Assembly: GCF_015354345.1 (NCBI RefSeq)
Contig: NZ_JADKYS010000002.1
Coordinates: 310,001 to 374,000 of the forward strand
From: Methylophilus sp. 14
Lineage (GTDB): Bacteria > Pseudomonadota > Gammaproteobacteria > Burkholderiales > Methylophilaceae
DNA: 64,000 nucleotides
Direction: 5' to 3'
The notes beneath the pieces were generated by a model. That model saw only the letters and a program-made list of their open reading frames with translations, did not search any database and was not told where the DNA came from. Below are positions 1-64,000 of the stretch, in pieces (the first letter of the stretch is position 1; every line of letters begins with the position of its first letter). The position numbers and the translations under genes were made by a program.

Positions 1-2
1 TG

Positions 3-368
3 CCGGATGGCAGTGCGCGGGTGCGGGCAGATGTGTCTGCCACATTGTTTTTAAATGACCCCGATGAGTATGAAGGCGGTGAGCTGGTGGTGCAGGACGT
101 GTTTGGCGACCAGCGTATCAAGCTTAAAGCGGGGTCAATCGTCATTTACCCTTCCAGCTCGGTGCATGCCGTCACCCCGGTGACGGGTGGCGAGCGCCTG
201 GCCAGCTTTATGTTTATCCAGAGCATGGTGCGCGATGCCGCACACAGGCGTATGTTATTTGATATGGATATGGCACTGGTCAGATTGCGCCAGCAGCATG
301 GGGAAACGCCAGAGGTGGTTCAATTGACGGGGGTCTACCATAACCTGTTGCGCCAGTGGGCGCTGTAA
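3..368 (+). CDS. piuC: Fe(II)/2-oxoglutarate PKHD-type dioxygenase, PiuC/YbiX family (5' truncated)
   Basis: C-terminal half of a PiuC/YbiX-type Fe(II) and 2-oxoglutarate dependent hydroxylase; the reading frame is open to the window edge. Visible family blocks are [17 protein letters not shown], the [15 protein letters not shown] segment with the distal iron-ligand His, the 2-oxoglutarate-binding Arg region ([13 protein letters not shown]) and the ending [10 protein letters not shown]. The proximal His-x-Asp ligands lie upstream of the window. In other bacteria these genes sit beside siderophore TonB receptors and respond to iron. Six bases separate its stop from the start of the next gene, so it probably leads into an operon with it. 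Confidence 0.9.
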
Positions 369-373
369 TACAC

Positions 374-1417
374 ATGCAATCCTTACCGTTGTTACCTTAT
401 TTTGCGCAGCAGGCGCAAACCAAGCTGCCTGCCAATATCTGGCATTATCTGCAATCTGATGCGGGTAGTGGCGCACAATTGCAAGTCAATGAAGCCGGAT
501 GGCAGGCTAACAAGCTGATGCCTCGCCCGTTACAGGCTTTGCAAACCCCCAATACACACTGCACGTTATTCGGTGAGCAATGGGCACATCCTGTGATGCT
601 GGCGCCGGTGGCTTATCAAAAACTGTTTCATGCCGATGGTGAAATTGGCACGGCGATCGCGTGCAATGCCCAGCAGGGGCAAATGATGGTGAGCAGTCTC
701 GCCAGCCAGCCGGTCGACGAGATTGTGAAACAGGCGCAGCAGCCGTTATGGTTTCAACTCTATTGGCAGGGTGATCGTGCACGTACCGCGGTGCTGTTGC
801 AAAAAGCGTTGGCAGCAGGCGTCAGTGCCATCGTGTTTACCGTCGATGCGCCAGTCAAGCAGGCGTTGATTGATTTACCAGCAGGGATTTCGGCCGTGAA
901 TCTAGCGCAGCCATTGGCCATGCAGCCCATACAGCCTGGCCAGAGCCAGGTGTTTGATGGCTGGATGACGCAGGCACCGACCTGGGACGATGTGGCCTGG
1001 CTGCGGCAGCAGGTCAAGATTCCGCTGCTGATTAAGGGCCTGATGCATGTCGCGGATGCCAAGCGCGCCGTTGAGTTGGGCTGCGAGGGTATCGTCGTCT
1101 CTAATCACGGTGGGCGTGTGCTGGATGGGACGCCGTCAGCCGCTGCGGTGTTGCCGGAAATTGTGGCGGCCGTGGGCGGGCAATGTAAAATCCTGGTCGA
1201 TAGCGGCATTCGCTCCGGGCAGGATGTGTTTAAAGCGCTGGCCATGGGGGCAGATGCCGTGTGTATCGGCCGCCCTTATGTGTGGGGCCTGGCGGCAGAA
1301 GGCGCGATGGGGGTGGCCAAGGTCATCCGTACCCTGCGCGATGAATTGGAAATGACCATGGCACTCACAGGTGTATCGAATCTTGCTGAGATTCGCCAGG
1401 TCGAATTATATGCGTAA
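374..1417 (+). CDS. FMN-dependent alpha-hydroxy-acid dehydrogenase/oxidase (LldD family)
   Basis: A 347-residue TIM-barrel flavoenzyme that oxidises a 2-hydroxy acid such as L-lactate or glycolate to the 2-oxo acid. The family signature SNHGGRVLDGTP is present, with the catalytic base His near residue 245, and a C-terminal FMN-phosphate block DSGIRSGQDVFKALAMGADAVCIGRP. I used the ATG at 374 because it follows the upstream stop by five bases; a GTG at 356 would overlap the previous gene. No membrane segment is seen, so whether electrons go to oxygen or to a quinone or cytochrome is open. The downstream cytochrome b gene makes a respiratory route plausible. The substrate cannot be read from the sequence. 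Confidence 0.85.
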   Translation: MQSLPLLPYFAQQAQTKLPANIWHYLQSDAGSGAQLQVNEAGWQANKLMPRPLQALQTPNTHCTLFGEQWAHPVMLAPVAYQKLFHADGEIGTAIACNAQQGQMMVSSLASQPVDEIVKQAQQPLWFQLYWQGDRARTAVLLQKALAAGVSAIVFTVDAPVKQALIDLPAGISAVNLAQPLAMQPIQPGQSQVFDGWMTQAPTWDDVAWLRQQVKIPLLIKGLMHVADAKRAVELGCEGIVVSNHGGRVLDGTPSAAAVLPEIVAAVGGQCKILVDSGIRSGQDVFKALAMGADAVCIGRPYVWGLAAEGAMGVAKVIRTLRDELEMTMALTGVSNLAEIRQVELYA

Positions 1418-1433
1418 CAGAAAGGAAGCAAAC

Positions 1434-1712
1434 ATGAAAAAAATTGGTTTTTCACTTTTATTGGCCATGGGCCTGTTGGGTTCTCAGGCAGCGTTTGCCG
1501 CAGCTGACTGCAAGTCTTACCCGAAAGAGGAGTGGGCTTCTGAAGACACGCTGAAAGAAGCGCTGGAAGCGGAAGGCTATACCATCAAGAAGTTCAAAAT
1601 TGACGGTAATTGTTATGAGATTTATGGCCGTAGCAAAGAAGGCAAAAAGGTCGAAATTTATTTCGATATGAAAACGCTGGCGATTGTGAAAGCGATTGGC
1701 CTGAAAGACTAG
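1434..1712 (+). CDS. Secreted PepSY-domain protein
   Basis: A 92-residue protein with a clear Sec signal peptide (KK, hydrophobic core, cleavage after AFA near residue 23) followed by a single PepSY/YpeB-like domain (EEWASEDTLKEALEAEGY, then a beta strand with YEIYGRSKEGKKVEIYFD). Two cysteines (CKSY and GNCYE) could form a periplasmic disulfide. The ATG at 1434 is preceded by AGAAAGGA, a good ribosome site. Small PepSY proteins next to cytochrome b genes are common in iron or redox loci. The gene lies 16 bases after the hydroxy-acid dehydrogenase and 8 before the cytochrome gene, so co-transcription is likely. Confidence 0.8.
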   Translation: MKKIGFSLLLAMGLLGSQAAFAAADCKSYPKEEWASEDTLKEALEAEGYTIKKFKIDGNCYEIYGRSKEGKKVEIYFDMKTLAIVKAIGLKD

Positions 1713-1720
1713 TCACACGG

Positions 1721-2266
1721 ATGCAAGCACGTGCTGAGATGCTGTGGCCGTGGTGGGTGCGGCTGAGCCATTGGCTGGTCGCGGCCGGGGTGATCTCGCT
1801 GTGGCTCATGAGTTATGTCTGGTATGAAACAGACTGGCTGCATCGTGCAGTTGGTTATGCGGTACTTACCATGGTGGTTGTGCGTATTTTGCTGGGCTGC
1901 CTGAGCAAAGTCAGCAGTGCACGTTTTTACCTGCCCGGCTGGCGTGCATTGCGCGTACATATTGCCGAATTGCGGCAGGGCCATATCACCGCGCATCGTG
2001 GCCATAATCCGTTCGGCCAGTGGTCGGTTTACCTGATTTGGCTGTGCATTGCCGCCCTGGCCTTGACTGGCTGGCTCAGTCGCACCGATGCCTTATGGGG
2101 CGAAGATTGGCCGGTTGACCTCCATGCCGCCCTTAGCTTGACTTTGCTTGGCCTGATTGCGGTACATGTGATGGCGGTGATTGTGGTGTCGCGGCTGTCT
2201 GGCCAGCATTTGTTAGCACAAATGATACATGGGCGTTCGGCGCCAATAAAAAGCAAGTCACACTAA
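1721..2266 (+). CDS. Cytochrome b561 / Ni-Fe hydrogenase-type cytochrome b subunit
   Basis: A 181-residue membrane protein with four hydrophobic segments. Histidines that could ligate two b hemes lie in the helices: RLSHWLVA (helix 1), LHRAVGYAVL (helix 2), DLHAALSL and VHVMAVIV (helices 3-4); the loop GHNPFGQWSVY is typical of the cytochrome b561/DUF4405-like superfamily. It would carry electrons across or along the inner membrane. The ATG at 1721 has only a weak ribosome site; a second ATG at 1739 is possible. As last gene of the left-hand cluster it may receive electrons from the FMN enzyme or act with the PepSY protein. Confidence 0.8.
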   Translation: MQARAEMLWPWWVRLSHWLVAAGVISLWLMSYVWYETDWLHRAVGYAVLTMVVVRILLGCLSKVSSARFYLPGWRALRVHIAELRQGHITAHRGHNPFGQWSVYLIWLCIAALALTGWLSRTDALWGEDWPVDLHAALSLTLLGLIAVHVMAVIVVSRLSGQHLLAQMIHGRSAPIKSKSH

Positions 2267-2383
2267 GTGCTGGCAGTCGCTGGCATTTACCCCTATTTTC
2301 CTCCTGAGTCTTATCTACTTTTTCTGCGCTTAAAAGTATCAAAATGTATCGCTCTCTTTAGTCTCGCGCAGGGTTCATTTAAG

Positions 2384-2449
2384 ATGGCACATCTGCTGAT
2401 TGGAATGATGTGTATGACCCTGGTTTTATTGTGCTGTCTGGTTGATTAA
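2384..2449 (+). CDS. Possible 21-residue hydrophobic leader peptide
   Basis: A short frame encoding an almost wholly hydrophobic peptide (MAHLLIGMMCMTL then VLLCCLVD). Its TAA stop directly abuts the ATG of the TolC-like gene (TAAATG), an arrangement that allows translational coupling. The ribosome site is poor: the nearest purine stretch (CAGGG) is about 10 bases away. It could be a membrane microprotein, a leader peptide or chance. Confidence 0.25.
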   Translation: MAHLLIGMMCMTLVLLCCLVD

Positions 2450-3913
2450 ATGTGGAATGACATGCGCATATTGTTATGGATCATCATGCTGTTCCCCCTC
2501 TCCTGCGTGCACGCGCAGGAGTCGCTGTTTTACAGTGATGGTGATCCTTTAGACACGCAAGTACAAACCCTGCCTAAAGTCCCGGGTGCGTATTGGGGGA
2601 GTGCAGCTGCTTGCGGCGAAGTGGACTGGCAACAAGCATTGACGCTGGCAGAGGTGGCAGAAATCAGTTTATGCCATAACCCGCAAACCAGTGAAATGTG
2701 GGCCAGTGCCCGCGTGCAAGCGGCGCAACTAGGCGTGGCCAAGTCTGCCTATCTCCCAAGCGTGACCGATACGGTCTCCAGCAATATGGGCGTGCTCAAT
2801 CCTGAGTCGGCCACGCGTGGCAACCCTAACCTCAATCTTTCCAATAGCCTAGTTGCGAGTTACCTGTTATATGACTTCGGTAACCGTAAGGCCAATGTCG
2901 AGAGTGCGCGCCAGCTACTGCTGGCAGCCGGAGCAACACAAAGCAGTACCGTGCAAGCGGTGTTGCTGAATACCATTGTTGCCTATTACCAGGTGCAAGC
3001 CAATATGGCAGCACTCACGGCCGCCCAGCAAGCTGAGCGCGCGGCAGAAGAGAGTTTCAAGGCGGCGAATTCACGCTATCAGGCTGGCGTGGCAACCCCG
3101 GCAGACAAATTACAGGCGCAGACCGCGTATGCGCAACTGACCTTGCAACGTATTACCATTGAAGGCACATTGCGTGTGGCTTACGGCAGCCTGGTGAATC
3201 TGATGGGGTGGCCGGCTAACCGTAGCGTGAGGCTGGCGAGCAGCAGCACTGATGTGCCACCAGGCATTGTGGACGATGTAGGCACATTAATTGAACAGGC
3301 TAGGCAGCGCCGCCCGGACTTACTGGCTAGCGAGGCACAGGTGCGCGCCGCCGAGGCCGGCATTGCTGCCAGTAAAGCGGCGAGCAAACCGACCATTAGC
3401 ATGGGCGTCTCCAATAATCTGCAGGATGGCTCACAATATGCCGCCAACAGCGCTACCACATTGGGCGTCACGGTTTCCATCCCCTTGTTTGCCGGTTATG
3501 CGCCTACCTACCGTATCCGCGCGGCTGAGGCCACGGCTGATTTACGCCTCGCCCAGCGTGACCGTCTGCGATTGCAGATTTCACTGGATGTGTGGAGTGC
3601 CTACCAGAACCTGCGCACGGCCTTGCAGTCAGTCACGGCTAGCAAGGTTTTGCTTGAAAGTGCGGAGCAATCTTACCGGGTGGCTTTCGGCCGTTATACG
3701 TCTGGCGTTGGCAATATCATCGACACTTTGAATGCACAAAGTGCCTTGGCCGCGGCCCGCCAGCAAAATATCCAGGCGGGGCTTAACGCTAATATCTCGC
3801 GCGCGACGTTGGCGCAAGCGATAGGCGTGCTCGACCATGCCATGATTCAATCATTACCCGGTGCCCAGGCACCTCTTGATCATTTGCCCGGTGTGAAAAC
3901 ACCTGGTCAATAA
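2450..3913 (+). CDS. TolC-family outer-membrane efflux protein
   Basis: A 487-residue outer-membrane channel of the TolC/OEP family. A signal peptide is clear (RILLWIIMLFPLSCVHA, cleavage before QES) and there are two OEP repeats of long alpha-helices, each with the usual Tyr-Gly or Tyr-x-x-Gly turn motifs (SRYQAGVATPADKLQAQTAY in repeat one, GRYTSGVGNIIDTLNAQSAL in repeat two). The trimer would form the exit duct for the MacA/ABC exporter encoded immediately downstream. The ATG at 2450 touches the stop of a small frame; an ATG at 2462 gives a more typical signal peptide and may be the real start. Confidence 0.88.
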   Translation: MWNDMRILLWIIMLFPLSCVHAQESLFYSDGDPLDTQVQTLPKVPGAYWGSAAACGEVDWQQALTLAEVAEISLCHNPQTSEMWASARVQAAQLGVAKSAYLPSVTDTVSSNMGVLNPESATRGNPNLNLSNSLVASYLLYDFGNRKANVESARQLLLAAGATQSSTVQAVLLNTIVAYYQVQANMAALTAAQQAERAAEESFKAANSRYQAGVATPADKLQAQTAYAQLTLQRITIEGTLRVAYGSLVNLMGWPANRSVRLASSSTDVPPGIVDDVGTLIEQARQRRPDLLASEAQVRAAEAGIAASKAASKPTISMGVSNNLQDGSQYAANSATTLGVTVSIPLFAGYAPTYRIRAAEATADLRLAQRDRLRLQISLDVWSAYQNLRTALQSVTASKVLLESAEQSYRVAFGRYTSGVGNIIDTLNAQSALAAARQQNIQAGLNANISRATLAQAIGVLDHAMIQSLPGAQAPLDHLPGVKTPGQ

Positions 3914-3932
3914 AATAAATGGACACACATTG

Positions 3933-5174
3933 ATGAAGCGCATCAAAAACATTCTGGTGTTGTTGCTGTTAGTGGCGATTGCCGCCGCGGCGTATTGGTA
4001 CTACAAACATACCCATCAACCCAAGCCGGAAGACTTGTACCGGCTGGATGAAGTGACACAAGGGCATGTGGAGCAGACGGTGTCGGCGAATGGCACACTG
4101 AATCCGGTCAGCCTGATTAGTGTTGGTACCCAGGTATCGGGCATTGTGCGCAAAATGTATGTCGACTTTAATGATGTGGTTAAAAAGGACCAGGTGTTGC
4201 TGGAGCTGGATAGCCGTTTGTTTAACGCGCAGATTGCACAATCACAAGGCAGTGTTAGGAATAACGAGGCGGCGGTAGAGCTCGCGATTGCCAATGAAAA
4301 ACGCATGCGCCAGTTGTATGCGCAGGAGTACGTTTCTAAACAGGAGCTGGATACGGCCGTGCAGGTATTAAAGTCAGCCAGGGCGCAACTGGAAACGGCG
4401 CGCGGCTTATTGGCGCGTGATGTGACTAACCTGAATTTCAGTATTATTCGTTCGCCGGTCTCGGGCGTGGTGGTTAACCGAGTGGTCGACGTTGGCCAGA
4501 CCGTGGCTGCCAGTTTTCAGACGCCGACCCTGATTCAGATTGCGCAAGACCTCTCGAAAATGCAGATAGATACCAGTTTTGCCGAGGCGGATATCGGCAA
4601 AATCAAAGAAGGGCAGAAAGTGAATTTTAATGTGGATGCCTTCCCCGACCGCAGTTTTGAAGGCGTGGTAAAGCAGCTACGTTTAAATTCGACCAATACC
4701 TCTAATGTGGTGACCTATAACGTGGTGGTGTCCGTCGATAACCAGGATTTAACCTTGCTGCCCGGCATGACTGCCTACGTCAATATTATCGTCGATAGAG
4801 TCAGCCATGCTTTGCTCGTCCCCAATGCTGCTTTGCGCTATAAACCCAAACTGGACAGCGCTGCAACACCTGATAGCTCAAAACCAGAAGCCGGTGGTGG
4901 GGAAGGTCAGCGTGGTTGGCGCAAGCATGGCGCGAAAGGTGAAGGCCAAGGCCCTGCTGTCAGCAGTGTCATGGGTAAAATTTATGTGCTCAGGGCCGGT
5001 AAACCGGTCATGGTGCGCGTGCATACCGGGATTACAGATGGCCGTTCCACCGTGATCTCCGGTGATGGCCTGGTGGCGGGTGATAAAGTCATTGTGAGCG
5101 AGTTGCAAAGTGGCAGTGCGCCCAATAAAGGGCAGGGCAATAATAACGGCCCGCGCGGCCCGAGAATGTTCTAA
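3933..5174 (+). CDS. macA: MacA-like periplasmic adaptor (membrane fusion protein)
   Basis: A 413-residue adaptor of a tripartite ABC exporter. It has an N-terminal membrane anchor (residues about 5-23), a lipoyl half-motif (GTQVSGIVRKMYVDFNDVV), a coiled-coil hairpin, the second lipoyl half (RSPVSGVVVNRVVDVGQTV), a beta-barrel domain and a membrane-proximal domain. A Gly/Lys-rich insert near residues 310-345 and an Asn/Gly/Pro-rich C-terminus lengthen it relative to E. coli MacA (371 residues). The ATG at 3933 follows a TTG in frame. It lies 19 bases after the TolC gene and 4 before the ATPase gene, so all four genes look like one operon. Confidence 0.9.
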   Translation: MKRIKNILVLLLLVAIAAAAYWYYKHTHQPKPEDLYRLDEVTQGHVEQTVSANGTLNPVSLISVGTQVSGIVRKMYVDFNDVVKKDQVLLELDSRLFNAQIAQSQGSVRNNEAAVELAIANEKRMRQLYAQEYVSKQELDTAVQVLKSARAQLETARGLLARDVTNLNFSIIRSPVSGVVVNRVVDVGQTVAASFQTPTLIQIAQDLSKMQIDTSFAEADIGKIKEGQKVNFNVDAFPDRSFEGVVKQLRLNSTNTSNVVTYNVVVSVDNQDLTLLPGMTAYVNIIVDRVSHALLVPNAALRYKPKLDSAATPDSSKPEAGGGEGQRGWRKHGAKGEGQGPAVSSVMGKIYVLRAGKPVMVRVHTGITDGRSTVISGDGLVAGDKVIVSELQSGSAPNKGQGNNNGPRGPRMF

Positions 5175-5178
5175 ACCC

Positions 5179-5898
5179 ATGCAACAGTCCGTCATAGAGG
5201 TGAATCATCTGTACAAAGCCTATCAAACGGCAGCGGGAGATTTTCCGGTATTAAAAGACGTCAATTTGCAGGTATTGTCCGGGGATTATGTCGCCATCAT
5301 GGGGCCTTCCGGTTCTGGAAAATCGACCTTTATGAATATTCTGGGCTGCCTGGATATGCCCACCGCTGGCAGTTATGTGCTGGATGGTTACGCCGTGGCC
5401 ACCATGGCGGCGGACCAGGTGGCTAAAGTGCGTAACCAGACTATAGGCTTTGTGTTCCAGGGCTTTAACCTGCTGGCACGCGCCAGCTTGCTGGATAACG
5501 TGGCCTTGCCGCTGGTGTATGCTGGGGTGAGCAAAGAAGCGCGTCATGCCCGTGCCAGCCTATTGCTGGAAAAGGTGGGCTTGAGCAAGCATATGCATTC
5601 CCACCCAAACCAGATTTCCGGCGGCCAGCAACAGCGTGTCGCCATCGCCCGGGCGCTGGTGAATCAGCCACGCTTGATTCTGGCAGATGAACCCACCGGT
5701 AACCTGGACAGCACCACCAGTGAAGAGATCATGGCTATTTTTGATGGCTTGAACCAGGAAGGCATCACCATTGTGCTGGTGACGCATGAAACGGATATTG
5801 CCGAGCACGCCAAGCGGCAGGTGAGATTCCTGGATGGGCGTATTGTGCAGGACACTGGTGCGGTTGCATCAACTGAAATAGGACATGACCATGTTTAG
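5179..5898 (+). CDS. macB: MacB/LolD-type ABC transporter ATPase
   Basis: A 239-residue nucleotide-binding subunit. Walker A is GPSGSGKST (residues 42-50), the Q-loop Gln is near 94 (FVFQGFNLL), the ABC signature is SGGQQQRVA (from 147), Walker B is LILADEP (Asp170, Glu171) and the switch His is in VTHE. In E. coli MacB this domain is fused to the permease; here they are separate polypeptides, as in many MacB-type exporters. The ATG at 5179 starts four bases after the macA stop. The gene overlaps the permease start by 14 bases. The exported substrate (macrolide, peptide, siderophore or lipid-linked compound) is not evident. Confidence 0.9.
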   Translation: MQQSVIEVNHLYKAYQTAAGDFPVLKDVNLQVLSGDYVAIMGPSGSGKSTFMNILGCLDMPTAGSYVLDGYAVATMAADQVAKVRNQTIGFVFQGFNLLARASLLDNVALPLVYAGVSKEARHARASLLLEKVGLSKHMHSHPNQISGGQQQRVAIARALVNQPRLILADEPTGNLDSTTSEEIMAIFDGLNQEGITIVLVTHETDIAEHAKRQVRFLDGRIVQDTGAVASTEIGHDHV

Positions 5899-7120
5899 CG
5901 CCATGTTAGGCGAAGCCTGGCATGCCATGGGCGCTAACCGTTTGCGTACCTTCCTGACCATGTTAGGCATGGTGATCGGTGTCGGTGCAGTAGTGCTGAT
6001 GATGGCCATCGGCCAGGGGGCTGAGGCTTCGGTCAAGCGCTCTATCAGCGCCATGGGTAGCCATTTGTTTGTCGTGCTTTCTGGCCCGCCACGGATGGGT
6101 GGCGCCCGCACGGCGACCGGCAACGCGCCTTCACTCAATGTGCGTGATGCCAATGCCATTGTGGAGCTGTATGGCGTGGTGGGCGTCGCGCCGGTGACCA
6201 TGGGCAAAGGGCAGGTGGTCTACGCCAGCAACAACTGGAATACCGATATTATTGGCACGACAGCAGAGTATATGGATATCCGTGGCTGGGGCTTGTCAGC
6301 TGGTTATCCGTTCTCAACCTCGGATACCCGTTCTGCCACCCGTGTGGCATTGTTAGGTAAAACCGTAGTGCAAAACCTGTTTGGTGAAGAGGATGACGTG
6401 GACCCGATTGGCAAAACTATCCGCATCAACCAGCGGCCGTTTGTGGTGCTGGGCGTGCTGGATAGCAAAGGTCAAACGCTGGATGGGCGTGACCAGGATG
6501 ACACCATTATCGTGCCGCTGACCACCGCACAGCGTAAGCTATTTGGTAACCAATTACCGGGCACCGTGCGGCAAATTATGGTGCAGGCCGAGTCGGATAA
6601 TGTGATGAGCATGGTAGAAGATGCGTTGAATAGCTTGCTCAACCAGCGCCACAATATCCGCGAAGGCGCTGACAGTGATTTCTCGGTGCGTAACCTGACG
6701 GCGATTGCCAACTCGGCAGCTGAAACTGCGCGTACCATGTCTTTGCTGCTAGGGGCGATTGCCTCAGTCTCTTTGCTGGTAGGCGGTATCGGCATTATGA
6801 ATATCATGCTGGTGTCGGTGACGGAACGTACACGCGAAATTGGTATCCGCATGGCGATCGGTGCGCGTGAACGCGATATCCTCATGCAGTTTTTGCTGGA
6901 GGCGATCATGATCTCCATTGTCGGTTGCCTGATCGGCATTGCCATCGGCGTGACGGGTGCGGTGCTGGTGAGTGTGTTTACGCAGGCGGAGGTGATTGTT
7001 TCCAGTGCTTCTGTGTTGATTGCTTTTAGTGTGGCCGCCAGTATCGGCGTCTTCTTTGGTTTTTATCCGGCCAGAAAAGCCGCCAGGTTAAACCCGATTG
7101 AGGCGCTGCGTTATCAATAG
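5885..7120 (+). CDS. macB: MacB-type ABC permease (MacB_PCD + FtsX domains)
   Basis: A 411-residue mechanotransmission-type permease. Transmembrane helix 1 is near residues 21-43, followed by a periplasmic MacB core domain (about 45-250). Three C-terminal FtsX helices follow, with the conserved cytoplasmic loop TERTREIGIRMAIGARERDI and the ending FYPARKAARLNPIEALRYQ. Overlapping ATGs at 5885 and 5891 are both possible starts. Together with the preceding ATPase, adaptor and TolC genes it completes a tripartite exporter that would move a periplasmic substrate through the outer membrane. Confidence 0.9.
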   Translation: MTMFSAMLGEAWHAMGANRLRTFLTMLGMVIGVGAVVLMMAIGQGAEASVKRSISAMGSHLFVVLSGPPRMGGARTATGNAPSLNVRDANAIVELYGVVGVAPVTMGKGQVVYASNNWNTDIIGTTAEYMDIRGWGLSAGYPFSTSDTRSATRVALLGKTVVQNLFGEEDDVDPIGKTIRINQRPFVVLGVLDSKGQTLDGRDQDDTIIVPLTTAQRKLFGNQLPGTVRQIMVQAESDNVMSMVEDALNSLLNQRHNIREGADSDFSVRNLTAIANSAAETARTMSLLLGAIASVSLLVGGIGIMNIMLVSVTERTREIGIRMAIGARERDILMQFLLEAIMISIVGCLIGIAIGVTGAVLVSVFTQAEVIVSSASVLIAFSVAASIGVFFGFYPARKAARLNPIEALRYQ

Positions 7121-7140
7121 GCTTTGCAAAAGCGCAGCGC
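7103..7140. other. Inverted repeat spanning the macB permease stop codon
   Basis: GCGCTGCG (7103-7110) and CGCAGCGC (7133-7140) form an 8-bp perfect stem around a 22-nt loop that includes the stop codon. No T tract follows on either strand. It may act as a transcript-end structure between the convergent permease and gspE-like genes, where no better terminator is visible. Confidence 0.35.
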
Positions 7141-7147
7141 GTGATGG

Positions 7148-8938
7148 CTAGTCCATTTCAATCGGCGGGGCAACTTTGAGTACTTCTGCCACGGTGGTCA
7201 GGCCCGCGGCAATTTTTTCTGCGCCATTGAGCATCAAGGGTTGCATGCCCGCTTTGGTCGCGGCTTGACGTAACTGTAGCAAGTCGGTTTCCGGGGTAAT
7301 TAATTTGCGCAAGGCGGGGGTCAAAGTCAGCATTTCATAAATGCCGGTACGGCCACGATAACCCGTCTGGCGGCATTCCTGGCAACCGACCGCTGCCATG
7401 ACTTTGGCCGGTTTCTTGGCCTTGAATGGATGCGTGACGCTGGCCCATTCATCGTCTGAAATCTCTGACTCGGTTTTGCAATGCGGGCATAGTGTACGCA
7501 CCAGACGCTGCGCCATAATGCCGAGCAAACTGGAGTGGATCAGGTAAGCAGGCACGCCCAGGTCCAGCAAGCGCGTGACGGCGGAAGGCGCATCATTGGT
7601 ATGCAAGGTAGACAGCACCAGGTGGCCCGTCAATGCGGCCTGAATGGCCATGTCTGCGGTTTCCTGGTCGCGAATTTCGCCGACCATGATAATGTCCGGG
7701 TCTTGCCGCATCAGGGTGCGTATACCTTCGGCAAAGCCAAGGCCGATATTCTGCGTTACCTGCATCTGGTTAAACGCAGGTTCTATCATTTCAATCGGGT
7801 CTTCCACCGTACACACATTCACCTCATCTGTCGCCAGTTGCTTGAGCGTGGTATACAAAGTGGTGGTTTTACCGGAGCCGGTAGGCCCTGTGACTAAAAT
7901 AATGCCATTTGGTTGGTGCGTCCATTGCGCCCATTGTTCGCTCTGGCGTTTGGAGAAACCCAGTAGCTGAAAGTCCTGCACCAGGATATCCGGCTTGAAA
8001 ATCCGCATCACCAGCTTCTCGCCAAATGCGGTTGGCATGGTCGATAAGCGTAACTCGATTTCTTTGCCGTCTGTGCCTACGGTTTTGACACGACCATCCT
8101 GCGGACGACGCTTTTCTACCATATCCATACGGCCCAGCAGCTTAATGCGGCTGGTAATCGCGTTCATGATATTGCTAGGCAACTGGTAAACCTGGTGCAA
8201 CACCCCATCAATGCGGAAGCGCATCAAGCCCATATTGCGGCGAGGCTCCAGATGGATATCACTGGCACGCTGTTCAAATGCATATTTAAACAGCCAGTCA
8301 ACAATGTTCACCACATGCTGTTCATTCGCATCGAGCTGGCGGTCTTTACCCAGCTCAATCAATTGTTCAAAGTTTTGTACGCCAACAATCTGCCCGGCCT
8401 TGGCCGCATTGGCCGATTGAATCGCGGCAGACAGCTGATACACCTCAGGTAAATAGCGCTGTAAATCCAGCGGGTTGACCATCACCACTTGAATTTTTAG
8501 CTTGAGCAAGCGCTCCAGGTCATGCAGCCACTCCTGGTGAAACGGATCGGCCGTCGCAATCGAGGCGATGCCATCCTTGACCGTGATCGGCATGATGCGC
8601 AAGCGCTCGGCATAGGCTTGAGACACAATTTGCGCCGCCGCGCTGAAATCAAGTTTCAGCGGGTCAATCTGGTAATAAGGCACATCTGCTTTTTCCGCGA
8701 CATAACGGCTCAGGCTGTCCACCGTCAGCAATTGTGACGGCTGCCGCTGGTCGGTCCATTTCTGTTCGGCCACGATCACAATCGGGTGGATTTTCGAGCT
8801 GTCGCGCTTGCGGTCCTGATGCAGTTTTTCTGCCCATGCTTTTTCGATACGCCCATCGGAAACCAGCATGCGCAGCAAATCGCCCAGACGCAGGCTTTCT
8901 AGGGTTTTAGGCAGTGAAAATGGGATCGGGCTATTCAT
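7148..8938 (-). CDS. GspE/PilB-family secretion or pilus-assembly ATPase
   Basis: A 596-residue hexameric ATPase of the type II secretion / type IV pilus family. The N-terminal GspE domain (RLGDLLRMLVSDGRI) is followed by the catalytic core with Asp box RASDIHLEP, Walker A GPTGSGKTTTLYT (about residue 350), Walker B DPDIIMVGEIRD, His box LSTLHTND and a C-terminal zinc knuckle built from CPHC and CQEC. I took ATG 8938 since upstream TTG/ATG choices have no ribosome site either. No other secretion or pilus gene lies nearby, so the machine it powers is encoded elsewhere; it may be an MSHA/PilB-like or GspE paralogue. Confidence 0.85.
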   Translation of the reverse strand: MNSPIPFSLPKTLESLRLGDLLRMLVSDGRIEKAWAEKLHQDRKRDSSKIHPIVIVAEQKWTDQRQPSQLLTVDSLSRYVAEKADVPYYQIDPLKLDFSAAAQIVSQAYAERLRIMPITVKDGIASIATADPFHQEWLHDLERLLKLKIQVVMVNPLDLQRYLPEVYQLSAAIQSANAAKAGQIVGVQNFEQLIELGKDRQLDANEQHVVNIVDWLFKYAFEQRASDIHLEPRRNMGLMRFRIDGVLHQVYQLPSNIMNAITSRIKLLGRMDMVEKRRPQDGRVKTVGTDGKEIELRLSTMPTAFGEKLVMRIFKPDILVQDFQLLGFSKRQSEQWAQWTHQPNGIILVTGPTGSGKTTTLYTTLKQLATDEVNVCTVEDPIEMIEPAFNQMQVTQNIGLGFAEGIRTLMRQDPDIIMVGEIRDQETADMAIQAALTGHLVLSTLHTNDAPSAVTRLLDLGVPAYLIHSSLLGIMAQRLVRTLCPHCKTESEISDDEWASVTHPFKAKKPAKVMAAVGCQECRQTGYRGRTGIYEMLTLTPALRKLITPETDLLQLRQAATKAGMQPLMLNGAEKIAAGLTTVAEVLKVAPPIEMD

Positions 8939-9096
8939 GTCATATCTGGGCAGGAGTACCAGCATATGGTGCAAGAATCATGCCATTGGAATGTGGCAGG
9001 AATGGTCACTTTTTGTTGCAATTTAAGTGCCTATACGGCGCTGATATTTTCGTTATTCTTGTGTAGGTTTGAGTCTATGCGTGGTGAGATTGTAAT

Positions 9097-9268
9097 AAAA
9101 GGTTGTTCTTTGATTGTTAGTCTTCATCATCGTAGTCGTTGTATGGTGGGCGTGAATGCCCGCGCGGATGGTTTGTGTGTTTTGTGTTGCTCATCTCTCG
9201 TCATTCCGGCGCAGGCCGGAATCCAGGCAGGGTGATTTCTCGCAACTGATTATTCGTTGGACGGTTGC
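9097..9268. repeat. Conserved upstream module of palindromic element, copy A
   Basis: Part of a 987-base stretch without a gene (8939-9925). A motif like AAGGTNNTTCTTTGATT (about 9097-9116) and the sequence GGTGGGCGTGAATGCCCGCG (9145-9164) recur in the same order before copies B and C. GGGC and GCCC in that block can pair as a small hairpin. In this copy an extra segment of about 90 bases carrying a REP-like palindrome separates the module from the main element. Bases 8939-9096 show nothing recognisable. Confidence 0.55.
9203..9222. repeat. REP-like palindrome
   Basis: ATTCCGGC-GCAG-GCCGGAAT is a perfect 8-bp inverted repeat with a 4-nt loop, in the context CGTC...CCAGG. Sequences of this type are scattered repeats in many proteobacteria. 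It occurs once in this window, inside the segment between the upstream module and the main body of repeat copy A. Confidence 0.6.
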
Positions 9269-9852
9269 TTTTCGCTTTGTCAGCGAGTTACTTTTCTTTG
9301 CTTGCACAAAGAATAAGTAACCAAAAGAAATGCACCCCAGCTTCCGCTTTTATCCTGTGCTACTCGGCTTGCCGGGCGTCAATCAAAAACTCGTCCTGAC
9401 AAGCCACAAACAACGTGGCTTGTTGCGGGACTCAAACAGTTGATTGCCGAAGGCCCCCGTCAATCCTGCGCTACTCGGCGCGTCAGATGGGGACCCCGAA
9501 CACCATGCGACTGCAATCGTCCGTGAGTTCAATAAAAAGAATCTGGTTTTTTAACCGTCCAAATTTCCACGCTGCTACTTAAATGAGATAAATCCCATTC
9601 ATCACGCTGAGTAGCGGAAACAAAATAAGAGTAGAGGGAGCGACTGTCCGAATCCCGCGGTGGGCTGCGGGGTTTGTAGCCCGCTAGGTTGAATTTCGTG
9701 ACCGGCTTATGCCTAAGTCCAGCAAAGCATCGGACGAAAGTCCTAAGCTGAGCAATGCAAGGGAGCCTTTAGGCCGTGATGGCTGGGTGCCCTCTTCTTT
9801 GGTTACTTTCTGAGGGGCAAGCATCAGAAAGTGACTCGCCAACAAGGCGAAA
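9269..9852. repeat. Long palindromic structured element, copy A (about 584 bp)
   Basis: The two ends are inverted copies of each other (TTTCGCTTTGTCAGCGAGTTAC at the left, complement of AGTGACTCGCCAACAAGGCGAAA at the right), and the inverted similarity continues inward for over 200 bases per arm to a non-paired centre of about 110 bases. Inside the arms are further hairpins: GTTACTTTTCTTTG with CAAAGAA/AAGTAAC (9287-9321), ACAAGCCAC/GTGGCTTGT with loop AAACAAC (9399-9423), GTGGGCTGC/GTAGCCCGC with loop GGGGTTT (9660-9684) and ACTTTCTGA/TCAGAAAGT near 9804-9834. The centre holds a block identical in all copies (CGTCAGATGGGGACCCCGAA, from 9481). It lies between the 3' end of nadC and the 5' end of the gspE-like gene. 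Reading frames inside it are not protein-like. Confidence 0.85.
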
Positions 9853-9925
9853 CGAAGCGCCAGAGAGATCAGTCAGTGTTAGAGTATCTGGACTAGGCTC
9901 ACTACAGAATTACTTTGAAGCTGAT

Positions 9926-10798
9926 CTATAGCTTCATCTCAATCCGCATACTCAAATCCACTGCCTGTATATTTTTAGTCAGCGCGCCAATCGAAATTCT
10001 ATCCACGCCAGTGTCTGCAATCGCTCGCACAGTGGTTAAATCGACATTGCCTGAAGCTTCCAGCAAGGCGCGTTTCTGGTTAATCGCCACAGCTTCGCGC
10101 AGGTCTGTTAGTGTAAAGTTATCCAGCAAAATACTGGTCGCGCCAGCGGTTAATGCTTGTTGCAGTTCATCCAGGTTTTCTACTTCAATCTGAATATTAT
10201 TGGTTTGTTTTAAGGCAAATGCCGCCGCGAGTACTGCGGCAATTGAGCCTGCGGCCGCAATATGGTTTTCCTTAATCAGGATGCCATCGTATAAGGCGAG
10301 CCTCTGGTTGGCGCCACCACCGGTAAGTACGGCATATTTTTGCGCCAAACGCAGCCCTGGCAGGGTTTTGCGGGTATCGAGAATCTGTGTTGGCAACCCG
10401 GCAATCGCATCGACATAGCGGCGGGTATGCGTCGCCACGGCAGACAGGGTTTGCAGAAAGTTGAGTGCCGGGCGCTCTGCGCTAAGCATGGCGCGGGCAT
10501 CGCCTTGAATGTGGACCAGTGGCTGGTTAGGCGTCACCTGGTCGCCATCTTTGACCAGCCATTCCAGTTGTATGTCCGCATCCAGTTGCGCAAAGCATTG
10601 GGCGAACCAGGCGCAGCCACAAATCACGGCGGCTTCGCGGCTGATAATGGTGGCGCTGGCTTGCGTGCCTGCCGGGATCAGCGCCGCTGTCAGGTCGCCG
10701 TTGCCCATGTCTTCTGACAAGGCCAGGCTTACCTGTTGGCTGATGATGGCGGCGTTCAAATAAGCGGGTAAGTGTTGGTAAAGTGCAGAGGTGGTCAT
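9926..10798 (-). CDS. nadC: Nicotinate-nucleotide pyrophosphorylase (carboxylating)
   Basis: A 290-residue quinolinate phosphoribosyltransferase. It converts quinolinate and PRPP to nicotinate mononucleotide, CO2 and pyrophosphate in de novo NAD synthesis. Family blocks seen are ALSEDMGNGDLTAAL, the substrate-binding ERPALNFLQTLSAVATHTRRYV, DTRKTLPGLRLAQKYAV with GGGANQRLALYDGILIKENH, and the C-terminal barrel strands IEVENLDEL, ILLDNF and GVDRISIGALT. The ATG at 10798 gives the usual length; an upstream GTG would add 13 atypical residues. It is transcribed alone; nadA and nadB are not in the window. Confidence 0.95.
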   Translation of the reverse strand: MTTSALYQHLPAYLNAAIISQQVSLALSEDMGNGDLTAALIPAGTQASATIISREAAVICGCAWFAQCFAQLDADIQLEWLVKDGDQVTPNQPLVHIQGDARAMLSAERPALNFLQTLSAVATHTRRYVDAIAGLPTQILDTRKTLPGLRLAQKYAVLTGGGANQRLALYDGILIKENHIAAAGSIAAVLAAAFALKQTNNIQIEVENLDELQQALTAGATSILLDNFTLTDLREAVAINQKRALLEASGNVDLTTVRAIADTGVDRISIGALTKNIQAVDLSMRIEMKL

Positions 10799-10860
10799 TA
10801 GGTTGCCAGCAAGGTTAAAAATTATGCATGTGACCATTCTAAGCCCATGCCAAAAGCTAT

Positions 10861-10925
10861 TATAATAAAACTACCCCAAGACACGCGATGTTTGGACATG
10901 CGCTTTTTGTCATGGGGTATTTTTT
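10861..10925 (+). promoter_or_regulatory. TATAAT box followed at once by a terminator-like hairpin
   Basis: A perfect TATAAT (10861-10866) would start transcription near 10873. There an RNA could fold TACCCCAAGACA with TGTCATGGGGTA (10872-10919), with a nested GATGT/ACATG stem, followed by six T (10920-10925). No good -35 hexamer is seen. The structure sits between divergent nadC and the GST gene, 38 bases before the GST start. It could be an attenuator in the GST leader or a roughly 50-nt terminated RNA. Confidence 0.5.
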
Positions 10926-10962
10926 CGGTAAAAGTATCTAACCTTTTGGCTCACATCACACT

Positions 10963-11586
10963 ATGCAGCTTTTATATACGGTAAACAGTCCTTATGCACG
11001 CAAGGTGCGTATTGTGGCCATTGAAAAACATGTTGATTTAACGCTGACTGAGGTGGTGCTGTCGGCACCAGACTGTCCGGTGAGCCAACATAACCCGTTA
11101 GGGAAAGTACCTGTACTGGTACTCGATGATGGTGATGCCTTGTATGACTCGCGGGTGATTGTTGAGTACCTAGATCACCGTACGCCGGTGGCGCATCTGA
11201 TTCCGCAAGATCACTCTGCCAAAATTAAAGTACGCCGCTGGGAAGCATTGGCCGATGGCGTTTGTGATGCTGCTGTGGCCGTGATGCTGGAGCAGCGCAA
11301 GCCAGAAGCGCAGCAATCTGCGGCCTGGATTGAAAAGCAATTTGCCAAAGTGACTGCCGGATTGACCACATTGGATGATGATTTGCTGAAGAAAAAGTGG
11401 TGTGTGAACGAAACCTTTAGCTTGGCCGATATTGCGCTGGGCACTGCGCTGGGTTACCTGGATTTACGTTTTAAAAGCGTGCAGTGGGAAGGTAAATATT
11501 GGCAAGAGAAGTTTCCCAACCTGGCCAAACACTATGGTGTGTTAGTCAAGCGCCCCAGCTTTAAACAAACCATGCCGCAGCCCTAA
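10963..11586 (+). CDS. yibF: Glutathione S-transferase family protein (YibF-like)
   Basis: A 207-residue GST. The N-terminal thioredoxin-fold domain starts LLYTVNSPYARKVRI, with the SPYARK turn that holds the catalytic Ser/Cys position and the cis-Pro block NPLGKVPVL followed by DSRVIVEYLD, which binds the glutathione gamma-glutamyl group. An all-helical C-terminal domain follows with FSLADIALGTALGYLDLRF. Length and pattern match the YibF subgroup, whose substrate is not known. The gene stands alone; its 5' leader contains the hairpin described at 10861-10925. Confidence 0.85.
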   Translation: MQLLYTVNSPYARKVRIVAIEKHVDLTLTEVVLSAPDCPVSQHNPLGKVPVLVLDDGDALYDSRVIVEYLDHRTPVAHLIPQDHSAKIKVRRWEALADGVCDAAVAVMLEQRKPEAQQSAAWIEKQFAKVTAGLTTLDDDLLKKKWCVNETFSLADIALGTALGYLDLRFKSVQWEGKYWQEKFPNLAKHYGVLVKRPSFKQTMPQP

Positions 11587-11779
11587 TTTGAGGCTTTTGC
11601 AGAATCTCGCGCATCCGTGCGAGCATTCTGCTTACTCTCATCTCTCTCCGCTCTTAAGCCGATGGTATGCGCAAGGCACGCCTGTATTCATCCAAGCTAT
11701 TGTTCTGTTTTGTTTTTTCTCTGAAATAGCGATTTCTGCCATTAACTATTCTTTACGCATGCGTTTTGCCTATTTTTTA

Positions 11780-11809
11780 TTGATAAAGCAAATGATAATT
11801 GTTATCATT
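11780..11809 (+). promoter_or_regulatory. Sigma-70 promoter overlapped by a Fur box
   Basis: TTGATA (11780-11785), a 17-base spacer and TATCAT (11803-11808) make a near-consensus promoter. Across its spacer and -10 lies AATGATAATTGTTATCATT (11791-11809), an almost perfect 9-1-9 inverted repeat. It matches the Fur 7-1-7 core TGATAAT-N-ATTATCA at 13 of 14 positions. Fur with iron bound would block RNA polymerase here, so the downstream gene at 11844, and perhaps those after it, should be induced by iron starvation. Confidence 0.85.
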
Positions 11810-11843
11810 TAGGAATAAACAAAACAAATGATGAATAAATTCT

Positions 11844-12038
11844 ATGCAAGCAATGAATGCCCCCGTCAAAAAGAGATTGCTCGAACTGCTCGATGAGCTG
11901 ATTGCGCATGATGGTTTTGGCAGTATCAAGGTGGATATCCGCTTGTTAAAACGCGGACAAAAAGAAGTCATTATCGACTGTGGCAAGCAGTACCGCTTTG
12001 TCGTCGATTTTGAAACGGCAACCGCCATAGAAAAATAA
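11844..12038 (+). CDS. Small Fur-regulated protein, DUF2292/YezD-like
   Basis: A 64-residue cytoplasmic protein. A basic helix (KKRLLELLDELIAH) leads into GFGSIKVDIR and a strand segment ending CGKQYRFVVD, which recalls the GxGSVxIxI...EKxRF pattern of the DUF2292/YezD family; the match is by eye and loose. It is the first gene after the Fur-controlled promoter, about 29 bases from the predicted transcription start. No strong ribosome site is visible; an internal ATG at 11853 is an alternative start. Function unknown; the regulation suggests a role in iron limitation. Confidence 0.6.
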   Translation: MQAMNAPVKKRLLELLDELIAHDGFGSIKVDIRLLKRGQKEVIIDCGKQYRFVVDFETATAIEK

Positions 12039-12189
12039 ATTTATTCTCTCAATTTCAGTTTTTAACCATGCGTTGACAGCATGGAGATTGAAATACTCAA
12101 CGGTGTGGGTCCGTGAGACTTATTTTAGAGGTAGCGCAATGGCCTTCGAGAGGAAGGGGAACAAGCGCTTGTTGAGGAGATTTAAAATC

Positions 12190-12846
12190 ATGAAAGTTTC
12201 AGCATTAATTATCGCTTTGGGCATGGCATTTAGTGGTTCTGCTTTTGCTACACAAGCAGTTTGGAATTCAACTACCCCATGGGGTACAGCGACACCAACC
12301 AGCTACGCTGAGTGGAATATTTTTAATGGCACGACCGATACGACACCAGAAGTGGCTTTGACAGCGGGCACGACTGCTTCTGTACAAGAAACGACTGGTG
12401 CTTCTTTCATCACTGGTGGCGGCAACATTTACAGCTTTTCTGGCGCAACGTCTTTCACCGCAACATTGAGTGGCGCAACCAGCGGTTTGTTTGACGTTTA
12501 CCTGCGTATCGGTACCTTGGGCACTCTGGCCAGCACGACTGCCACATTGAATGGCGTGTCTGCCACGTCTGTGCTGCAATTCAATGAAGATCAAGGCACA
12601 GTCATGGGCGGCGCAACTGCTGAGCAAGAACTCTACTGGAAGTGGAGCAGCGTGAGTGCAGCCAGCCTGTACACCTTCAAATTCAACTCTACTTCATCAA
12701 GCATGAGCCTAGATCAATTGGCACTGGCTGCTGTGTCTGTTCCAACTGTGACACCAGTACCAGAACCAGAGGCTTACAGCATGATGGCATTGGGCCTGGG
12801 CTTGATGGCTTTCGCTGCACGTCGTTCTGCTAAAAACAATGCCTAA
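12190..12846 (+). CDS. PEP-CTERM sorting-domain protein
   Basis: A 218-residue secreted protein: signal peptide (KVSALIIALGMAFSGSAFA, cleavage near residue 21), a Thr/Ser/Gly-rich beta-sandwich-like body without cysteine, and a C-terminal PEP-CTERM signal (VPEPEAYSMMALGLGLMAFAARR) made of the PEP motif, a membrane helix and a basic tail. An exosortase (EpsH/XrtA type, encoded elsewhere) would cut it for surface or matrix export. The start was chosen at ATG 12190, preceded by GAGGAGA. It lies 151 bases after the Fur-linked small gene and 79 bases before the TonB receptor on the same strand. Confidence 0.85.
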   Translation: MKVSALIIALGMAFSGSAFATQAVWNSTTPWGTATPTSYAEWNIFNGTTDTTPEVALTAGTTASVQETTGASFITGGGNIYSFSGATSFTATLSGATSGLFDVYLRIGTLGTLASTTATLNGVSATSVLQFNEDQGTVMGGATAEQELYWKWSSVSAASLYTFKFNSTSSSMSLDQLALAAVSVPTVTPVPEPEAYSMMALGLGLMAFAARRSAKNNA

Positions 12847-12867
12847 TTTTAATTAGTGCGACGACTA

Positions 12868-12894
12868 CAAAGGGGCGTTCGGCCCCTTTGTTTC
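12868..12894 (+). terminator. Intrinsic terminator after the PEP-CTERM gene
   Basis: AAAGGGGC-GTTCG-GCCCCTTT followed by GTTTC forms a strong hairpin with a short T tract. It lies 22 bases after the PEP-CTERM stop and about 32 bases before the TonB receptor start. Confidence 0.8.
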
Positions 12895-12925
12895 TATCCA
12901 ACTCTAGAATAAAAAGTGCTCCCTC

Positions 12926-15277
12926 ATGGCAAGCTCTGATTCCTCCTGGCAACAACTTTTTAAAAAGCCTGATTTATTGCGACGATCTGCCGGTGTGATC
13001 GTTATTTGCAGTTGGCTAGCGACCGCTTCATGGTCTTTGTTAGTACAGGCAGAGGAACAATTGGTTGAAGATGTCGTGAGTGAAAATGCGCAGACCCCAG
13101 CAAACAAACCGCCGAAAAAGGCAGACTCAGAGCAGGTAGAAACCTTGCCTGAAGTGTCTGTGACAGGAGCCAAAATAAAAGAACCGGAGACGGGGATCAA
13201 TCGGACGTTGCCGATGACCACAATTACTAGCGAACAATTGCAGCGCGCCCAGCCCAGCAATATTTTTGATGCCGTGCGGTCTGTGCCTGGTGTGTCTATT
13301 TCGGGTGGTCCACGACCTAGCGGCATGACATTCAATATTCGCGGTTACGGCGATAACGAAGATGTCATGGTGAAAGTAGATGGCGTGCCCAAAGGATTTG
13401 AAAAGTACCGCATGGGTGGCACGTTTATCGAGCCTGAGTTATTGAAAAGTATCGAGGTGCAGCGTGGCCCGCAAATCACCAGTGGTTCAGGGTCATTAGG
13501 GGGCACCATTAATGCGACCACCAAAAACGCCGAAGATTTTTTGAAGCCCGGCCAGAAATATGGCGGCAAGGTCAAGTTTGGCTATGGCAATAACAGTGAT
13601 GAGTATTCGCGCTCTTACCTGTTGTACGCACGCCCAGATGAGCGGGTGGATATTTTGTATAACTACTCTAATCGCCAGGCAAATAACATGACGTTGGGCG
13701 ATGGCACCAAGCTTGAGAGTTCGGCCATTGAGTCCGTTTCGCATTTGCTCAAGTTGAGCTTATTCCCTACTGAAGATCTGCAACTAGTCACTTCTATCGT
13801 CAAATTCGATGATACTGGCTTACAGCCGTACGATGCGACTGGTGGTCAGCCTGGGTTTTTTGGTAACGTGATTCGTACAGTCGACGATTTGACCTGGTCT
13901 GAAACTGTGAATTATGACCCGGAAAGTCGATTGGTTAATTTGAAAGCGACCGTAGGTGCTGGACACACTAATCTGCATGATTTAATCGGACAGGGGCCGT
14001 CATTTGGTTCTACATTTAATCCGCGACAACCTCAGTGTAATGGGGTTGTTAATACCTCAAATCCTGCTGATACAACGACTTGTCGCGGCAATCTGAATGA
14101 TACTTACGAGTATAAGACCAAGACGGTAGATATTAGCAACCGCGCTGTACTGTTCGAGTCAGATTCATTCACGGCTTCATTGTTGGCAGGTTATCAATAC
14201 AACTCAAGTGAACGGGAAATTTCAAGGCTTTATGATAACCTCAATACGTTCATGCAATCCTTATATCCTAATGGATTCAATGCCTCAGCACCACCCGGAC
14301 GTAAGTCGTTTGAGGCGATGTATCTACAGCCCAAGCTGGAGATTGGTCAATTCACGGTGACCCCAGGCTATCGGCAAGACCGTTATAAAGTAGAGGCCGC
14401 TGGTGGGACGCTTGCTTTACTGGAGCCGTATGATCAGAAAAGCACGATTCGATTTAAAGAAGAAACCTGGAGCTTGGGCCTGGCTTATGATGCGTTTGCC
14501 AAAACTAACCCGGACAAGCTGACCTTTTACAGCAACTATGGCCAAGGTTTTCGGCCACCGCTGGTTGATGAATACTTTACGCAAGGCCCTTTTAGCCGTT
14601 GCCGTAATGGGTTGATGCCCATCAATGGCCCTGCATCGCTGATTTGCGGTGAGTTATATCAACCACAGCGTTCAGAGACGACGGAGGTTGGCGTGAGTTA
14701 CCAAACACCCCATCTGTTTAATACTGATGTCTGGTTCTCCGGCAAACTTAACTTTTACCATACCTACACGTCACATTTGTTGCTCTCATTACGAGAGGAT
14801 GACGATGGCAATATCACTCAAAATGGCTGGGAGCGCCGTAACGGTGTAGAGGTCGAAAGTTTTATGCAGTATCACGGTTGGTATATGCGCAGCGGTTACT
14901 CACGGATTAATGGTGAAATATTTAATGGCTTGGCTTTCGCACCATTGTTTACAGCGCCCGGTAACGCATTGAATATTAATCTCGGTGCAGAATTGACCAA
15001 AAGCCTGGATGTGAATGTGACTTATAGAAAAGTCTCAGAGCGTGACATCCTGATCAGCGGGGATGGCACACAAAACAGTCGTTATGTGTTCGGCCAGCAG
15101 GATGGTTATGAAATGTGGAATGCCGGCATACGGTTAAAAGTGAATGAACAGCTGACATTGAGGCTGATTGGTGAAAACCTGAAAAACGAACAGTACCGCC
15201 TTGATGGCAGCATGGGCGGCTTGGGTATCTACGGTCCCGGCCGCAATGTGAAGTTTTTGGTGGAGATGACGTATTAA
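12926..15277 (+). CDS. TonB-dependent receptor, heme/hemoglobin-receptor-like
   Basis: A 783-residue outer-membrane receptor. After an N-terminal signal region (hydrophobic core near residues 23-41) comes a TonB box-like LPEVSVTG, a plug domain (TITSEQLQRAQPSNIFDAV, VRSVPGVSISGG, NIRGYGDNEDVMVKVDGV, IEVQRGPQITSGSGSLGG) and a 22-strand barrel ending in VEMTY. The segment YGQGFRPPLVDEYF sits where heme receptors carry the FRAP box, so heme or a hemoprotein is a reasonable but unproven ligand. Its start lies only about 30 bases after a terminator, with no room for a normal promoter. Read-through from the Fur-controlled upstream genes is one explanation. Confidence 0.88.
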   Translation: MASSDSSWQQLFKKPDLLRRSAGVIVICSWLATASWSLLVQAEEQLVEDVVSENAQTPANKPPKKADSEQVETLPEVSVTGAKIKEPETGINRTLPMTTITSEQLQRAQPSNIFDAVRSVPGVSISGGPRPSGMTFNIRGYGDNEDVMVKVDGVPKGFEKYRMGGTFIEPELLKSIEVQRGPQITSGSGSLGGTINATTKNAEDFLKPGQKYGGKVKFGYGNNSDEYSRSYLLYARPDERVDILYNYSNRQANNMTLGDGTKLESSAIESVSHLLKLSLFPTEDLQLVTSIVKFDDTGLQPYDATGGQPGFFGNVIRTVDDLTWSETVNYDPESRLVNLKATVGAGHTNLHDLIGQGPSFGSTFNPRQPQCNGVVNTSNPADTTTCRGNLNDTYEYKTKTVDISNRAVLFESDSFTASLLAGYQYNSSEREISRLYDNLNTFMQSLYPNGFNASAPPGRKSFEAMYLQPKLEIGQFTVTPGYRQDRYKVEAAGGTLALLEPYDQKSTIRFKEETWSLGLAYDAFAKTNPDKLTFYSNYGQGFRPPLVDEYFTQGPFSRCRNGLMPINGPASLICGELYQPQRSETTEVGVSYQTPHLFNTDVWFSGKLNFYHTYTSHLLLSLREDDDGNITQNGWERRNGVEVESFMQYHGWYMRSGYSRINGEIFNGLAFAPLFTAPGNALNINLGAELTKSLDVNVTYRKVSERDILISGDGTQNSRYVFGQQDGYEMWNAGIRLKVNEQLTLRLIGENLKNEQYRLDGSMGGLGIYGPGRNVKFLVEMTY

Positions 15278-15285
15278 CTGCCGCC

Positions 15286-15615
15286 TTACAGCGGTGGCAT
15301 ATCGTCATCTGCCAGCAGTTGCAGGTTGTTTTTATGACGCAATGACTGGCGCTCGTTCAGACGTTTTTGGGCTGGGCTAGGGAAGTCGGTAAAGCTGATC
15401 AGGCTGCGATCAATCAAGATACTGATTAAATCTTCCAGTACCCGCGCCAGCTGAATATCACTCTCGCGGAAAGTGTGATGTTTTTTGAGTTCGTCATCCA
15501 GAAAACACAGATACTCGGTATCCGAATTATCAATTTCAACCCAGTCTGCGTTCACTTTCGTGTCTGGGCTGGCAGCAATAATTGCACCTTCATTATTTTT
15601 GAGTACGTAGGCCAT
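15286..15615 (-). CDS. Conserved hypothetical protein ('tryptophan synthase beta-like' small protein)
   Basis: A 109-residue soluble protein whose pattern (MAYVLKNNEGAII, then DIQLARVLEDLISILID and ISFTDFPSPAQKRLNERQSLR) matches short proteins often labelled tryptophan synthase subunit beta-like in proteobacterial genomes. That label has no functional support: the protein is far too short for TrpB and lacks its PLP lysine region. It faces the TonB receptor gene with eight bases between the two stops. Confidence 0.65.
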   Translation of the reverse strand: MAYVLKNNEGAIIAASPDTKVNADWVEIDNSDTEYLCFLDDELKKHHTFRESDIQLARVLEDLISILIDRSLISFTDFPSPAQKRLNERQSLRHKNNLQLLADDDMPPL

Positions 15616-15695
15616 CAGGTGTCATTCCTCGTCACTTGGCGTTCATTATGATTATATTATGCAAGCAGAAGCAATAACCATGCCTCGCGAATGGG

Positions 15696-16790
15696 TTAAA
15701 TGGCGCCAGTGATAATCCCACCGCCCAGACAGACATTGCTTTCATACACCACCACGCTTTGACCAGGTGTGATCGCCCATTGGTGTTGACCAAAACGGAT
15801 AGTCGCTTCTTCGGCATTCACCGCATCCACTTCACATGGCGCATCTGGCTGGCGGTAGCGCGTTTTGGCGGCATAGACCCAATTGGTGCGAGGCTCTTCA
15901 CCACTAATCCAGTGCAACTGGCCCGCTTTCAAGCCATCGCTTTGCAACAGTGGATGGTCATGACCTTGCACCACAATCAGCTCGTTATCCGCCATATGCT
16001 TGGCCACGACAAACCAGGGTTCGCCATTGCTGTCACGGCTACCACCAATTTTAAGCCCTTGGCGCTGACCAATGGTGTAATACATCAGGCCCTCGTGTTC
16101 GCCCACCACTTTGCCTTCTGGTGTACGCATCACGCCAGGGTGGCGTGGCAGGTAGCGTTGCAAAAATTCCTGAAACGGACGTTCGCCAATAAAGCAAATG
16201 CCGGTGGAATCCTTTTTCTCGGCATTGGCCAGGCCGTGTTCACGCGCGATTTCGCGCACTTCACGTTTGAGATATTTGCCGAGAGGGAACAGCGTTTTTG
16301 ACAGTTGTGCCTGGTTCAGACGTGACAAAAAGTAGCTCTGGTCTTTGCTGCCGTCATCGGCTTTGAGCAGCTGAAAGTTGCCAGGTTGAATCGGGTTTTC
16401 ACGCACTTGTGCATAATGGCCAGTCGCAATCAGGTCAGCCCCCATGCCCATGGCGTGGTCCAAAAACGCTTTAAACTTGATTTCTGCGTTACACAAAATA
16501 TCCGGGTTGGGCGTACGGCCCGCCTGGTATTCCTGCAAAAAGTTAGCGAACACTCGCTCTTTATACTCGGCGCTAAAATTCACGGTTTCAATGTCAATAC
16601 CGATCCTATCGGCTGCAGAAACGGCGTCGATTAAGTCTTGGCGCGAAGAACAATATTCATCATTATCATCGTCCTCCCAGTTTTTCATAAACAAACCGGT
16701 GACTTGATAGCCTTGTTGTTTCAGCAACAAGGCAGTGACGGAAGAATCAACACCGCCGGACAACCCGACGATGACATGTGGCTTACTCAT
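15696..16790 (-). CDS. mnmA: tRNA 2-thiouridylase MnmA
   Basis: A 364-residue ATP pyrophosphatase that places sulfur on U34 of Lys, Glu and Gln tRNAs. The PP-loop SGGVDSS spans residues 11-17; the catalytic cysteines are Cys99 (NPDILCN) and Cys198 (GICFIG), matching Cys102 and Cys199 of E. coli. The tRNA-binding [14 protein letters not shown] and the C-terminal beta-barrel ([18 protein letters not shown]) are present. The ATG at 16790 overlaps the nudJ stop (ATGA), and the nudJ-mnmA order is also seen in enterobacteria, so the pair is likely one operon. Confidence 0.96.
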
Positions 16791-17278
16791 AGTGCTTGGC
16801 CCAAATGCTTCAAAATGTCTAAAGAATAACGCTTGCCTGCCAGGTAATCCTGCACGCACAACAATACTTGTGGGCTACGCATCAACTCGCCTTCGGCGGC
16901 AATTTCTGCTTCTGTTTTCCATACGGTACGAATAATGCCATCATCTAATGCCTGCTCAGAGTAGTGCGCGCCCAGCATGCCGCAAAACGCAAAGCGTAAA
17001 TAGGTAATGCCATTGAGTGGATGCTGCCAGTGGTAAATGCCGACCAGCGCCTCTGGCGTGAAATCGTAGGCGGTTTCTTCCAGCGTTTCGCGGATGGCTG
17101 CAGCGATAATCGTCTCGTTTTCTTCGAGATGCCCTGCAGGCTGGTTAAAGCGATTGCCGCGGTCTGTGGTTTCTTCAACCAGCAAAAACTTGCCATCCTG
17201 CTCGATGATGGCCGCCACAGTGACATTAGGCTTCCATTGCTGGGAGGATTTCGATGGATTTGAAACGGTGGAATTCAA
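16787..17278 (-). CDS. nudJ: Nudix hydrolase, NudJ-type
   Basis: A 163-residue Nudix phosphohydrolase. The Nudix box is complete: Gly-x5-Glu-x7-Arg-Glu-x2-Glu-Glu-x-(small) within [20 protein letters not shown], supplying the Mg-binding glutamates. The flanking PAGHLEENE and RFAFCGML blocks resemble NudJ (YmfB), which hydrolyses nucleoside tri- and diphosphates and HMP pyrophosphate. It overlaps mnmA by four bases and is co-directional. A 13-residue polar N-terminal extension precedes the [11 protein letters not shown] start of the fold. Confidence 0.88.
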
Positions 17279-17382
17279 GATGTGCAGGCTTCGTTAAAAG
17301 CGTTATTTTACCGCTATGTGATTGATTGGGCGAGCCATTTTGAAGGTTGAATTAAAGCTGCGATTCAAATGACAGTAGATTA

Positions 17383-18337
17383 TTAAACACGTAATGGTAT
17401 TTCTGATATTTGGACGATTTTTTCAGGATGTTCAACATCTAGATCTCTTAACAGTAATACAAAAGACTCGTAAGTAATCCATGGATGTTCGCATGGGCCA
17501 ATAATCACCTTCTTAATCATATCTTTGAATTGCTTGTTACCCCAATTCATAGAGGAAAATTTTAACTTTAGAATTTTCTGCGGTGTGCCATTAATTGTTT
17601 CAATATCAAACGCAATATGCTCTGTATTATGCCTTTTCTTTTCTGGAAGAATGCTTGGATTCATTATTAGTCTCCATTCTTTTTCCTCTTGAAAGCCTTG
17701 ATGTTTATTACAAAGTGCAGTTAGTCGCAGAATGTCAAATAACATATGACCAATGTTTTTAATCTCCACGGTCTTTATAAGGTCTAAATTTTTTGTTATT
17801 GAGGTTGCTAAATTAGCTATCTCTTCTTTTAAATGTTGGTCTGATAAGTACGCTACAGAGCTAAAAGCGCATGCTACCGGAGGACTATTAAAAAATAATT
17901 CTTGATCAAAAACGATAGAGACCCCCAGATCTTCCTCCATAAGCACGCCACATAGAAAGTGTGCCCAATTCATCTTTTGGCAGATGTTCTGAGAAGCAGG
18001 ATATAAATTGATCATTTTTAATGAAAAATCCCCAGTCCTTGAAGTTGCCAAAAACTTCATCGAATAAATTAGGGGCTAATATATTAAATGCATCCTTTAA
18101 TGCTTTGCCTTCAATTGAGTTTTCTATCAAGTTACAAAGAAGATCTTTACCATGTTCGAACTCTTTAACATCATTCATTACCATCACATTTCTAAGCCAG
18201 ATTTCTTGGTTCTGAATAATTTTTAATGCCGTTGCCGCTTGAGTGTAATGGCTAAAGCACAACTCATCATTTATGACTCTATCAACTTGACACATATGAT
18301 AGGGGAAGAATACATAGTCTAATTTTGTTGCAGCCAT
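17383..18337 (-). pseudogene. DUF2971 family protein, frameshifted at a G5 run
   Basis: Two overlapping frames together make one DUF2971 protein of about 318 residues. The upstream part (18337 to about 17925) carries LCFSHYTQAATALKII, NVMVMNDVKEFEHGKDLL, FISCFSE and SMWRAYGG; the downstream part continues GVSIVFDQELFF and ends near EIPLRV. At 17922-17926 the minus strand has GGGGG; removing one G joins SGG to VSIVFD, exactly the family pattern, so a single-base insertion (or sequencing error) broke the gene. The stretch is visibly richer in A and T than its neighbours, suggesting recent transfer. DUF2971 genes are often found in accessory or defence regions; function unknown. Confidence 0.8.
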
Positions 18338-18435
18338 TATTATTTTGTCTCAATTATAAAAATAATTATGCCATCAGAGTGGATGCCTTATCGCTATCGC
18401 TTTAATAACGCATATCGACAAAGATATCCTTAGGG

Positions 18436-19071
18436 CTATCCAAATAGTTTTGGAAACAACCCTTCCAGCCCATGCGCAATAAATTCCACCGACATGGCTG
18501 CCAGAATCAATCCCATTAATCGTGTCACGATATTAATCCCGATCCTACCCAGGTAGTGGGTAATTCCATCTGCGAGTTGTAGCAGGCCCCAAATAAATAA
18601 TGCAATCAGCGCAATGGGTAGCATCAGGCTGACATGACCCCAAAAACCGGGGTGCTGTTGTGCAGTTAGGATCATGCTTGAGATAGCGCCTGGTCCTGCT
18701 AGTAATGGGATGCTGAGCGGCACAATTGCAATCACTTCGCGTTCGCTTAGGTCTTGTGCTTCTTCAGGCGTTTGTCGTGTGGCGCTCTGTTTGCCATGCA
18801 TCATAGAGATTGAAATTAGCAGGAGCAAGATGCCACCACCCACTTGAAACGAGGGGATGGTGATGCCGAAAAAGTCGAGAATCAGGTCGCCAAAAAAGGC
18901 TGAGACGCCTAAGACGATCATGACGGTGATGGCGACCGTACTTGCTGTTTTTGCGCGCTCGGCTTTGCTCCAGCCGCTGGTGGCGCTGATAAAAATAGGC
19001 AAGCAACCGATGGGGTTGACGATGGCAATCAGGGCGATCGCCACTTTGAGCAGGTAGGCGTATTCAGTCAT
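18436..19071 (-). CDS. marC: MarC family integral membrane protein
   Basis: A 211-residue inner-membrane protein with six hydrophobic helices. The family blocks ALIAIVNPIGCLPIFISAT in helix 1, FQVGGGILLLLISISMM in helix 3, and AIVPLSIPLLAGPGAISSMI in helix 4 are present. MarC was once linked to multiple antibiotic resistance but is not a proven drug pump; the biochemical role is unknown. The ATG at 19071 removes 18 residues of an upstream extension without a hydrophobic start. It follows the PEP-CTERM gene on the same strand but is separated from it by a terminator. Confidence 0.88.
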   Translation of the reverse strand: MTEYAYLLKVAIALIAIVNPIGCLPIFISATSGWSKAERAKTASTVAITVMIVLGVSAFFGDLILDFFGITIPSFQVGGGILLLLISISMMHGKQSATRQTPEEAQDLSEREVIAIVPLSIPLLAGPGAISSMILTAQQHPGFWGHVSLMLPIALIALFIWGLLQLADGITHYLGRIGINIVTRLMGLILAAMSVEFIAHGLEGLFPKLFG

Positions 19072-19106
19072 GGTGAAGTCCGTAGCAACAAACTTCAGCT
19101 TGCCTG

Positions 19107-19137
19107 AAAAAAATGGCCTTGGCAAATCACCAAGGCC
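19107..19137 (-). terminator. Intrinsic terminator after the minus-strand PEP-CTERM gene
   Basis: On the minus strand GGCCTTGG-TGATTTG-CCAAGGCC is followed by ATTTTTTT. It lies just after the stop of the PEP-CTERM gene at 19145 and would insulate marC. Confidence 0.8.
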
Positions 19138-19144
19138 GCAGCGA

Positions 19145-19702
19145 CTAAGGCTGGCGACGTTTGCTTAAAGCAGCGATGCCCAGCAGACCTGCGCCGAACA
19201 ACCATGCCATTTCAGGCTCGGGCACAGGGCTGGCCGTAGGCACTGCCACGCCGGTGATGCTGCCAGTGACGCTGGTTGCTAAATTGCTGGATCCACCTGC
19301 CGTTTGAATTCTGCTGGCATTGAGTGTGCCGCCTGCGTTTGTGAGCAGCGCACCACCGAAATCAATGGAGTAGCTGATATATTTGCCGCCTGCGAAGGTG
19401 GCTTGAAGGTTAAAGACGCTGTAATTGGGGCTGACGGAAACCACATTCCAAAAATTGGAAAATGAAGTGCTTGTCGCAGTCCCCAGGAATCCTGTGAAGT
19501 TCAGGTTGACGTTCGAGCTCACACCCGTATCTGCATCATAATCAATGGTCCCTGTGAGCGTGTCGACAAATTGTGACCCTCTAGTTGCGCCTCGTTCTGT
19601 AATTTTTAAGTTATCAAATGTCCAGGTGACTAGCTGTGCTTGGGCTGCGGTGGCTGAGCATAGTAGGCTGAGGGCGATAAAGGATTGGTGGATGGCTTTC
19701 AC
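19145..19702 (-). CDS. PEP-CTERM sorting-domain protein
   Basis: A 186-residue secreted protein with signal peptide (KAIHQSFIALSLLCSATAAQA), a beta-rich body (LVTWTFDNLKITERG, ISYSIDFGGALLTNAGG) and a C-terminal PVPEPEMAWLFGAGLLGIAAL plus KRRQP sorting signal for exosortase. The start is most likely the GTG at 19702: it has AGGAAA seven bases upstream and gives a normal signal peptide, while the TTG at 19744 adds an atypical leader. The body resembles short PEP-CTERM proteins whose first strand is VTWTF; no ligand or enzymatic motif is visible. Confidence 0.82.
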   Translation of the reverse strand: MKAIHQSFIALSLLCSATAAQAQLVTWTFDNLKITERGATRGSQFVDTLTGTIDYDADTGVSSNVNLNFTGFLGTATSTSFSNFWNVVSVSPNYSVFNLQATFAGGKYISYSIDFGGALLTNAGGTLNASRIQTAGGSSNLATSVTGSITGVAVPTASPVPEPEMAWLFGAGLLGIAALSKRRQP

Positions 19703-19829
19703 GAGAGGTTTCCTGTTAGTTATTGTGATAATTGTTGCTGGCAATTATATTTGGCAGCTAGCTAACAGGCTATTACCCATGTGGGCTACTATCGCGATGG
19801 AAGTAAGAACTCCCCTCTCAAAAAATGCT

Positions 19830-21767
19830 TTAAAACTGCGGGCGTTTATCAAAAAACGTAATCGGTTGCGGTGGCGCAATCTGCAAGATGTGTTTGCGCA
19901 CTTTGCCCATCACGTGCATTTCGCACGGTTTGCAGTCAAATTTGAGCGTATAGCGGTCGTTGCCGCTAATCAGTGTCATTGGCTCAGCGGTCACCGTGCC
20001 TTGTACGCCAATCACACCTTTGGCCTCTTTGGGGCACAGGCCGTGGCTAAAGCGCAGGCAATGCTTGGTGATCATGACTGGCACTTCATCCAGTGTTTCA
20101 TTGGCTTCATAGGCGCTGTCTATCAGTTTGACGCCGTGCTTGTGGTAAAAGTCGCGTGCTTTCTGGTTGTAGACGTTGGCCAGGTAACTTAAGGAGTCTT
20201 GCGGATAAATAGCTGGTGGCTCGGCCGCGGCTCGCAATGGCGGGCGCTCGTAGGCAAGTGTTCTGATGTCAATCAGTTGCTCTACTGCATCGCGACGTAG
20301 TTGATTGACCACTGATGCTGGTAAAAACCAGCATTGGGTGAGCTCCAGGCTGATTTCTGTTGCCACAAAATCCGTATTGCCCAGTTTGGCCAGATTTTCG
20401 CGCAGGGAGGCTTCAGCCTTTTGGGTGTCGTTGGCGGGCTGTTTTTCAGCCGCTACTTGCGCGGTGGCAATCAACCCTTGCTCGTCGGTAAGGGTCAGTG
20501 CAAAACCGTCGCGGGTTTCATAAAGCACGGCATCCACCGCGATTTTGCGCGTGGCGGAGTCTTTTTCCAACAGGCGCATAAAGGCATGGTCACGGTTGCG
20601 ATAGAGCTGCGTGTTGTTGCGGATATCCGCTGGCATTTCATTGGGGAACAGCCGCTGGGTATATTTATCCAGCGCTTGTACGGTGTTGACACGCAAGCCC
20701 ACCAACTCTTTGTGCACATCAAAAAAGCACACGCCATCGCCATTGTGCAATTCAACGTCCGTGGCAACATCGATAAAATCTTTGCCCACCTTGCGTACTT
20801 TTCCCAACTCTTCGCCTGAAAATTTTGGCGTATCAAATGCCCCGATATCCGCCTGGCGGCCATTGGCAAAGTAGTCGGTCGCGCTGCGGTTAAAGGTTTT
20901 TTCCGGCTGTGGCGTAAACGTGTAAGTGGCATGCCCGGCAGACGATTTCGCATATTGCGGCATGTCTTGCAGAATCTCATCCAGCAACTGGCGGTAATGC
21001 GCCGTGGCGTTTTTGACATAGGGTAGGTCTTTGTAGCGGCCTTCGATTTTAAAGCTGCTCACGCCCGCAGCGATCAAGGCACGCAGATTGGCACTCTGGT
21101 CATTATCTTTCATCGACAAATAATGTTTGTCTTTGCCGATGATGCGGCCTTTCTGGTCTTCCAGCGTATAAGGCAAGCGGCATTCTTGCGAGCACTCGCC
21201 ACGGTTGGCGCTACGGCCCGTATGTGCATGGCTGATAAAGCACTGGCCGCTAAACGCGACACATAAAGCACCATGAATAAAATACTCCAGATTGGCAGTT
21301 GTCGCGTCGGCAATTTTTCGCACCGTGGCAATATCCAACTCGCGTGCCAGCACAATCTGGCTAAAGCCGACCTGGTCTAAAAACTGCGCTTTTTCAACGG
21401 TGCGGATATCGGTTTGTGTACTGGCGTGCAGCTGGATAGGCGGTAAATCCAGTTCCAGCAAACCCATGTCCTGCACAATCAGGGCATCGACGCCGCTGTC
21501 ATACAATTGATGCACCAACTGACGCACACCTTCAAGCTCGTTATCGTGAAAAATGGTATTCAGCGCCACAAACACTTCGGCATGGAATTTATGCGCATGC
21601 TGTACCAGGCGTGCAATATCCTGCACCGTATTCGGTGCTTTGGCGCGCGCGCCAAAGGCCGGGCCACCGATATACACGGCATCAGCACCGTGGTTGATGG
21701 CTTCAATACCGTAATCGGCATTTTTGGCCGGGGCGAGCAGTTCGAGGTGTTTGCGGTTTTTTTGCAT
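19830..21767 (-). CDS. rlhA: 23S rRNA 5-hydroxycytidine C2501 synthase (U32 family)
   Basis: A 645-residue U32-family protein collinear with E. coli RlhA (YdcP, 653 residues), which hydroxylates C2501 of 23S rRNA. The N-terminal barrel has ELLAPAKNADYGIEAINHGADAVYIGG and HASTQTDIRTVEKAQFL. An Fe-S-type cysteine cluster includes Cys169, Cys176, Cys192 and Cys196 (GALC...SGQC...GECSQEC), and a C-terminal set lies in KHCLRF, LCPKEA and CKPCEMH. The length separates it from TrhP (YegQ, about 450 residues), a tRNA hydroxylase of the same family. It is transcribed alone. Confidence 0.92.
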   Translation of the reverse strand: MQKNRKHLELLAPAKNADYGIEAINHGADAVYIGGPAFGARAKAPNTVQDIARLVQHAHKFHAEVFVALNTIFHDNELEGVRQLVHQLYDSGVDALIVQDMGLLELDLPPIQLHASTQTDIRTVEKAQFLDQVGFSQIVLARELDIATVRKIADATTANLEYFIHGALCVAFSGQCFISHAHTGRSANRGECSQECRLPYTLEDQKGRIIGKDKHYLSMKDNDQSANLRALIAAGVSSFKIEGRYKDLPYVKNATAHYRQLLDEILQDMPQYAKSSAGHATYTFTPQPEKTFNRSATDYFANGRQADIGAFDTPKFSGEELGKVRKVGKDFIDVATDVELHNGDGVCFFDVHKELVGLRVNTVQALDKYTQRLFPNEMPADIRNNTQLYRNRDHAFMRLLEKDSATRKIAVDAVLYETRDGFALTLTDEQGLIATAQVAAEKQPANDTQKAEASLRENLAKLGNTDFVATEISLELTQCWFLPASVVNQLRRDAVEQLIDIRTLAYERPPLRAAAEPPAIYPQDSLSYLANVYNQKARDFYHKHGVKLIDSAYEANETLDEVPVMITKHCLRFSHGLCPKEAKGVIGVQGTVTAEPMTLISGNDRYTLKFDCKPCEMHVMGKVRKHILQIAPPQPITFFDKRPQF

Positions 21768-21873
21768 GGATTATGCATATAAATCAATAAGATGCGCACT
21801 ATAACACAAACCCGGTTTGACTGTTCAGGTATTAGGTGTTACCTTGGTAACACTTTTTGAATCGATGGAATAC

Positions 21874-22161
21874 ATGATGGCTACCACGAGCTTAAAATTA
21901 CCCGATAGTCTAAAAGAGCGTATTGCAAAGTTAGCCGAAGCTGCTGGTAAAACGCCGCATGCTTACATGGTGGAGGCGATTGAACAGGAAGCCAGTCGCG
22001 GTGAAAAATATCAGGCGTTTCTGGCCGAGGCAGAGGCTTCGTGGCAGGAGTATCAAAAAACAGGCATTGCCTATGCTGCAGAGGATGTGCATGCTTACGT
22101 ACGCGCCAAATTGCGCGGGGATACATTGCCAGAGTTGGTGCCAGTAAAGCGTGATCGATGA
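21874..22161 (+). CDS. Ribbon-helix-helix antitoxin (ParD/CopG-like)
   Basis: A 95-residue protein whose N-terminus (TTSLKLPDSLKERIAKLAEAAGKTPHAYMVEAI) is a classic ribbon-helix-helix DNA-binding domain, followed by an acidic, flexible tail expected to wrap the toxin. Tandem ATGs at 21874 and 21877 are both possible starts. Its last codons overlap the start of the RelE/ParE-type gene (ATGA), the usual antitoxin-first order. The complex should bind its own promoter in the 106 bases between this gene and rlhA. Confidence 0.85.
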   Translation: MMATTSLKLPDSLKERIAKLAEAAGKTPHAYMVEAIEQEASRGEKYQAFLAEAEASWQEYQKTGIAYAAEDVHAYVRAKLRGDTLPELVPVKRDR

Positions 22162-22451
22162 CCGCGATACAATATACGCCCAAGGCAATAGACGATATAT
22201 TGCGTTTGGTGTTATTCGTTTTAGAAACTGAACCAGCCTACGCCGAACAAGTGACCGACGTGATTGAAAGCGGCATACTGGTTTTGCAACATCATCCCTA
22301 CATCGGGAGATTTTTACGCCAAGAAGACGCAAGAGAGCTGATTATTTCCCAAGGTAAATCAGGCTATATTGCATTATACAAATACGAAGTTTTTCGCGAC
22401 ATTGTCACTATTTTGGCGATTCGCCACCAACGTGAAGTTGACTATCATTGA
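22158..22451 (+). CDS. RelE/ParE superfamily toxin
   Basis: A 97-residue protein with the RelE/ParE fold pattern: a helical hairpin (TPKAIDDILRLVLFVLETEP), the middle block HHPYIGRFLRQEDARELIISQGKSGYIALYKY and the C-terminal strand DIVTILAIRHQREVDYH. ParE proteins poison DNA gyrase, RelE proteins cut mRNA on the ribosome; the sequence alone does not decide. It overlaps the antitoxin by four bases and the bioA start (TTGA) by four bases. A toxin whose translation runs directly into a housekeeping biotin gene is unusual. Confidence 0.87.
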   Translation: MTAIQYTPKAIDDILRLVLFVLETEPAYAEQVTDVIESGILVLQHHPYIGRFLRQEDARELIISQGKSGYIALYKYEVFRDIVTILAIRHQREVDYH

Positions 22452-23761
22452 ATAATCATCACTTACTACAACGCTCACTGCAAGCCGTCTGGCATCCTTG
22501 CACGCAAATGAAACATCACGAGCGCTATCCTTTGGTGCCTATTGCGCGAGGCGAAGCTGCCTGGCTGTTTGATACCGAAGGCAAAGGCTATCTGGATGCC
22601 GTCAGCAGTTGGTGGGTCAATTTGTTTGGGCATAATCAGCCTGTGATTAAAGAGGCCATTAAAGCGCAACTCGATCAGCTAGAGCACGTGATGCTGGCCG
22701 GATTTACGCATGAACCTGTGGTCGCGTTATCAGAGAAACTGTCTGCGCTCACCGGCCTGGGGCATGCGTTTTATGGCTCAGACGGTGCCAGTGCGACCGA
22801 GATCGCGCTCAAAATGAGTTTTCATTACTGGCGCAATATCGGGCAGCCGCAAAAGACCAAATTTATCAGTTTGCAAAACAGTTACCACGGCGAAACGCTG
22901 GGTGCGCTCAGTGTCACTGATGTGGCGATTTTTAAAGACACTTATGCGCCACTGATTCTGCAGTCCGCGCAAATGCCTAGCCCGGATAGCCGTTTGGCTG
23001 AGAGTGGTGAGTCGGAAGAGGCTTACGCGTTGCGTTGTGCAGAAGCGCTGGAGCACTATGTGGCGCAACATCATGCTGAGTTGGCTGCGTTTATTATCGA
23101 GCCGCTGGTGCAGGGTGCGGCAGGTATGGCGATGTATCACGCTGTTTATTTAAAGCGCGCGCGTGAAATCTGCAGTCGCTACCATGTGCATTTAATTGCG
23201 GACGAAATCGCTGTGGGCTTTGGCCGCACGGGCACCTTGTTCGCCTGTGAGCAGGCTGGCGGAAAAGTCAGTGATATTGCTGATTTTATTTGTTTATCCA
23301 AAGGTATTACCGGTGGGTATTTGCCGTTGTCGGTGGTGCTGACGACGGATGAGGTTTATCAGGCGTTTTACCATGATCAGACGGTTAAAGGTTTTTTGCA
23401 TAGTCACAGCTACACCGGCAATCCTTTGGCATGTGCCGCCGCACTGGCCACCTTGAAACTGTTTGAATCGCGTGATGTACTTGGTGATAACCAGCGCACT
23501 GCGCAGCAATTATGGTCTGCGGCCGCAGAATATGATTTGCCGCTTAGCCATGTGCGGCAACGCGGCATGATTACCGCCTTTGAAGTGGATACCCAGAACC
23601 CGCAATTTGCCCGTGACTGCTATGCCGCAGCCTTGAAGCATGGCTTGCTGTTGCGGCCGATAGGCAACACGGTCTACTGGATGCCGCCTTATTGCCTGAT
23701 CGCAGACGATATTGCGCATCTGGTACAAACAACGCGAGCCGCCATCGTGGAGAGCTTGTAA
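22448..23761 (+). CDS. bioA: Adenosylmethionine-8-amino-7-oxononanoate aminotransferase
   Basis: A 437-residue class III PLP aminotransferase that converts KAPA to DAPA in biotin synthesis using S-adenosylmethionine as amino donor. It has the BioA-specific WHPCTQM, SSWWVNLFGH, SYHGETLGALSV, LIADEIAVGFGRTG, the PLP lysine Lys285 in CLSKGITGG, and HSYTGNPLACAAA. The TTG at 22448 is required to include the WHPCTQM substrate block; the first in-frame ATG (22508) falls after it. The start overlaps the toxin stop and the stop overlaps the dacB ATG (TAATG). No other biotin genes lie nearby. Confidence 0.95.
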   Translation: MNNHHLLQRSLQAVWHPCTQMKHHERYPLVPIARGEAAWLFDTEGKGYLDAVSSWWVNLFGHNQPVIKEAIKAQLDQLEHVMLAGFTHEPVVALSEKLSALTGLGHAFYGSDGASATEIALKMSFHYWRNIGQPQKTKFISLQNSYHGETLGALSVTDVAIFKDTYAPLILQSAQMPSPDSRLAESGESEEAYALRCAEALEHYVAQHHAELAAFIIEPLVQGAAGMAMYHAVYLKRAREICSRYHVHLIADEIAVGFGRTGTLFACEQAGGKVSDIADFICLSKGITGGYLPLSVVLTTDEVYQAFYHDQTVKGFLHSHSYTGNPLACAAALATLKLFESRDVLGDNQRTAQQLWSAAAEYDLPLSHVRQRGMITAFEVDTQNPQFARDCYAAALKHGLLLRPIGNTVYWMPPYCLIADDIAHLVQTTRAAIVESL

Positions 23762-25170
23762 TGCGCTGGCTGCTGGTATTGTGGGGTTGCTGGGTGACGC
23801 TGGCGCAAGCCGCGTTGCCGTTCAATGTGCAAGAGGCGTTAAGCAAAGCACAATTGCCTGCTGATAGCGTGGCAATTGTGGTGCAGCCAGTGGATGGCGG
23901 CGCGCCTATCATCAGCCATAATGCCGCCAAAGCAATGAATCCGGCCAGCGTGATGAAGCTGGTCACCACCTACGCAGCGCTCGAAGCACTCACGCCCGCT
24001 TATCGCTGGAAAACACAGGTGTATCGCAATGGCCCGCTGAATCAGGGCGTGCTCGATGGTGATTTGATCATCAAGGGCTATGGCGACCCTGCATTGAATA
24101 TCACTGAGTTCTGGCGCCTGTTGCAACAAGTGCAGCAGCAAGGCATCCGTCAGGTCAAAGGCAATCTCATTCTGGATTTGTCCGTGTATGCGCCAGAAGT
24201 CAGTCAGCGGCCCGTGCTGGACGACGAGCCCTGGCGTGCCTATAACGCGAATCCGAGTGCCTTGTTACTCAATGGCCGCAACACCAGTTTCCGTTTTGCT
24301 ATGGCAAATACTGGCAATAAGCCCGCAGTGCAACTCTCGCAAGAATTCGAATTACCGCAAATCCGTGTGATTAACACCATGCAGACGCGCAAAGGGGCTT
24401 GTAGCGATTGGCGGAGCGACTTGCGTTACAGCATCACGCCGCAAGCGGATGGCGTCACGGTGGCGTTTAGCGGCACCTTGCCTGACCAGTGCGATGAGCG
24501 CTACCTGGAGCTAAGCGTGCTGAGCGACACCCAATATGTATTTTTCAGCTTTAAAAAATTGTGGGCGCAATTGGGCGGGCAGTTTAACGGCCAGTTAGTG
24601 CTGGCACCAGCGACGGACGCCAATACACTAGTGACGACCTGGTTATCGCCGCCGTTGGATAGCGTGGTACGCGATATTAACAAGTGGAGCAATAATGTGA
24701 TGGCGCGCCAGCTGTTGTTGACGATCGCGCTGGAGGCCGGATTTACTCCTGCTGATGAGGCCGGGGCTGCGTTGACGCTTAAACAGGTGCTGCGTCAACG
24801 TGGATTGCAGTTCCCTGAGCTGGTACTTGAAAACGGGGCTGGTTTGTCTCGCATAGAACGTGTGAGTGCGGAACATTTGGCACAATTGCTCGTCACAGCC
24901 TGGCAACGTCCGGTGATGCCGGTGCTCATGGCATCCATGCCTATATTAGGCCTGGATGGCACCACCAAAAAACGTCTGGCAGAGAGCGCAAGCAAAGGCA
25001 TGGCCTACCTGAAAACCGGCTCGCTCGAAGGCGTGAGCAGCATTGCCGGGTATGTGCAGGATCAGGCTGGCAAGCGCTATGTGCTGGTGGTGATGGCGAA
25101 TCATGCGCGGGCGTCGGCGGTGCGTGCGGTGCAGGATGCATTATTAAAGCAATTGATAGAAGGCCGTTAA
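23761..25170 (+). CDS. dacB: D-alanyl-D-alanine carboxypeptidase/endopeptidase (PBP4)
   Basis: A 469-residue S13-family penicillin-binding protein. The signal peptide ends near AQA-ALP. Active-site motifs are Ser63-Val-Met-Lys66 (NPASVMKL), Ser-Asn-Asn (KWSNNVMA) and Lys-Thr-Gly (YLKTGSLEG). The long insert between SxxK and SxN is the extra domain typical of PBP4. In the periplasm it trims peptide stems and cuts cross-links. The ATG overlaps the bioA stop by one base, so the two are probably co-transcribed although functionally unrelated. Confidence 0.95.
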   Translation: MRWLLVLWGCWVTLAQAALPFNVQEALSKAQLPADSVAIVVQPVDGGAPIISHNAAKAMNPASVMKLVTTYAALEALTPAYRWKTQVYRNGPLNQGVLDGDLIIKGYGDPALNITEFWRLLQQVQQQGIRQVKGNLILDLSVYAPEVSQRPVLDDEPWRAYNANPSALLLNGRNTSFRFAMANTGNKPAVQLSQEFELPQIRVINTMQTRKGACSDWRSDLRYSITPQADGVTVAFSGTLPDQCDERYLELSVLSDTQYVFFSFKKLWAQLGGQFNGQLVLAPATDANTLVTTWLSPPLDSVVRDINKWSNNVMARQLLLTIALEAGFTPADEAGAALTLKQVLRQRGLQFPELVLENGAGLSRIERVSAEHLAQLLVTAWQRPVMPVLMASMPILGLDGTTKKRLAESASKGMAYLKTGSLEGVSSIAGYVQDQAGKRYVLVVMANHARASAVRAVQDALLKQLIEGR

Positions 25171-25234
25171 CCTCGGCATAAGAATTTGTGGCTAAAAGCG
25201 CGTAAAATAACGGTCGTTTTCCGGGAGTCAATCA

Positions 25235-25699
25235 ATGAAATCAGGCATTAAATTAATCGGTCTCAGCGCATTGCTGCTGTTGACCATCACGGGTTGCCAG
25301 GCGCAATCCAATTCTTCAAAAACCAAGGAATCTGCACAAATGTCTGCCAATGTGACTGAGTTACAAAAAATTGATACGGTGGTCGGATCTGGCCGTGAAG
25401 CCGAAGTGGGTTTTAACGTGACGGTGCACTACACTGGCTGGCTGTATGACGCCAGCAAAGAAGACCACAAAGGCCAGAAGTTTGACAGCAGTCTGGACCG
25501 TAATTCACCATTCAATTTCTTCTTAGGTGGTAGCCAGGTCATCGAGGGCTGGGATGTCGGTGTGCAAGGCATGAAAGTTGGCGGCAAGCGTACGCTGATT
25601 ATTCCTTCTGACATGGGCTACGGCGCGCGTGGGGCGGGTGGCGTGATTCCGCCAAATGCGGCCTTGGTGTTTGATGTTGAATTGCTGGGCGTGAAATAA
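25235..25699 (+). CDS. FKBP-type peptidyl-prolyl isomerase, lipoprotein
   Basis: A 154-residue protein with a lipoprotein signal (LLLLTITGC, lipidated Cys21), a Ser/Lys linker, then one FKBP domain: VHYTGWLYD, FDSSLDRNSPFNFFLG, VIEGWDVGVQGMKVGGKRTLIIPSDMGYG and IPPNAALVFDVELL. Active-site aromatic positions (Tyr, Trp, Phe) are kept, so it should be catalytically competent. Glu after the lipidated Cys is absent (Gln), favouring outer-membrane sorting. The ATG at 25235 is preceded by GGGAG. Role: folding help in the periplasm. Confidence 0.92.
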   Translation: MKSGIKLIGLSALLLLTITGCQAQSNSSKTKESAQMSANVTELQKIDTVVGSGREAEVGFNVTVHYTGWLYDASKEDHKGQKFDSSLDRNSPFNFFLGGSQVIEGWDVGVQGMKVGGKRTLIIPSDMGYGARGAGGVIPPNAALVFDVELLGVK

Positions 25700-25820
25700 A
25701 AATTCCCAGTTTCGTCGCCATACGTTGTTACAAGATTCAAAAATATCGCTTACATACTCAATGTATGCCGCGCGATCTTTTTGAACTTGCGCCTAGTCTG
25801 GCTTAGAAACTGAAAATTTT
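25700..25820. repeat. Imperfect intergenic palindrome (about 120 bp)
   Basis: The arms AAAATTCCCAGTTTCGTCGC...TTCAAAAATATCGC and (complement) GCGATCTTTTTGAA...GGCTTAGAAACTG...AAAATTTT pair across a centre at CATAC-TCAAT-GTATG (25753-25768). It lies between the FKBP and OsmC genes, starts at the FKBP stop and is followed by a GC-rich inverted repeat (GCCCG...CGGGT) with T5 near 25821-25846 that could terminate transcription. Only one copy is seen in this window. Confidence 0.6.
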
Positions 25821-25868
25821 GCCCGTCGTTGGCGGGTACGTTTTTATACTTGTGAAATGAGAGACTAA

Positions 25869-26294
25869 ATGCAAGTCCAAGTGAAATGGATAGATGGTGT
25901 CAGTTTTGTCGGTGAGTCAGAAACTGGCCATGCTGTAGTGCTTGATGGCGCACCTGAAAATGGTGGCCGCAATATTGGCATGCGCCCGATGGAAATGCTG
26001 CTCATAGGTATGGGGGCGTGTACTTCGTTTGACGTGGTCACTATCCTTAAAAAGTCCCGTCAGCCGATTGTCGATTGCGTGGCCGAAATCAGCGCCGAGC
26101 GTGCAGATACTGTGCCTAAAGTGTTTACCAAGATCCATGTGCATTTTGTCGTCACGGGAGAGGGTTTGAATGAGACGCAGGTAGAGCGCGCGGTTAAGCT
26201 TTCCGCTGAGAAATATTGCTCGGCCAGCATCATGCTGCAAAAGGCGTGCGAGATTACGCACGGCTATGAAATCAAAGCGCCAAGCTTTGATTAA
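25869..26294 (+). CDS. yhfA: OsmC family protein (YhfA-like)
   Basis: A 141-residue OsmC/Ohr-fold protein close to E. coli YhfA. The two redox cysteines are Cys51 (GMGACTSFDVV) and Cys117 (AEKYCSASIML), placed as in the family, where they reduce organic hydroperoxides with lipoylated or thiol donors. The YhfA subgroup has no defined substrate. Subgroup blocks are VKWIDGVSFVGES, MEMLLIGMGAC and ERAVKLSAEKYCS. It is followed after 11 bases by a VOC gene with its own ribosome site, so the pair is probably an operon. Confidence 0.9.
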   Translation: MQVQVKWIDGVSFVGESETGHAVVLDGAPENGGRNIGMRPMEMLLIGMGACTSFDVVTILKKSRQPIVDCVAEISAERADTVPKVFTKIHVHFVVTGEGLNETQVERAVKLSAEKYCSASIMLQKACEITHGYEIKAPSFD

Positions 26295-26305
26295 CGGAGA
26301 CACGC

Positions 26306-26710
26306 ATGAGTATTCCTAAGGGCATGATAGGTATCCGCCATGTGGCGTTGTTTATCAAAGAGCTAGAATCTGCGGTTGATTTTTATACGCGGATTGTCGG
26401 CATGCAGATTGAATGGCAGCCTGATCCAGATAATGTGTATTTAACTAATCATGGCGATGTATTTGCCCTGCATCGCGTGGATTACAAAGCAGATCCGTTG
26501 CAGCGGCTGGACCATATTGGCTTTGTGCTGACCGATGCACAGGCCGTGGATGACTGGTATGCACACATGGTTGCCCATGATGTGCGCATTACCGAGGCGC
26601 CGAAAAGTCACCGCGATGGTTCGCGTGGATTTTATTGCCTGGACAGCGTAGGCCATTTGCTGGAGTTTATTTATCACCCGCCGATTGCCCGCCATTTGCA
26701 AAGTGAGTGA
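26306..26710 (+). CDS. VOC (glyoxalase/dioxygenase fold) family protein
   Basis: A 134-residue vicinal-oxygen-chelate protein with paired beta-alpha-beta-beta-beta modules. Metal-ligand candidates are His13 (IGIRHVALFI), His in LDHIGFVL and Glu in GHLLEFIYH, the usual His-His-Glu set. Glyoxalase-like chemistry or ring-cleaving activity cannot be told apart by sequence. ACGGAGA precedes the ATG. It follows the OsmC gene closely; a shared role in removing reactive compounds is an inference. Confidence 0.85.
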   Translation: MSIPKGMIGIRHVALFIKELESAVDFYTRIVGMQIEWQPDPDNVYLTNHGDVFALHRVDYKADPLQRLDHIGFVLTDAQAVDDWYAHMVAHDVRITEAPKSHRDGSRGFYCLDSVGHLLEFIYHPPIARHLQSE

Positions 26711-26732
26711 TGTGGTTGAATCATAAAAAAAG

Positions 26733-26763
26733 AAAAAGCCTCCAGTTTATGGAGGCTTTTTTA
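26733..26763. terminator. Bidirectional terminator
   Basis: AAAAAGCCTCC-AGTTTA-TGGAGGCTTTTTT: a strong hairpin with A tract before and T tract after, serving both the plus-strand VOC gene and the minus-strand gene ending at 26778. Confidence 0.9.
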
Positions 26764-26777
26764 TTGCTGACGTTTGC

Positions 26778-27095
26778 TTACTCAGTAATTAATTTGATTG
26801 AAAGCGTTTGCTCTTTATCCAGCACATTCAGCAAGCGGTCAATATTGGGGTGTTTACCCGGATGGTCTTCGGCATCCTCGGTATGTTCAGCGTAAAGGGC
26901 TAAGCCTTCTACCGCCGCATCGGTATTAATTTCACCAAATACTTTAAACAGGTGATGATAGACCTTGATAGAGCCTTGGGTGCCTGGCTTGTTTTCAAGC
27001 ACACCAGCAGGCTGATTGTTTTCATCATACAGTTCAATGCGTTTCACGTGATCGGCATTGTCCAGTGCGAGAAGGTTGTCACTAAATTTTTGCAT
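26778..27095 (-). CDS. Conserved hypothetical protein (probably DUF2322)
   Basis: A 105-residue soluble acidic protein without signal or membrane segment. Its pattern (MQKFSDNLLALDNADHVKRIEL, PGTQGSIKVYHHLF, GLALYAEHTEDAEDHPGKHPNIDRLL) matches, as I recall it, the DUF2322 family of beta- and gammaproteobacteria; no function is known. The HTEDA...HPGKHPN stretch is rich in His and acidic residues and could bind a metal. It is followed by a bidirectional terminator and lies 25 bases after the coq7 stop on the same strand. Confidence 0.65.
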   Translation of the reverse strand: MQKFSDNLLALDNADHVKRIELYDENNQPAGVLENKPGTQGSIKVYHHLFKVFGEINTDAAVEGLALYAEHTEDAEDHPGKHPNIDRLLNVLDKEQTLSIKLITE

Positions 27096-27120
27096 GGTTG
27101 ACTCTAGGTTACTACAAATC

Positions 27121-27786
27121 TTACAAGCGATACGCTGTACGCGTCATCACTTTTGAGGCCAGTCGCATCGCCAGTTTTACCGGGGTTGGCAGTGTTGCGC
27201 CACCCAAATGTTCGGCCGTCTCTGCGTGATGTTCCTCGTCTATTTTCATCTGCGACACAATGGCACGCGAAGCGTGGTCTTGTGCGGGCAATTCTTGCAA
27301 GTGGCTATGCAAGTGCGCAGCAACCTGATGTTCGGTTTCTGCCAAAAATCCCAGGTTCCATTTGTCGCCCAGCAAGCCTGCGGTGACACCCAGGCCAAAG
27401 CTGGCGCCAAACCACAGCGGGTTCAACAGGCTCTTGCGGCCGCCGAGTTCGTGAATGCGCTGTTCGCACCAGGCCAGATGGTCTACTTCTTCACGCGAGG
27501 CCTGTTTAAGCGCCTCTACATTGGCAGGGTCGCGCGACACCAAGGCCTGCCCGCTATACAAGGCCTGCGCACAGACTTCGCCCACATGATTGATGCGCAT
27601 GAGGGCGGCAGCATGTTTGCGCTCGCTGTCGGTTAGTGTGGCTTCATGTTTGGTATTAGCGTCACTAAGCGTGTCAGCCGCAGGGTAGGGGCGGCTGGCA
27701 ATGGCCGGACTAAACACTGTACGCAAGCCCATATCCAGCACGTGTATGGCTTTGTCCAGGCTTAGTGGCGGTCGTGTCAACATCAT
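27121..27786 (-). CDS. coq7: Demethoxyubiquinone hydroxylase Coq7
   Basis: A 221-residue di-iron carboxylate protein that performs the late ring hydroxylation of ubiquinone synthesis in many beta- and alphaproteobacteria (in place of UbiF). Metal ligands are visible as [33 protein letters not shown] and DEEHHAETA, i.e. duplicated Glu/ExxH motifs. GGGAG lies just before tandem ATGs at 27786 and 27783; spacing favours the second. It lies 54 bases after ctpA on the same strand. Confidence 0.93.
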
Positions 27787-27840
27787 TCGCTCCCTGTGTA
27801 TCCCGGCGGCAGCTGGTCGGCTGCGCAAACCGGGGCGGTG

Positions 27841-29268
27841 TTATGGCTTGGCGGTGCTTACTTTAGCCGGTTCTTGTGCTTTTTGCACTGGCAGGCCTTT
27901 AAGCAAGTTCATGGCTTGCGTAAACTGGAAGTCATCTTTGCTGGCAGGCTCAATCGGGCCGCGTGTTTCAGCATGCTTCTCTTCTTTCAGTTTTTCAGCC
28001 GCAGCACGTGCTTTTGCTTCATCCGCTGCTTTACTGTCTGCATTGCCTTTAGCATCGGTCGGGTTAGACAGGTGACGTTTCAGGTCGGCTTCGTGCAAGC
28101 TCAGGCTTGGGTCAGAGCCGTCATCTACGGTCACATCCGGCACGATCCCTTTGGCCTGGATAGAGCGCCCATTTGGCGTAAAGTAACGCGCAGTAGTCAG
28201 CTTGATCGCACTGCCGTTGTTCATCGGCAAGATGGTTTGCACTGAGCCTTTACCAAAGCTCTGGATGCCCATGATGGTCGCGCGTTTGTGATCTTGCAAT
28301 GCACCGGCCACAATTTCGGATGCTGAAGCTGAGCCTGCGTTGATCAACACCACAATAGGCACAGACTTGTACTCTTCAGGCAGGTCTTTCAGGTAGTCTG
28401 ATTTGCCGCGGCGTGCGTAATCCATCGGTGTTGCATTTAAACGCATTTTTGAATCCACCACACGGCCTTCTGTATAAACGACCAGGTCATCTTTAGGCAG
28501 GAAAGCCGCAGACACGCCCACAGCCGCATCGAGCAAGCCACCTGGGTTGTTGCGCAGGTCCAGTACCAAACCTTTGAGTGGTTTTTTGTTTTCAGCCAGC
28601 AGCGATTTCAGGGCTTTGGCCAGGTCTTCACCCGTACGTTCCTGGAACTGGGTAATACGGACATAGCCGTAATCCTGTTCAATCCATTTGTTTTTTACGC
28701 TTTGTGATTTGATAATGGCGCGGGTCAGTGTGAATGTGAGTGGTTTGTCCTCACCTTTACGAATCACCGTCAATACGATTTTGGTGTCCGGTGTGCCACG
28801 CATGCGTTTTACGGCATCATTCAAGGTCAGGCCGCGTACCTGGGTGTCGTCCAGTTTCATGATCAGGTCGCCAGATTTGAGGCCTGCTTTGTAGGCTGGG
28901 CTGTCTTCAATCGGGGTGACCACTTTGACCAGGCCGTCTTCCATTGCGACTTCAATGCCTAAGCCGCCAAATTCACCTTGTGTGCCAGCCTGCAGCTCTT
29001 TGTAAGCGTCGGCGTCCATAAAGGTGGAGTGTGGATCCAGGCCTTGCAACATGCCGGACAAGGCTTCGTTAATCAGTTTTTTGTCTTCAACCGGCTCAAC
29101 GTAGTCAGATTTGACTTTAGCGAACACTTCGGCAAACACGCGCAGTTCGTCTATGGGCAGTTGCGACACGGAGGTTCTGTCTGCCCAGGCGGAAATGTTG
29201 ATGCTCACCAGGATACCTACAAATACGCCTGCACCCAGCAAGCTGAATTTTTCTAATTTGGAACGCAT
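27841..29268 (-). CDS. ctpA: C-terminal processing protease CtpA (S41A)
   Basis: A 475-residue periplasmic serine protease. An uncleaved or signal anchor (residues 8-28) is followed by a PDZ domain (GLGIEVAMEDG to GDLIMKLDDTQVRG) and the S41 core with catalytic Ser315 (AGSASASEI) and Lys340 (FGKGSVQT). The C-terminal 90 residues are low-complexity, Ala/Lys-rich (a probable coiled coil) and typical of betaproteobacterial CtpA. It cleaves C-terminal tails, often of cell-wall hydrolases. It faces the SelW-like gene across a 174-base divergent promoter region. Confidence 0.93.
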   Translation of the reverse strand: MRSKLEKFSLLGAGVFVGILVSINISAWADRTSVSQLPIDELRVFAEVFAKVKSDYVEPVEDKKLINEALSGMLQGLDPHSTFMDADAYKELQAGTQGEFGGLGIEVAMEDGLVKVVTPIEDSPAYKAGLKSGDLIMKLDDTQVRGLTLNDAVKRMRGTPDTKIVLTVIRKGEDKPLTFTLTRAIIKSQSVKNKWIEQDYGYVRITQFQERTGEDLAKALKSLLAENKKPLKGLVLDLRNNPGGLLDAAVGVSAAFLPKDDLVVYTEGRVVDSKMRLNATPMDYARRGKSDYLKDLPEEYKSVPIVVLINAGSASASEIVAGALQDHKRATIMGIQSFGKGSVQTILPMNNGSAIKLTTARYFTPNGRSIQAKGIVPDVTVDDGSDPSLSLHEADLKRHLSNPTDAKGNADSKAADEAKARAAAEKLKEEKHAETRGPIEPASKDDFQFTQAMNLLKGLPVQKAQEPAKVSTAKP

Positions 29269-29442
29269 ACCATGCCTTGTGTGATCAATTTAAGCGAAGA
29301 ATATTACTTTAATAAGAGTCAAGTTGCATCTGTTGATGACAGCCTGTTTGCAGAGAGTGGACAGAACGCTGTTAAGTTCATTTTCCGCTATTTCAATAAA
29401 ATTGACTATACTCTTCACGCAAATAAATGTTTAGAGTGAAAT

Positions 29443-29739
29443 ATGCAAAAGCCTATCGTAGAAATTGAGTTTTGTACACAGTGCCGTTGGTTGTTGCGCG
29501 CCGCCTGGCTGGCGCAGGAGTTGCTGACGACGTTTGATGGCGATTTAAAGTCGGTCAATCTGGTGCCTGGCACTGGCGGGATTCTTGAAGTGCGGTGCGA
29601 TGGTGCCGTGATTTTCTCACGTAAAGAAGCAGGGCGGTTTCCTGAGTCCAAAGAGTTAAAGCAGTTGATTCGTGACCTGATTGATCCAGAACGTTCTCTG
29701 GGCCATAGTGATACGCCAGTCAAAGGCGCAGGGGAGTAA
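29443..29739 (+). CDS. SelT/SelW/SelH (Rdx) family thioredoxin-fold protein
   Basis: A 98-residue protein of the Rdx family. The redox motif Cys11-Thr-Gln-Cys14 (EFCTQCRWLLRAAW) stands where animal SelW carries Cys-x-x-Sec. The GTGGILEVRCDGAVIFSRKEAGRFPESKELK block with strand-turn-strand and the conserved Gly pair completes the fold. No selenocysteine (TGA) is used. A probable -10 element TATACT lies near 29408-29413, and GAGTGA precedes the ATG. Likely a cytoplasmic thiol-redox protein. Confidence 0.88.
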   Translation: MQKPIVEIEFCTQCRWLLRAAWLAQELLTTFDGDLKSVNLVPGTGGILEVRCDGAVIFSRKEAGRFPESKELKQLIRDLIDPERSLGHSDTPVKGAGE

Positions 29740-29761
29740 GTGTTTGTGTGACGTGGCGACG

Positions 29762-30316
29762 TTATTTTGACGCTTCGACTTCCAGCCGTTTGGCGCCGTT
29801 GTAGCGTGTGCTCCAGTAGCGTTCGTCCATGTTTTCGATGCGGACTTTAGCGCCTGCCCTGGGGGCGTGGATAAACTGATTGTTGCCGACATAAATGCCC
29901 ACATGCGAAAACGCTGATTTTAAGGTATTGAAAAATACCAGGTCGCCGGGTTGTAGTTCTTCACGTTTAACCGTATTGCCCATTTCGCTAATGGTGCGAG
30001 CAGAAGGTGGCAGCGAAATTTGAGCGGCGTGTTTAAACACGTATTGCACAAAGCCGCTGCAATCAAAGCCGGTTTCCGGGCTGCGGCCACCGTATTTATA
30101 GTCGACGCCGGTCAGGCTCAAGGCGCGAATCATGATTTCTTCGACTTTTTCTGACCAAGAGCCCGCAATGCCGGACTGGCTTTCCATCACTTGCTCTTGT
30201 GAGTAACTGTAGGCGTTTTGCCAGCGCTTATCATCGCCGGGTGCGGCGACGCTTTTACATTGGCATAACAACGCGCTGACTAGTAAAGCAGCCAGCCGAA
30301 TAAACGATTTATTCAT
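29762..30316 (-). CDS. NlpC/P60 family cell-wall endopeptidase
   Basis: A 184-residue secreted peptidoglycan hydrolase. The N-terminus (NKSFIRLAALLVSALLCQC) is a signal peptide; LLCQC is a poor lipobox, so lipid attachment is doubtful. The catalytic triad is Cys86 (FDCSGFVQYVF), His138 (SHVGIYVG) and His150 (FIHAPRAG), as in Spr/MepS enzymes that cut the stem-peptide bond. The ATG at 30316 was chosen because upstream residues are not signal-like. It converges on the SelW-like gene with 22 bases between stops and no clear terminator. Confidence 0.9.
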   Translation of the reverse strand: MNKSFIRLAALLVSALLCQCKSVAAPGDDKRWQNAYSYSQEQVMESQSGIAGSWSEKVEEIMIRALSLTGVDYKYGGRSPETGFDCSGFVQYVFKHAAQISLPPSARTISEMGNTVKREELQPGDLVFFNTLKSAFSHVGIYVGNNQFIHAPRAGAKVRIENMDERYWSTRYNGAKRLEVEASK

Positions 30317-30501
30317 CACAATCAAGGGCTTGGAGAAAAGGGTTTTTGATGACACAGAAGTGACTACGGCCTAAACCTTGCCATACTTTAACAACATGCG
30401 CAAGTTTTTTGGGCTTTTTTAATCCGTTTCTGCCGCCATGCACCCACGCATTTATTGAAAAAGCCTGTCTGATTTATGGTGGCTCGTGGGATAATTCATG
30501 C

Positions 30502-32454
30502 ATGTCTTTATCGCAGCAAGTCAGTTCCGTATTTTCAGAAAATGGGCCTCTCGCTCAGGCCATGCCTGCTTTCCGTAGCCGTCCGCAACAGCAGGAAATG
30601 GCGCAGGCGATTGCAGAGGCCATCGAACAGCAGCAGCAATTAGTGGCTGAGGCGGGCACCGGCACCGGTAAAACCTATGCTTACCTGGTGCCTGCCTTAT
30701 TGTCTGGCGGTAAGGTGATTATTTCTACCGGCACCAAAACGCTGCAAGACCAGCTCTACCAGCGCGACCTGCCTGCGATCCGGGCAGCGTTAAAAGTGCC
30801 AGTGTCTGTGGCTATGCTCAAAGGCCGCGCCAACTACATTTGCCACTATCATTTGCAACGTGCCAGCCAGGAAGGCCGCTTTCAGTCGCGCGAAGATGCG
30901 CAATATATTCCTATTTTGCAAACCTTTGCCGAACACAGCCTGACAGGCGATAAAGCCGAGCTGGTCGAGGTGCCAGAGCAAGCCACCGTGTGGCAGCAAG
31001 TGACCTCCACGCGTGATAACTGCGTGGGCCAGGATTGCCAGTTTTATAAGCAATGTTTTGTGATGGAGGCACGTAAGCAGGCCTTGGCTGCCGATGTGGT
31101 GGTGGTCAACCATCACCTATTTTTTGCCGACGTGATGCTGCGCGACGAAGGCGTGGCCGAGCTGTTGCCGAGTGCCAATACCGTGGTGTTTGACGAAGCG
31201 CACCAACTGCCGGAAGTGGCGGGGCTGTTTTTTGGCGAAGATATTTCTACCTCACAATTGATGGACCTGGCACGCGATAGCCAGATGGCTTACTTGACGC
31301 TGGCCAAAGATTGCGTGCCGCTGGGTGAAGCCGTGCCGCCGCTGGAGAAAGCCTGCCGTGATTTCAGGTTGGTCTTCCAGTTTGAAGGGTCGCGCATGCC
31401 GGTGCAAAAGGCGCAGGCATTAAAAAATTTTGATTCTGCCTATCAGCACCTGCTGGAAACCTTGAGCGCCCTGACTGCGGTGCTCGAAACACAAGCCGGC
31501 CGCGACCCCTTGCTGGAAAAATGCTGGCAGCGTGGCGAAGCCTTGCTGGCGTTGCTGGAGGCCTGGTTAAAAGGCAACCATGCCAACCTGGTGCGCTGGG
31601 TGGAGGTGTTCAGCCAAAGCGTGCAACTGCACGCCACGCCGCTTAGTGTTGCTGATGGCTTTGGTAAACAGCTCAATGCCCAGCCACGCGCCTGGATTTT
31701 TACCTCGGCCACGCTGGCCGTTAAAAGTGACTTTACTCACTACCAAGGCCAGATGGGCTTGTTGGCCGCACAGACCAAGCATTGGCAAAGCCCTTTTGAC
31801 TATGGCCAGCAGGCTTTGCTCTACGTGCCCTCCGGCATGCCCGAGCCGAATAGCAGTGCCTACACGGCGGCAGTGGCGGCCATGAGTTTGCCGGTGTTGC
31901 AAGCCAGCCGCGGCCGGGCCTTTGTGTTATGTACCTCGCTCAAAGCCATGCGCGAAGTGCATGCGCTACTTAAGCAGGCATTTGAGGAGCAAGGCATGGA
32001 CTATCCGCTGCTCATGCAAGGCGAGAGTAATCGGACAGAGTTGCTGGATAGATTCCGTGCCCACGGCAACGCCGTGCTGGTGGGCTCGCAGAGCTTCTGG
32101 GAAGGGGTGGACGTGCGCGGCGAGGCTTTGTCCTGCGTGATTATCGACAAGTTGCCATTTGCGCCGCCAGACGACCCGGTGCTTTCTGCGCGCATCGAAA
32201 AAATGAACGCCGAAGGCAAAAATGCCTTTATGGACTATCAACTACCTTATGCTGTGATCACGCTCAAACAAGGTGCCGGGCGCCTGATTCGCGACGAGCA
32301 GGATTTTGGCGTGCTGATGATTTGTGATCCACGTCTGGTCGATAAACCTTACGGGCGACGTATCTGGCAAAGCCTGCCACCCTTCAGGCGCACCCGCGTG
32401 CAGCAAGAGGTGGATGACTTTTTTACTTACATCAATAACGCCCTGCAAGCATGA
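30502..32454 (+). CDS. yoaA: DinG-family ATP-dependent helicase (YoaA type)
   Basis: A 650-residue superfamily 2 helicase of the XPD/DinG group. Walker A is AGTGTGKT (residues 51-58); four cysteines expected to hold a 4Fe-4S cluster are Cys114, Cys174, Cys179 and Cys185; the DEAH box is at 231-234 (VVFDEAHQLPE). C-terminal motifs include LVGSQSFWEGVDVRGE and QGAGRLIRDEQDFG. YoaA in E. coli helps remove blocked 3' ends with the DNA polymerase III chi subunit. It overlaps arfB by four bases, suggesting coupled translation. Confidence 0.9.
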   Translation: MSLSQQVSSVFSENGPLAQAMPAFRSRPQQQEMAQAIAEAIEQQQQLVAEAGTGTGKTYAYLVPALLSGGKVIISTGTKTLQDQLYQRDLPAIRAALKVPVSVAMLKGRANYICHYHLQRASQEGRFQSREDAQYIPILQTFAEHSLTGDKAELVEVPEQATVWQQVTSTRDNCVGQDCQFYKQCFVMEARKQALAADVVVVNHHLFFADVMLRDEGVAELLPSANTVVFDEAHQLPEVAGLFFGEDISTSQLMDLARDSQMAYLTLAKDCVPLGEAVPPLEKACRDFRLVFQFEGSRMPVQKAQALKNFDSAYQHLLETLSALTAVLETQAGRDPLLEKCWQRGEALLALLEAWLKGNHANLVRWVEVFSQSVQLHATPLSVADGFGKQLNAQPRAWIFTSATLAVKSDFTHYQGQMGLLAAQTKHWQSPFDYGQQALLYVPSGMPEPNSSAYTAAVAAMSLPVLQASRGRAFVLCTSLKAMREVHALLKQAFEEQGMDYPLLMQGESNRTELLDRFRAHGNAVLVGSQSFWEGVDVRGEALSCVIIDKLPFAPPDDPVLSARIEKMNAEGKNAFMDYQLPYAVITLKQGAGRLIRDEQDFGVLMICDPRLVDKPYGRRIWQSLPPFRRTRVQQEVDDFFTYINNALQA

Positions 32455-32852
32455 TCACGATCGCCGCCCACGAATACACACTCACGGCCATCCGTGCGCA
32501 AGGGGCGGGTGGGCAAAACGTCAATAAAGTCTCTTCAGCCATCCATCTGCGCTTTGATATTCACAGCTCTAGCTTGAGTGACGTGGTCAAGGCCCGGTTG
32601 TTGCATAGCAAAGACCAGCGTATCACCGCAGAAGGTGTGCTGGTGATTAAAGCGCAGCAATACCGCACACAAGAAGCTAATAAGCGCGATGCGATTGCGC
32701 GGTTGCATGCGATTGTAGATGCCGCCAGTCATGTGCATGCGGTGCGTTATGCGACCAGGCCGACGCTGGCGTCTAAAAAACGTCGGGTGGCGGGGAAGTT
32801 GCAACGTGGGGTGGTGAAGCAGGGGCGGGGGAGAGTGGTTGGGGATGATTGA
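32451..32852 (+). CDS. arfB: Alternative ribosome-rescue factor ArfB
   Basis: A 133-residue peptidyl-tRNA hydrolase of the YaeJ/ICT1 class. It carries the release-factor motif Gly20-Gly21-Gln22 in GAGGQNVNKVSSAIHLRFD and a basic C-terminal tail (KKRRVAGKLQRGVVKQGRGR) that enters the empty mRNA channel of stalled ribosomes. Its start overlaps the helicase stop (ATGA). The palindromic element's conserved upstream module begins at its stop codon. Confidence 0.93.
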   Translation: MITIAAHEYTLTAIRAQGAGGQNVNKVSSAIHLRFDIHSSSLSDVVKARLLHSKDQRITAEGVLVIKAQQYRTQEANKRDAIARLHAIVDAASHVHAVRYATRPTLASKKRRVAGKLQRGVVKQGRGRVVGDD

Positions 32853-32946
32853 GAAGGTAATTCTTCGATTTCTTGGCTATATTCATCGTCAGAATTATCT
32901 GGTGGGGATTGATGCTCGCGCGGATTTTGTTGTTTGTTAGGTTACG
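32851..32946. repeat. Conserved upstream module of palindromic element, copy B
   Basis: GAGAAGGTAATTCTTCGATT (32851-32870), overlapping the arfB TGA stop, then GGGGATTGATGCTCGCGCGG (32904-32923) and TTGTTTGTTAGGTT (32929-32942) correspond block by block to sequences in front of copy C, and more loosely copy A. It belongs to the 709-base gene-free interval 32853-33561. Confidence 0.6.
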
Positions 32947-33488
32947 TTTCGCCCTTAGGCGAGTTACTTTTCTTTGCTTGCCCAAAGAACAAGTAACCAA
33001 AAGAAAGTGCACCCCAGCTTCCGCTTGATTCCTGCGTTGCTCGTCAAAATAAGCGGTCACGAAACTCAACCTAGTAGCTCACACAGAACGTGAGCTACTG
33101 CGGGATTCGAACAGTCGCTCCCTTCTTCCTTATTTTGTCTGCGCTACTCGGCGCGTCAGATGGGGACCCCGAACACCATACGACTGCAACCATCGATAAC
33201 TTTAATAAAAGAATCTGGTTTTTAACCGTCCAAATTGCTACGGTGCAAGTTTGGCGCGAATAATCCCATTCCATCACGCTGAGTAGCGGAGACAAAAATA
33301 AGAGTAGAGGGAGCGACTGTCTGAATCCCGCGGTGGCTTGCGTCTTTTGCAAGCTGCTAGGGCGAGTTTCGATGGACGCCCACTTTGTTGAGCAACGCAA
33401 GGGAGCCGCAGGCCGTGATGGCTGGGTGCCCTCTTTTTGGTTACTTTTTTGGGGCAAGCAAAAAAAGTAACTCGCCAACAAGGCGAAA
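32947..33488. repeat. Long palindromic structured element, copy B (about 542 bp)
   Basis: Same layout as copies A and C. Ends are inverted (TTTCGCCCTTAGGCGAGTTAC against the complement of AGTAACTCGCCAACAAGGCGAAA). Arm hairpins: GTTACTTTTCTTTG with CAAAGAA/AAGTAAC (from 32963), GTAGCTCAC/GTGAGCTAC with loop ACAGAAC (33074-33098), GTGGCTTGC/GCAAGCTGC with loop GTCTTTT (33333-33357) and GTTACTTTTTT/AAAAAAGTAAC near 33439-33473. The left-arm stem sequence is unlike that of copy A but pairs equally well. The central block CGTCAGATGGGGACCCCGAA begins at 33154. The element lies between convergent arfB and argJ. Confidence 0.85.
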
Positions 33489-33492
33489 TAAA

Positions 33493-33529
33493 AAAGCCAC
33501 TCAAACGACTAGGCGTCAAAGTGGCTTTT
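33493..33529 (-). terminator. Intrinsic terminator of argJ
   Basis: On the minus strand GAAAAGCCACTTTGA...TGAGTGGCTTTTTT forms a stem of about nine pairs followed by six T. It abuts the right end of palindromic element copy B and lies 33 bases after the argJ stop. Confidence 0.8.
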
Positions 33530-33561
33530 CAGTGATTTAAAGTAGGCTGGTTACTTGCGCA

Positions 33562-34788
33562 TTACGATCTGTAATCCGCATTAATCTTCACATAATCATA
33601 AGAAAAATCGCAGGTCCATACTGTGGCATCCGCATTGCCGCGGTTCAGCACCACGCGTACTAAAATGTCACTTTCCTTCATCACCGCTGCGCCTTGTTCT
33701 TCAACATAGCTCTCTGCGCGGCCACCTTTTTCAGCCACCAACACATTGCCCAAATACAACTGCATGGTGGTAACGTCTAAATCGTCAATGCCTGCATAAC
33801 CAATCGCGGCCAGAATGCGGCCTAGGTTAGGGTCAGAGGCGAAGAAGGCTGTTTTGATCAGCGGGGAGTGGGCGATGGCATAGGCCACTTTGCGGCATTC
33901 TTCTGCATCTTTGCCGGCTTCAACCTGAATGGTCATGAACTTGGTGGCGCCTTCGCCGTCGCGTACGATGGCTTGTGCCAGCTCGGTGGCGACATCGGTT
34001 AAGGCGTCGCGCAAAGTGGCAAAGTCCGCGCTTTGTTCGTTAATTGTCGAATTGCCCGCCTGGCCGGTGGCCATCAAGATCAGGCTGTCGTTAGTGCTGG
34101 TGTCGCCGTCGACTGTAATACAGTTAAATGATTTATTCACGGCGTGCTGGATGATGCTGTCTAGCGCGGCCTGGCTGATGGCGGCGTCGGTGGCAATATA
34201 ACCCAGCATGGTGGCCATGTTTGGGTGGATCATGCCTGAGCCTTTACTGATGCCCGTGATGGTGACTTGCTTGCCATCAATCGTCAGCGTGCGTGACGTG
34301 CCTTTGGCCACAATATCGGTGGTCATAATCGCCTCAGCGGCATTCAGCCAGTTGTTTTCCTGCAGGTTGGCTACTGCCGGGGCGATGCCTGCCAGCAATC
34401 TTTCCATCGGCAGCGTTTCCAGAATCACGCCGGTAGAAAATGGCAACACTTGCTCTGGGCTAATGTTCAACGCCTGTGCGACCCCGATACAGCTGGCGCG
34501 TGCATCGTCCAGGCCTTGCTGGCCCGTGCCTGCGTTAGCGCAACCGGTATTCACCAACAGGGCGCGGATGCCTTTATTCAGTTGCAAATGCTCTTTGCAG
34601 GCCGTCACTGGTGCTGCGCAAAAACGGTTGAGTGTGAATACGCCAGACACGCTACTGCCCTCAGGCACGGTGATCACCAGTACGTCTTTGCGGTTGGGTT
34701 TGCGGATATGTGCCTGGGCAAAACCTAGTTGTACGCCTTTGACAGGCAGCAGTGCTTCGGCGGTGGGAGCAGACAGTTTAACGGGCAT
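33562..34788 (-). CDS. argJ: Bifunctional glutamate N-acetyltransferase / ornithine acetyltransferase
   Basis: A 408-residue ArgJ. It transfers acetyl from N-acetylornithine to glutamate and can also use acetyl-CoA, closing the cyclic arginine route. The self-cleavage site is in [16 protein letters not shown], with the new N-terminal Thr193 as nucleophile; the oxyanion block [12 protein letters not shown] and [15 protein letters not shown] are kept. It is monocistronic, with a terminator downstream, and lies 42 bases after cysS on the same strand. Confidence 0.95.
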
Positions 34789-34830
34789 CCGTTTTCCTTC
34801 AGTTTTTCAAAAGAATGGTGTTTTTATAAA

Positions 34831-36189
34831 TCAGGCGCGGCGCCAGGTGGTGCCTTGCGCAGTATCCTCTAATACGATGCCTGCATCGGCCAGTGTTTTG
34901 CGGATACGGTCTGCTTCGGCATAGTTTTTAGCAGTTTTGGCGGCAATACGTGCTGCGATCAGGCCTTCAATATCCAGCTCGCTGCTGGTTTCACCTTGCA
35001 TAAAGCTTTCTGGGTCGCGTTGTAGCAAGCCGATAATCGCAGCCAATTGTTTCAATAATGCGGCAGTGGCAGCGGATTTATCTTTGTTTAAATCGTTGGC
35101 GAGTTCAAATAATACGGCAATCGCTTCAGGTGTATTGAAGTCGTCATCCATGGCGGCCTTGAATTTGGCTGCTTGTGGCAAGGCCCAGTCTATGGCGCTG
35201 TCGGTGATTTCAATGCCACGCAATGCCGTATACAGGCGTGTCAAAGAGGCTTTGGCATCGTCCAGGTGTTTGTCTGAGTAGTTGAGCGGGCTGCGGTAAT
35301 GTGCGCGTAGAATAAAGAAGCGCACGACCTCTGGGTCGTATTGCTCCAGCACTTCACGAATAGTAAAGAAGTTACCCAGCGACTTGGACATTTTTTCGTC
35401 ATCGACACGGATAAAACCGTTGTGCATCCAATAGTTGGCCATGGTGCAGCCGTGCGTGGCTTCGGATTGGGCGATTTCGTTTTCGTGGTGCGGAAACTGC
35501 AAATCCTGGCCGCCGCCGTGGATGTCAAAATGCTGCCCCAGGTGCGCGGCGCTCATGACTGAACATTCAATGTGCCAGCCCGGGCGGCCATTGCCCCAGG
35601 GCGATTCCCAGTAAGGTTCGCCAGGCTTGACCGATTTCCACAATACAAAGTCCAGCGGATCCTGTTTGTGGTTATCGACATCCACGCGCTCACCGGCGCG
35701 CAGGTCTTCCAGTGACTTGCCGGACAGTTTGCCGTAGTCGCTAAAACTGCGCACTTTGTAAAACACATCGCCATTGCTGGCCTGGTAGGCAAAGCCTTTT
35801 TCGATGAGCTGGCTGATCATGTCGAGCATACCTTGCACGTGTTCGGTGGCGCGCGGCTCAAGGTCCGGGCGGATAATGCCGAGTTTGGCCGAGTCTTCGT
35901 CCATCGCAGTAATAAAGCGCTGGGTCAGGCTTTGGATGCTTTCGTTGTTTTCGTTAGCACGTTTGATGATTTTGTCGTCAATATCGGTGATGTTGCGTAC
36001 ATAAGTCACTTTGTAGCCGCTGGCGCGAAACCAGCGGGCAACCATATCAAACACGACCATAACGCGCGCGTGGCCCAGGTGGCAGAAGTCATAGACGGTC
36101 ATGCCGCAGACGTACATACTGACTGTTTTTTCTGTGATGGGCTGGAAGACTTGCTTGCTGCGGGAAAGGGTGTTGTGTAGTTTTAACAT
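34831..36189 (-). CDS. cysS: Cysteinyl-tRNA synthetase
   Basis: A 452-residue class I synthetase. The HIGH-type motif is HLGHARV (from His37), the KMSKS loop [11 protein letters not shown], and zinc ligands are Cys28 ([11 protein letters not shown]), Cys in HIECSVMS, and His/Glu in [12 protein letters not shown]. The C-terminal anticodon-binding helical domain follows. Length and domain order are normal. No T-box or leader structure is evident in the 261-base region upstream, which it shares divergently with the TPR gene. Confidence 0.97.
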
Positions 36190-36450
36190 GCTAACGAAAT
36201 GTAAAAAGGATGAAGGCGTGATAAAATTAGCAGAAATATTGTAGTGTTTAATTTATGTTAACACGCATGGTGCTTGTTCTTTTGGTGTCGGCGAGGGTTG
36301 CCATTGCTTGATCGTTTGTTGTCAGGTAAGCCCGCAGGACACAAATTGGTGCTGAATCATCGCGTAATAATCACCTAAACGCGCACTGTCTCTTGTACAA
36401 TCCAAGTATAACATACTGCTAAAATCAACGATTGCTCAGGTAATAAACTC

Positions 36451-37545
36451 ATGAACGCAACATTAAAAAAATCTTTGCTGGTGTTGGGTGTCCTTTTAAG
36501 CCAGGTCACCTTGTCTCATTCTGTTTTGGCGGGCCAAACCAATGTGGAGCTGCGAGAAATTAACCAGCTGTCCGAACAGGGCAATCAGGCTGCCGCGCTG
36601 GAGCGTGTGAATACTTACTTGTCTGCCAACCCTAAAAACGCTGAGGCCATGTTTATGCGCGGCGTCATTCTGGTGGAATTGGGCAAGCGTGATGATGCGA
36701 TCAAATCCTTTACCGAGCTCACTGAAAAATATCCTAACTTGCCTGAGCCATATAACAACCTGGCTGTGTTGTACGCAGACCAGGGCCAGTATGACAAAGC
36801 CAGAAAGGCGCTGGAGTCTGCGATCAAGACGCATCCAAGCTACGCCACTGCGCATGAAAATCTGGGCGATATTTATGCGCGCCTGGCATCAGAAGCATAT
36901 GACAAGGCGCTGAAATTAGACACTTCCAATAGCCGGGCGCAAAGCAAGCTGGCGATGATTACCGATTTGTTTGGCGGTAAGCGCACTGTGGCGCGTACGA
37001 CAACGACGGTGCCGCCTGCGCCAGCAGCTACGACGCCAGCGGTGACTACACCAGCCAATCCTGCACCAGTGAATCCGCCAGCGACACAAGCTGCTGTGAC
37101 ACCAACGCCGTCCGCTGCTGTTGTGCCGCCGGTAGTAGAGACCAAAAAGCCTGCGGTGGTTGAATCTAAGCCAGTAGAAGAGAAGTCGGCTGCTAACCAT
37201 CAGGAACGTGCAGTGCTTGATGCAGTGAATGCATGGGCGGATGCTTGGGCTGCGCAAAATGTAGACAAGTATCTGGATAGCTACGCCAAAGAGTTTAAAA
37301 CGCCTGGTGGCGAATCGCGCAAACAGTGGGAGTCTACCCGCCGTGACCGTGTGAGCCGCCCAAGCAAGATTTCGGTCAAGCTGAGCAATCTGTCAGTCAA
37401 GATGGAGAGTGATAGCGCAGCCAAAGTGACATTCCGCCAGATGTATAAAGCAACAGGTCTGGATGCAAACTCGAACAAGACGCTGAATCTGGTCAAAGAA
37501 GGTGGTCGCTGGTTGATTCAACAAGAGCGCGTCGGTAAGTTCTAA
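36451..37545 (+). CDS. Periplasmic TPR protein with C-terminal NTF2-like domain
   Basis: A 364-residue secreted protein. Signal peptide (LLVLGVLLSQVTLSHSVLA) near residues 8-27; three to four TPR repeats (about 35-165: ALERVNTYLSANPKNAEAMF, AIKSFTELTEKYPNLPEPYN, ARKALESAIKTHPSYATAHE); a Pro/Ala/Thr-rich linker (175-245); and a C-terminal NTF2-like domain (about 250-364: AVNAWADAWAAQNVDKYLDSY ... EGGRWLIQQE). The same C-terminal domain recurs in the L,D-transpeptidase gene that follows. A role as assembly partner in the cell wall is an inference. Confidence 0.8.
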   Translation: MNATLKKSLLVLGVLLSQVTLSHSVLAGQTNVELREINQLSEQGNQAAALERVNTYLSANPKNAEAMFMRGVILVELGKRDDAIKSFTELTEKYPNLPEPYNNLAVLYADQGQYDKARKALESAIKTHPSYATAHENLGDIYARLASEAYDKALKLDTSNSRAQSKLAMITDLFGGKRTVARTTTTVPPAPAATTPAVTTPANPAPVNPPATQAAVTPTPSAAVVPPVVETKKPAVVESKPVEEKSAANHQERAVLDAVNAWADAWAAQNVDKYLDSYAKEFKTPGGESRKQWESTRRDRVSRPSKISVKLSNLSVKMESDSAAKVTFRQMYKATGLDANSNKTLNLVKEGGRWLIQQERVGKF

Positions 37546-37649
37546 GCTACGTTTTAATCACCGCCCTGACCGGCGGTATGCCTGTCAAAAACGCTCAATT
37601 AGGGGCGAATTTGGCAGGTTAAGCACGCAAGATTTTAATTAAACAAATG

Positions 37650-37655
37650 TATAAT
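37650..37655 (+). promoter_or_regulatory. TATAAT box abutting the L,D-transpeptidase start
   Basis: A perfect TATAAT lies between two candidate ATG codons (37647 and 37662). Transcription starting seven bases downstream would begin at the ATG at 37662 itself, giving a leaderless mRNA. The -35 region is not obvious. Confidence 0.35.
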
Positions 37656-37661
37656 ATCGGT

Positions 37662-38894
37662 ATGAGGAGTTTAAGAAAGTACTGCTATATTGCGTTTGTC
37701 AGTGCTGCGCTATTGCCTTGGAATGCAACCGCGGTTAACCATGAAGCGTTGACCGCGCGTTTGTTCGTCCAAAACAAAAACACCAATGCGGTTGAACGCA
37801 TGCTGGTGCAAACTCTGCAATCGATTAAAGAAGGCCGTTTGCAACAGGCGCTGGATTACGTAGACCAGTTGCTGACGATCTCTCCCAACTTTGCCCTCGC
37901 GCACCTGATTCACGGTGATTTACTCTCTGCCAAAGCCAGGATCTTAAACAATTTTGGTGATGCGAATACGGCAGATGTCACCCGTATCCAGGATTTCAAA
38001 GAAGAAGCTGAAATCCGTATCCGCAATTACTTTGACCGTAATCGCGGCCTGACCCAGCCGAATATGCTGGTTGAACTGTCTGAAAAGCAAAGCCACGTCT
38101 TGTTTGTAGATACCGCGCGTTCCCGCCTGTATGTGTATGAAAAAGGCGAGGGCGATGTGTTGCGCTATATTGCCGACTACTATGTCACCATCGGTAAAAA
38201 CGGGATTGGTAAAAAAGACCAGGGTGACAAACGCACGCCTATCGGTGTCTATTTTGCCTCGCGCAAACTCAATCGCCCTTTGCCTGACTTGTATGGCGAT
38301 GCTGCCTATCCACTGAATTATCCTAATGAAATTGATAGCTACGAGCGTAAAACCGGCTCTGGCATCTGGATTCATGGCACGCCTCGCGATACCTACAGCC
38401 GCCCACCGCGTGCCAGTGATGGTTGTGTGGTGCTGTCTAACCCGGACATGAAAGCCTTGCAGGAAGTGTTGCAGGCAGGCAATACGCCAGTCGTAATTGG
38501 CGTTAACTTTCAGTGGGTGAATCCTGATTCTGTGCGCAATCAGGACCGTGATAAAGCAGCGTTGAAATCGGCGATTGAGCAATGGCGTAAAGATTGGGCC
38601 GCGCAAAAGACCGATGCTTACCTGTCTCATTACACCAGCGATTTCTTCTATTCTGAAGGCGATTTGTCCAGATGGTCTAGCTACAAGCGACAGATTCAGG
38701 CGGCGAAGCCCAAGGTGAGTGTCAACTTGTCTGAAGTGAGTATGTTCACTTATCCGAACTCCAAGCGCAACATGGTGGTCGTAGATTTTGAGCAGGAATA
38801 TGTGAGCGCTGCCTTGCGTAATGTCATGAAAAAACGACAGTACTGGGTGCAGGAAAACGGTGAATGGAAAATTTTGTACGAAGGATCAGCTTGA
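37662..38894 (+). CDS. L,D-transpeptidase (YkuD domain) with C-terminal NTF2-like domain
   Basis: A 410-residue periplasmic enzyme. A signal peptide (SLRKYCYIAFVSAALLPWNATA) precedes a helical TPR-like N-domain. The YkuD catalytic domain follows (about 140-285) with His238 (GIWIHGTPRDTYS) and nucleophile Cys255 (ASDGCVVLSN), then an NTF2-like domain (IEQWRKDWAAQKTDAYLSHY ... ENGEWKILYE). Such enzymes form 3-3 cross-links or attach proteins to peptidoglycan. ATG 37647 would add five residues; neither start has a ribosome site. The stop overlaps the next ATG (TGATG). Confidence 0.87.
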   Translation: MRSLRKYCYIAFVSAALLPWNATAVNHEALTARLFVQNKNTNAVERMLVQTLQSIKEGRLQQALDYVDQLLTISPNFALAHLIHGDLLSAKARILNNFGDANTADVTRIQDFKEEAEIRIRNYFDRNRGLTQPNMLVELSEKQSHVLFVDTARSRLYVYEKGEGDVLRYIADYYVTIGKNGIGKKDQGDKRTPIGVYFASRKLNRPLPDLYGDAAYPLNYPNEIDSYERKTGSGIWIHGTPRDTYSRPPRASDGCVVLSNPDMKALQEVLQAGNTPVVIGVNFQWVNPDSVRNQDRDKAALKSAIEQWRKDWAAQKTDAYLSHYTSDFFYSEGDLSRWSSYKRQIQAAKPKVSVNLSEVSMFTYPNSKRNMVVVDFEQEYVSAALRNVMKKRQYWVQENGEWKILYEGSA

Positions 38895-39463
38895 TGCGAG
38901 TGTTGTCTTGGATGTTAGGGTGTTGCCTGTTGGCCGCTGTGGGTATGGCCAATGCGGCAACGCAAGTGCTGTTTGAAACCAATCAGGGTAATTTTGCCGT
39001 TGAGGTATATGCTGATAAAGCGCCTAAAACGGTTGAAAACTTTTTGCAGTATGTGAAAGATGGTTTTTATACCAATACCATTTTTCATCGCGTGATCGGC
39101 CGTTTCATGATTCAGGGCGGTGGCTTTGATCGCGAGCTGACAGAGAAACCAACGCGTGCACCCGTGGTGAACGAGGCTGGTAATGGCCTGGTGAACCAGA
39201 CCGGCACCATTGCCATGGCGCGTACCCCGGACCCCAACTCGGCTACGGCCCAGTTTTTTGTCAATGTGGCCGACAACCAGTTTCTTGATTACGGTGGCCC
39301 GGAACCAGACCGGATTGGTTACTGTGTCTTTGGTAAAGTGGTGTCTGGTATGGACGTCGTGTTTAAAATCAGTAATTTGCCAACAGGCAACCAACGCGGC
39401 TTTTCGGATGTGCCGATTCGGACGGTCATCATTAAACGTGCATCGATAGTGACTAGCAAGTAA
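38894..39463 (+). CDS. ppiA: Periplasmic cyclophilin-type peptidyl-prolyl isomerase
   Basis: A 189-residue exported cyclophilin: signal peptide (RVLSWMLGCCLLAAVGMANA), then the cyclophilin fold with active-site blocks [34 protein letters not shown] and [15 protein letters not shown]. The catalytic Arg in FHRVI and the Gln/Phe pocket residues are kept. The start overlaps the L,D-transpeptidase stop by one base. The unsecreted paralogue follows after 45 bases. Confidence 0.92.
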   Translation: MRVLSWMLGCCLLAAVGMANAATQVLFETNQGNFAVEVYADKAPKTVENFLQYVKDGFYTNTIFHRVIGRFMIQGGGFDRELTEKPTRAPVVNEAGNGLVNQTGTIAMARTPDPNSATAQFFVNVADNQFLDYGGPEPDRIGYCVFGKVVSGMDVVFKISNLPTGNQRGFSDVPIRTVIIKRASIVTSK

Positions 39464-39508
39464 CTGTTAGCAAATCACTATCATCATCCTCAATAAACGG
39501 AGAATATT

Positions 39509-40003
39509 TTGGTCAAACTGACTACCAACTTTGGCGATATTACGATCGAACTGAACGCAGAAAAAGCCCCGATTACCGTGGCAAACTTTTTAAGCTACGT
39601 TGAAAAAGGCTTTTATGATGGCGTAATTTTTCATCGCGTGATCAATGACTTTATGATTCAAGGTGGTGGTTTTGACACCAACATGAAGCAAAAAGCAACG
39701 GATGCTACCATCAAAAATGAGGCTGATAACGGTTTGTCCAACGACAAATACACCTTGGCCATGGCGCGTACCATGGTGCCTGACTCTGCTTCTGCACAAT
39801 TCTTTATCAATGTGAAAGATAACGATTTCCTCAACTTCTCTGCACCAACGACTCAGGGCTGGGGCTACTGTGTGTTCGGTAAAGTGGTTGAAGGCATGGA
39901 TATCGTTGATAAAATCAAAGCCGTACCGACTACCAGCCGTGCTGGTCACCAAGACGTGCCAGTAGAACCTGTGATCATCGAAAAAGCTGTGGTGGTTGCC
40001 TAA
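39509..40003 (+). CDS. ppiB: Cytoplasmic cyclophilin-type peptidyl-prolyl isomerase
   Basis: A 164-residue single-domain cyclophilin without signal peptide. Active-site blocks are [34 protein letters not shown] and [18 protein letters not shown]. The start is a TTG at 39509: it is preceded by ACGGAGA at ideal spacing and gives [14 protein letters not shown], the standard PpiB beginning; no ATG fits. It is four bases from lpxH, so ppiA-ppiB-lpxH probably form a transcription unit, and ppiB and lpxH are neighbours in other betaproteobacteria. Confidence 0.95.
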
Positions 40004-40006
40004 GGC

Positions 40007-40750
40007 ATGACCACCTGGATCATTTCTGATCTGCACTTATGTGCGCAAAGGCCTGCGGTAACGCAGGCTTTTTTGCATTGGTTACGCACCGAGGTGGCCA
40101 AGGCAGAGGCGCTGTATATCCTTGGTGATTTTGTTGAAGTATGGGTAGGGGATGATATTCTCGCTGACCCGCAACATGGCGCCGAGTTTGTGCCTATCGT
40201 TCAGGCGCTACGTGCCTTGTCGGCACAAGGCGTGCGACTGTACTTGATGCATGGTAATCGCGACTTTTTAATCGGTGAGGGCTTTGCGCAAGCCTGCGGT
40301 TTGCAATTGCTGCCTGACCCGGCGTTGCTGGAGTTGGGCGGTCAACGCATTTTGTTGAGCCATGGCGATGCGTTATGCACTGACGATGTTGCCTACCAGC
40401 AGTTTCGGGCACAAGTGCGCAGCCCGCAATGGCAACAGGCTTTTCTTAGCCAGCCGCTGGCCGCCAGGCTGGCATTTGCCGCGCAGGCACGTAGCACCAG
40501 CGCGCAGAACAAAGCCGTACAAACCATGGATATTATGGATGTCAACGCGGAGGCCGTGGTCGCCCAGTTGCGCGCATATGACTACCCGGATGTGCTGTTG
40601 CATGGACACACTCACCGGCCAGGCCGTCACCCGCTGACTGTGGACGGTTATCAGTGCGAGCGGGTGGTGCTTGGAGACTGGCACGACACCGCAGTCGTTG
40701 CAAACATCAATCATGCATCCTGCGAGCTACAAACACTCACCTTAAGCTAA
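40007..40750 (+). CDS. lpxH: UDP-2,3-diacylglucosamine hydrolase LpxH
   Basis: A 247-residue calcineurin-like phosphoesterase that releases UMP to make lipid X in lipid A synthesis. The metal-binding set is complete: Asp8-Leu-His10 (ISDLHL), GDFVEVWVGDD, GNRDFLIG, LSHGD and HGHTHRPG. It acts at the inner face of the inner membrane. Together with gmhB and the 45-49 kb cluster it makes this window rich in lipopolysaccharide genes. Confidence 0.95.
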   Translation: MTTWIISDLHLCAQRPAVTQAFLHWLRTEVAKAEALYILGDFVEVWVGDDILADPQHGAEFVPIVQALRALSAQGVRLYLMHGNRDFLIGEGFAQACGLQLLPDPALLELGGQRILLSHGDALCTDDVAYQQFRAQVRSPQWQQAFLSQPLAARLAFAAQARSTSAQNKAVQTMDIMDVNAEAVVAQLRAYDYPDVLLHGHTHRPGRHPLTVDGYQCERVVLGDWHDTAVVANINHASCELQTLTLS

Positions 40751-40894
40751 TACCATCCCATCAAGATACATAAGTATTGCAGCGCTGTATTGGTGACAGC
40801 GCATGGCTTGCAAACCTCTGCTGCAGATAAACAACAATTGGATAGTCGCCTAACTACGCATGTTGGTTTTATTTGAATTGTAAATTTATTTTAA

Positions 40895-40929
40895 TTAAAG
40901 TGGGGTTTGGCTTGCGTTGGCCACTTTAA
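40895..40929 (+). promoter_or_regulatory. Inverted repeat with a sigma-54-like promoter before the PEP-CTERM gene
   Basis: TTAAAGTGG (40895-40903) and CCACTTTAA (40921-40929) form a 9-bp perfect inverted repeat. Between and overlapping them is TGGGGT-N5-TTGC (40901-40915), which has the invariant GG and GC of the sigma-54 -24/-12 promoter with exact spacing. PEP-CTERM genes in some betaproteobacteria depend on RpoN and PrsK/PrsR, so this fits the downstream gene. Confidence 0.45.
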
Positions 40930-40973
40930 GACGCATCCATCACAATCACCCTTTTGAGAATGAGGAGCACTCC

Positions 40974-41449
40974 ATGCGTCACTTCAACCTTAAACACATT
41001 GCCATCCCTCTGAGCCTGCTCGTCGCCAGTGTTAATGCGCAGGCTTTTGAACAGAAAAACGTTCACACGACGTTTTCTTGCAACAGCGCGGGTAATTGTA
41101 TCTTTAACCTTGACGTGCCAGACAGTGATCCTATTACCAGCTTTCATGTGCAAGTCAAAACAGATCCTACCGCCCTGACACTGATGTCAGTCACACCAGC
41201 CAGCTGGACTACTGGTAGCAATGCTGGATCGGTTTTTTTCAAGGGGATAGCTATTATGGAGACCTAAAATTTGTGATTGGTATCTCTAAAACGGACATCA
41301 TTAGTTGGTCTTACGATTATCTGGATGGTGCTGGAAACACCGTTGTTACGTCACCTACGATGGTGCCCGAACCGCAGACTTATGCGATGCTTCTCTCCGG
41401 TTTGTTGATGGTCGGTTTGCTCAGGCAGTATAAAAGCTCACAAAAGTAG
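40974..41449 (+). pseudogene. PEP-CTERM protein, frameshifted at a T7 run
   Basis: ATG 40974 (after ATGAGGAGCACTCC) opens a signal peptide (KHIAIPLSLLVASVNAQAFE) and a short beta-rich body that stops at 41267. The sequence continues in another frame (FVIGISKTDIISWSYDYLDGAG) to a PEP-CTERM tail (VPEPQTYAMLLSGLLMVGLLR) ending at 41449. Adding one T to the T7 run at 41233-41239 restores a single 158-residue protein (GSVFFQGDSYYGDLKFVIG). The break is therefore a one-base slip in a homopolymer: a pseudogene, a phase-variable gene or an assembly error. The body resembles short PEP-CTERM proteins of about 160-200 residues. Confidence 0.82.
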
Positions 41450-41469
41450 CATTTGCGAATGAAGTAAAA

Positions 41470-41498
41470 AACCCCGTACATTGAGCACGGGGTTTTTT
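41470..41498. terminator. Bidirectional terminator
   Basis: AAAAACCCCGT-ACATTGAGC-ACGGGGTTTTTT lies between the plus-strand PEP-CTERM gene and the minus-strand nusB and can stop transcription in both directions. Confidence 0.92.
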
Positions 41499-41537
41499 GC
41501 AGCCAGGCAAATGACATGCCCTAGCACAAGCACATGA

Positions 41538-42050
41538 TTATCTTTTGGTTTGCTGGCCAAACTCATGAGGCCGTGCTTGTGCGGCAATTTTATCCAGCAC
41601 ACCGTTGATGTATTTGTGGCCATCAATGCCGCCATACGCTTTGGCCAATTCAACCCCTTCGTTGATCGCCACGCGGTAAGGGATGCTGACATCAAACATG
41701 AGCTCGTAGCCGGAAATGCGCAAGATGGCATGCTCAATCGGGCTCAACTCTTCTAGCTGGCGGTCAATAAACTGGCTGATCATGGCGTCAATATCGGCGG
41801 TGTGATCCAACACACCAGTCAGTAATTGCTTGAAGTAGGTTTCATCGGCCTTGAAGTAATCAGGGTCGTCCAGGCTATCCAGGCGCAGTTGTTTCACATC
41901 GCCCGCATTCATGCGGTTGCGGTACAGCGCTTTCAGCGCCAATTCGCGTGATTTGCGGCGGTTTTTGCTGCCTTTGCTTTTGGCTGGCGCCGATTTTTCC
42001 TGGCTCACCGCTGCTTTATCTTCACTCCCCGCTGATTTATCCTCACTCAT
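41538..42050 (-). CDS. nusB: Transcription antitermination factor NusB
   Basis: A 170-residue NusB. An N-terminal Lys/Ser/Glu-rich extension of about 30 residues precedes the all-helical RNA-binding fold (NRRKSRELALKALYRN, FKQLLTGVLDHTADIDAMI, LSPIEHAILRISGYELMF, VAINEGVELAKAYGG). NusB with NusE binds boxA of rRNA leaders. It starts inside the end of ribH (ATGA overlap), the usual ribH-nusB order. Confidence 0.95.
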   Translation of the reverse strand: MSEDKSAGSEDKAAVSQEKSAPAKSKGSKNRRKSRELALKALYRNRMNAGDVKQLRLDSLDDPDYFKADETYFKQLLTGVLDHTADIDAMISQFIDRQLEELSPIEHAILRISGYELMFDVSIPYRVAINEGVELAKAYGGIDGHKYINGVLDKIAAQARPHEFGQQTKR

Positions 42051-42496
42051 AGTGCGCTCACTAAATTCGCCATTTCAATCGCGGCCTGGGCGGCTTCAGC
42101 GCCTTTTACCGCGACGCGCACTTCAGCTTGCTCATCATTTTCTGTGGTGAGAATCGCATTGGCAACTGGCACGCCGGTGTCGCGTTGTACTTCTGAAATG
42201 CCGCGCGCAGACTCATTGGAAACCACTTCGAAATGGTAGGTCTCGCCGCGGATGATGGCACCCAGCGCGATCAAGGCATCGTATTTTTCAGTCATCGCCA
42301 TATGCAACAGGATCAAGGGGGTTTCCAGTGCGCCAGGCACGGTAGCGAGAGTGATGTCTTCAGCGTTTACGCCCAGTTTGAGCAGTTCTTGTTCGCAGGC
42401 CTGTAGCAAGCCAGCGCCAATATTTTCATTAAAACGGGAGAGGACGATACCGATTTTTTTACCGTTACCGTCCAGGTTTTTAGCAATTTTGTTCAC
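42047..42496 (-). CDS. ribH: 6,7-dimethyl-8-ribityllumazine synthase
   Basis: A 149-residue lumazine synthase, the penultimate enzyme of riboflavin synthesis. Substrate-binding blocks are IGIVLSRFNENIGAGLL, VPGALETPL, ALGAIIRGETYHFEVV (with catalytic His) and PVANAILTTENDEQA. It overlaps nusB by four bases and lies 60 bases after the OFA transporter stop on the same strand. No FMN riboswitch is seen upstream, and other rib genes are absent. Confidence 0.96.
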   Translation of the reverse strand: MNKIAKNLDGNGKKIGIVLSRFNENIGAGLLQACEQELLKLGVNAEDITLATVPGALETPLILLHMAMTEKYDALIALGAIIRGETYHFEVVSNESARGISEVQRDTGVPVANAILTTENDEQAEVRVAVKGAEAAQAAIEMANLVSAL

Positions 42497-42556
42497 TTGT
42501 GCGTCCGTGGGTTAAAACATAAACCGCTATTTTAACCCAAACGGCTACGTTACGGA

Positions 42557-44233
42557 TTATGCGAATAGTGACCAGGCTTTTTGTACTGTCATCCAGATGC
42601 CGTAGCTGATGGGAATCAGCACTGCCAGCCATGCCAGTTTCACCAAGATGCCAGGCGTTTTCTGGTCATTTTGAGCGGCGCTAGTGGTCTCGCTGGCGGT
42701 TTTTTTGCCGCCACTTTGTTCTGCTGCCAATTCGCTATCTGACATAAAGTATTTGTCAGCGACCGGCCGTACCAGCAGGTTGGCTACAAAGCCGACACCC
42801 AGCAAGGCCGCCAGCGTCATAAAGATAGGCGCATAAATATCGGCATAGGGAACATTGGCTTCCAGTCGTACATCGTGCAGGTAGTTCACAATCACTGGCC
42901 CCAGGATGCCTGCGGTTGACCAGGCAGTGAGCAGGCGGCCGTGGATGGCCCCCACAAACTGCGTGCCGAACAAGTCAGCCAGATAAGCCGGAATCGTGGC
43001 AAAGCCGCCGCCGTACATCGAGGCGATGATGCAGAACACCAGCAGGAACAAGGCCAGTTGATGATGATTTGCTGCGTAAGTACCGCAAACATACATCATG
43101 ATGCCGAGGACAAAAAAGATGAAGTAAGTTGTTTGACGGCCCAGTTTGTCTGACGAAGTGGCCCAGCCAATACGGCCAAAAATATTAAACAGTGAAATCA
43201 GCCCGACAAATCCGGCGCCTACCGCTGCGGCAGCGGCTGTGAGGGCTTCGTCAGCCTTGATGTCGGCAAAGCCAAGCGTGGGCTGGCCAATCAATACGCC
43301 ACCAAATGTTTCCTGCAACATGGGGGCTGCCGCACCGATAATGCCAATCGCCGCAGATACGTTCATGCACAGAATCAGCCACAGTAACCAGAATTGCGGT
43401 GTTTTGTGCGCATTTTTCAGGTGCACATGGCGCGTGGCGACCAGGCGGTTGTGCTGGGTATCAGGCGGTGTCCAGCCAGCCGGTTTCCAGTTGGCGGCTG
43501 GCACGCGATAACCCAATGAGCCGCAGGTCATAAACACGGCATAAATCAGGGCCAGTACGACGAAGGTTTGCCATACGCCGGGGGCGGTTGGTGTGGCGAA
43601 GATGCTCATGAGTTTGGTGGCCAGTGGTGAGCCTATCATGGCGCCACCGCCAAAGCCCATGATCGCCAAGCCTGTGGCCATGCCGCGACGATCAGGAAAC
43701 CATTTGATCAGGGTAGACACGGGTGAAATATAGCCCAGCCCGAGGCCGATGCCGCCAATGACGCCACTCCCCAGCCACATCATCCACAGTTGGTGTTGAT
43801 AGACGCCGAGCGCCGAAATCAGCAGGCCGCCGCACCAGCAAAGCATGGCCACCAGGCCTGCTTTGCGTGGGCCAGCACGTTCCAGCCAGCCACCCCAGAC
43901 GGCGGCTGAGCAGCCCAGCAGCACAAAAAATAAGGTATACATCCAGCCGAGGTCAAACTGGGTCCAGTTGCAATCCGTAGCGGTCAGCGCTTTGGCGGTG
44001 CCTGCCAGTTTGTCGGCAAAGGTACTGGCCCCTGCGGCGCAGGCGGCGACTGGTTTGCCATCTGGCCCAGTGAGCGCGTTGCCCAGCGGTTTCCAGAAGA
44101 CGCTGAAGCCATAAGCCATGCCGATAGAAAGATGGACTGCCAGTGCTGCCGGTGGTACCAGCCAGCGATTGAAATGGTTGCCGGCGGTGATATGTTCTTT
44201 GGAAAGATTAAGCAAGATTAAAAACCCCTTCAT
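42557..44233 (-). CDS. OFA-family MFS transporter (oxalate/formate antiporter type)
   Basis: A 558-residue major facilitator protein with about 12-14 hydrophobic segments. OFA-family marks include LSIGMAYGFSVFWKPLG in helix 1, a GWLERAGPRKAGLVA loop, the GIGLGLGYISPVSTLIKWFPDRRGMATG block and FGRIGWATSSDKLGR. A 45-residue insert after helix 1 holds two cysteines, and a polar tail near residues 500-525 precedes a last hydrophobic helix (VKLAWLAVLIPISYGIW). Substrates in the family include oxalate, formate and other carboxylates; none is proven here. It diverges from phoB. Confidence 0.85.
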   Translation of the reverse strand: MKGFLILLNLSKEHITAGNHFNRWLVPPAALAVHLSIGMAYGFSVFWKPLGNALTGPDGKPVAACAAGASTFADKLAGTAKALTATDCNWTQFDLGWMYTLFFVLLGCSAAVWGGWLERAGPRKAGLVAMLCWCGGLLISALGVYQHQLWMMWLGSGVIGGIGLGLGYISPVSTLIKWFPDRRGMATGLAIMGFGGGAMIGSPLATKLMSIFATPTAPGVWQTFVVLALIYAVFMTCGSLGYRVPAANWKPAGWTPPDTQHNRLVATRHVHLKNAHKTPQFWLLWLILCMNVSAAIGIIGAAAPMLQETFGGVLIGQPTLGFADIKADEALTAAAAAVGAGFVGLISLFNIFGRIGWATSSDKLGRQTTYFIFFVLGIMMYVCGTYAANHHQLALFLLVFCIIASMYGGGFATIPAYLADLFGTQFVGAIHGRLLTAWSTAGILGPVIVNYLHDVRLEANVPYADIYAPIFMTLAALLGVGFVANLLVRPVADKYFMSDSELAAEQSGGKKTASETTSAAQNDQKTPGILVKLAWLAVLIPISYGIWMTVQKAWSLFA

Positions 44234-44302
44234 TTTTGTGCGTTACATCTTGTTACAATTTGCTTTAAAAGGCAATAACAGCAAAATTAAATTTATGTGA
44301 TG

Positions 44303-44320
44303 TTGTCATTAAAATGTCAT
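44303..44320 (+). promoter_or_regulatory. Pho box before phoB
   Basis: TTGTCAT (44303-44309), a four-base spacer TAAA, and ATGTCAT (44314-44320) form the direct repeat recognised by PhoB. A weak -10 (CATAAA, 44329-44334) lies at the correct distance. The site is 67 bases before the phoB ATG and also faces the divergent OFA transporter gene (start 44233). Confidence 0.8.
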
Positions 44321-44386
44321 AATTCATTCATAAACTGGCGAGCATTCAATCAATACTTTGATCTCAAATTGCTTAAAGGGAGTGTC

Positions 44387-45091
44387 ATGGCTGCAGCGAA
44401 CATTTTGGTGGTAGAAGACGAACCGGCGATCCAGGAATTGCTGGCGTTGAATATCAAACAAGCGGGGCATCATGCGATCCGTGCCACCAGCGTTGAACAT
44501 GCGCAAATGCTATTACGTGAAACCATGCCAGACCTGATCTTGCTGGACTGGATGTTGCCAGGCATGAGCGGCATTGAGTTTGCGCGTCGCCTGAAATCAG
44601 ACAGCCTGACCAAAGAAGTGCCGATTATCATGCTGACCGCCCGTGGCGACGAGTTTGATAAAGTACGCGGCCTGGAAGTCGGCGCCGATGATTATGTGAC
44701 CAAGCCGTTCAGTCCTCGCGAGTTGAATGCGCGTATCAAGGCGGTGTTGCGCAGACGTGCACCGCAAATGACGGATGATCCGATTGAAATTGCCGGGTTG
44801 CACCTAGACCCGACCACCCACCGCGTGACTGGCCATAATGTGCATATTCCACTGGGCCCAACCGAGTTTAAGTTGCTGCACTTCTTTATGACCAATCCTG
44901 AGCGCGTACATAGCCGTACGCAATTGCTGGATAAAGTCTGGGGTGACCGTGTGTTCGTCGAAGACCGTACGGTGGACGTGCATATTCGCCGCTTGCGCAA
45001 TGCACTAGTGGCTTCCAAGCATGAAGAAATGATCCAGACCGTGCGTGGTTCCGGTTATCGCTTCTCGGTACATACCGATCCCGGTAATTAA
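44387..45091 (+). CDS. phoB: Phosphate-regulon response regulator PhoB
   Basis: A 234-residue OmpR-class regulator. The receiver domain has acidic residues Glu10-Asp11, phospho-acceptor Asp54 ([10 protein letters not shown]), Thr84 and Lys106; the winged-helix domain carries [14 protein letters not shown] and [16 protein letters not shown], both diagnostic of PhoB. The ATG at 44387 is preceded by AAAGGGAG. A Pho box upstream implies autoregulation. The sensor kinase gene phoR does not follow, which is unusual. Confidence 0.93.
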
Positions 45092-45201
45092 TCTGGCAGT
45101 TTTGCCCAGATTTATTTGAGCGTGACAGGGGTCGCGCTCTATCCTCAGGCAGGGTGTCGTGATACGCTTGCGCGTGTTGATTTTTCACGATTAAATAGCC
45201 C

Positions 45202-46830
45202 ATGAAACACCTTTTTACCCAAGCTTGCTCAGCTGCCACGTATCGCTGGTTGATACGTTTCTTTTGGCTGGCGCTCATCCTTTGGGTAGCCCTCACGTTC
45301 CGCCAGCATGGCATCAGCAACGACGAGTATGTGCAGCATACTTACGGCCAGATGCTGCTCGACTGGTATCAGTCCGGCTTTAAAGACCAGGACGCTTTTC
45401 ACTACCGCAATCTCTACCTTTACGGCGGTCTGTTTGACATCATTGCCGCTGCGCTGGACCCCTATATCCCGATCATGATCTGGGATATTCGCCATTTGCT
45501 TTCGGCTTTGTTTGGCCTGCTGGGTTTTTACGGCGTCTCCAGGTTTGCGCATTTGCTGGGCGGTGAGCGTCTGGCGTTGCTGGCGATGACGCTGCTGTTC
45601 CTCACCGTGTCATGGTCTGGCACCATGTTTACGCATACCAAAGATGTGCCGTTTGCCACCTGCATGTTATGGGCACTGTATGCCACCGCGCTGGTGGTGC
45701 GTGATATGGAAAACGTCAGTGGTAAAGCCATTGTGTTGCTGGGGTTCGCGGTCGGCGGCGCCTTGGGCTTGCGCGTCGGCGGCGCTTTTGCCGTGATTTA
45801 TCTGGTGTTGCTGGTGCTTACTCGGGTCTTGCTCGACCATAGATCTGAACGCACCCCGATCTGGTCGCGCTTACTGCGTATGGTGGTTGTTTTGCTGCCT
45901 GCCGCCGTGCTGGCGTTTGTCTTTATGGCAATGTGCTGGCCGTGGAGTGTGATTGAGCCGGACAACCTGCTGGAAGCAGCCAAGTCCTTCTCGCATTTTG
46001 ACTTTAATATGCAGACCATTGCCAATGGCGTGGTCTACAACATCAGCGAAGTGCCTCGCAGCTACCTGTTCCAATACCTGGCAGTCAAATTGCCAGAGGC
46101 GGCTTTGTTGGGCATTGTCAGCCTGCCCGTGATGTGGTTAGCGTGCCGACCAGCTCTGCGCCTGGCTGATCAGTCTACACGTATGGTCATGTACACTTTG
46201 TTGATGGGCATCTTATTCCCGCTCGTTTTTGTGATGGATGACCGGCCAGCACTCTATAACGGCGTGCGCCACTTTACCTTTTTGTTGCCTTTGCTGGCGA
46301 TTTTCTCCGCTTGGACTATTGTGGCCGTGTGGCAGGCATTGGCCACTAGCAAATTACAGGCGCGAGTGGCTTATCAAGCGATTTGGACGGGCGTGATGGC
46401 TGGCCTGATGCTGGTGACGCTGGTCGATATTGTGCAACTGCATCCATACCAATACACCAGACTCAACCGCCTGGCAGGGGATCAAACGCAGGCCCAGTTT
46501 AAGTGGGAGGGCGATTACTGGTCGAGCGCCTTACGTGCCGCCACCGATCAACTCACCGAGATGCCTTTGCCTGCGCGTGACAAACCCTACTGGGTGGCCG
46601 CTTGTGTGGATACCCCGCAAATCGAACCTTACCTGGATGGCCGTTTTAGCGTCACCCGCCGTTGGGAAGAGGCCGACTTTTTCCTGTCCACCACCAATAT
46701 GCATTGCCATGAGGTCATGAAGGGCAAGCTGGTTGGGGGGGTGCAGCGGCAGGGCATGTGGCTGGCCGTGATTAAAGATCGTCGCCAATTACAAGGGGCT
46801 GACCGTCTGGCCACCCCGGCTAAAAACTAG
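45202..46830 (+). CDS. GT-C type membrane glycosyltransferase (ArnT/FlmK-like)
   Basis: A 542-residue inner-membrane protein with about ten to twelve helices and a soluble C-terminal part. The first periplasmic loop carries Asp-Glu (GISNDEYVQHTYG), the acidic motif of polyprenyl-phosphate sugar transferases. The rest (FTHTKDVPFATCMLWALY, PAALYNGVRHFTFLLPLL) is typical of PMT/ArnT-like GT39/GT83 proteins. With the GT2, GtrA and YdjC-type genes that follow it forms a set like that adding hexosamine to lipid A phosphates in Francisella and Bordetella; acceptor and sugar are inferred. Confidence 0.75.
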   Translation: MKHLFTQACSAATYRWLIRFFWLALILWVALTFRQHGISNDEYVQHTYGQMLLDWYQSGFKDQDAFHYRNLYLYGGLFDIIAAALDPYIPIMIWDIRHLLSALFGLLGFYGVSRFAHLLGGERLALLAMTLLFLTVSWSGTMFTHTKDVPFATCMLWALYATALVVRDMENVSGKAIVLLGFAVGGALGLRVGGAFAVIYLVLLVLTRVLLDHRSERTPIWSRLLRMVVVLLPAAVLAFVFMAMCWPWSVIEPDNLLEAAKSFSHFDFNMQTIANGVVYNISEVPRSYLFQYLAVKLPEAALLGIVSLPVMWLACRPALRLADQSTRMVMYTLLMGILFPLVFVMDDRPALYNGVRHFTFLLPLLAIFSAWTIVAVWQALATSKLQARVAYQAIWTGVMAGLMLVTLVDIVQLHPYQYTRLNRLAGDQTQAQFKWEGDYWSSALRAATDQLTEMPLPARDKPYWVAACVDTPQIEPYLDGRFSVTRRWEEADFFLSTTNMHCHEVMKGKLVGGVQRQGMWLAVIKDRRQLQGADRLATPAKN

Positions 46831-46871
46831 CGCCAATCCACTACAATAACCGCACCGAACCTGCTAACCTG

Positions 46872-47855
46872 ATGACCATGACTACTGTTGACGCTCACCG
46901 CCCTACCGCCCAGCCGCATATCACGGTGATGGTGCCTGCTTACAATGAAGAAAAAAACATTGCACATACGCTGCAAAATATCCGTAGCGTGTTGCAGCAG
47001 ATGTCACCGCATTGGGATATGGTAGTGGTCGATGATGGCAGCCGTGACCAGACCTCACAGGTGGTGCAGTCACTGGTGGAAGAGTGCCATGTCACTTTGG
47101 TCAGGTTTTCGCGTAACTTTGGCAAAGAAAACGCCATTAGCGCTGGCCTGAGTTATGCCAAAGGTGACGTGGTTATCTGCATGGATGCGGATGGCCAACA
47201 TGCTTCAGAGCTCATGTTTACCATGCTGGAAAAGTGGCGTGAAGGCTATGACATGGTGTATGCCGTGCGCCAGGACCGTGAGCAGGAGTCTTCCTTTAAA
47301 TTATGGGGTTCGCGCCTGTTTTACCGCATGATGAGCGCCAGTACCCATGTTGAAATCCCGCGTGATGCGGGTGATTTCCGCCTGATGAACCGCGCGGTGG
47401 TGGATGCTTTGTGCGCTTTGCCTGAGCGTAACCGTTTTATGAAAGGCATTTATGCCTGGGTCGGCTACAAGTCCATCGGCATTCCTTATACGCCTTTGCC
47501 ACGTTTGCATGGCGAGAGTGCTTATTCAAAACTCAAATTGATTGCCCTGGCGTGGACGGGCATTACCAGTTTCTCGGTCTTGCCATTGCGCCTGGCCAGT
47601 TTAACCGGTGCCACACTTGCCTTGTTGGCATTTGCCTATGGCGCCGTGGTGGTGATTGATGCCTTGTTTTTCCATGAATCTGTGCCTGGTTGGCCGACGG
47701 TGGTGGCCAGCATGATGTTCTTCGCTGGTGTGCAACTGCTGTTTATTGGTGTGCTTGGCGAATACCTCGCCCGCGTCTATGACGAAGTCAAAGGCCGTCC
47801 GCCTTATATTGTGGCTGAAGTCGTTGCGCCTGTCGCAACGAGGCGCCAGCCCTGA
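46872..47855 (+). CDS. Polyprenyl-phosphate glycosyltransferase, GT2 (GtrB/ArnC/DPM1-like)
   Basis: A 327-residue membrane-anchored GT2 enzyme. The catalytic domain starts ITVMVPAYNEEKNIAHTL and carries VVVDDGSRDQT, CMDADGQHA (DxD) and RDAGDFRLMNRAVVDAL; two C-terminal helices (about 225-250 and 262-290) anchor it. Such enzymes load a sugar from UDP or GDP onto undecaprenyl phosphate on the cytoplasmic side. It is 41 bases after the GT-C gene and 8 before gtrA. Confidence 0.88.
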   Translation: MTMTTVDAHRPTAQPHITVMVPAYNEEKNIAHTLQNIRSVLQQMSPHWDMVVVDDGSRDQTSQVVQSLVEECHVTLVRFSRNFGKENAISAGLSYAKGDVVICMDADGQHASELMFTMLEKWREGYDMVYAVRQDREQESSFKLWGSRLFYRMMSASTHVEIPRDAGDFRLMNRAVVDALCALPERNRFMKGIYAWVGYKSIGIPYTPLPRLHGESAYSKLKLIALAWTGITSFSVLPLRLASLTGATLALLAFAYGAVVVIDALFFHESVPGWPTVVASMMFFAGVQLLFIGVLGEYLARVYDEVKGRPPYIVAEVVAPVATRRQP

Positions 47856-47863
47856 GTGTTGAT

Positions 47864-48238
47864 ATGCGCGCCTCGGTCTTAGGGTTTGTCAGCGTCGGTG
47901 CACTGGCGGCGGCCGTGCATTATGTTGTGGCATTGCTGGCACACGCCTGGGGCTGGCAGCCTGCAGGGGCGAATTGGCTAGGCTTTTTATGCGCCTTTCC
48001 CGTGAGTTATATTGGGCATCGCCGCTGGTCGTTTCGTGGCACACAGGCCAGCCATGTGGCTGCCTTTTTCAAATTTCTGGCCGTGGCCTTGCTTGGCTTT
48101 TTTGGCAACCAGGCCTTGTTGTGGCTGGCGTTAACTTATACGCCATTGCCTTTTTGGTTTGTGCTTGGTGTGGTGATGGTGTTGATTGCGGTCAGCACCT
48201 GGTTGCTGAGCCGTTTCTGGGCTTTTCAGCATGATTAA
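47864..48238 (+). CDS. GtrA family membrane protein
   Basis: A 124-residue protein with four hydrophobic helices and the GtrA patterns FVSVGALAAAVHYVVALLAH, NWLGFLCAFPVSYIGHRRWSF and STWLLSRFWAF. GtrA proteins are proposed to flip polyprenyl-phosphate sugars to the periplasm. Its position directly after the GT2 gene supports that role for the product of the pathway. Confidence 0.87.
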   Translation: MRASVLGFVSVGALAAAVHYVVALLAHAWGWQPAGANWLGFLCAFPVSYIGHRRWSFRGTQASHVAAFFKFLAVALLGFFGNQALLWLALTYTPLPFWFVLGVVMVLIAVSTWLLSRFWAFQHD

Positions 48239-48246
48239 GGCGTTGT

Positions 48247-49077
48247 ATGGCTAAGGTGATTATTTGTGCAGATGACTATGCCCAGTCGGCCGCGATTGAT
48301 GCCGCTATCCTGACGCTGATTGAGCGCGGGATATTAACCGCCACCTCTTGCATGACGCTGAGTCCACGCTGGCCAGAGAGTGCGCGGCAGCTCACCCCGC
48401 AATTGCGCATCAAGGCAGACCTTGGCCTGCATCTCGATTTCACCCAGTTTTCGCGTAGCATGCGAGTCTCTCATCCCGTGCTGGTGGTACGTAGCTTAAC
48501 TGGCTTGCTCAGCACACAAACCGTGATGGCCAATATCAAGCAACAGCTGGATGCGTTTGAAGATGCGTTACATACGCCGCCAGATTATATTGATGGCCAT
48601 TTACACGTCCATCAGCTGCCCATCATCCGTGAGGCACTGCTCACCATTTTGCAACATCGATACAGCCACTTGGCCCCGGCTAAGCGGCCATGGTTGCGCA
48701 TATCCAGTCCCCCGGTTGGCAGTGGTCTCAAGGCGCGTATCATCCATTGGCTGGGGGCAGAAAAGCTGAAGCAACTGGCTGCGGCGGCCGGGTTCCGTGT
48801 GTCACCCATATTATTGGGCGTATATGATTTCCAGGGGGATGCCGCAGCCTATCAGGCGCGTTGGTTACACTGGGCCAGACAACTCAAGCAACTGGACATC
48901 CCTGAAAAAGACCTGCCCCCCGTCCTGATGTGCCATCCGGCACGCCCGACACAAGTCATCGACCCGCATGACCCAATCGCCATCGCCAGGATGATTGAAT
49001 GGCAAGTCATGCAGTCGGCCGACTTTTCTGCCTGGCTGACCATGGCGGATATACAAGCTGTTAAAGGCGCATCGTGA
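48247..49077 (+). CDS. YdjC/ChbG-family carbohydrate deacetylase (NaxD/HpnK-like)
   Basis: A 276-residue polysaccharide-deacetylase-like TIM-barrel enzyme. Metal and catalytic residues are Asp9-Asp10 (IICADDYAQ), His62 (LGLHLDFT) and His118/His120 in YIDGHLHVHQLP. It carries no signal peptide, so it would act at the cytoplasmic face. In Francisella NaxD and Bordetella LgmC, relatives of this fold deacetylate undecaprenyl-phosphate hexosamine; in hopanoid loci HpnK is another relative. Context with GT2, GtrA and GT-C favours the first role. Confidence 0.8.
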   Translation: MAKVIICADDYAQSAAIDAAILTLIERGILTATSCMTLSPRWPESARQLTPQLRIKADLGLHLDFTQFSRSMRVSHPVLVVRSLTGLLSTQTVMANIKQQLDAFEDALHTPPDYIDGHLHVHQLPIIREALLTILQHRYSHLAPAKRPWLRISSPPVGSGLKARIIHWLGAEKLKQLAAAAGFRVSPILLGVYDFQGDAAAYQARWLHWARQLKQLDIPEKDLPPVLMCHPARPTQVIDPHDPIAIARMIEWQVMQSADFSAWLTMADIQAVKGAS

Positions 49078-49087
49078 AAGGGTCGCA

Positions 49088-50566
49088 TTGAGTTTTGTTC
49101 AGGCCTGGGCAAGTCATGCCCCCATGTGGCAACGCGCCACAGTGGCACTATTGATAGGCGCGCTTAGCGTATTTGGTTTTGCGCCCTATGGTTTGTTCTG
49201 GCTGCCCTGGCTCACCTTGGCGGTGCTGCTTTACTTATGGCAACAGGCGGCCACACCTGCACAGGTCTTTAAACTGGGCCTGGCCTTCGGTCTCGGCCTG
49301 TATGGATTTGGCATCTATTGGATTTACATCAGTCTGCATATCTTTGGCGGCATGCCCTGGTGGTTTGCCGGGTTTGCCACCTTGTGCCTGTGTGCATTTA
49401 TGGCGCTGTTTCCGGCACTTGCCGGTTACCTGGCCAAGCGATTGCGGTATTTGTTGTGGGCCGCACCGCTGTTGTGGGCGTTGTCAGACTGGGTGCGTAG
49501 CTGGATTTTCACCGGCTTCCCCTGGTTAACGCTAGGCTATACGCAGGCACCAGACAGCCCATTGGCAGGGTTCTTACCCGTGCTGGGTGTCTATGGCGTC
49601 TCTGCGCTGGTGATGCTGTTTGCGGCCTGTTTGGTCGCAGTGGCTAGCTCTGGTCAGCGTTTGCGCGTCGCAGTTGTCCTGTTGATTTTGCTCATCAGTG
49701 GCAGTGCGCTTACCCAGGTGCCGTGGACCAAGCCTGTCGGCAAGTCAGTCAGTGTGGCCTTGTTGCAAGGCAATATCAGCCAAACCATCAAATGGTCGCC
49801 CGAGCATGCCGAACAGACATTACGTCAATATTTCGACATGGTGCAGCAAGCCAACGCGCAGTTAATCGTCCTGCCGGAAACCGCGTTACCCGTATTGCTT
49901 GAACAGCTTGCCCCTGTGTACCTCGATGCACTGAAACAACACGCACAAAAACAGCAAGGCGATTTGCTGGTCGGTGTCGTAGAAAGTAAGCAGGGTGAAT
50001 ACTTTAATAGCGCTATCAGTCTCGGCGCGTCACCCAACCAATCCTATTCCAAAAGCCACCTGGTGCCTTTCGGCGAATTTATTCCACTCAAAAGCGTGTT
50101 CGGCTGGATTTACCGCGACTGGCTGCATATGCCGCTGAGTGATTTATCGCGCGGTACCTCTAAAAAACCACTGCTCATCGCCGGGCAAAAAGTCGGCGTC
50201 AACATCTGTTACGAAGACGTATTTGGCGAAGAAATTGCACAACAACTGCCGCAAGCAGAGTTGCTGGTGAATATCAGCAACGATGCCTGGTATGGCCAAT
50301 CGTTTGCGGCGGATCAGCATATGCAGTTTAGCCAGGTGCGTGCGATAGAAACCGGACGCATGGTGTTGCGTAGCACCAATACCGGGGCGACGGCCATTAT
50401 TGATAAAAACGGGCAGGTAATTCAACATGCGCCACATGATGAGGCGGTGGTCTTGACCGGGAATGCGCAGAGTTATCGTGGGCAGACGCCTTATGTGTGG
50501 TGGGGGAACTGGGCGTTTCTGGTGTTGAGTGTTGGTGGGTTGTTTTGGATTTGGCTGAGAAGGTAA
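49088..50566 (+). CDS. lnt: Apolipoprotein N-acyltransferase
   Basis: A 492-residue Lnt that adds the third acyl chain to lipoproteins. Six or more helices in the first 205 residues are followed by the nitrilase-like domain with catalytic Glu264 (VLPETALP), Lys322 (YSKSHLVPFGEF) and Cys374 (VNICYEDVF), and a last anchoring helix. The start is a TTG at 49088 with AAAGGG upstream; the first ATG (Met13) would trim the N-terminus. The final codons overlap the conserved module preceding palindromic element copy C. Confidence 0.95.
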   Translation: MSFVQAWASHAPMWQRATVALLIGALSVFGFAPYGLFWLPWLTLAVLLYLWQQAATPAQVFKLGLAFGLGLYGFGIYWIYISLHIFGGMPWWFAGFATLCLCAFMALFPALAGYLAKRLRYLLWAAPLLWALSDWVRSWIFTGFPWLTLGYTQAPDSPLAGFLPVLGVYGVSALVMLFAACLVAVASSGQRLRVAVVLLILLISGSALTQVPWTKPVGKSVSVALLQGNISQTIKWSPEHAEQTLRQYFDMVQQANAQLIVLPETALPVLLEQLAPVYLDALKQHAQKQQGDLLVGVVESKQGEYFNSAISLGASPNQSYSKSHLVPFGEFIPLKSVFGWIYRDWLHMPLSDLSRGTSKKPLLIAGQKVGVNICYEDVFGEEIAQQLPQAELLVNISNDAWYGQSFAADQHMQFSQVRAIETGRMVLRSTNTGATAIIDKNGQVIQHAPHDEAVVLTGNAQSYRGQTPYVWWGNWAFLVLSVGGLFWIWLRR

Positions 50567-50644
50567 TTCTTTAGGTTTGTGGTTGTAAGTTATTGTAGGG
50601 TGGGCATCGATGCCCACGCGGTTGTGGTTGTTTGTTAGGTTGCC
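50556..50644. repeat. Conserved upstream module of palindromic element, copy C
   Basis: TGAGAAGGTAATTCTT (50556-50571) covers the last codons of lnt and matches 15-16 bases at the arfB stop before copy B. GGTGGGCATCGATGCCCACG (50600-50619) is a perfect hairpin-forming palindrome (TGGGCATCGATGCCCA), and TTGTTTGTTAGGTT (50628-50641) is identical to copy B. It belongs to the 676-base gene-free interval 50567-51242. Confidence 0.6.
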
Positions 50645-51190
50645 TTTCGCCTTTTCGGCGACCATTCTTTCTTATGCTTGTCCATAAGAAAGAAGGCAAA
50701 GAACAAGACACCCCAGCTTCCGCTTGATTCCTGCGTTGCTCGTCAAAATAAGCGGTCACGAAACTCATCCTGGTAGCTCACACAAAACGTGAGCTACTGC
50801 GGGATTCGAACAGTCGCTCCCTTCTTCCTTATTTTGCCTGCGCTACTCGGCGCGTCAGATGGGGACCCCGAACACCATGCGACTGCAACCGCTAGCTAAT
50901 TCAATAAAACAGAATATGGTTTTTTAACCGTCCAAATTTCCACGCTGCTACTTAAATGAGATAAATCCCATTCATCACGCTGAGTAGCGGAAACAAAATA
51001 AGAGTAGAGGGAGCGACTGTGTGAGCTCCGCAACAAGCCACGAAGTGTGTGGCTTGTCAGGGCGAGTTTCGTGACCGGCTTATTTTGTTGAGCAACGCAA
51101 GGGAGCCGAAGGCCGTGATGGCTGGGTGTCGTCCTCTTTGGTTACTTTCTGGGGGACAAGCACCAGAAAGTGACTCGCCAACAGGCGAAA
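50645..51190. repeat. Long palindromic structured element, copy C (about 546 bp)
   Basis: Third copy. Left terminal hairpin TTCTTTCTTATG/CATAAGAAAGAA (around 50666-50695) has a different stem from copies A and B but is perfectly paired. Further hairpins: GTAGCTCAC/GTGAGCTAC, loop ACAAAAC (50773-50797); ACAAGCCAC/GTGGCTTGT, loop GAAGTGT (51033-51057), a stem that copy A uses in its left arm; ACTTTCTGG/CCAGAAAGT near 51143-51172. The arms share long inverted blocks such as GCGTTGCTC, AAAATAAG, GGTCACGAAACTC and CAGTCGCTCCCT. The central block CGTCAGATGGGGACCCCGAA begins at 50854. The element lies between convergent lnt and the RND gene. Confidence 0.87.
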
Positions 51191-51242
51191 AAGGTATTTG
51201 TTTAGCGCACCATTCTAAAGCTCCAAAGAATTACTTTCTCAT

Positions 51243-54200
51243 TTAATCCACTCTCTCTTTACCAAAAAAATGCTGATATAAAATCGGCAATACAAACAGT
51301 GTCAAGAACGTTGCCGTAATCAACCCACCAATCACCACAATCGCCAATGGCCGTTGAATCTCCGCCCCTGGTCCCGTAGCAAACAGCAACGGAATCAACC
51401 CAAACGCGGTGATGCTAGCCGTCATCAGCACGGGCCGCAGGCGTCGTTTGGCGCCTTCATAAGCAATCTTGCTCGCCGCCATGCCTTGTGCTGCCAACTG
51501 CTGAAAATGACTCACCATCACCACGCCATTGAGCACGGCGATGCCTAGCAAGGCAATAAAACCAACCGAGGCGGGTACAGATAAATATTCCCCTGACAGC
51601 CACAGTGCAAAGACGCCGCCTATCATGGCAAACGGAATATTAGCCAGTATCAGCAGCGCTTTAGGCAGCGAGCCAAAAGTCATAAATAGCAGCAGGGCGA
51701 TGAGGGCAATGGCGATCGGGATGACGATGCTCAGGCGTGCCGCGGCGCGTTGCTGATTTTCAAACTGACCGCCCCATTTGAGCCAGTAGCCTTCGGGTAG
51801 TTTGACTTGTTGCTCGACTTTTTGCTTGGCTTCTTCGACAAAACTCACCAGGTCACGGCCTTTGACGTTGGCGGTGACGACGACCATGCGGTTGCCACGT
51901 TCGCGGTCTATTTTGACCGGGCCTTCTTCTCGCACAACATGGGCGACGCTGGAAAGCGGCACGGTGCCGCCTTGCGGGAGCGCCAGCATGAGTTGGCTGA
52001 AGTCGGAGGCGGATTCGCGTACGACCTGACTGCCGCGAAGCAAGATGGGCGTGCGGCGGGTCCCTTCGAGCACGATGCCTAACAATTTGCCTTCAAGCTG
52101 GCTTTGTAGCAAGGCATTGATGTCGGCCACACTGAGGCCCAGCCTGCCGGCGGCGACACGGTCTATGCGGATTTGCAGGTATTGCACGCCACTGTTTTGC
52201 GGGGTGTAAACATCCTGATTACCGGGCACCGATTCCAGCACCTTGATAATCTCATGCGCCTTCTGGTTAAGTACGTTGAGGTCGGTGCCAAAGATTTTCA
52301 GCGCCAGGTCACCCCGCACACCGAGGATCATTTCATTGACGCGCATTTCGATCGGTTGCGTAAAGTTGTAATCCAAGCCAGGCACGCTTTGCATGACGTG
52401 CCGCAGTTTTTCGATCAGCGCGGCTTTGTCCGGCACCAGCCATTGCGCGCGCGGCTTGAGCACCAGAAAATTATCTGTCTGGTTGACGCCCATCGGGTCC
52501 AGCCCCAGTTCATCCGAACCTGCTCGCGAATACACACCCTTAATCTCAGGCACTTGTTGCAACAGGGTTTGCTGTAAATGGCTATCGGTGGCCACGCTTT
52601 GCGCCAGTGCGATGGATGGCAGTTTTTCGGTACCGATAATGACATCGCCTTCATCCATGGTTGGCATAAAGGTTTTGCCGATGAGTGGATAGACGACCAC
52701 TGTGAGCGCCAGCAGAGTGGCGGCCACCAGTAACACCGGGCGTTTGTGTTGCATGGTGGCGCTCAGGCTGCGGGCGTACCAGCGATTGAGGTGGCGGATT
52801 AACCATGGGTCTTCAGCGGCATGGTCCTGGATCAGGAACGATGCCAGCACTGGGATGATAGTCAGCGACAGCAGCAATGAGGAACCGAGTGCAAACATGA
52901 TGCTGAGCGCCACTGGGGCAAACAGTTTGCCTTCCAGCCCTTGCAGCGTGAGCAAGGGTAAAAACACTGTAATAATAATCACGATACCGGCACTGACCGG
53001 CACGCTGACTTCACGCATGGCGGCGAGGATAATGCTGAGTTTGCTTTGCTCAGGCGTTTTTTGCGCATGCGCCAGATGGTCGACGATGTTTTCTACCACC
53101 ACCACGGCAGAGTCGACCAGCATGCCGATGGCAATTGCCAGCCCGCCTAATGACATCAGGTTAGCTGACATGCCGTAGCGCTGCATCAGCCAGAACGTTG
53201 CCAGCATGGACAGTGGCAGCGCGCAGGCGACGGTGAGCGCGGCACGCAGGTTGCCCAGAAACAATACCAGTAACACCAGCACCAGCACGACCGCTTCCAT
53301 CAGCGCTTTGTTGACGGTGTGCACGGCCTGTTCTACCAGGTTGCCGCGGTCGTAAAAGACTTCTATCTTCACACCCTTGGGCAATGCGGGCGCCATTTCG
53401 GCCAGTTTGGCGCGTACGCCTTCCACCACTTGCCGCGCGTTGGCGCCACGCAGGCCCAACACCAGACCTTCGACGGCTTCACCTTTGCCATTGCGGCTAA
53501 CGGCGCCATAACGCGTCAAGGCGCCGATGCGCACCTCAGCCACATCGCCTATGCGTACCGGGCTACCTTGATGGCCTTTGAGGACAGTGTTGCGTACATC
53601 ATCCAGTGTTTTGAAGGCGCCTTCGGCACGCACCAGCAAGGACTCTTCACCGTCTTGCAGGCGACCTGCGCCATCGTTGTGGTTGTTGTCGCTGATCGCT
53701 AGCTGCAATTCACTGAGGGCAATGCCACGCGCCTGCAATTTCGCATTGTCGGGCACGATCTCAAAACTGCGCACTAAGCCGCCCAGCGCGTTGACGTCAG
53801 CGACACCAGGCACCGTGCGCAAACGCGGGCGAATCACCCAGTCGAGCAGGGAGCGTTTTTCCTGCAGGCTTAGCGTGTCTGACTCAATGGTGAACATAAA
53901 CATCTCGCCCAGCGGCGTGGTCATCGGCGCGATGCCGCCGGAGACTTGGCTGGGTAGGTTAGGCCAGGCATTGTTGAGCCGCTCGGTGACCTGCTGGCGC
54001 GCCCAGTAAATATCGGTGCCGTCTTCAAAGTCGATGGTGATGTCGGTCAGTGCGTATTTGGCTACTGCGCGCAAACTGGTCTGCTTGGGGATGCCCAGCA
54101 TCTCGACTTCAATCGGCGCGGTTATCCTTGCCTCGACTTCTTCCGGCGTCATGCCGGGCGATTTGATGATGATTTTGACCTGGGTCGAGGACACGTCCGG

Positions 54201-54317
54201 GAACGCATCAATCGGGATGGTTTGATACGCGGTCCAGCCAGCGAAGAGCAAGCCGATGGCAAAGACGCAGATGAGCAACCTTTGCTTGAGCGAGGTTTCT
54301 ATGAGCCAATTGAGCAT
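51243..54317 (-). CDS. Heavy-metal efflux RND transporter, CusA/CzcA family
   Basis: A 1024-residue proton-driven pump with 12 helices and two large periplasmic loops. It begins NWLIETSLKQRLLICVF, and has DAFPDVSSTQVKI and SPGMTPEEVEARITAPIE. Helix 4 reads AIGMLVDSAVVVVEN: the relay Asp is kept, but the first position is Ala where Zn/Co/Cd (HME1) pumps have the Asp of DFG. That argues against a canonical CzcA and makes the metal uncertain. It is last in a four-gene operon with adaptor, outer-membrane channel and His-rich protein; only three bases separate it from the adaptor gene. Confidence 0.9.
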   Translation of the reverse strand: MLNWLIETSLKQRLLICVFAIGLLFAGWTAYQTIPIDAFPDVSSTQVKIIIKSPGMTPEEVEARITAPIEVEMLGIPKQTSLRAVAKYALTDITIDFEDGTDIYWARQQVTERLNNAWPNLPSQVSGGIAPMTTPLGEMFMFTIESDTLSLQEKRSLLDWVIRPRLRTVPGVADVNALGGLVRSFEIVPDNAKLQARGIALSELQLAISDNNHNDGAGRLQDGEESLLVRAEGAFKTLDDVRNTVLKGHQGSPVRIGDVAEVRIGALTRYGAVSRNGKGEAVEGLVLGLRGANARQVVEGVRAKLAEMAPALPKGVKIEVFYDRGNLVEQAVHTVNKALMEAVVLVLVLLVLFLGNLRAALTVACALPLSMLATFWLMQRYGMSANLMSLGGLAIAIGMLVDSAVVVVENIVDHLAHAQKTPEQSKLSIILAAMREVSVPVSAGIVIIITVFLPLLTLQGLEGKLFAPVALSIMFALGSSLLLSLTIIPVLASFLIQDHAAEDPWLIRHLNRWYARSLSATMQHKRPVLLVAATLLALTVVVYPLIGKTFMPTMDEGDVIIGTEKLPSIALAQSVATDSHLQQTLLQQVPEIKGVYSRAGSDELGLDPMGVNQTDNFLVLKPRAQWLVPDKAALIEKLRHVMQSVPGLDYNFTQPIEMRVNEMILGVRGDLALKIFGTDLNVLNQKAHEIIKVLESVPGNQDVYTPQNSGVQYLQIRIDRVAAGRLGLSVADINALLQSQLEGKLLGIVLEGTRRTPILLRGSQVVRESASDFSQLMLALPQGGTVPLSSVAHVVREEGPVKIDRERGNRMVVVTANVKGRDLVSFVEEAKQKVEQQVKLPEGYWLKWGGQFENQQRAAARLSIVIPIAIALIALLLFMTFGSLPKALLILANIPFAMIGGVFALWLSGEYLSVPASVGFIALLGIAVLNGVVMVSHFQQLAAQGMAASKIAYEGAKRRLRPVLMTASITAFGLIPLLFATGPGAEIQRPLAIVVIGGLITATFLTLFVLPILYQHFFGKERVD

Positions 54318-54320
54318 GGT

Positions 54321-55409
54321 CTACTCCCCACCCAGGCCAAGCCAGTGGCCTTTCAGCGCGGCCACGCCTTGCACGGCGATGGTCTCGTTGCCACGCAAAT
54401 CGGCTTGTACGGTTAACTGCTGGTCTTGCTCCAGCATGACTTTCACCGGCGTCACCGCCACGCCCTTGGCCTGCTGCACAAAGATCACCGCCTGCTCGCC
54501 TTGTCTGGCCACCGCGCTTCTGGGCAAGGCAAAACTGCCTGGTGCGGTTTGTTCCACCAGTGCCACATCGACCACTTGCCCTACCGAGAGCTGTTCTGCC
54601 CCCTGACTGATGGTGGCCCGCACTTGTGTGGTCTGGTTGTTTTTATTCAACTGCCGTAATACGGTTTCGACCTTGGCCGTCAAGTTGTGCTTAGGCAAGC
54701 GCACTAAGGTACCGGGGCGCAGTTGCTGGGCTTGCGCAATCGGCACTTGTATCATCAGCCATAATGGACTTGGATTGCTGATGGTATAGATCGGCATCGC
54801 CATGTCTACGCGTGCGCCTACCTGCTGTTGCTGCTCCATAATCTGCCCGCTGATCGGCGCGATAATCGCCATGCCATTTTGCATGCTGCGCTTTTGCGCC
54901 AGTTGCTGGATTTGGCCGTCACTCATGCCCGCCAGTTTCAAGGTCTGTTTGCGCTCGTGCATGAGTGCCTGGCTGGTTTCATAAGCGCTTTGTGTTTCCT
55001 GCATGCGGCGCTGAGCAATAATGCCATCTTTAAACAATTCCTGATCGCGTTTGAGCGCCTGTTCGTGCAGCCTGGCCTGGGTGTCGCTCTGCAAATAATT
55101 GCTTTGCAAGGCCACTAAATCCGGGCTGCTGAGTTGGCCGATGACTTGGCCTTGTTTGACGCTATCCCCCACGCTGACGCTGAGTCGCGTAATCAAGCCG
55201 CCTTGTGGTGCCGTGACGACGCGGGTTTGTGTCGGCGGTAACACCACTTCTGCCGGATAACTGGCGGATAGCCCTTCTTGCTGGGCTTGCAAATGACCCC
55301 ATTGCACCTGCATTTGTTTGAGCTGTGCGGGTGAGAGCGGTAACAGGGTCGCTGCCAAGGTGTGCAACGACAGGCAAATTGCGCTGATTAAAAACAGAAT
55401 TCTTTTCAT
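54321..55409 (-). CDS. RND efflux periplasmic adaptor, CusB/CzcB family
   Basis: A 362-residue membrane-fusion protein with signal peptide (KRILFLISAICLSLHTLAA). It has lipoyl halves (TAPQGGLITRLSVSVGDSVKQ and IAPISGQIMEQQQQVGARV) around an alpha-hairpin, a beta-barrel (WLMIQVPIAQAQQLRPGTLV) and a membrane-proximal domain. No Met- or His-rich N-terminal metal-binding extension as in CusB is seen. The ATG overlaps the stop of the outer-membrane gene (ATGA). Confidence 0.88.
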   Translation of the reverse strand: MKRILFLISAICLSLHTLAATLLPLSPAQLKQMQVQWGHLQAQQEGLSASYPAEVVLPPTQTRVVTAPQGGLITRLSVSVGDSVKQGQVIGQLSSPDLVALQSNYLQSDTQARLHEQALKRDQELFKDGIIAQRRMQETQSAYETSQALMHERKQTLKLAGMSDGQIQQLAQKRSMQNGMAIIAPISGQIMEQQQQVGARVDMAMPIYTISNPSPLWLMIQVPIAQAQQLRPGTLVRLPKHNLTAKVETVLRQLNKNNQTTQVRATISQGAEQLSVGQVVDVALVEQTAPGSFALPRSAVARQGEQAVIFVQQAKGVAVTPVKVMLEQDQQLTVQADLRGNETIAVQGVAALKGHWLGLGGE

Positions 55410-56686
55410 GGCAGGACTCCTACGGCCTGGTTGTATTTGGCAATGTTCCATTGCACTTGTAGCTGCTGGCTGCTCAAGCTGCGTTCCGCTTCAAAGGCCA
55501 GTAATTGCAGGCGTAATAATTGGTTGAGATCGAGTTCGCCCAAGCGATAGGCTTTACGCGCCAGGCTGGCGTTTTCAGTGGCGATGGCTTGTTGTTGCTG
55601 GATGAGCGTGAGTTCCTGGCGGCTGACGTGCAGGTTATGCTCGGCTTCGTGCAGGTTGTTTTCCAGTTGGCGGCGCAATGTTTCCAGCTGGGTACGCGCA
55701 TCGCCGATGTTCTGCTCGGCATTAGCCAATAGGGGCGCGCGTTGCACTTCGCTTTGTAGCGGAATATTGATCGCCACGCCCATGCTGGAGTTGTAGGCAT
55801 AATCAAAGCCGCCCTGGATGGTGCGCGTGCTCAGGGTAAGCTGCGGGTTTTGCCGCTGCTCTATCATGGTCAGGTCGCGCTGGCCTTCTGCCAGCTTGAC
55901 CTTGGCTTGCGCGGCCTGCCAGTAAGGCGAGTCGGCATAGTCCTCACGGGTCGATAGTGATTCTTCCAGTTTTGCCGGAATTTCGTTGAGCCCGGTGAGT
56001 TGCTGGTAGCGGAATTGTGCATGCATGAGCTCGGCATGGGCGGTCACGCGCAGGCGCTCGGCTTGCAGGGTTTCCTGGTCTACCTGCATCACCTCCAGCT
56101 TAGCCACTTCGCCCGCCTTAAAGCGTTTTTGTACATCTTCGCTCAGGCTGCGCATGGTGTTGCGACGGGCGTCAGCCAGGCCGACGTCGTTGCGGCGCAT
56201 GGCAATATCCCAGACCGCATTGCGGAGCAGGTCTGCGGCCAGTTGCTGCAAACCCGCACGGTCTTGTGACAGGCTGTCGTCGGCCAGGCTGGCCACCTGG
56301 CTGCGTGCCTGGCGCTGGCCGGGTAACCAGATCGGGATTTGTACTTGCGCTTGCCATTCACGCTCGTCGCGGTTGCTCATCAAGGCATCGTTTTGATGCG
56401 AGAAGCCGACTGACGGCGCTTGCGGCAACCAGCTATTGGCCATGGTGCGGCGTGCCTGCACCATTTGCTGGTGCGCGGCTAACAACGATTGCTGTGGGTG
56501 AATCGCAACGACCTGCTGCAAGACCTCATGCAGGCTCAAGCGCGGATTGGCGGCGACCGTGTCTTCGTGGTCGCTGGCCAGATTGGCCATGCCTTCGGCC
56601 ATGGCAGGCGTGACATGGCTTATCATCAGCCAGATGCCGCATGCGATTAACCGGGAGTGAAGCACTCCCCGAGATAAATGAAACAT
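55406..56686 (-). CDS. Outer-membrane efflux channel, CzcC/CusC-like (TolC family)
   Basis: A 426-residue OEP-family protein. A signal peptide (about residues 10-29, ISHVTPAMA) is followed by the first OEP repeat (HEVLQQVVAIHPQQSLLAAHQQMVQ... as short helical heptads) and the second (AYRLGELDLNQLLRLQLLAFE). The ATG at 56686 is preceded by CAGGAGA; an upstream start would add an unlikely leader. No lipobox is evident. It supplies the exit duct for the metal RND pump. Confidence 0.87.
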   Translation of the reverse strand: MFHLSRGVLHSRLIACGIWLMISHVTPAMAEGMANLASDHEDTVAANPRLSLHEVLQQVVAIHPQQSLLAAHQQMVQARRTMANSWLPQAPSVGFSHQNDALMSNRDEREWQAQVQIPIWLPGQRQARSQVASLADDSLSQDRAGLQQLAADLLRNAVWDIAMRRNDVGLADARRNTMRSLSEDVQKRFKAGEVAKLEVMQVDQETLQAERLRVTAHAELMHAQFRYQQLTGLNEIPAKLEESLSTREDYADSPYWQAAQAKVKLAEGQRDLTMIEQRQNPQLTLSTRTIQGGFDYAYNSSMGVAINIPLQSEVQRAPLLANAEQNIGDARTQLETLRRQLENNLHEAEHNLHVSRQELTLIQQQQAIATENASLARKAYRLGELDLNQLLRLQLLAFEAERSLSSQQLQVQWNIAKYNQAVGVLP

Positions 56687-56749
56687 AGATTCTCCTGAAC
56701 AAAACAGGCAAACGGATGGCAACTGCCAACCGATGCGTTAGGTGTTTGT

Positions 56750-57184
56750 TCAGGCGTGAGGAGGGCCGCGAGGGTGATGGCGTGTGAGCGGGGACGGATG
56801 AAGTGCACTGTCGTGTTGCTGTCGTTCAAATTGGCGACGTGGCAGCGCTAGCACTAAGGACAATAACAGGAGGGTAGGTATCAGTGCGGGCAGCCAAAGG
56901 TTCGCAAACGCATCAATCAATGACAATAAGGTATTGCTTTCACTGATGGCTTGCCCCAGGCCGATAATTTGACCATGCGATTTATCCGAGTGCATATGCC
57001 AGTGAAATGGGTGTTTGGAAGCTTCAGCCTGATCATGCAGCGCAGGAATATCCACCATATGCATGTGCGGGCCGTCGTCAGCCGCCGTATCGCCTGCCGC
57101 ATGGGCATGCATGAGCGGCGCGATGGTTTGCAGCAAGGCAAACCATAACGTCAGCAACAATACCCATGTGCGATAAGATTTCAT
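56750..57184 (-). CDS. His-rich exported protein heading the metal-efflux operon (CzcI-like)
   Basis: A 144-residue protein with a signal peptide (TWVLLLTLWFALLQTIAPLMHAHA), a periplasmic stretch dense in His, Met and Asp (DDGPHMHMVD, HPFHWHMHSDKSH), one transmembrane helix (LWLPALIPTLLLLSLVLAL) and a basic, His-containing tail (RHHPRGPPHA). Its place at the head of the RND genes, 63 bases upstream, recalls CzcI-type proteins that sense or buffer metal in the periplasm. The His content supports metal binding; specificity and topology are inferred. Confidence 0.7.
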   Translation of the reverse strand: MKSYRTWVLLLTLWFALLQTIAPLMHAHAAGDTAADDGPHMHMVDIPALHDQAEASKHPFHWHMHSDKSHGQIIGLGQAISESNTLLSLIDAFANLWLPALIPTLLLLSLVLALPRRQFERQQHDSALHPSPLTRHHPRGPPHA

Positions 57185-57334
57185 GTGCTCAATCTACCAA
57201 ATTTTATGTGATGCCACAATCGCAAAAAACCGTAAAAAAACCATCTAACTCTTATAACGGGCCAGCAATGCGATTTCTTAACCTAGTCTGAATCAGGTAA
57301 AATATTCGTTTTACAATCAAACGGATCAGGCGCG

Positions 57335-58279
57335 ATGGTGCTGACCTTTCAACAAATCATTTTAAAGCTGCAGGAATACTGGGACAAACAAGGCTGCACT
57401 TTGTTGCAACCTTACGATATGGAAGTCGGCGCGGGCACCAGCCACACCGCGACTTTTTTACGCGCACTGGGCCCTGAGCCCTGGAAAGCTGCTTATGTGC
57501 AGCCTAGCCGCCGCCCCAAAGACGGCCGCTATGGTGAAAACCCTAACCGTTTGCAACATTACTACCAATACCAGGTAGTGCTGAAACCGGCTCCGGCCAA
57601 TATCCTCGAGCTCTACCTGGGCTCACTCGAAGCACTGGGCTTTAATCTACAAGAGAACGACATCCGCTTTGTGGAAGATGACTGGGAAAACCCGACGCTG
57701 GGCGCCTGGGGGCTGGGCTGGGAAGTCTGGCTCAATGGCATGGAAGTGACGCAGTTCACTTACTTCCAGCAAGTCGGCGGCATTAACTGCAAGCCGATTA
57801 CTGGTGAAATCACCTACGGCCTGGAGCGTTTGGCCATGTACCTGCAAGGCGTGGAAAACGTCTATGACCTCGAATATTCACCCGGCGTGAAATACGGCGA
57901 TGTGTTCCACCAGAATGAAGTGGAGCAATCGACTTATAACTTTGAGCATTCCGATGCTGACTTCCTGTTTACGGCGTTTAACGCCTATGAAAAACAGGCC
58001 AAGCACTTAATGGACGTAAAGCTAGCCTTGCCTGCTTACGAGCAAGTGCTGAAAGCCGCACATACGTTTAACCTGCTCGATGCGCGCGGTGCGATTTCTG
58101 TCACCGAGCGTGCGGCCTACATTGGCCGTATCCGTAACCTGGCGCGCGCCGTGGCGGCCAGCTACCTAGATAGCCGCGCCCGCCTGGGCTTCCCGATGGC
58201 CCCAAAAGCATGGGCTGATGAAGTCATCGCCAAACTGGATAGCGAACAAGCCGAACAAAACAAGAAAGCCGCCGCATGA
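57335..58279 (+). CDS. glyQ: Glycyl-tRNA synthetase alpha subunit
   Basis: A 314-residue catalytic subunit of the tetrameric (alpha2beta2) class II synthetase. Start block [25 protein letters not shown], motif 2 region ([21 protein letters not shown]) and motif 3 ([16 protein letters not shown]) are all present. It begins a five-gene run (glyQ, glyS, gmhB, plsC, ygjP) and is divergent from the metal-efflux operon. A TAAAAT element near 57298-57303 may be its -10 box. Confidence 0.97.
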
Positions 58280-60375
58280 GTACCCGCAACCTGTTAGTTG
58301 AATTATTTGTAGAAGAACTGCCGCCCAAAGTATTAAAAAAACTGGGTGAGTCTTTCAGTGGCGTGCTGGCTGACAGCCTGAAAGCTTCAGGCTTATTGGT
58401 GGAAGGCAGCGCGGTGACTACATTTGCCTCCCCGCGCCGTCTGGCTGCGCATATCACGCAGGTGTCTGCCAAAGCCGCTGATAAACAAGTCGCGCAAAAA
58501 TTGATGCCAGCGACGGTGGGCCTGGATGCCAACGGCAACGCTACCCCAGCATTATTGAAAAAATTGCAGGCCTTGGGCGAGGGCGAAAGTGCCGTTGCCA
58601 AGCTGCGCAAAGAAAACGATGGCAAAGCGGATGTGTTGTTCCTGGATGCGACGCAAGCTGGCGCGACTTTACAGGAAGGGCTGCAAAAAGCACTGGATGA
58701 GACGCTGGCCAAGCTGCCTATCCCCAAAGTGATGACTTACCAGATTAATGATGGCTGGCAGAGTGTGAACTTTGTGCGTCCTGCGCATGGCTTGGTGGCA
58801 TTGCATGGTGATGTCGTTGTGCCTGTGTCTGTGTTGGGATTGTCTGCGGGTAATACGACCCAGGGGCACCGCTTTGAGGCCAAGCAGCCAGTGGTTACGC
58901 TCACTTCTTCGGATACTTACGCGCAGCAATTGACCGATGAAGGTGCGGTGATTGCCGGGTTTGATGCGCGCCGTGCCGAGATCGTGAAGCAATTGCAGGC
59001 CGCCGCCGAGAAGCAAGGCTTGAAGCCGATTGAGGATGATGCCTTGCTGGATGAGGTGACTGCGCTGGTGGAGCGCCCTAACGTCTTGCTGGGCCAGTTT
59101 GAACAAGAGTTTCTGGCTGTGCCGCAAGAGTGTCTGATCTTGACCATGAAGGCCAACCAGAAATACTTCCCGTTACTGGATGCAAGCGGCAAGCTAACCA
59201 ACAAATTTTTAATCGTCTCCAACATTAATCCGGCTGATGCCAGCAAGGTGATTGGCGGCAACGAGCGCGTGGTGCGCCCACGTCTGGCTGATGCCAAGTT
59301 CTTCTTTGACCAGGACCGCAAAAAGACGCTGGAAAGCCGTTTGCCTGGCCTGGGTAAAGTGGTCTACCACAACAAGCTGGGTTCGCAAGGTGAGCGCAAT
59401 GAGCGTGTGGTGATGATTGCATCTGCCATTGCCCAGCAGATTGGGGGTGACGGTTTTGTCGCCAAAGTGGCGCAAGCCGCGCGTTTGTCCAAAATTGACT
59501 TGCTGACCGATATGGTCGGCGAATTTCCTGAGCTACAAGGCATCATGGGCCGTTACTACGCCCAGCACGAAGGCTTGGCGGATGATGTGGCTTACGCGAT
59601 TGAAGACCATTACCGTCCACGTTTTGCCGGGGATGAATTGCCCCGTAGCCAGGTCGGTGTGGTGGTGGCGTTGGCCGATAAGCTGGAAACGCTGGTTGGC
59701 CTCTTCAGTATTGGTGAGAAACCAACCGGCGATAAAGATCCGTTTGCCTTGCGTCGCCAGGCACTGGGGATTTTGCGCATGCTGATGGAAACCGATTTGC
59801 CATTAGCTTTTGATCAGCTGATCGCACAAACCCTGAGTGTCTTTAATGGTAGCCAAGAGGTGGCCGAAGCGATCAAAGCCTTCTGTTTTGACCGCTTGGC
59901 CGTGAACCTGCGTGACCAGGGCGCGAGTGCGCAAGAGGTGGATGCGGTATTGTCATTGTCACCGAATCAGTTAGCCGAAGTGCCACGCCGTTTAAGTGCC
60001 GTGCAAGCGTTTGCCAACCTGGCCGAAGCGCCTGCGCTGGCGGCTGCCAACAAACGTGTGTCTAATATCCTGAAAAAGGTGGAAGGCGAAGTGAAAGCCG
60101 AAGTGAAGGCAGAACTGCTGCAAGAGGCTGCTGAAAAAGCCTTGCATCAGGCACTGGCGGAAACCAAGCCTAAAGCTGACCAGCTGTTTGAAACCGGTGA
60201 TTACACCGCTTCATTGCAGGCGCTGGCGATCCTCAAGGCGCCGGTGGATACCTTCTTTGATGCCGTGATGGTGAATGCGGATGACCCAGCACTCAAGGCC
60301 AACCGCCTGGGGTTGCTGGCGACTTTGCATCAAGCCATGAACCGCGTCGCAGATTTGTCCAAGTTGGCCAGTTAA
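58276..60375 (+). CDS. glyS: Glycyl-tRNA synthetase beta subunit
   Basis: A 699-residue tRNA-recognition subunit. It begins [19 protein letters not shown], contains the GNTTQGHRF and [17 protein letters not shown] blocks, the HD-like segment [23 protein letters not shown], and a C-terminal anticodon-binding domain ([15 protein letters not shown]). The ATG overlaps glyQ by four bases, as expected for subunits made in equal amounts. Confidence 0.97.
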
Positions 60376-60400
60376 TCCCGTTGCCGTCAGGAGTTTATGC

Positions 60401-60943
60401 ATGAAATTAGTCATTCTTGACCGTGACGGCGTGATTAACCGCGACAGCGCGACCTTTATCAAAAATCCCAACGAGTGGATTCCGATTCCTGGCAGTCTGG
60501 AAGCGATTGCGCTACTCAACCAGCATGGTTACCGCGTGGCCGTGGCGACCAACCAATCTGGCATCGCACGTGGCTATTTTGATATGGCCACGTTGAATGC
60601 CATTCACGACAAAATGCACAAATCGCTGGCGCAAGTCGGTGGCCGCATTGATGCGGTGTTTTACTGTCCGCATGCGGCGGATGACCATTGTGACTGCCGC
60701 AAGCCCAATACCGGCATGCTGGAGGAGATCAGTCGCCGTTTTAATGTCGAGCTGGCCAGGGTGCCCGGGGTAGGTGATGCTTTGCGTGACTTGCAGGCGT
60801 TTGCCAAAGCCGGTTGCCAGCCCTACCTGGTGCGCACAGGTAAGGGTGAAGAAACCTACAACTTGTCTGACGTCCCCGAAAATACCATTGTCGTTGCCGA
60901 TCTGGCTGCGGCGGTGAAAGACATTATTGCAGGTGACAGATAA
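60401..60943 (+). CDS. gmhB: D-glycero-beta-D-manno-heptose 1,7-bisphosphate 7-phosphatase
   Basis: A 180-residue HAD phosphatase that removes the C7 phosphate in ADP-heptose synthesis for the lipopolysaccharide core. Nucleophile Asp7 and acid/base Asp9 are in LDRDGVIN, motif 2 is VATNQSG, and the zinc loop that marks GmhB is formed by Cys89, His91, Cys97 and Cys99 (YCPHAADDHCDCRKP). CAGGAG precedes the ATG at good spacing. Its stop overlaps the plsC start (TAATG). Confidence 0.94.
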   Translation: MKLVILDRDGVINRDSATFIKNPNEWIPIPGSLEAIALLNQHGYRVAVATNQSGIARGYFDMATLNAIHDKMHKSLAQVGGRIDAVFYCPHAADDHCDCRKPNTGMLEEISRRFNVELARVPGVGDALRDLQAFAKAGCQPYLVRTGKGEETYNLSDVPENTIVVADLAAAVKDIIAGDR

Positions 60944-61656
60944 TGCAAAAAAGCGTGTTGTATGTGCGTGCATTGCTGTTTTATGCCGGGTTGGTAGCAC
61001 TGACGATTCCTTTTTCCTTGCTGGCGATTGTGCTGAGGCCACTCCCGGCAGTGACGCGTTCGCGTTGGGTCAGTGGTTGGGCGTATGGCGTGTTGTGGTG
61101 GCTCAAAGTCACGTGCAATTTACGTTATGAGGTGACCGGGCGCGAGCATATTCCTGCCAGCGCGCATATTATCCTGTCCAAACACCAGTCTGCCTGGGAG
61201 ACCATAGGCTTGCAGTGCATTTTTCCGCCGCAAATCTGGGTGATGAAAAAAGAATTACTGATGATTCCTTTCCTGGGCTGGGCATTTTGGGCGCTGGATG
61301 CGATCCCGATTGACCGCAGTGCTGGTCGCGAGGCGTTGAAAAAGCTGGTCAACAATGGCAAAGACCGCTTGCAGCAAGGCTTGAGTGTGGTGATTTTCCC
61401 GGAAGGTACCCGCACGGCGCCTGGTCAGCGTGGCAAGTATCATATTGGAGGGGCTTGGCTGGCCTCACACACCGCCACCACCGTCGTGCCGGTGGCGCAT
61501 AATGCCGGGCGCTTCTGGCGCAAAAACTCCATCCTTAAATATCCAGGGGTCATCCAGGTGGTCATTGGCCCACCCATTGATACCACAGGCCTCAAGCCAG
61601 ATGCGGTCAATAAACAGGTTGAAGACTGGGTTGAAGCCGAGATGTTAAACCTGTGA
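60943..61656 (+). CDS. plsC: 1-acyl-sn-glycerol-3-phosphate acyltransferase
   Basis: A 237-residue membrane acyltransferase that makes phosphatidic acid. An N-terminal helix (LFYAGLVALTIPFSLLAIVL) is followed by the catalytic His81 in LSKHQSAWET (HX4E where many PlsC have HX4D), the substrate block IPIDRS and FPEGTR. It starts on the gmhB stop and its own stop overlaps the GTG start of the next gene, so glyQ to ygjP read as one tight operon. The gmhB-plsC order is frequent in proteobacteria. Confidence 0.92.
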   Translation: MQKSVLYVRALLFYAGLVALTIPFSLLAIVLRPLPAVTRSRWVSGWAYGVLWWLKVTCNLRYEVTGREHIPASAHIILSKHQSAWETIGLQCIFPPQIWVMKKELLMIPFLGWAFWALDAIPIDRSAGREALKKLVNNGKDRLQQGLSVVIFPEGTRTAPGQRGKYHIGGAWLASHTATTVVPVAHNAGRFWRKNSILKYPGVIQVVIGPPIDTTGLKPDAVNKQVEDWVEAEMLNL

Positions 61657-62366
61657 TTGAGCAGCGCTTGCAATTGCCTAATGGGCAAAGCATCCAATAC
61701 CTGCTCGACCTGCGTGCCCGCAGAACCATAGGCCTGAAAATCACGACGAATGGCCTGGTGGTGCACGCGCCCAAACGCATTTCTGCCACGCAACTACAGC
61801 AAGTCTTATTAGAAAAGTCCGGCTGGATACAGCAAAAACTCGCCTTGCGAGAAGCCAATCAGGTCGCGCCCATGCAATGGCAGGATGGTGAGCCGCTGTT
61901 GTTTATGGGGCAGGATATTGTGTTGACCTTGCAGCATCATGCCACCAATAAAGCGGTAACCCTGCAAGGTAACCAGTTGCTGGTCAGGTCGCCGCAGATC
62001 GACCAGACAGCCTTGGTTGCACGCAAAGTGCTGCAATGGTACGCGCAGCAAGCGCTGCCTGATTTCACTCGCCGGGTGGAGCTCATTGCCGCGCAAATGG
62101 GTGAAAAAGTCAGTGCCGTGGGTCTTTCCAATGCCAAGTCACGCTGGGGCAGTTGTAACAGCCGCAAACAGATTCGCCTCAACTGGCGCTTGATTCAGGC
62201 GCCGCCACATGTCATTCAATATGTGGTCTGCCATGAAATGGCGCACTTGAAAGAAATGAATCATTCGGCCAGGTTTTATGCCGTGCAGGAAAGTTTGTTT
62301 CCCAACCACGTCCAGGCCGAAAAAGAGTTAAAGGCGTTGTCGTCGATCTTACATCGTATGGCTTAA
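61653..62366 (+). CDS. YgjP-like zinc metallopeptidase (DUF45/SprT-like)
   Basis: A 237-residue protein with a beta-rich N-terminal half and a zinc-peptidase core. The zinc motif is His194-Glu195-Met-Ala-His198 in [15 protein letters not shown], with His204 as third ligand, and [19 protein letters not shown] just upstream is diagnostic for the YgjP/DUF45 family. The start is a GTG overlapping the plsC TGA (GTGA). In some organisms YgjP-like proteins accompany type I restriction loci; here it ends a housekeeping operon. Confidence 0.88.
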
Positions 62367-62869
62367 CGGTTTTTTTTGATCTCTGCGACCAGCTGATCCA
62401 GTACGATACTCCAACCTTCCTGAAATCCCATGGCCTCGTGCCGTTGTTTAGACGCCGCATCGGCATGCAAGGCGTACGCTGTATATAAGGTCCCGCGCGC
62501 TGTCGGCGTTAATACCATGCTGGCCGTCATCAGTAGTTCGGCACACTCGTGTCCTGGCGATTGCTCGGGCGTTTTTACCGGCCTGAAATCCGTTTGCAGG
62601 GCATTGGTCCAACTCAGCTTTTGGTCGGGGATGATTTCCAGGTAGCAGCCGTTGTTAGGGAAGTTCTGCCCCTCCGGCGACTGCATCGTGGTGCGGAAAG
62701 CGCCGCCTGGCCGCAGGTCAATGTCACAGGCTACGGTTTTCCACGGGCGTGGACAGAACCAGGTTTTGAGGTGTTCAGGCGTTGTCCATGCCTGCCAGAT
62801 CTCCGCAGGTGAGACATCCACTTCTCTTTCCAGAACTAGGTCTAGTGCTGGATTCAGTGTTATCGACAT
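62363..62869 (-). CDS. SRPBCC (AHSA1/START-like) family protein
   Basis: A 168-residue protein with the AHSA1 pattern: [30 protein letters not shown], an [16 protein letters not shown] strand pair and the C-terminal helix [14 protein letters not shown]. The fold makes a deep hydrophobic pocket for a small ligand; none is known for this subgroup. It converges on the ygjP-like gene with a four-base overlap of the coding ends and no terminator. Confidence 0.85.
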
Positions 62870-62935
62870 TGCATCTCTCCTTGTGCGTAAAGAAGCGTCA
62901 TCATCGGTCTATCAAGCGCAGATCTTGTATCAGGT

Positions 62936-63859
62936 TTAAAGTTTGGCCGGCGCTATGTTTCCCGGTCTGTTTGCTACCCAGATTCCGGAAAAAATGGTCA
63001 GCATGCCCATGAGTTGATAGCCGTGAAAAGGTTCTTTTAACAACAGGCTGGAAAGCAGCGAGCCAAAAATCGGCATAGCGTGAATAAACACGCTGGCGCG
63101 TACCGAGCCCACCAGGGTCACTGCCTTTGCATAGGCGAGGAAGGCAATCACTGAGGGAAAGATGCCGATATAGAGCAGTGCCCATAAGGTCTTTGTGTGT
63201 TCAATATGTACCTGGGTCGTGTGGCTTTCCCAAACGTAGAGCGGTAGCAGCAATGCTAAAGCGATGAGCACCTGGCATAACATCAACCCGGTACGGTCTA
63301 TCGTGGCCGGAATCTGTTTCAGCCATAAGGTGAACAGTGCCCAGCAAATCATGGCTAAAAAGATAATGATGTCGCCGGGGGCAAAGGCAAGTGTGAGTAG
63401 CACCTGCCAATCGCCATGAGACACGACGGTGAAGACACCGGCGAGCGATACCAATAGCCCGAGCAATTGATTGGACGGCAACTGCTGGCGGTAAAATAAA
63501 AAGCCAAAAATCGCCACTAAAAAAGGGATAAACGAATTCAGAATAATGCCATTGGTGGCGCTGGTGGTGTGTAAGCCCCAGTACACCAGCAAGTTAAATG
63601 CGGTGACGCCGGTGATCGCCGTGCCCAGCACATGCCAGCGATAAGTCAGGTAATGGGCGCGGTCTCGCAAAAAGGGTTTAAGCGCAAATGGCAGCAGGCA
63701 GAGCGTGGCTAGCCCCCAGCGGATCAGCGATAACGCGACGGGCGGCACATCGCTACTCACGGCACGTCCGGCGATAAAGTTACCGGCCCAGAACAGGGGC
63801 GGCAGCAGCAATAATATTAATATGCGCCAGTTTAGCGTGGTGCTTGAGGTGTTTGCCAT
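62936..63859 (-). CDS. EamA/DMT-family transporter
   Basis: A 307-residue inner-membrane protein with ten hydrophobic helices in two EamA repeats. The repeat signatures are LLLPPLFWAGNFIAGRAV near the N-terminus and AMICWALFTLWLKQIPA at the start of the second half, with LKEPFHGYQLMGMLTIFSGI near the end. Members export amino acids or other small metabolites; substrate unknown. It lies 66 bases before the SRPBCC gene on the same strand. Confidence 0.88.
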   Translation of the reverse strand: MANTSSTTLNWRILILLLLPPLFWAGNFIAGRAVSSDVPPVALSLIRWGLATLCLLPFALKPFLRDRAHYLTYRWHVLGTAITGVTAFNLLVYWGLHTTSATNGIILNSFIPFLVAIFGFLFYRQQLPSNQLLGLLVSLAGVFTVVSHGDWQVLLTLAFAPGDIIIFLAMICWALFTLWLKQIPATIDRTGLMLCQVLIALALLLPLYVWESHTTQVHIEHTKTLWALLYIGIFPSVIAFLAYAKAVTLVGSVRASVFIHAMPIFGSLLSSLLLKEPFHGYQLMGMLTIFSGIWVANRPGNIAPAKL

Positions 63860-63934
63860 GCCTATGGATGAATGATGGGTCAGCCCAGATTGTAGTAGGC
63901 AATTCGGCTAGCCGCCAAGCATGTTTTCTACAAT

Positions 63935-63961
63935 AAAAAAGGGGCTGATCGCCCCTTTTTT
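63935..63961. terminator. Strong intrinsic terminator
   Basis: AAAAAAGGGGC-TGATC-GCCCCTTTTTTG is a palindrome usable in both directions. On the minus strand it follows a possible gene end at 63976. Confidence 0.88.
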
Positions 63962-63975
63962 GCAACTGGATATAC

Positions 63976-64000
63976 TCAGGCCGCGCCTAATTGTACGGGG
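63976..64000 (-). CDS. Possible 3' end of a gene running into the window
   Basis: On the minus strand the last bases read ...Pro-Val-Gln-Leu-Gly-Ala-Ala followed by TGA (63976-63978), and a terminator follows 15 bases later. The product cannot be identified from eight codons. Confidence 0.3.

Follow-up and report, generated by a model that had tools for sequence, protein, structure and literature searches.

The window, that is, the whole 64,000-nt stretch of Methylophilus sp. 14 DNA analysed here, carries three copies (A, B and C) of a dispersed, intergenic element of about 550 bases. The element is a head-to-head pair of units of about 220 nt, i.e., two mirror-image arms, with constant ends (TTTCGCC...GGCGAAA). 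The sequence-only reading that preceded this work had located the copies correctly, except that copy A starts at 9270 rather than 9269, and the shared core that it had pointed out, CGTCAGATGGGGACCCCGAA, is present in all three. The copies and their companion features are as follows.

9099..9111, plus strand: outer flanking motif AARGTNRTTCTTT, left of copy A
9141..9166, plus strand: degenerate GTAG-type REP accompanying copy A on its upstream side, 3 mismatches
9270..9852, plus strand: copy A, paired-arm element, ends TTTCGCT...GGCGAAA
9356..9479, plus strand: left-arm folding module of copy A (covariance model R1, 98.5 bits)
9606..9729, minus strand: right-arm folding module of copy A (R1, 84.5 bits)
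9904..9916, minus strand: outer flanking motif, right of copy A, inverted, 1 mismatch
32854..32866, plus strand: outer flanking motif, left of copy B, 1 mismatch
32947..33488, plus strand: copy B, paired-arm element
33033..33152, plus strand: left-arm folding module of copy B (R1, 121.9 bits)
33278..33399, minus strand: right-arm folding module of copy B (R1, 95.4 bits)
50560..50572, plus strand: outer flanking motif, left of copy C
50595..50620, plus strand: GTAG-type REP hairpin accompanying copy C on its upstream side, perfect match to the pattern
50645..51190, plus strand: copy C, paired-arm element
50732..50851, plus strand: left-arm folding module of copy C (R1, 123.9 bits)
50979..51099, minus strand: right-arm folding module of copy C (R1, 120.4 bits)
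51225..51237, minus strand: outer flanking motif, right of copy C, inverted

The association with REPs extends beyond the window. A GTAG-type REP lies at most about 170 bp upstream, on the same strand, beside roughly half of the copies, and all matches to the REP pattern in two genomes (15/15 in G000 and 16/16 in G007, compared by eye) adjoin a copy or a fragment of one.

Copies in the genus and coding content

The element had been introduced as a three-copy family of near-identical sequences, and neither description holds. The own genome contains 26 matches to copy A at 66–100% coverage (at least 95% in 24 of them), plus fragments, and the window copies share only 71.2% (A–B), 73.0% (A–C) and 80.5% (B–C) global identity. 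With 71–81% identity in the window the copies are old, so present activity is unproven. Copy C is matched in 19 of the 21 other genomes of the genus, and the fetched loci yielded 99 distinct full-length copies, orthologous ones being counted apart. Matches are few (0–3 rows) in five of the 21 (G001, G005, G015, G018 and G019). Four of these match-poor genomes are less than 90% complete.

The earlier statement that no conserved open frame is present is supported. An open reading frame of at least 100 aa wholly inside the element occurs in copy B only (33095–33481) and in neither A nor C. A decayed protein-coding transposon was rejected on this ground and because module lengths vary by 1–4 nt between alleles of the genus. 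A known Rfam family was likewise set aside, since Rfam 15 gave no match at gathering score in the window and a tRNA as its sole match in 18 relative loci. The papers covered by a literature search contain no account of the element.

Architecture of the arms

Each unit combines the terminal hairpin TTTCGCC..GGCGAGTTACTTT...AAAGTAACC with a folding module about 120 nt long. In the module, an outer stem leads through the conserved internal loop (AACTC / CTCARACA) to an inner hairpin, which gives the near-invariant motif AACTC-hairpin-CTCARACA. In 0.8 Mb of G007 together with the window, all 24 unit matches formed 12 inverted pairs. Single units seem to occur in other genera.

The 9-bp stem with a 7-nt loop, noticed before, sits at the same place in both arms, and five of nine pairs of the left-arm stem do differ between A and B/C with both partners changed. 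The claim that every such stem is matched by its complement holds for four stems (9/9 pairs), while the right-arm stems of A and B reach 7/9. Each arm additionally contains the outer covarying stem, which had escaped the first reading. In copy B, the outer stem of the right arm is chimeric, with a type II 5' half and a type I 3' half. Outer-stem types agree within arms in 65/65 and 61/65 of the copies whose two arms could be parsed by a pattern (65 of 99), and across arms in just 20/65. The half-kilobase palindrome, previously taken as the folded object, was therefore rejected as the functional fold: the preserved structure is a local two-tier fold in each arm.

Covariation and its meaning

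The covariation is real, and the view of a structured nucleic-acid element with compensatory changes is supported. Both the covariation score and the two-sided changes exceeded all 500 shuffles and all slid controls, and two-sided changes occur at 31/31 pairs of the one-arm covariance model. The number of further pair types gives no support (37 observed vs. a shuffled mean of 39.6; 89 vs. 80.5 in a second test). Folded alone as DNA, the six window arms are only mildly better than shuffles (z = -1.52, 0.10, -1.81, -0.51, -2.23 and -2.75).

Paired changes had been read as the mark of selection on folding. The changes themselves are borne out, and the step to selection needs care, given the numbers of alleles and mismatches. 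Seven inner-stem alleles, of 16 distinct ones, account for 176 of the 186 arms in the 93 of 99 genus copies used, and one-step intermediates are rare (53 G.T and 63 A.C cells vs. 493 with both sides changed). Read on the inward-running strand, A.C mismatches are no rarer than G.U (63 vs. 53). Across all pairs of 46 non-Methylophilus units, 35 G.T and 43 A.C were counted. Helices 1 and 4 gave 13 A.C vs. 4 G.T in 338 interior cells from 31 units, each representing a different locus; this sum left out helix 2 and terminal pairs, and its helices were chosen after the counts had been seen. A control of seven distinct tRNAs gave 10 G.T and 0 A.C in 146 pairs (Fisher p = 1.5e-4). Helix 3 is in line with helices 1 and 4 (2 G.T, 5 A.C); helix 2, whose alignment is doubtful, runs opposite (16 G.T, 4 A.C). 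Few mismatches lie behind this wobble asymmetry. Helix 1, the outer stem, is Watson–Crick in 250/275 interior cells and variable in sequence.

The few inner-stem alleles, together with A.C mismatches at least as frequent as G.U, unlike the tRNA control, point to DNA-level folding or DNA-level rewriting rather than the large ncRNA that had been proposed as one option. If the element does act as DNA, strong base-pair covariation is, on its own, no proof of a functional RNA.

Genomic placement

Among the 97 of 99 copies with a scored gene context, 60 lie between convergent genes and 3 between divergent ones. The window background is 8 convergent and 7 divergent pairs among 61 neighbour pairs (p = 1e-9), taken from all neighbouring long open reading frames rather than from roomy gaps alone. 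Genes were called as long open reading frames, not from annotation, and such calls are unsafe in GC-rich loci. Copy A is itself an exception, both of its neighbours (7148–8974 and 9926–10837) being on the minus strand. The upstream gene was scored in 30 groups flanked by called genes to the left and right, of which 20 hold a single model match and 10 hold two; three are from Methylophilus (L046, L047 and L048), and the two-match group L172 has both units on one strand. Of the 20 units without a second model match nearby, 15 have an upstream gene in the same sense (p = 0.04), or 14/18 once L046 and L047, which are pairs by nhmmer, are left out.

Copies are co-oriented with the replication fork in two complete genomes, G007 (27/29) and G013 (25/29), 52/58 together, and the same applies to 20 of their 23 copies between convergent genes. 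Placing the G007 origin at the GC-skew minimum (~1.26 Mb) gives 28/29. The orientation is not significant in G004 (12/17) and absent in G021 (4/9). Not counted were additional rows from the second arm of an element already included, two short, weak rows (G007 549263 and G013 2422079) and the genomes G009 and G014, each in several contigs.

Occupied and empty sites were compared between species. At the argJ locus, an element match is present at 7 of 21 loci: a full element in G000, G009, G007 and G013, one truncated where the contig stops in G020 and G006, and an end-only repeat in G017. Seven genomes (G004, G003, G012, G002, G014, G021 and G008) have an empty locus. At another site, L005/L111 carry the element and L130/L149 lack it. 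Since these are between-species comparisons, loss and gain look alike and cannot be told apart. The flanks show no evident target duplication, with empty sites too diverged to judge. Two candidate loci in the close pair G014/G021 gave no clean insertion difference, as one element lies at a contig end and the other locus is rearranged.

Occurrence beyond the genus and candidate enzymes

The one-arm covariance model matched 26 of 274 genomes of the class, the own genome included, in 21 families, a lower bound because at most 13 candidates were scored per genome. Relatives of the arm thus occur in 20 further families, and the earlier statement that similar ends recur in other proteobacteria proved correct for both ends and arms. 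Phage and plasmid records held no match to copy C; searching them brought up short matches to the end hairpin, as well as one nearly complete unit that lies between convergent genes in a Variovorax paradoxus record. Fourteen viral contigs contain one exact motif each. Cargo between arms was considered for L173 and L170, whose arms, separated by about 1 and 0.7 kb, have other genes between them (open reading frames judged by reading), and was not adopted.

The search for a mobilising enzyme covered Y1 genes. A unit match was found at 1 of 45 Y1 loci within the fetched flank (some loci being cut by contig ends), and the AACTC..CTCARACA pattern at 2 of 45, so a TIRtron carried by a Y1 gene was rejected. 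The copy-rich genomes G007, G009, G003, G002 and G017 contain no PF01797 match.

Interpretation

We give about an even chance to the reading of the element as a non-autonomous DNA repeat, dispersed in the genome, whose mode of action resembles that of a very large REPIN/BIME but whose architecture is its own; the non-autonomous mobile element suggested earlier thus stands as a leading option. Copies would spread as folded single strands at replication forks, mobilised by a hairpin-recognising nuclease supplied in trans, and would themselves be non-coding. The folds may act at the DNA level and be kept because this nuclease, or a host protein, reads them, and 3' ends would be where most copies survive, an insertion there presumably doing no harm. 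Consistent with such a repeat are the scattering of copies that share constant ends, orthologous intergenic sites occupied in some genomes and empty in others, placement behind genes, arm-local covariation, relatives in 20 further families and fork co-orientation in two of four complete genomes. Y1 linkage at only 1/45 loci and a fork bias that is weak in G004 and absent in G021 speak against it, as do the copy-rich genomes with no PF01797 match, the age of the copies and the failure to find a clean insertion difference between G014 and G021.

An RNA reading, in which a structured RNA in 3' untranslated regions would stabilise or terminate mRNA, accounts for the placement behind genes (60/97 convergent), the same-sense upstream gene of lone units (15/20, p 0.04; 14/18 without L046 and L047) and covariation combined with conserved loop nucleotides, which is RNA-like. 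Between convergent genes, an entering message would read the nearest arm first, in the same orientation from either side. However, the would-be mRNA strand has more A.C than G.T mismatches (13 vs. 4), against 0 A.C and 10 G.T in tRNA (p 1.5e-4), and helix 3 agrees (2 G.T, 5 A.C), although helix 2, of doubtful alignment, runs opposite (16 G.T, 4 A.C). This reading does not predict fork co-orientation between convergent genes (20/23), and no Rfam match was found. DNA folding fits somewhat better, and we regard the RNA reading as unlikely.

A role as protein-bound sites of the host chromosome has been proposed for some BIMEs. By analogy, the element might form a DNA cruciform or hairpin to which a nucleoid protein, gyrase or a termination protein binds, and the host would keep it at 3' ends. 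Convergent-gene placement, fork polarity in two genomes, orthologous positions kept in several species, mostly Watson–Crick outer stems of variable sequence (250/275 interior cells of helix 1) and occurrence in 21 families would suit such a role, which strong between-species differences in copy number and position, five of 21 other genus genomes with 0–3 match rows (four of them <90% complete) and the absence of fork polarity in G021 nevertheless make unlikely. It is also conceivable, if improbable, that the paired changes are mutational rather than selected, with hairpin-templated correction in replication, or block exchange between copies, rewriting both sides of a stem. Seven alleles in 176/186 arms, the few one-step intermediates (53 G.T, 63 A.C vs. 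493 two-sided cells) and fork polarity agree with this; near-invariant unpaired motifs across families and the constant inverted-pair architecture in the genus (12/12 pairs) are left unexplained by it. Rewriting is compatible with the non-autonomous repeat, and both can act together.

Related arms in distantly related bacteria make it probable that the repeat is a type of mobile element, or of chromosome-structure element, that has so far been overlooked. We advance only tentatively, as a proposal more doubtful than not, that it represents an ancient, previously undescribed class of structured-DNA elements across the Gammaproteobacteria as defined by GTDB, located between convergent genes and fork-polarised. 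Its arms would be read, as folded single-stranded DNA or cruciforms, by a non-Y1 hairpin-processing enzyme or a chromosome protein, with the AACTC / CTCARACA loop as recognition site and the variable stems as spacers. If so, a class of intergenic DNA that many bacteria share has gone unnoticed, the tens of natural copies with covarying stems in each Methylophilus genome offer a test of selection on the secondary structure of DNA, as opposed to RNA, in bacterial chromosomes, and there is a lead to a new hairpin-recognising enzyme or chromosome protein.

Comparison with known repeat systems

In single-strand transposition of the IS200/IS605 type, orientation is set by replication (lagging-strand template). 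A fork bias in line with this was seen in G007 (27/29) and G013 (25/29), and not in G004 (12/17) or G021 (4/9).

The Beta-proteobacterial repeat element (BRE), known from Bordetella, is likewise betaproteobacterial and mostly intergenic; PMC3110155 describes it as 75–91 bp long, often tandem and not fork-co-oriented. Our element differs in size and arrangement, a distinction drawn from the description of BRE rather than its sequence. MITEs such as NEMIS, ERIC and RUP, as summarised in PMC3733652, measure 70–300 bp, have TIRs of 15–30 bp and are proposed to be mobilised in trans. Inverted ends, lack of coding content, dispersal and presence/absence polymorphism (here between species only) are shared with them; unlike in MITEs, its inverted arms are about 220 bp long and contain structured modules. 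MITEs are also marked by target-site duplications and a related autonomous transposon; in the present case no duplication is evident in the flanks, judged against strongly diverged empty sites, and the candidate enzymes covered were Y1 genes.

PMC3733652 also describes REPs of 20–40 bp with a GTAG or CGTC tag, and TIRtrons, whose TIR repeats flank a Y1 gene (TIRYT); GTAG/CGTC REPs and TIRtron TIRs occur in proteobacteria, for the most part between genes that converge or run in one direction. Repeats resembling the GTAG and CGTC types adjoin some copies of the element. In contrast to TIRtron TIR repeats, no unit match is present at 44/45 Y1 loci; the units may still be akin to one of the TIR repeats.

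REPINs and BIMEs come closest. According to PMC3116915, they are inverted REP doublets, intergenic and in many copies, with compensatory hairpin changes reported and spread in trans by RAYT proposed. The element resembles them as an intergenic, many-copy inverted pair of hairpin-bearing units with compensatory changes, and shares the inverted doublets that form hairpins (12/12 pairs in 0.8 Mb of G007 and the window). Unlike them, it has no linked Y1 (RAYT) gene (1/45 Y1 loci), and its units are about 220 nt long, with a two-tier fold, a near-invariant loop of their own and TTTCGCC ends.

Copies, Ends and Distribution

The element is an intergenic repeat of about 550 bases with two inverted arms, and three copies in the window are real:

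9270-9852, copy A
32947-33488, copy B
50645-51190, copy C

The sequence-only reading had proposed a three-copy, half-kilobase palindromic element with covarying hairpins. Its description of the copies as near-identical was too strong, since pairwise identity among A, B and C is 71-81%. All three begin with TTTCG and end with CGAAA. Dispersed with these fixed ends, the element recurs in its own genome (3.0 Mb, 15 contigs), where copy A as a query finds 26 matches covering 66-100% of its length, at least 95% in 24 of them, plus fragments. Copy C is matched in 23 of 41 genomes: its own, 19 of 21 further genomes of the genus and 3 of the 19 from elsewhere. The fetched loci contain 99 distinct full-length copies, orthologous copies from different genomes each being counted. 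The exact 24-base core pattern was found in five stretches of named genome contigs, every one from a single Methylophilus MAG, in a collection possibly excluding the window's own records. Draft contigs often start or stop at the element, as expected of assembly-breaking repeats; contig ends lie in it or within about 100 bp of it in contigs C2, C3, C10 and C11 of the own genome (G000) and in loci L039, L155, L162 and L227.

Anatomy of the Arms

A single unit, present once in each arm and inverted in the second, consists of an end hairpin followed by a module about 120 nt long (by pattern 119-123 nt in the genus; 124 nt in copy A). Within the module, an outer stem leads through an internal loop to an inner stem of 9 bp capped by a 7-nt loop; the two modules of each window copy are spaced about 125 nt apart. 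All 24 unit matches in the window and 0.8 Mb of G007, a relative's genome, group as 12 inverted pairs. At L025 and L149, the right arm contains a nested insert some 80 nt long.

Three main types of outer stem occur. Both arms could be parsed in 65 of 99 copies; in these, the outer stem has the same type on both sides in 65/65 left arms (permutation mean 25.9) and 61/65 right arms (permutation mean 38.8), two of the four mismatches being copies unclassifiable by the type rule. Left and right arms agree in type in 20 of the 65 copies (permutation mean 23.5). The inner-stem allele is identical in both arms in 4/65; there are 16 distinct alleles, seven of which account for 176 of 186 arms. Because outer-stem sides match within arms and not across them, the conserved feature of the element is each arm's own local fold and not arm-to-arm pairing.

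Covariation and Breadth

Covariation is local to the arm, and the fold is broadly distributed. Among 17 diverse modules, two-sided changes occur at 22 of 32 pairs, and the covariation score of 0.540 exceeds both that of shuffles (0.240, sd 0.015) and that of slid structures (0.204 or less). These same sequences supplied the structure, which favours it, and the count of further pair types did not exceed that of shuffles (37 vs 39.6). A covariance model built from this structure (cut-off E <= 0.001) matches 26 of 274 genomes drawn from the class, the own genome included, in 21 families. In 66 aligned matches, fitted to the model and thus biased towards it, two-sided changes occur at 31/31 pairs, with a score of 0.525 against 0.153 (sd 0.008) for shuffles and at most 0.102 for slid structures. 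Across families, AACTC-hairpin-CTCARACA is nearly, not wholly, fixed, while hairpin length and sequence are very different. Outside Methylophilus, 27 groups have genes called on both sides: 18 with one model match and 9 with a second no more than 600 bp away, the two being inverted in 8 of the 9; such counts can overlook a weak second arm.

DNA-Level or RNA-Level Fold

In a structured RNA, G.U is expected far above A.C, and a control of seven tRNAs from the fetched loci gave 10 G.U and 0 A.C in 146 pairs. Units read inward gave 53 G.U vs 63 A.C over all pairs. Restricting the count to interior pairs of the two stems that align best, with one unit from each of 31 loci, gave 4 vs 13, which differed from the tRNA control (Fisher p 1.5e-4), the numbers being small and the helices picked after the all-pairs count was known. 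The other strand, with 13 G.U vs 4 A.C, is not distinguishable from tRNA (p 0.26). Helix 3 gave 2 vs 5, and helix 2 the opposite sign (16 vs 4), probably from ambiguous alignment. We read these small counts as a sign that the stems persist at the DNA level, that a DNA process rewrites them, or that the folded strand is the one running outward.

Gene Context and Fork Orientation

The copies are placed behind genes. Convergent, tandem and divergent genes flank 60, 34 and 3 of 97 copies, respectively; the window background, with 61 neighbour pairs, gives 8, 46 and 7 (p 1e-9). Genes were long-ORF calls, and the background takes in tight and spurious pairs. The neighbours in the window are:

Copy A: T2SS ATPase and quinolinate phosphoribosyltransferase, both minus strand
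Copy B: a gene encoding an RF-1 (release factor) domain and one we take to be argJ-like (named by reading, not Pfam)
Copy C: apolipoprotein N-acyltransferase and an AcrB-type pump

Two of four genomes show fork polarity. Copies are co-oriented with the fork in 27/29 cases in G007 and 25/29 in G013, with 12/17 in G004 and 4/9 in G021 (pooled 68/84, p 8.5e-9); the terminus was one dif-like match per genome, and the G007 origin was backed by the GC-skew minimum. As 20 of 23 convergent copies in G007 and G013 are fork-oriented, gene direction does not account for the bias there.

Site Differences Between Genomes

Element sites differ between species. The argJ locus has an element match in 7 of 21 loci; G000, G009, G007 and G013 carry the element complete and identically oriented, in G020 and G006 it is broken off by the contig end, and it is absent in seven further genomes read. 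In G017 (L070), a single end repeat remains. Such armless end repeats, about 60 bp long, were seen at L070 and at G007 ~1486957-1487014. Another site holds the element in G000 and G007 and lacks it in G013 and G021; the sites are too diverged for target duplication to be judged. In the close pair G021/G014, one orthologous locus (L150/L153) holds the element in opposite orientations, perhaps by inversion or replacement; two other candidate loci gave no clean empty site between them.

Flanking Repeats and Y1 Genes

Short hairpin repeats (REPs) accompany window copies A and C:

9141-9166, GTAG-type REP hairpin
9199-9226, CGTC-type REP (CGTCATTCCGGCGCAGGCCGGAATCCAG), left of copy A; type label after the accessible part of PMC3733652
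50595-50620, GTAG-type REP hairpin

Mosaics of GTAG-type REP and copy are common: comparison by eye places 15/15 pattern matches in G000 and 16/16 in G007 on the strand of a copy or fragment and upstream of it. About half of the copies lack such a REP. The motif AARGTNRTTCTTT also flanks copies, inverted on the right (window 9099, 9904, 32854, 50560, 51225); of its 7 matches in the window, where chance predicts 0.79, 5 are next to copies, and 4 of 8 lie at most 300 bp from a full copy in 0.8 Mb of G007. By blastn, the element was found in the flanks of 0/15 Y1 transposase loci of the genus, and a unit lies near a Y1 gene at 1/45 Y1 loci overall.

Relation to Known Systems

No Rfam 15 family matches the element in the window or the relatives' loci. 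No description was found in open-licence PubMed Central literature, figures and supplements aside, nor in the accessible parts of PMC2267715 and PMC12306157; an unnamed relative in published figures or supplements is possible. The accessible parts of four papers cover GTAG and CGTC REPs and 'TIR' repeats (PMC3733652), REPINs (PMC3116915), Y1 classes (PMC6006769) and BRE (PMC3110155).

Copies may spread as a folded single strand at replication forks, mobilised by an enzyme that would be supplied in trans, and would survive at harmless 3' ends. A sister REP, GTAGGGTGGGCAACTCGTTGCCCACGCG, flanks the RAYT genes of G021, G020, G013 and G004 (L094-L097, L101), a REPtron-like arrangement. According to the accessible part of PMC6006769, Y1 transposases of the IS200/IS605 group work on the lagging-strand template, which is the strand pattern of the G007 and G013 copies, but the element has no linked Y1 gene.
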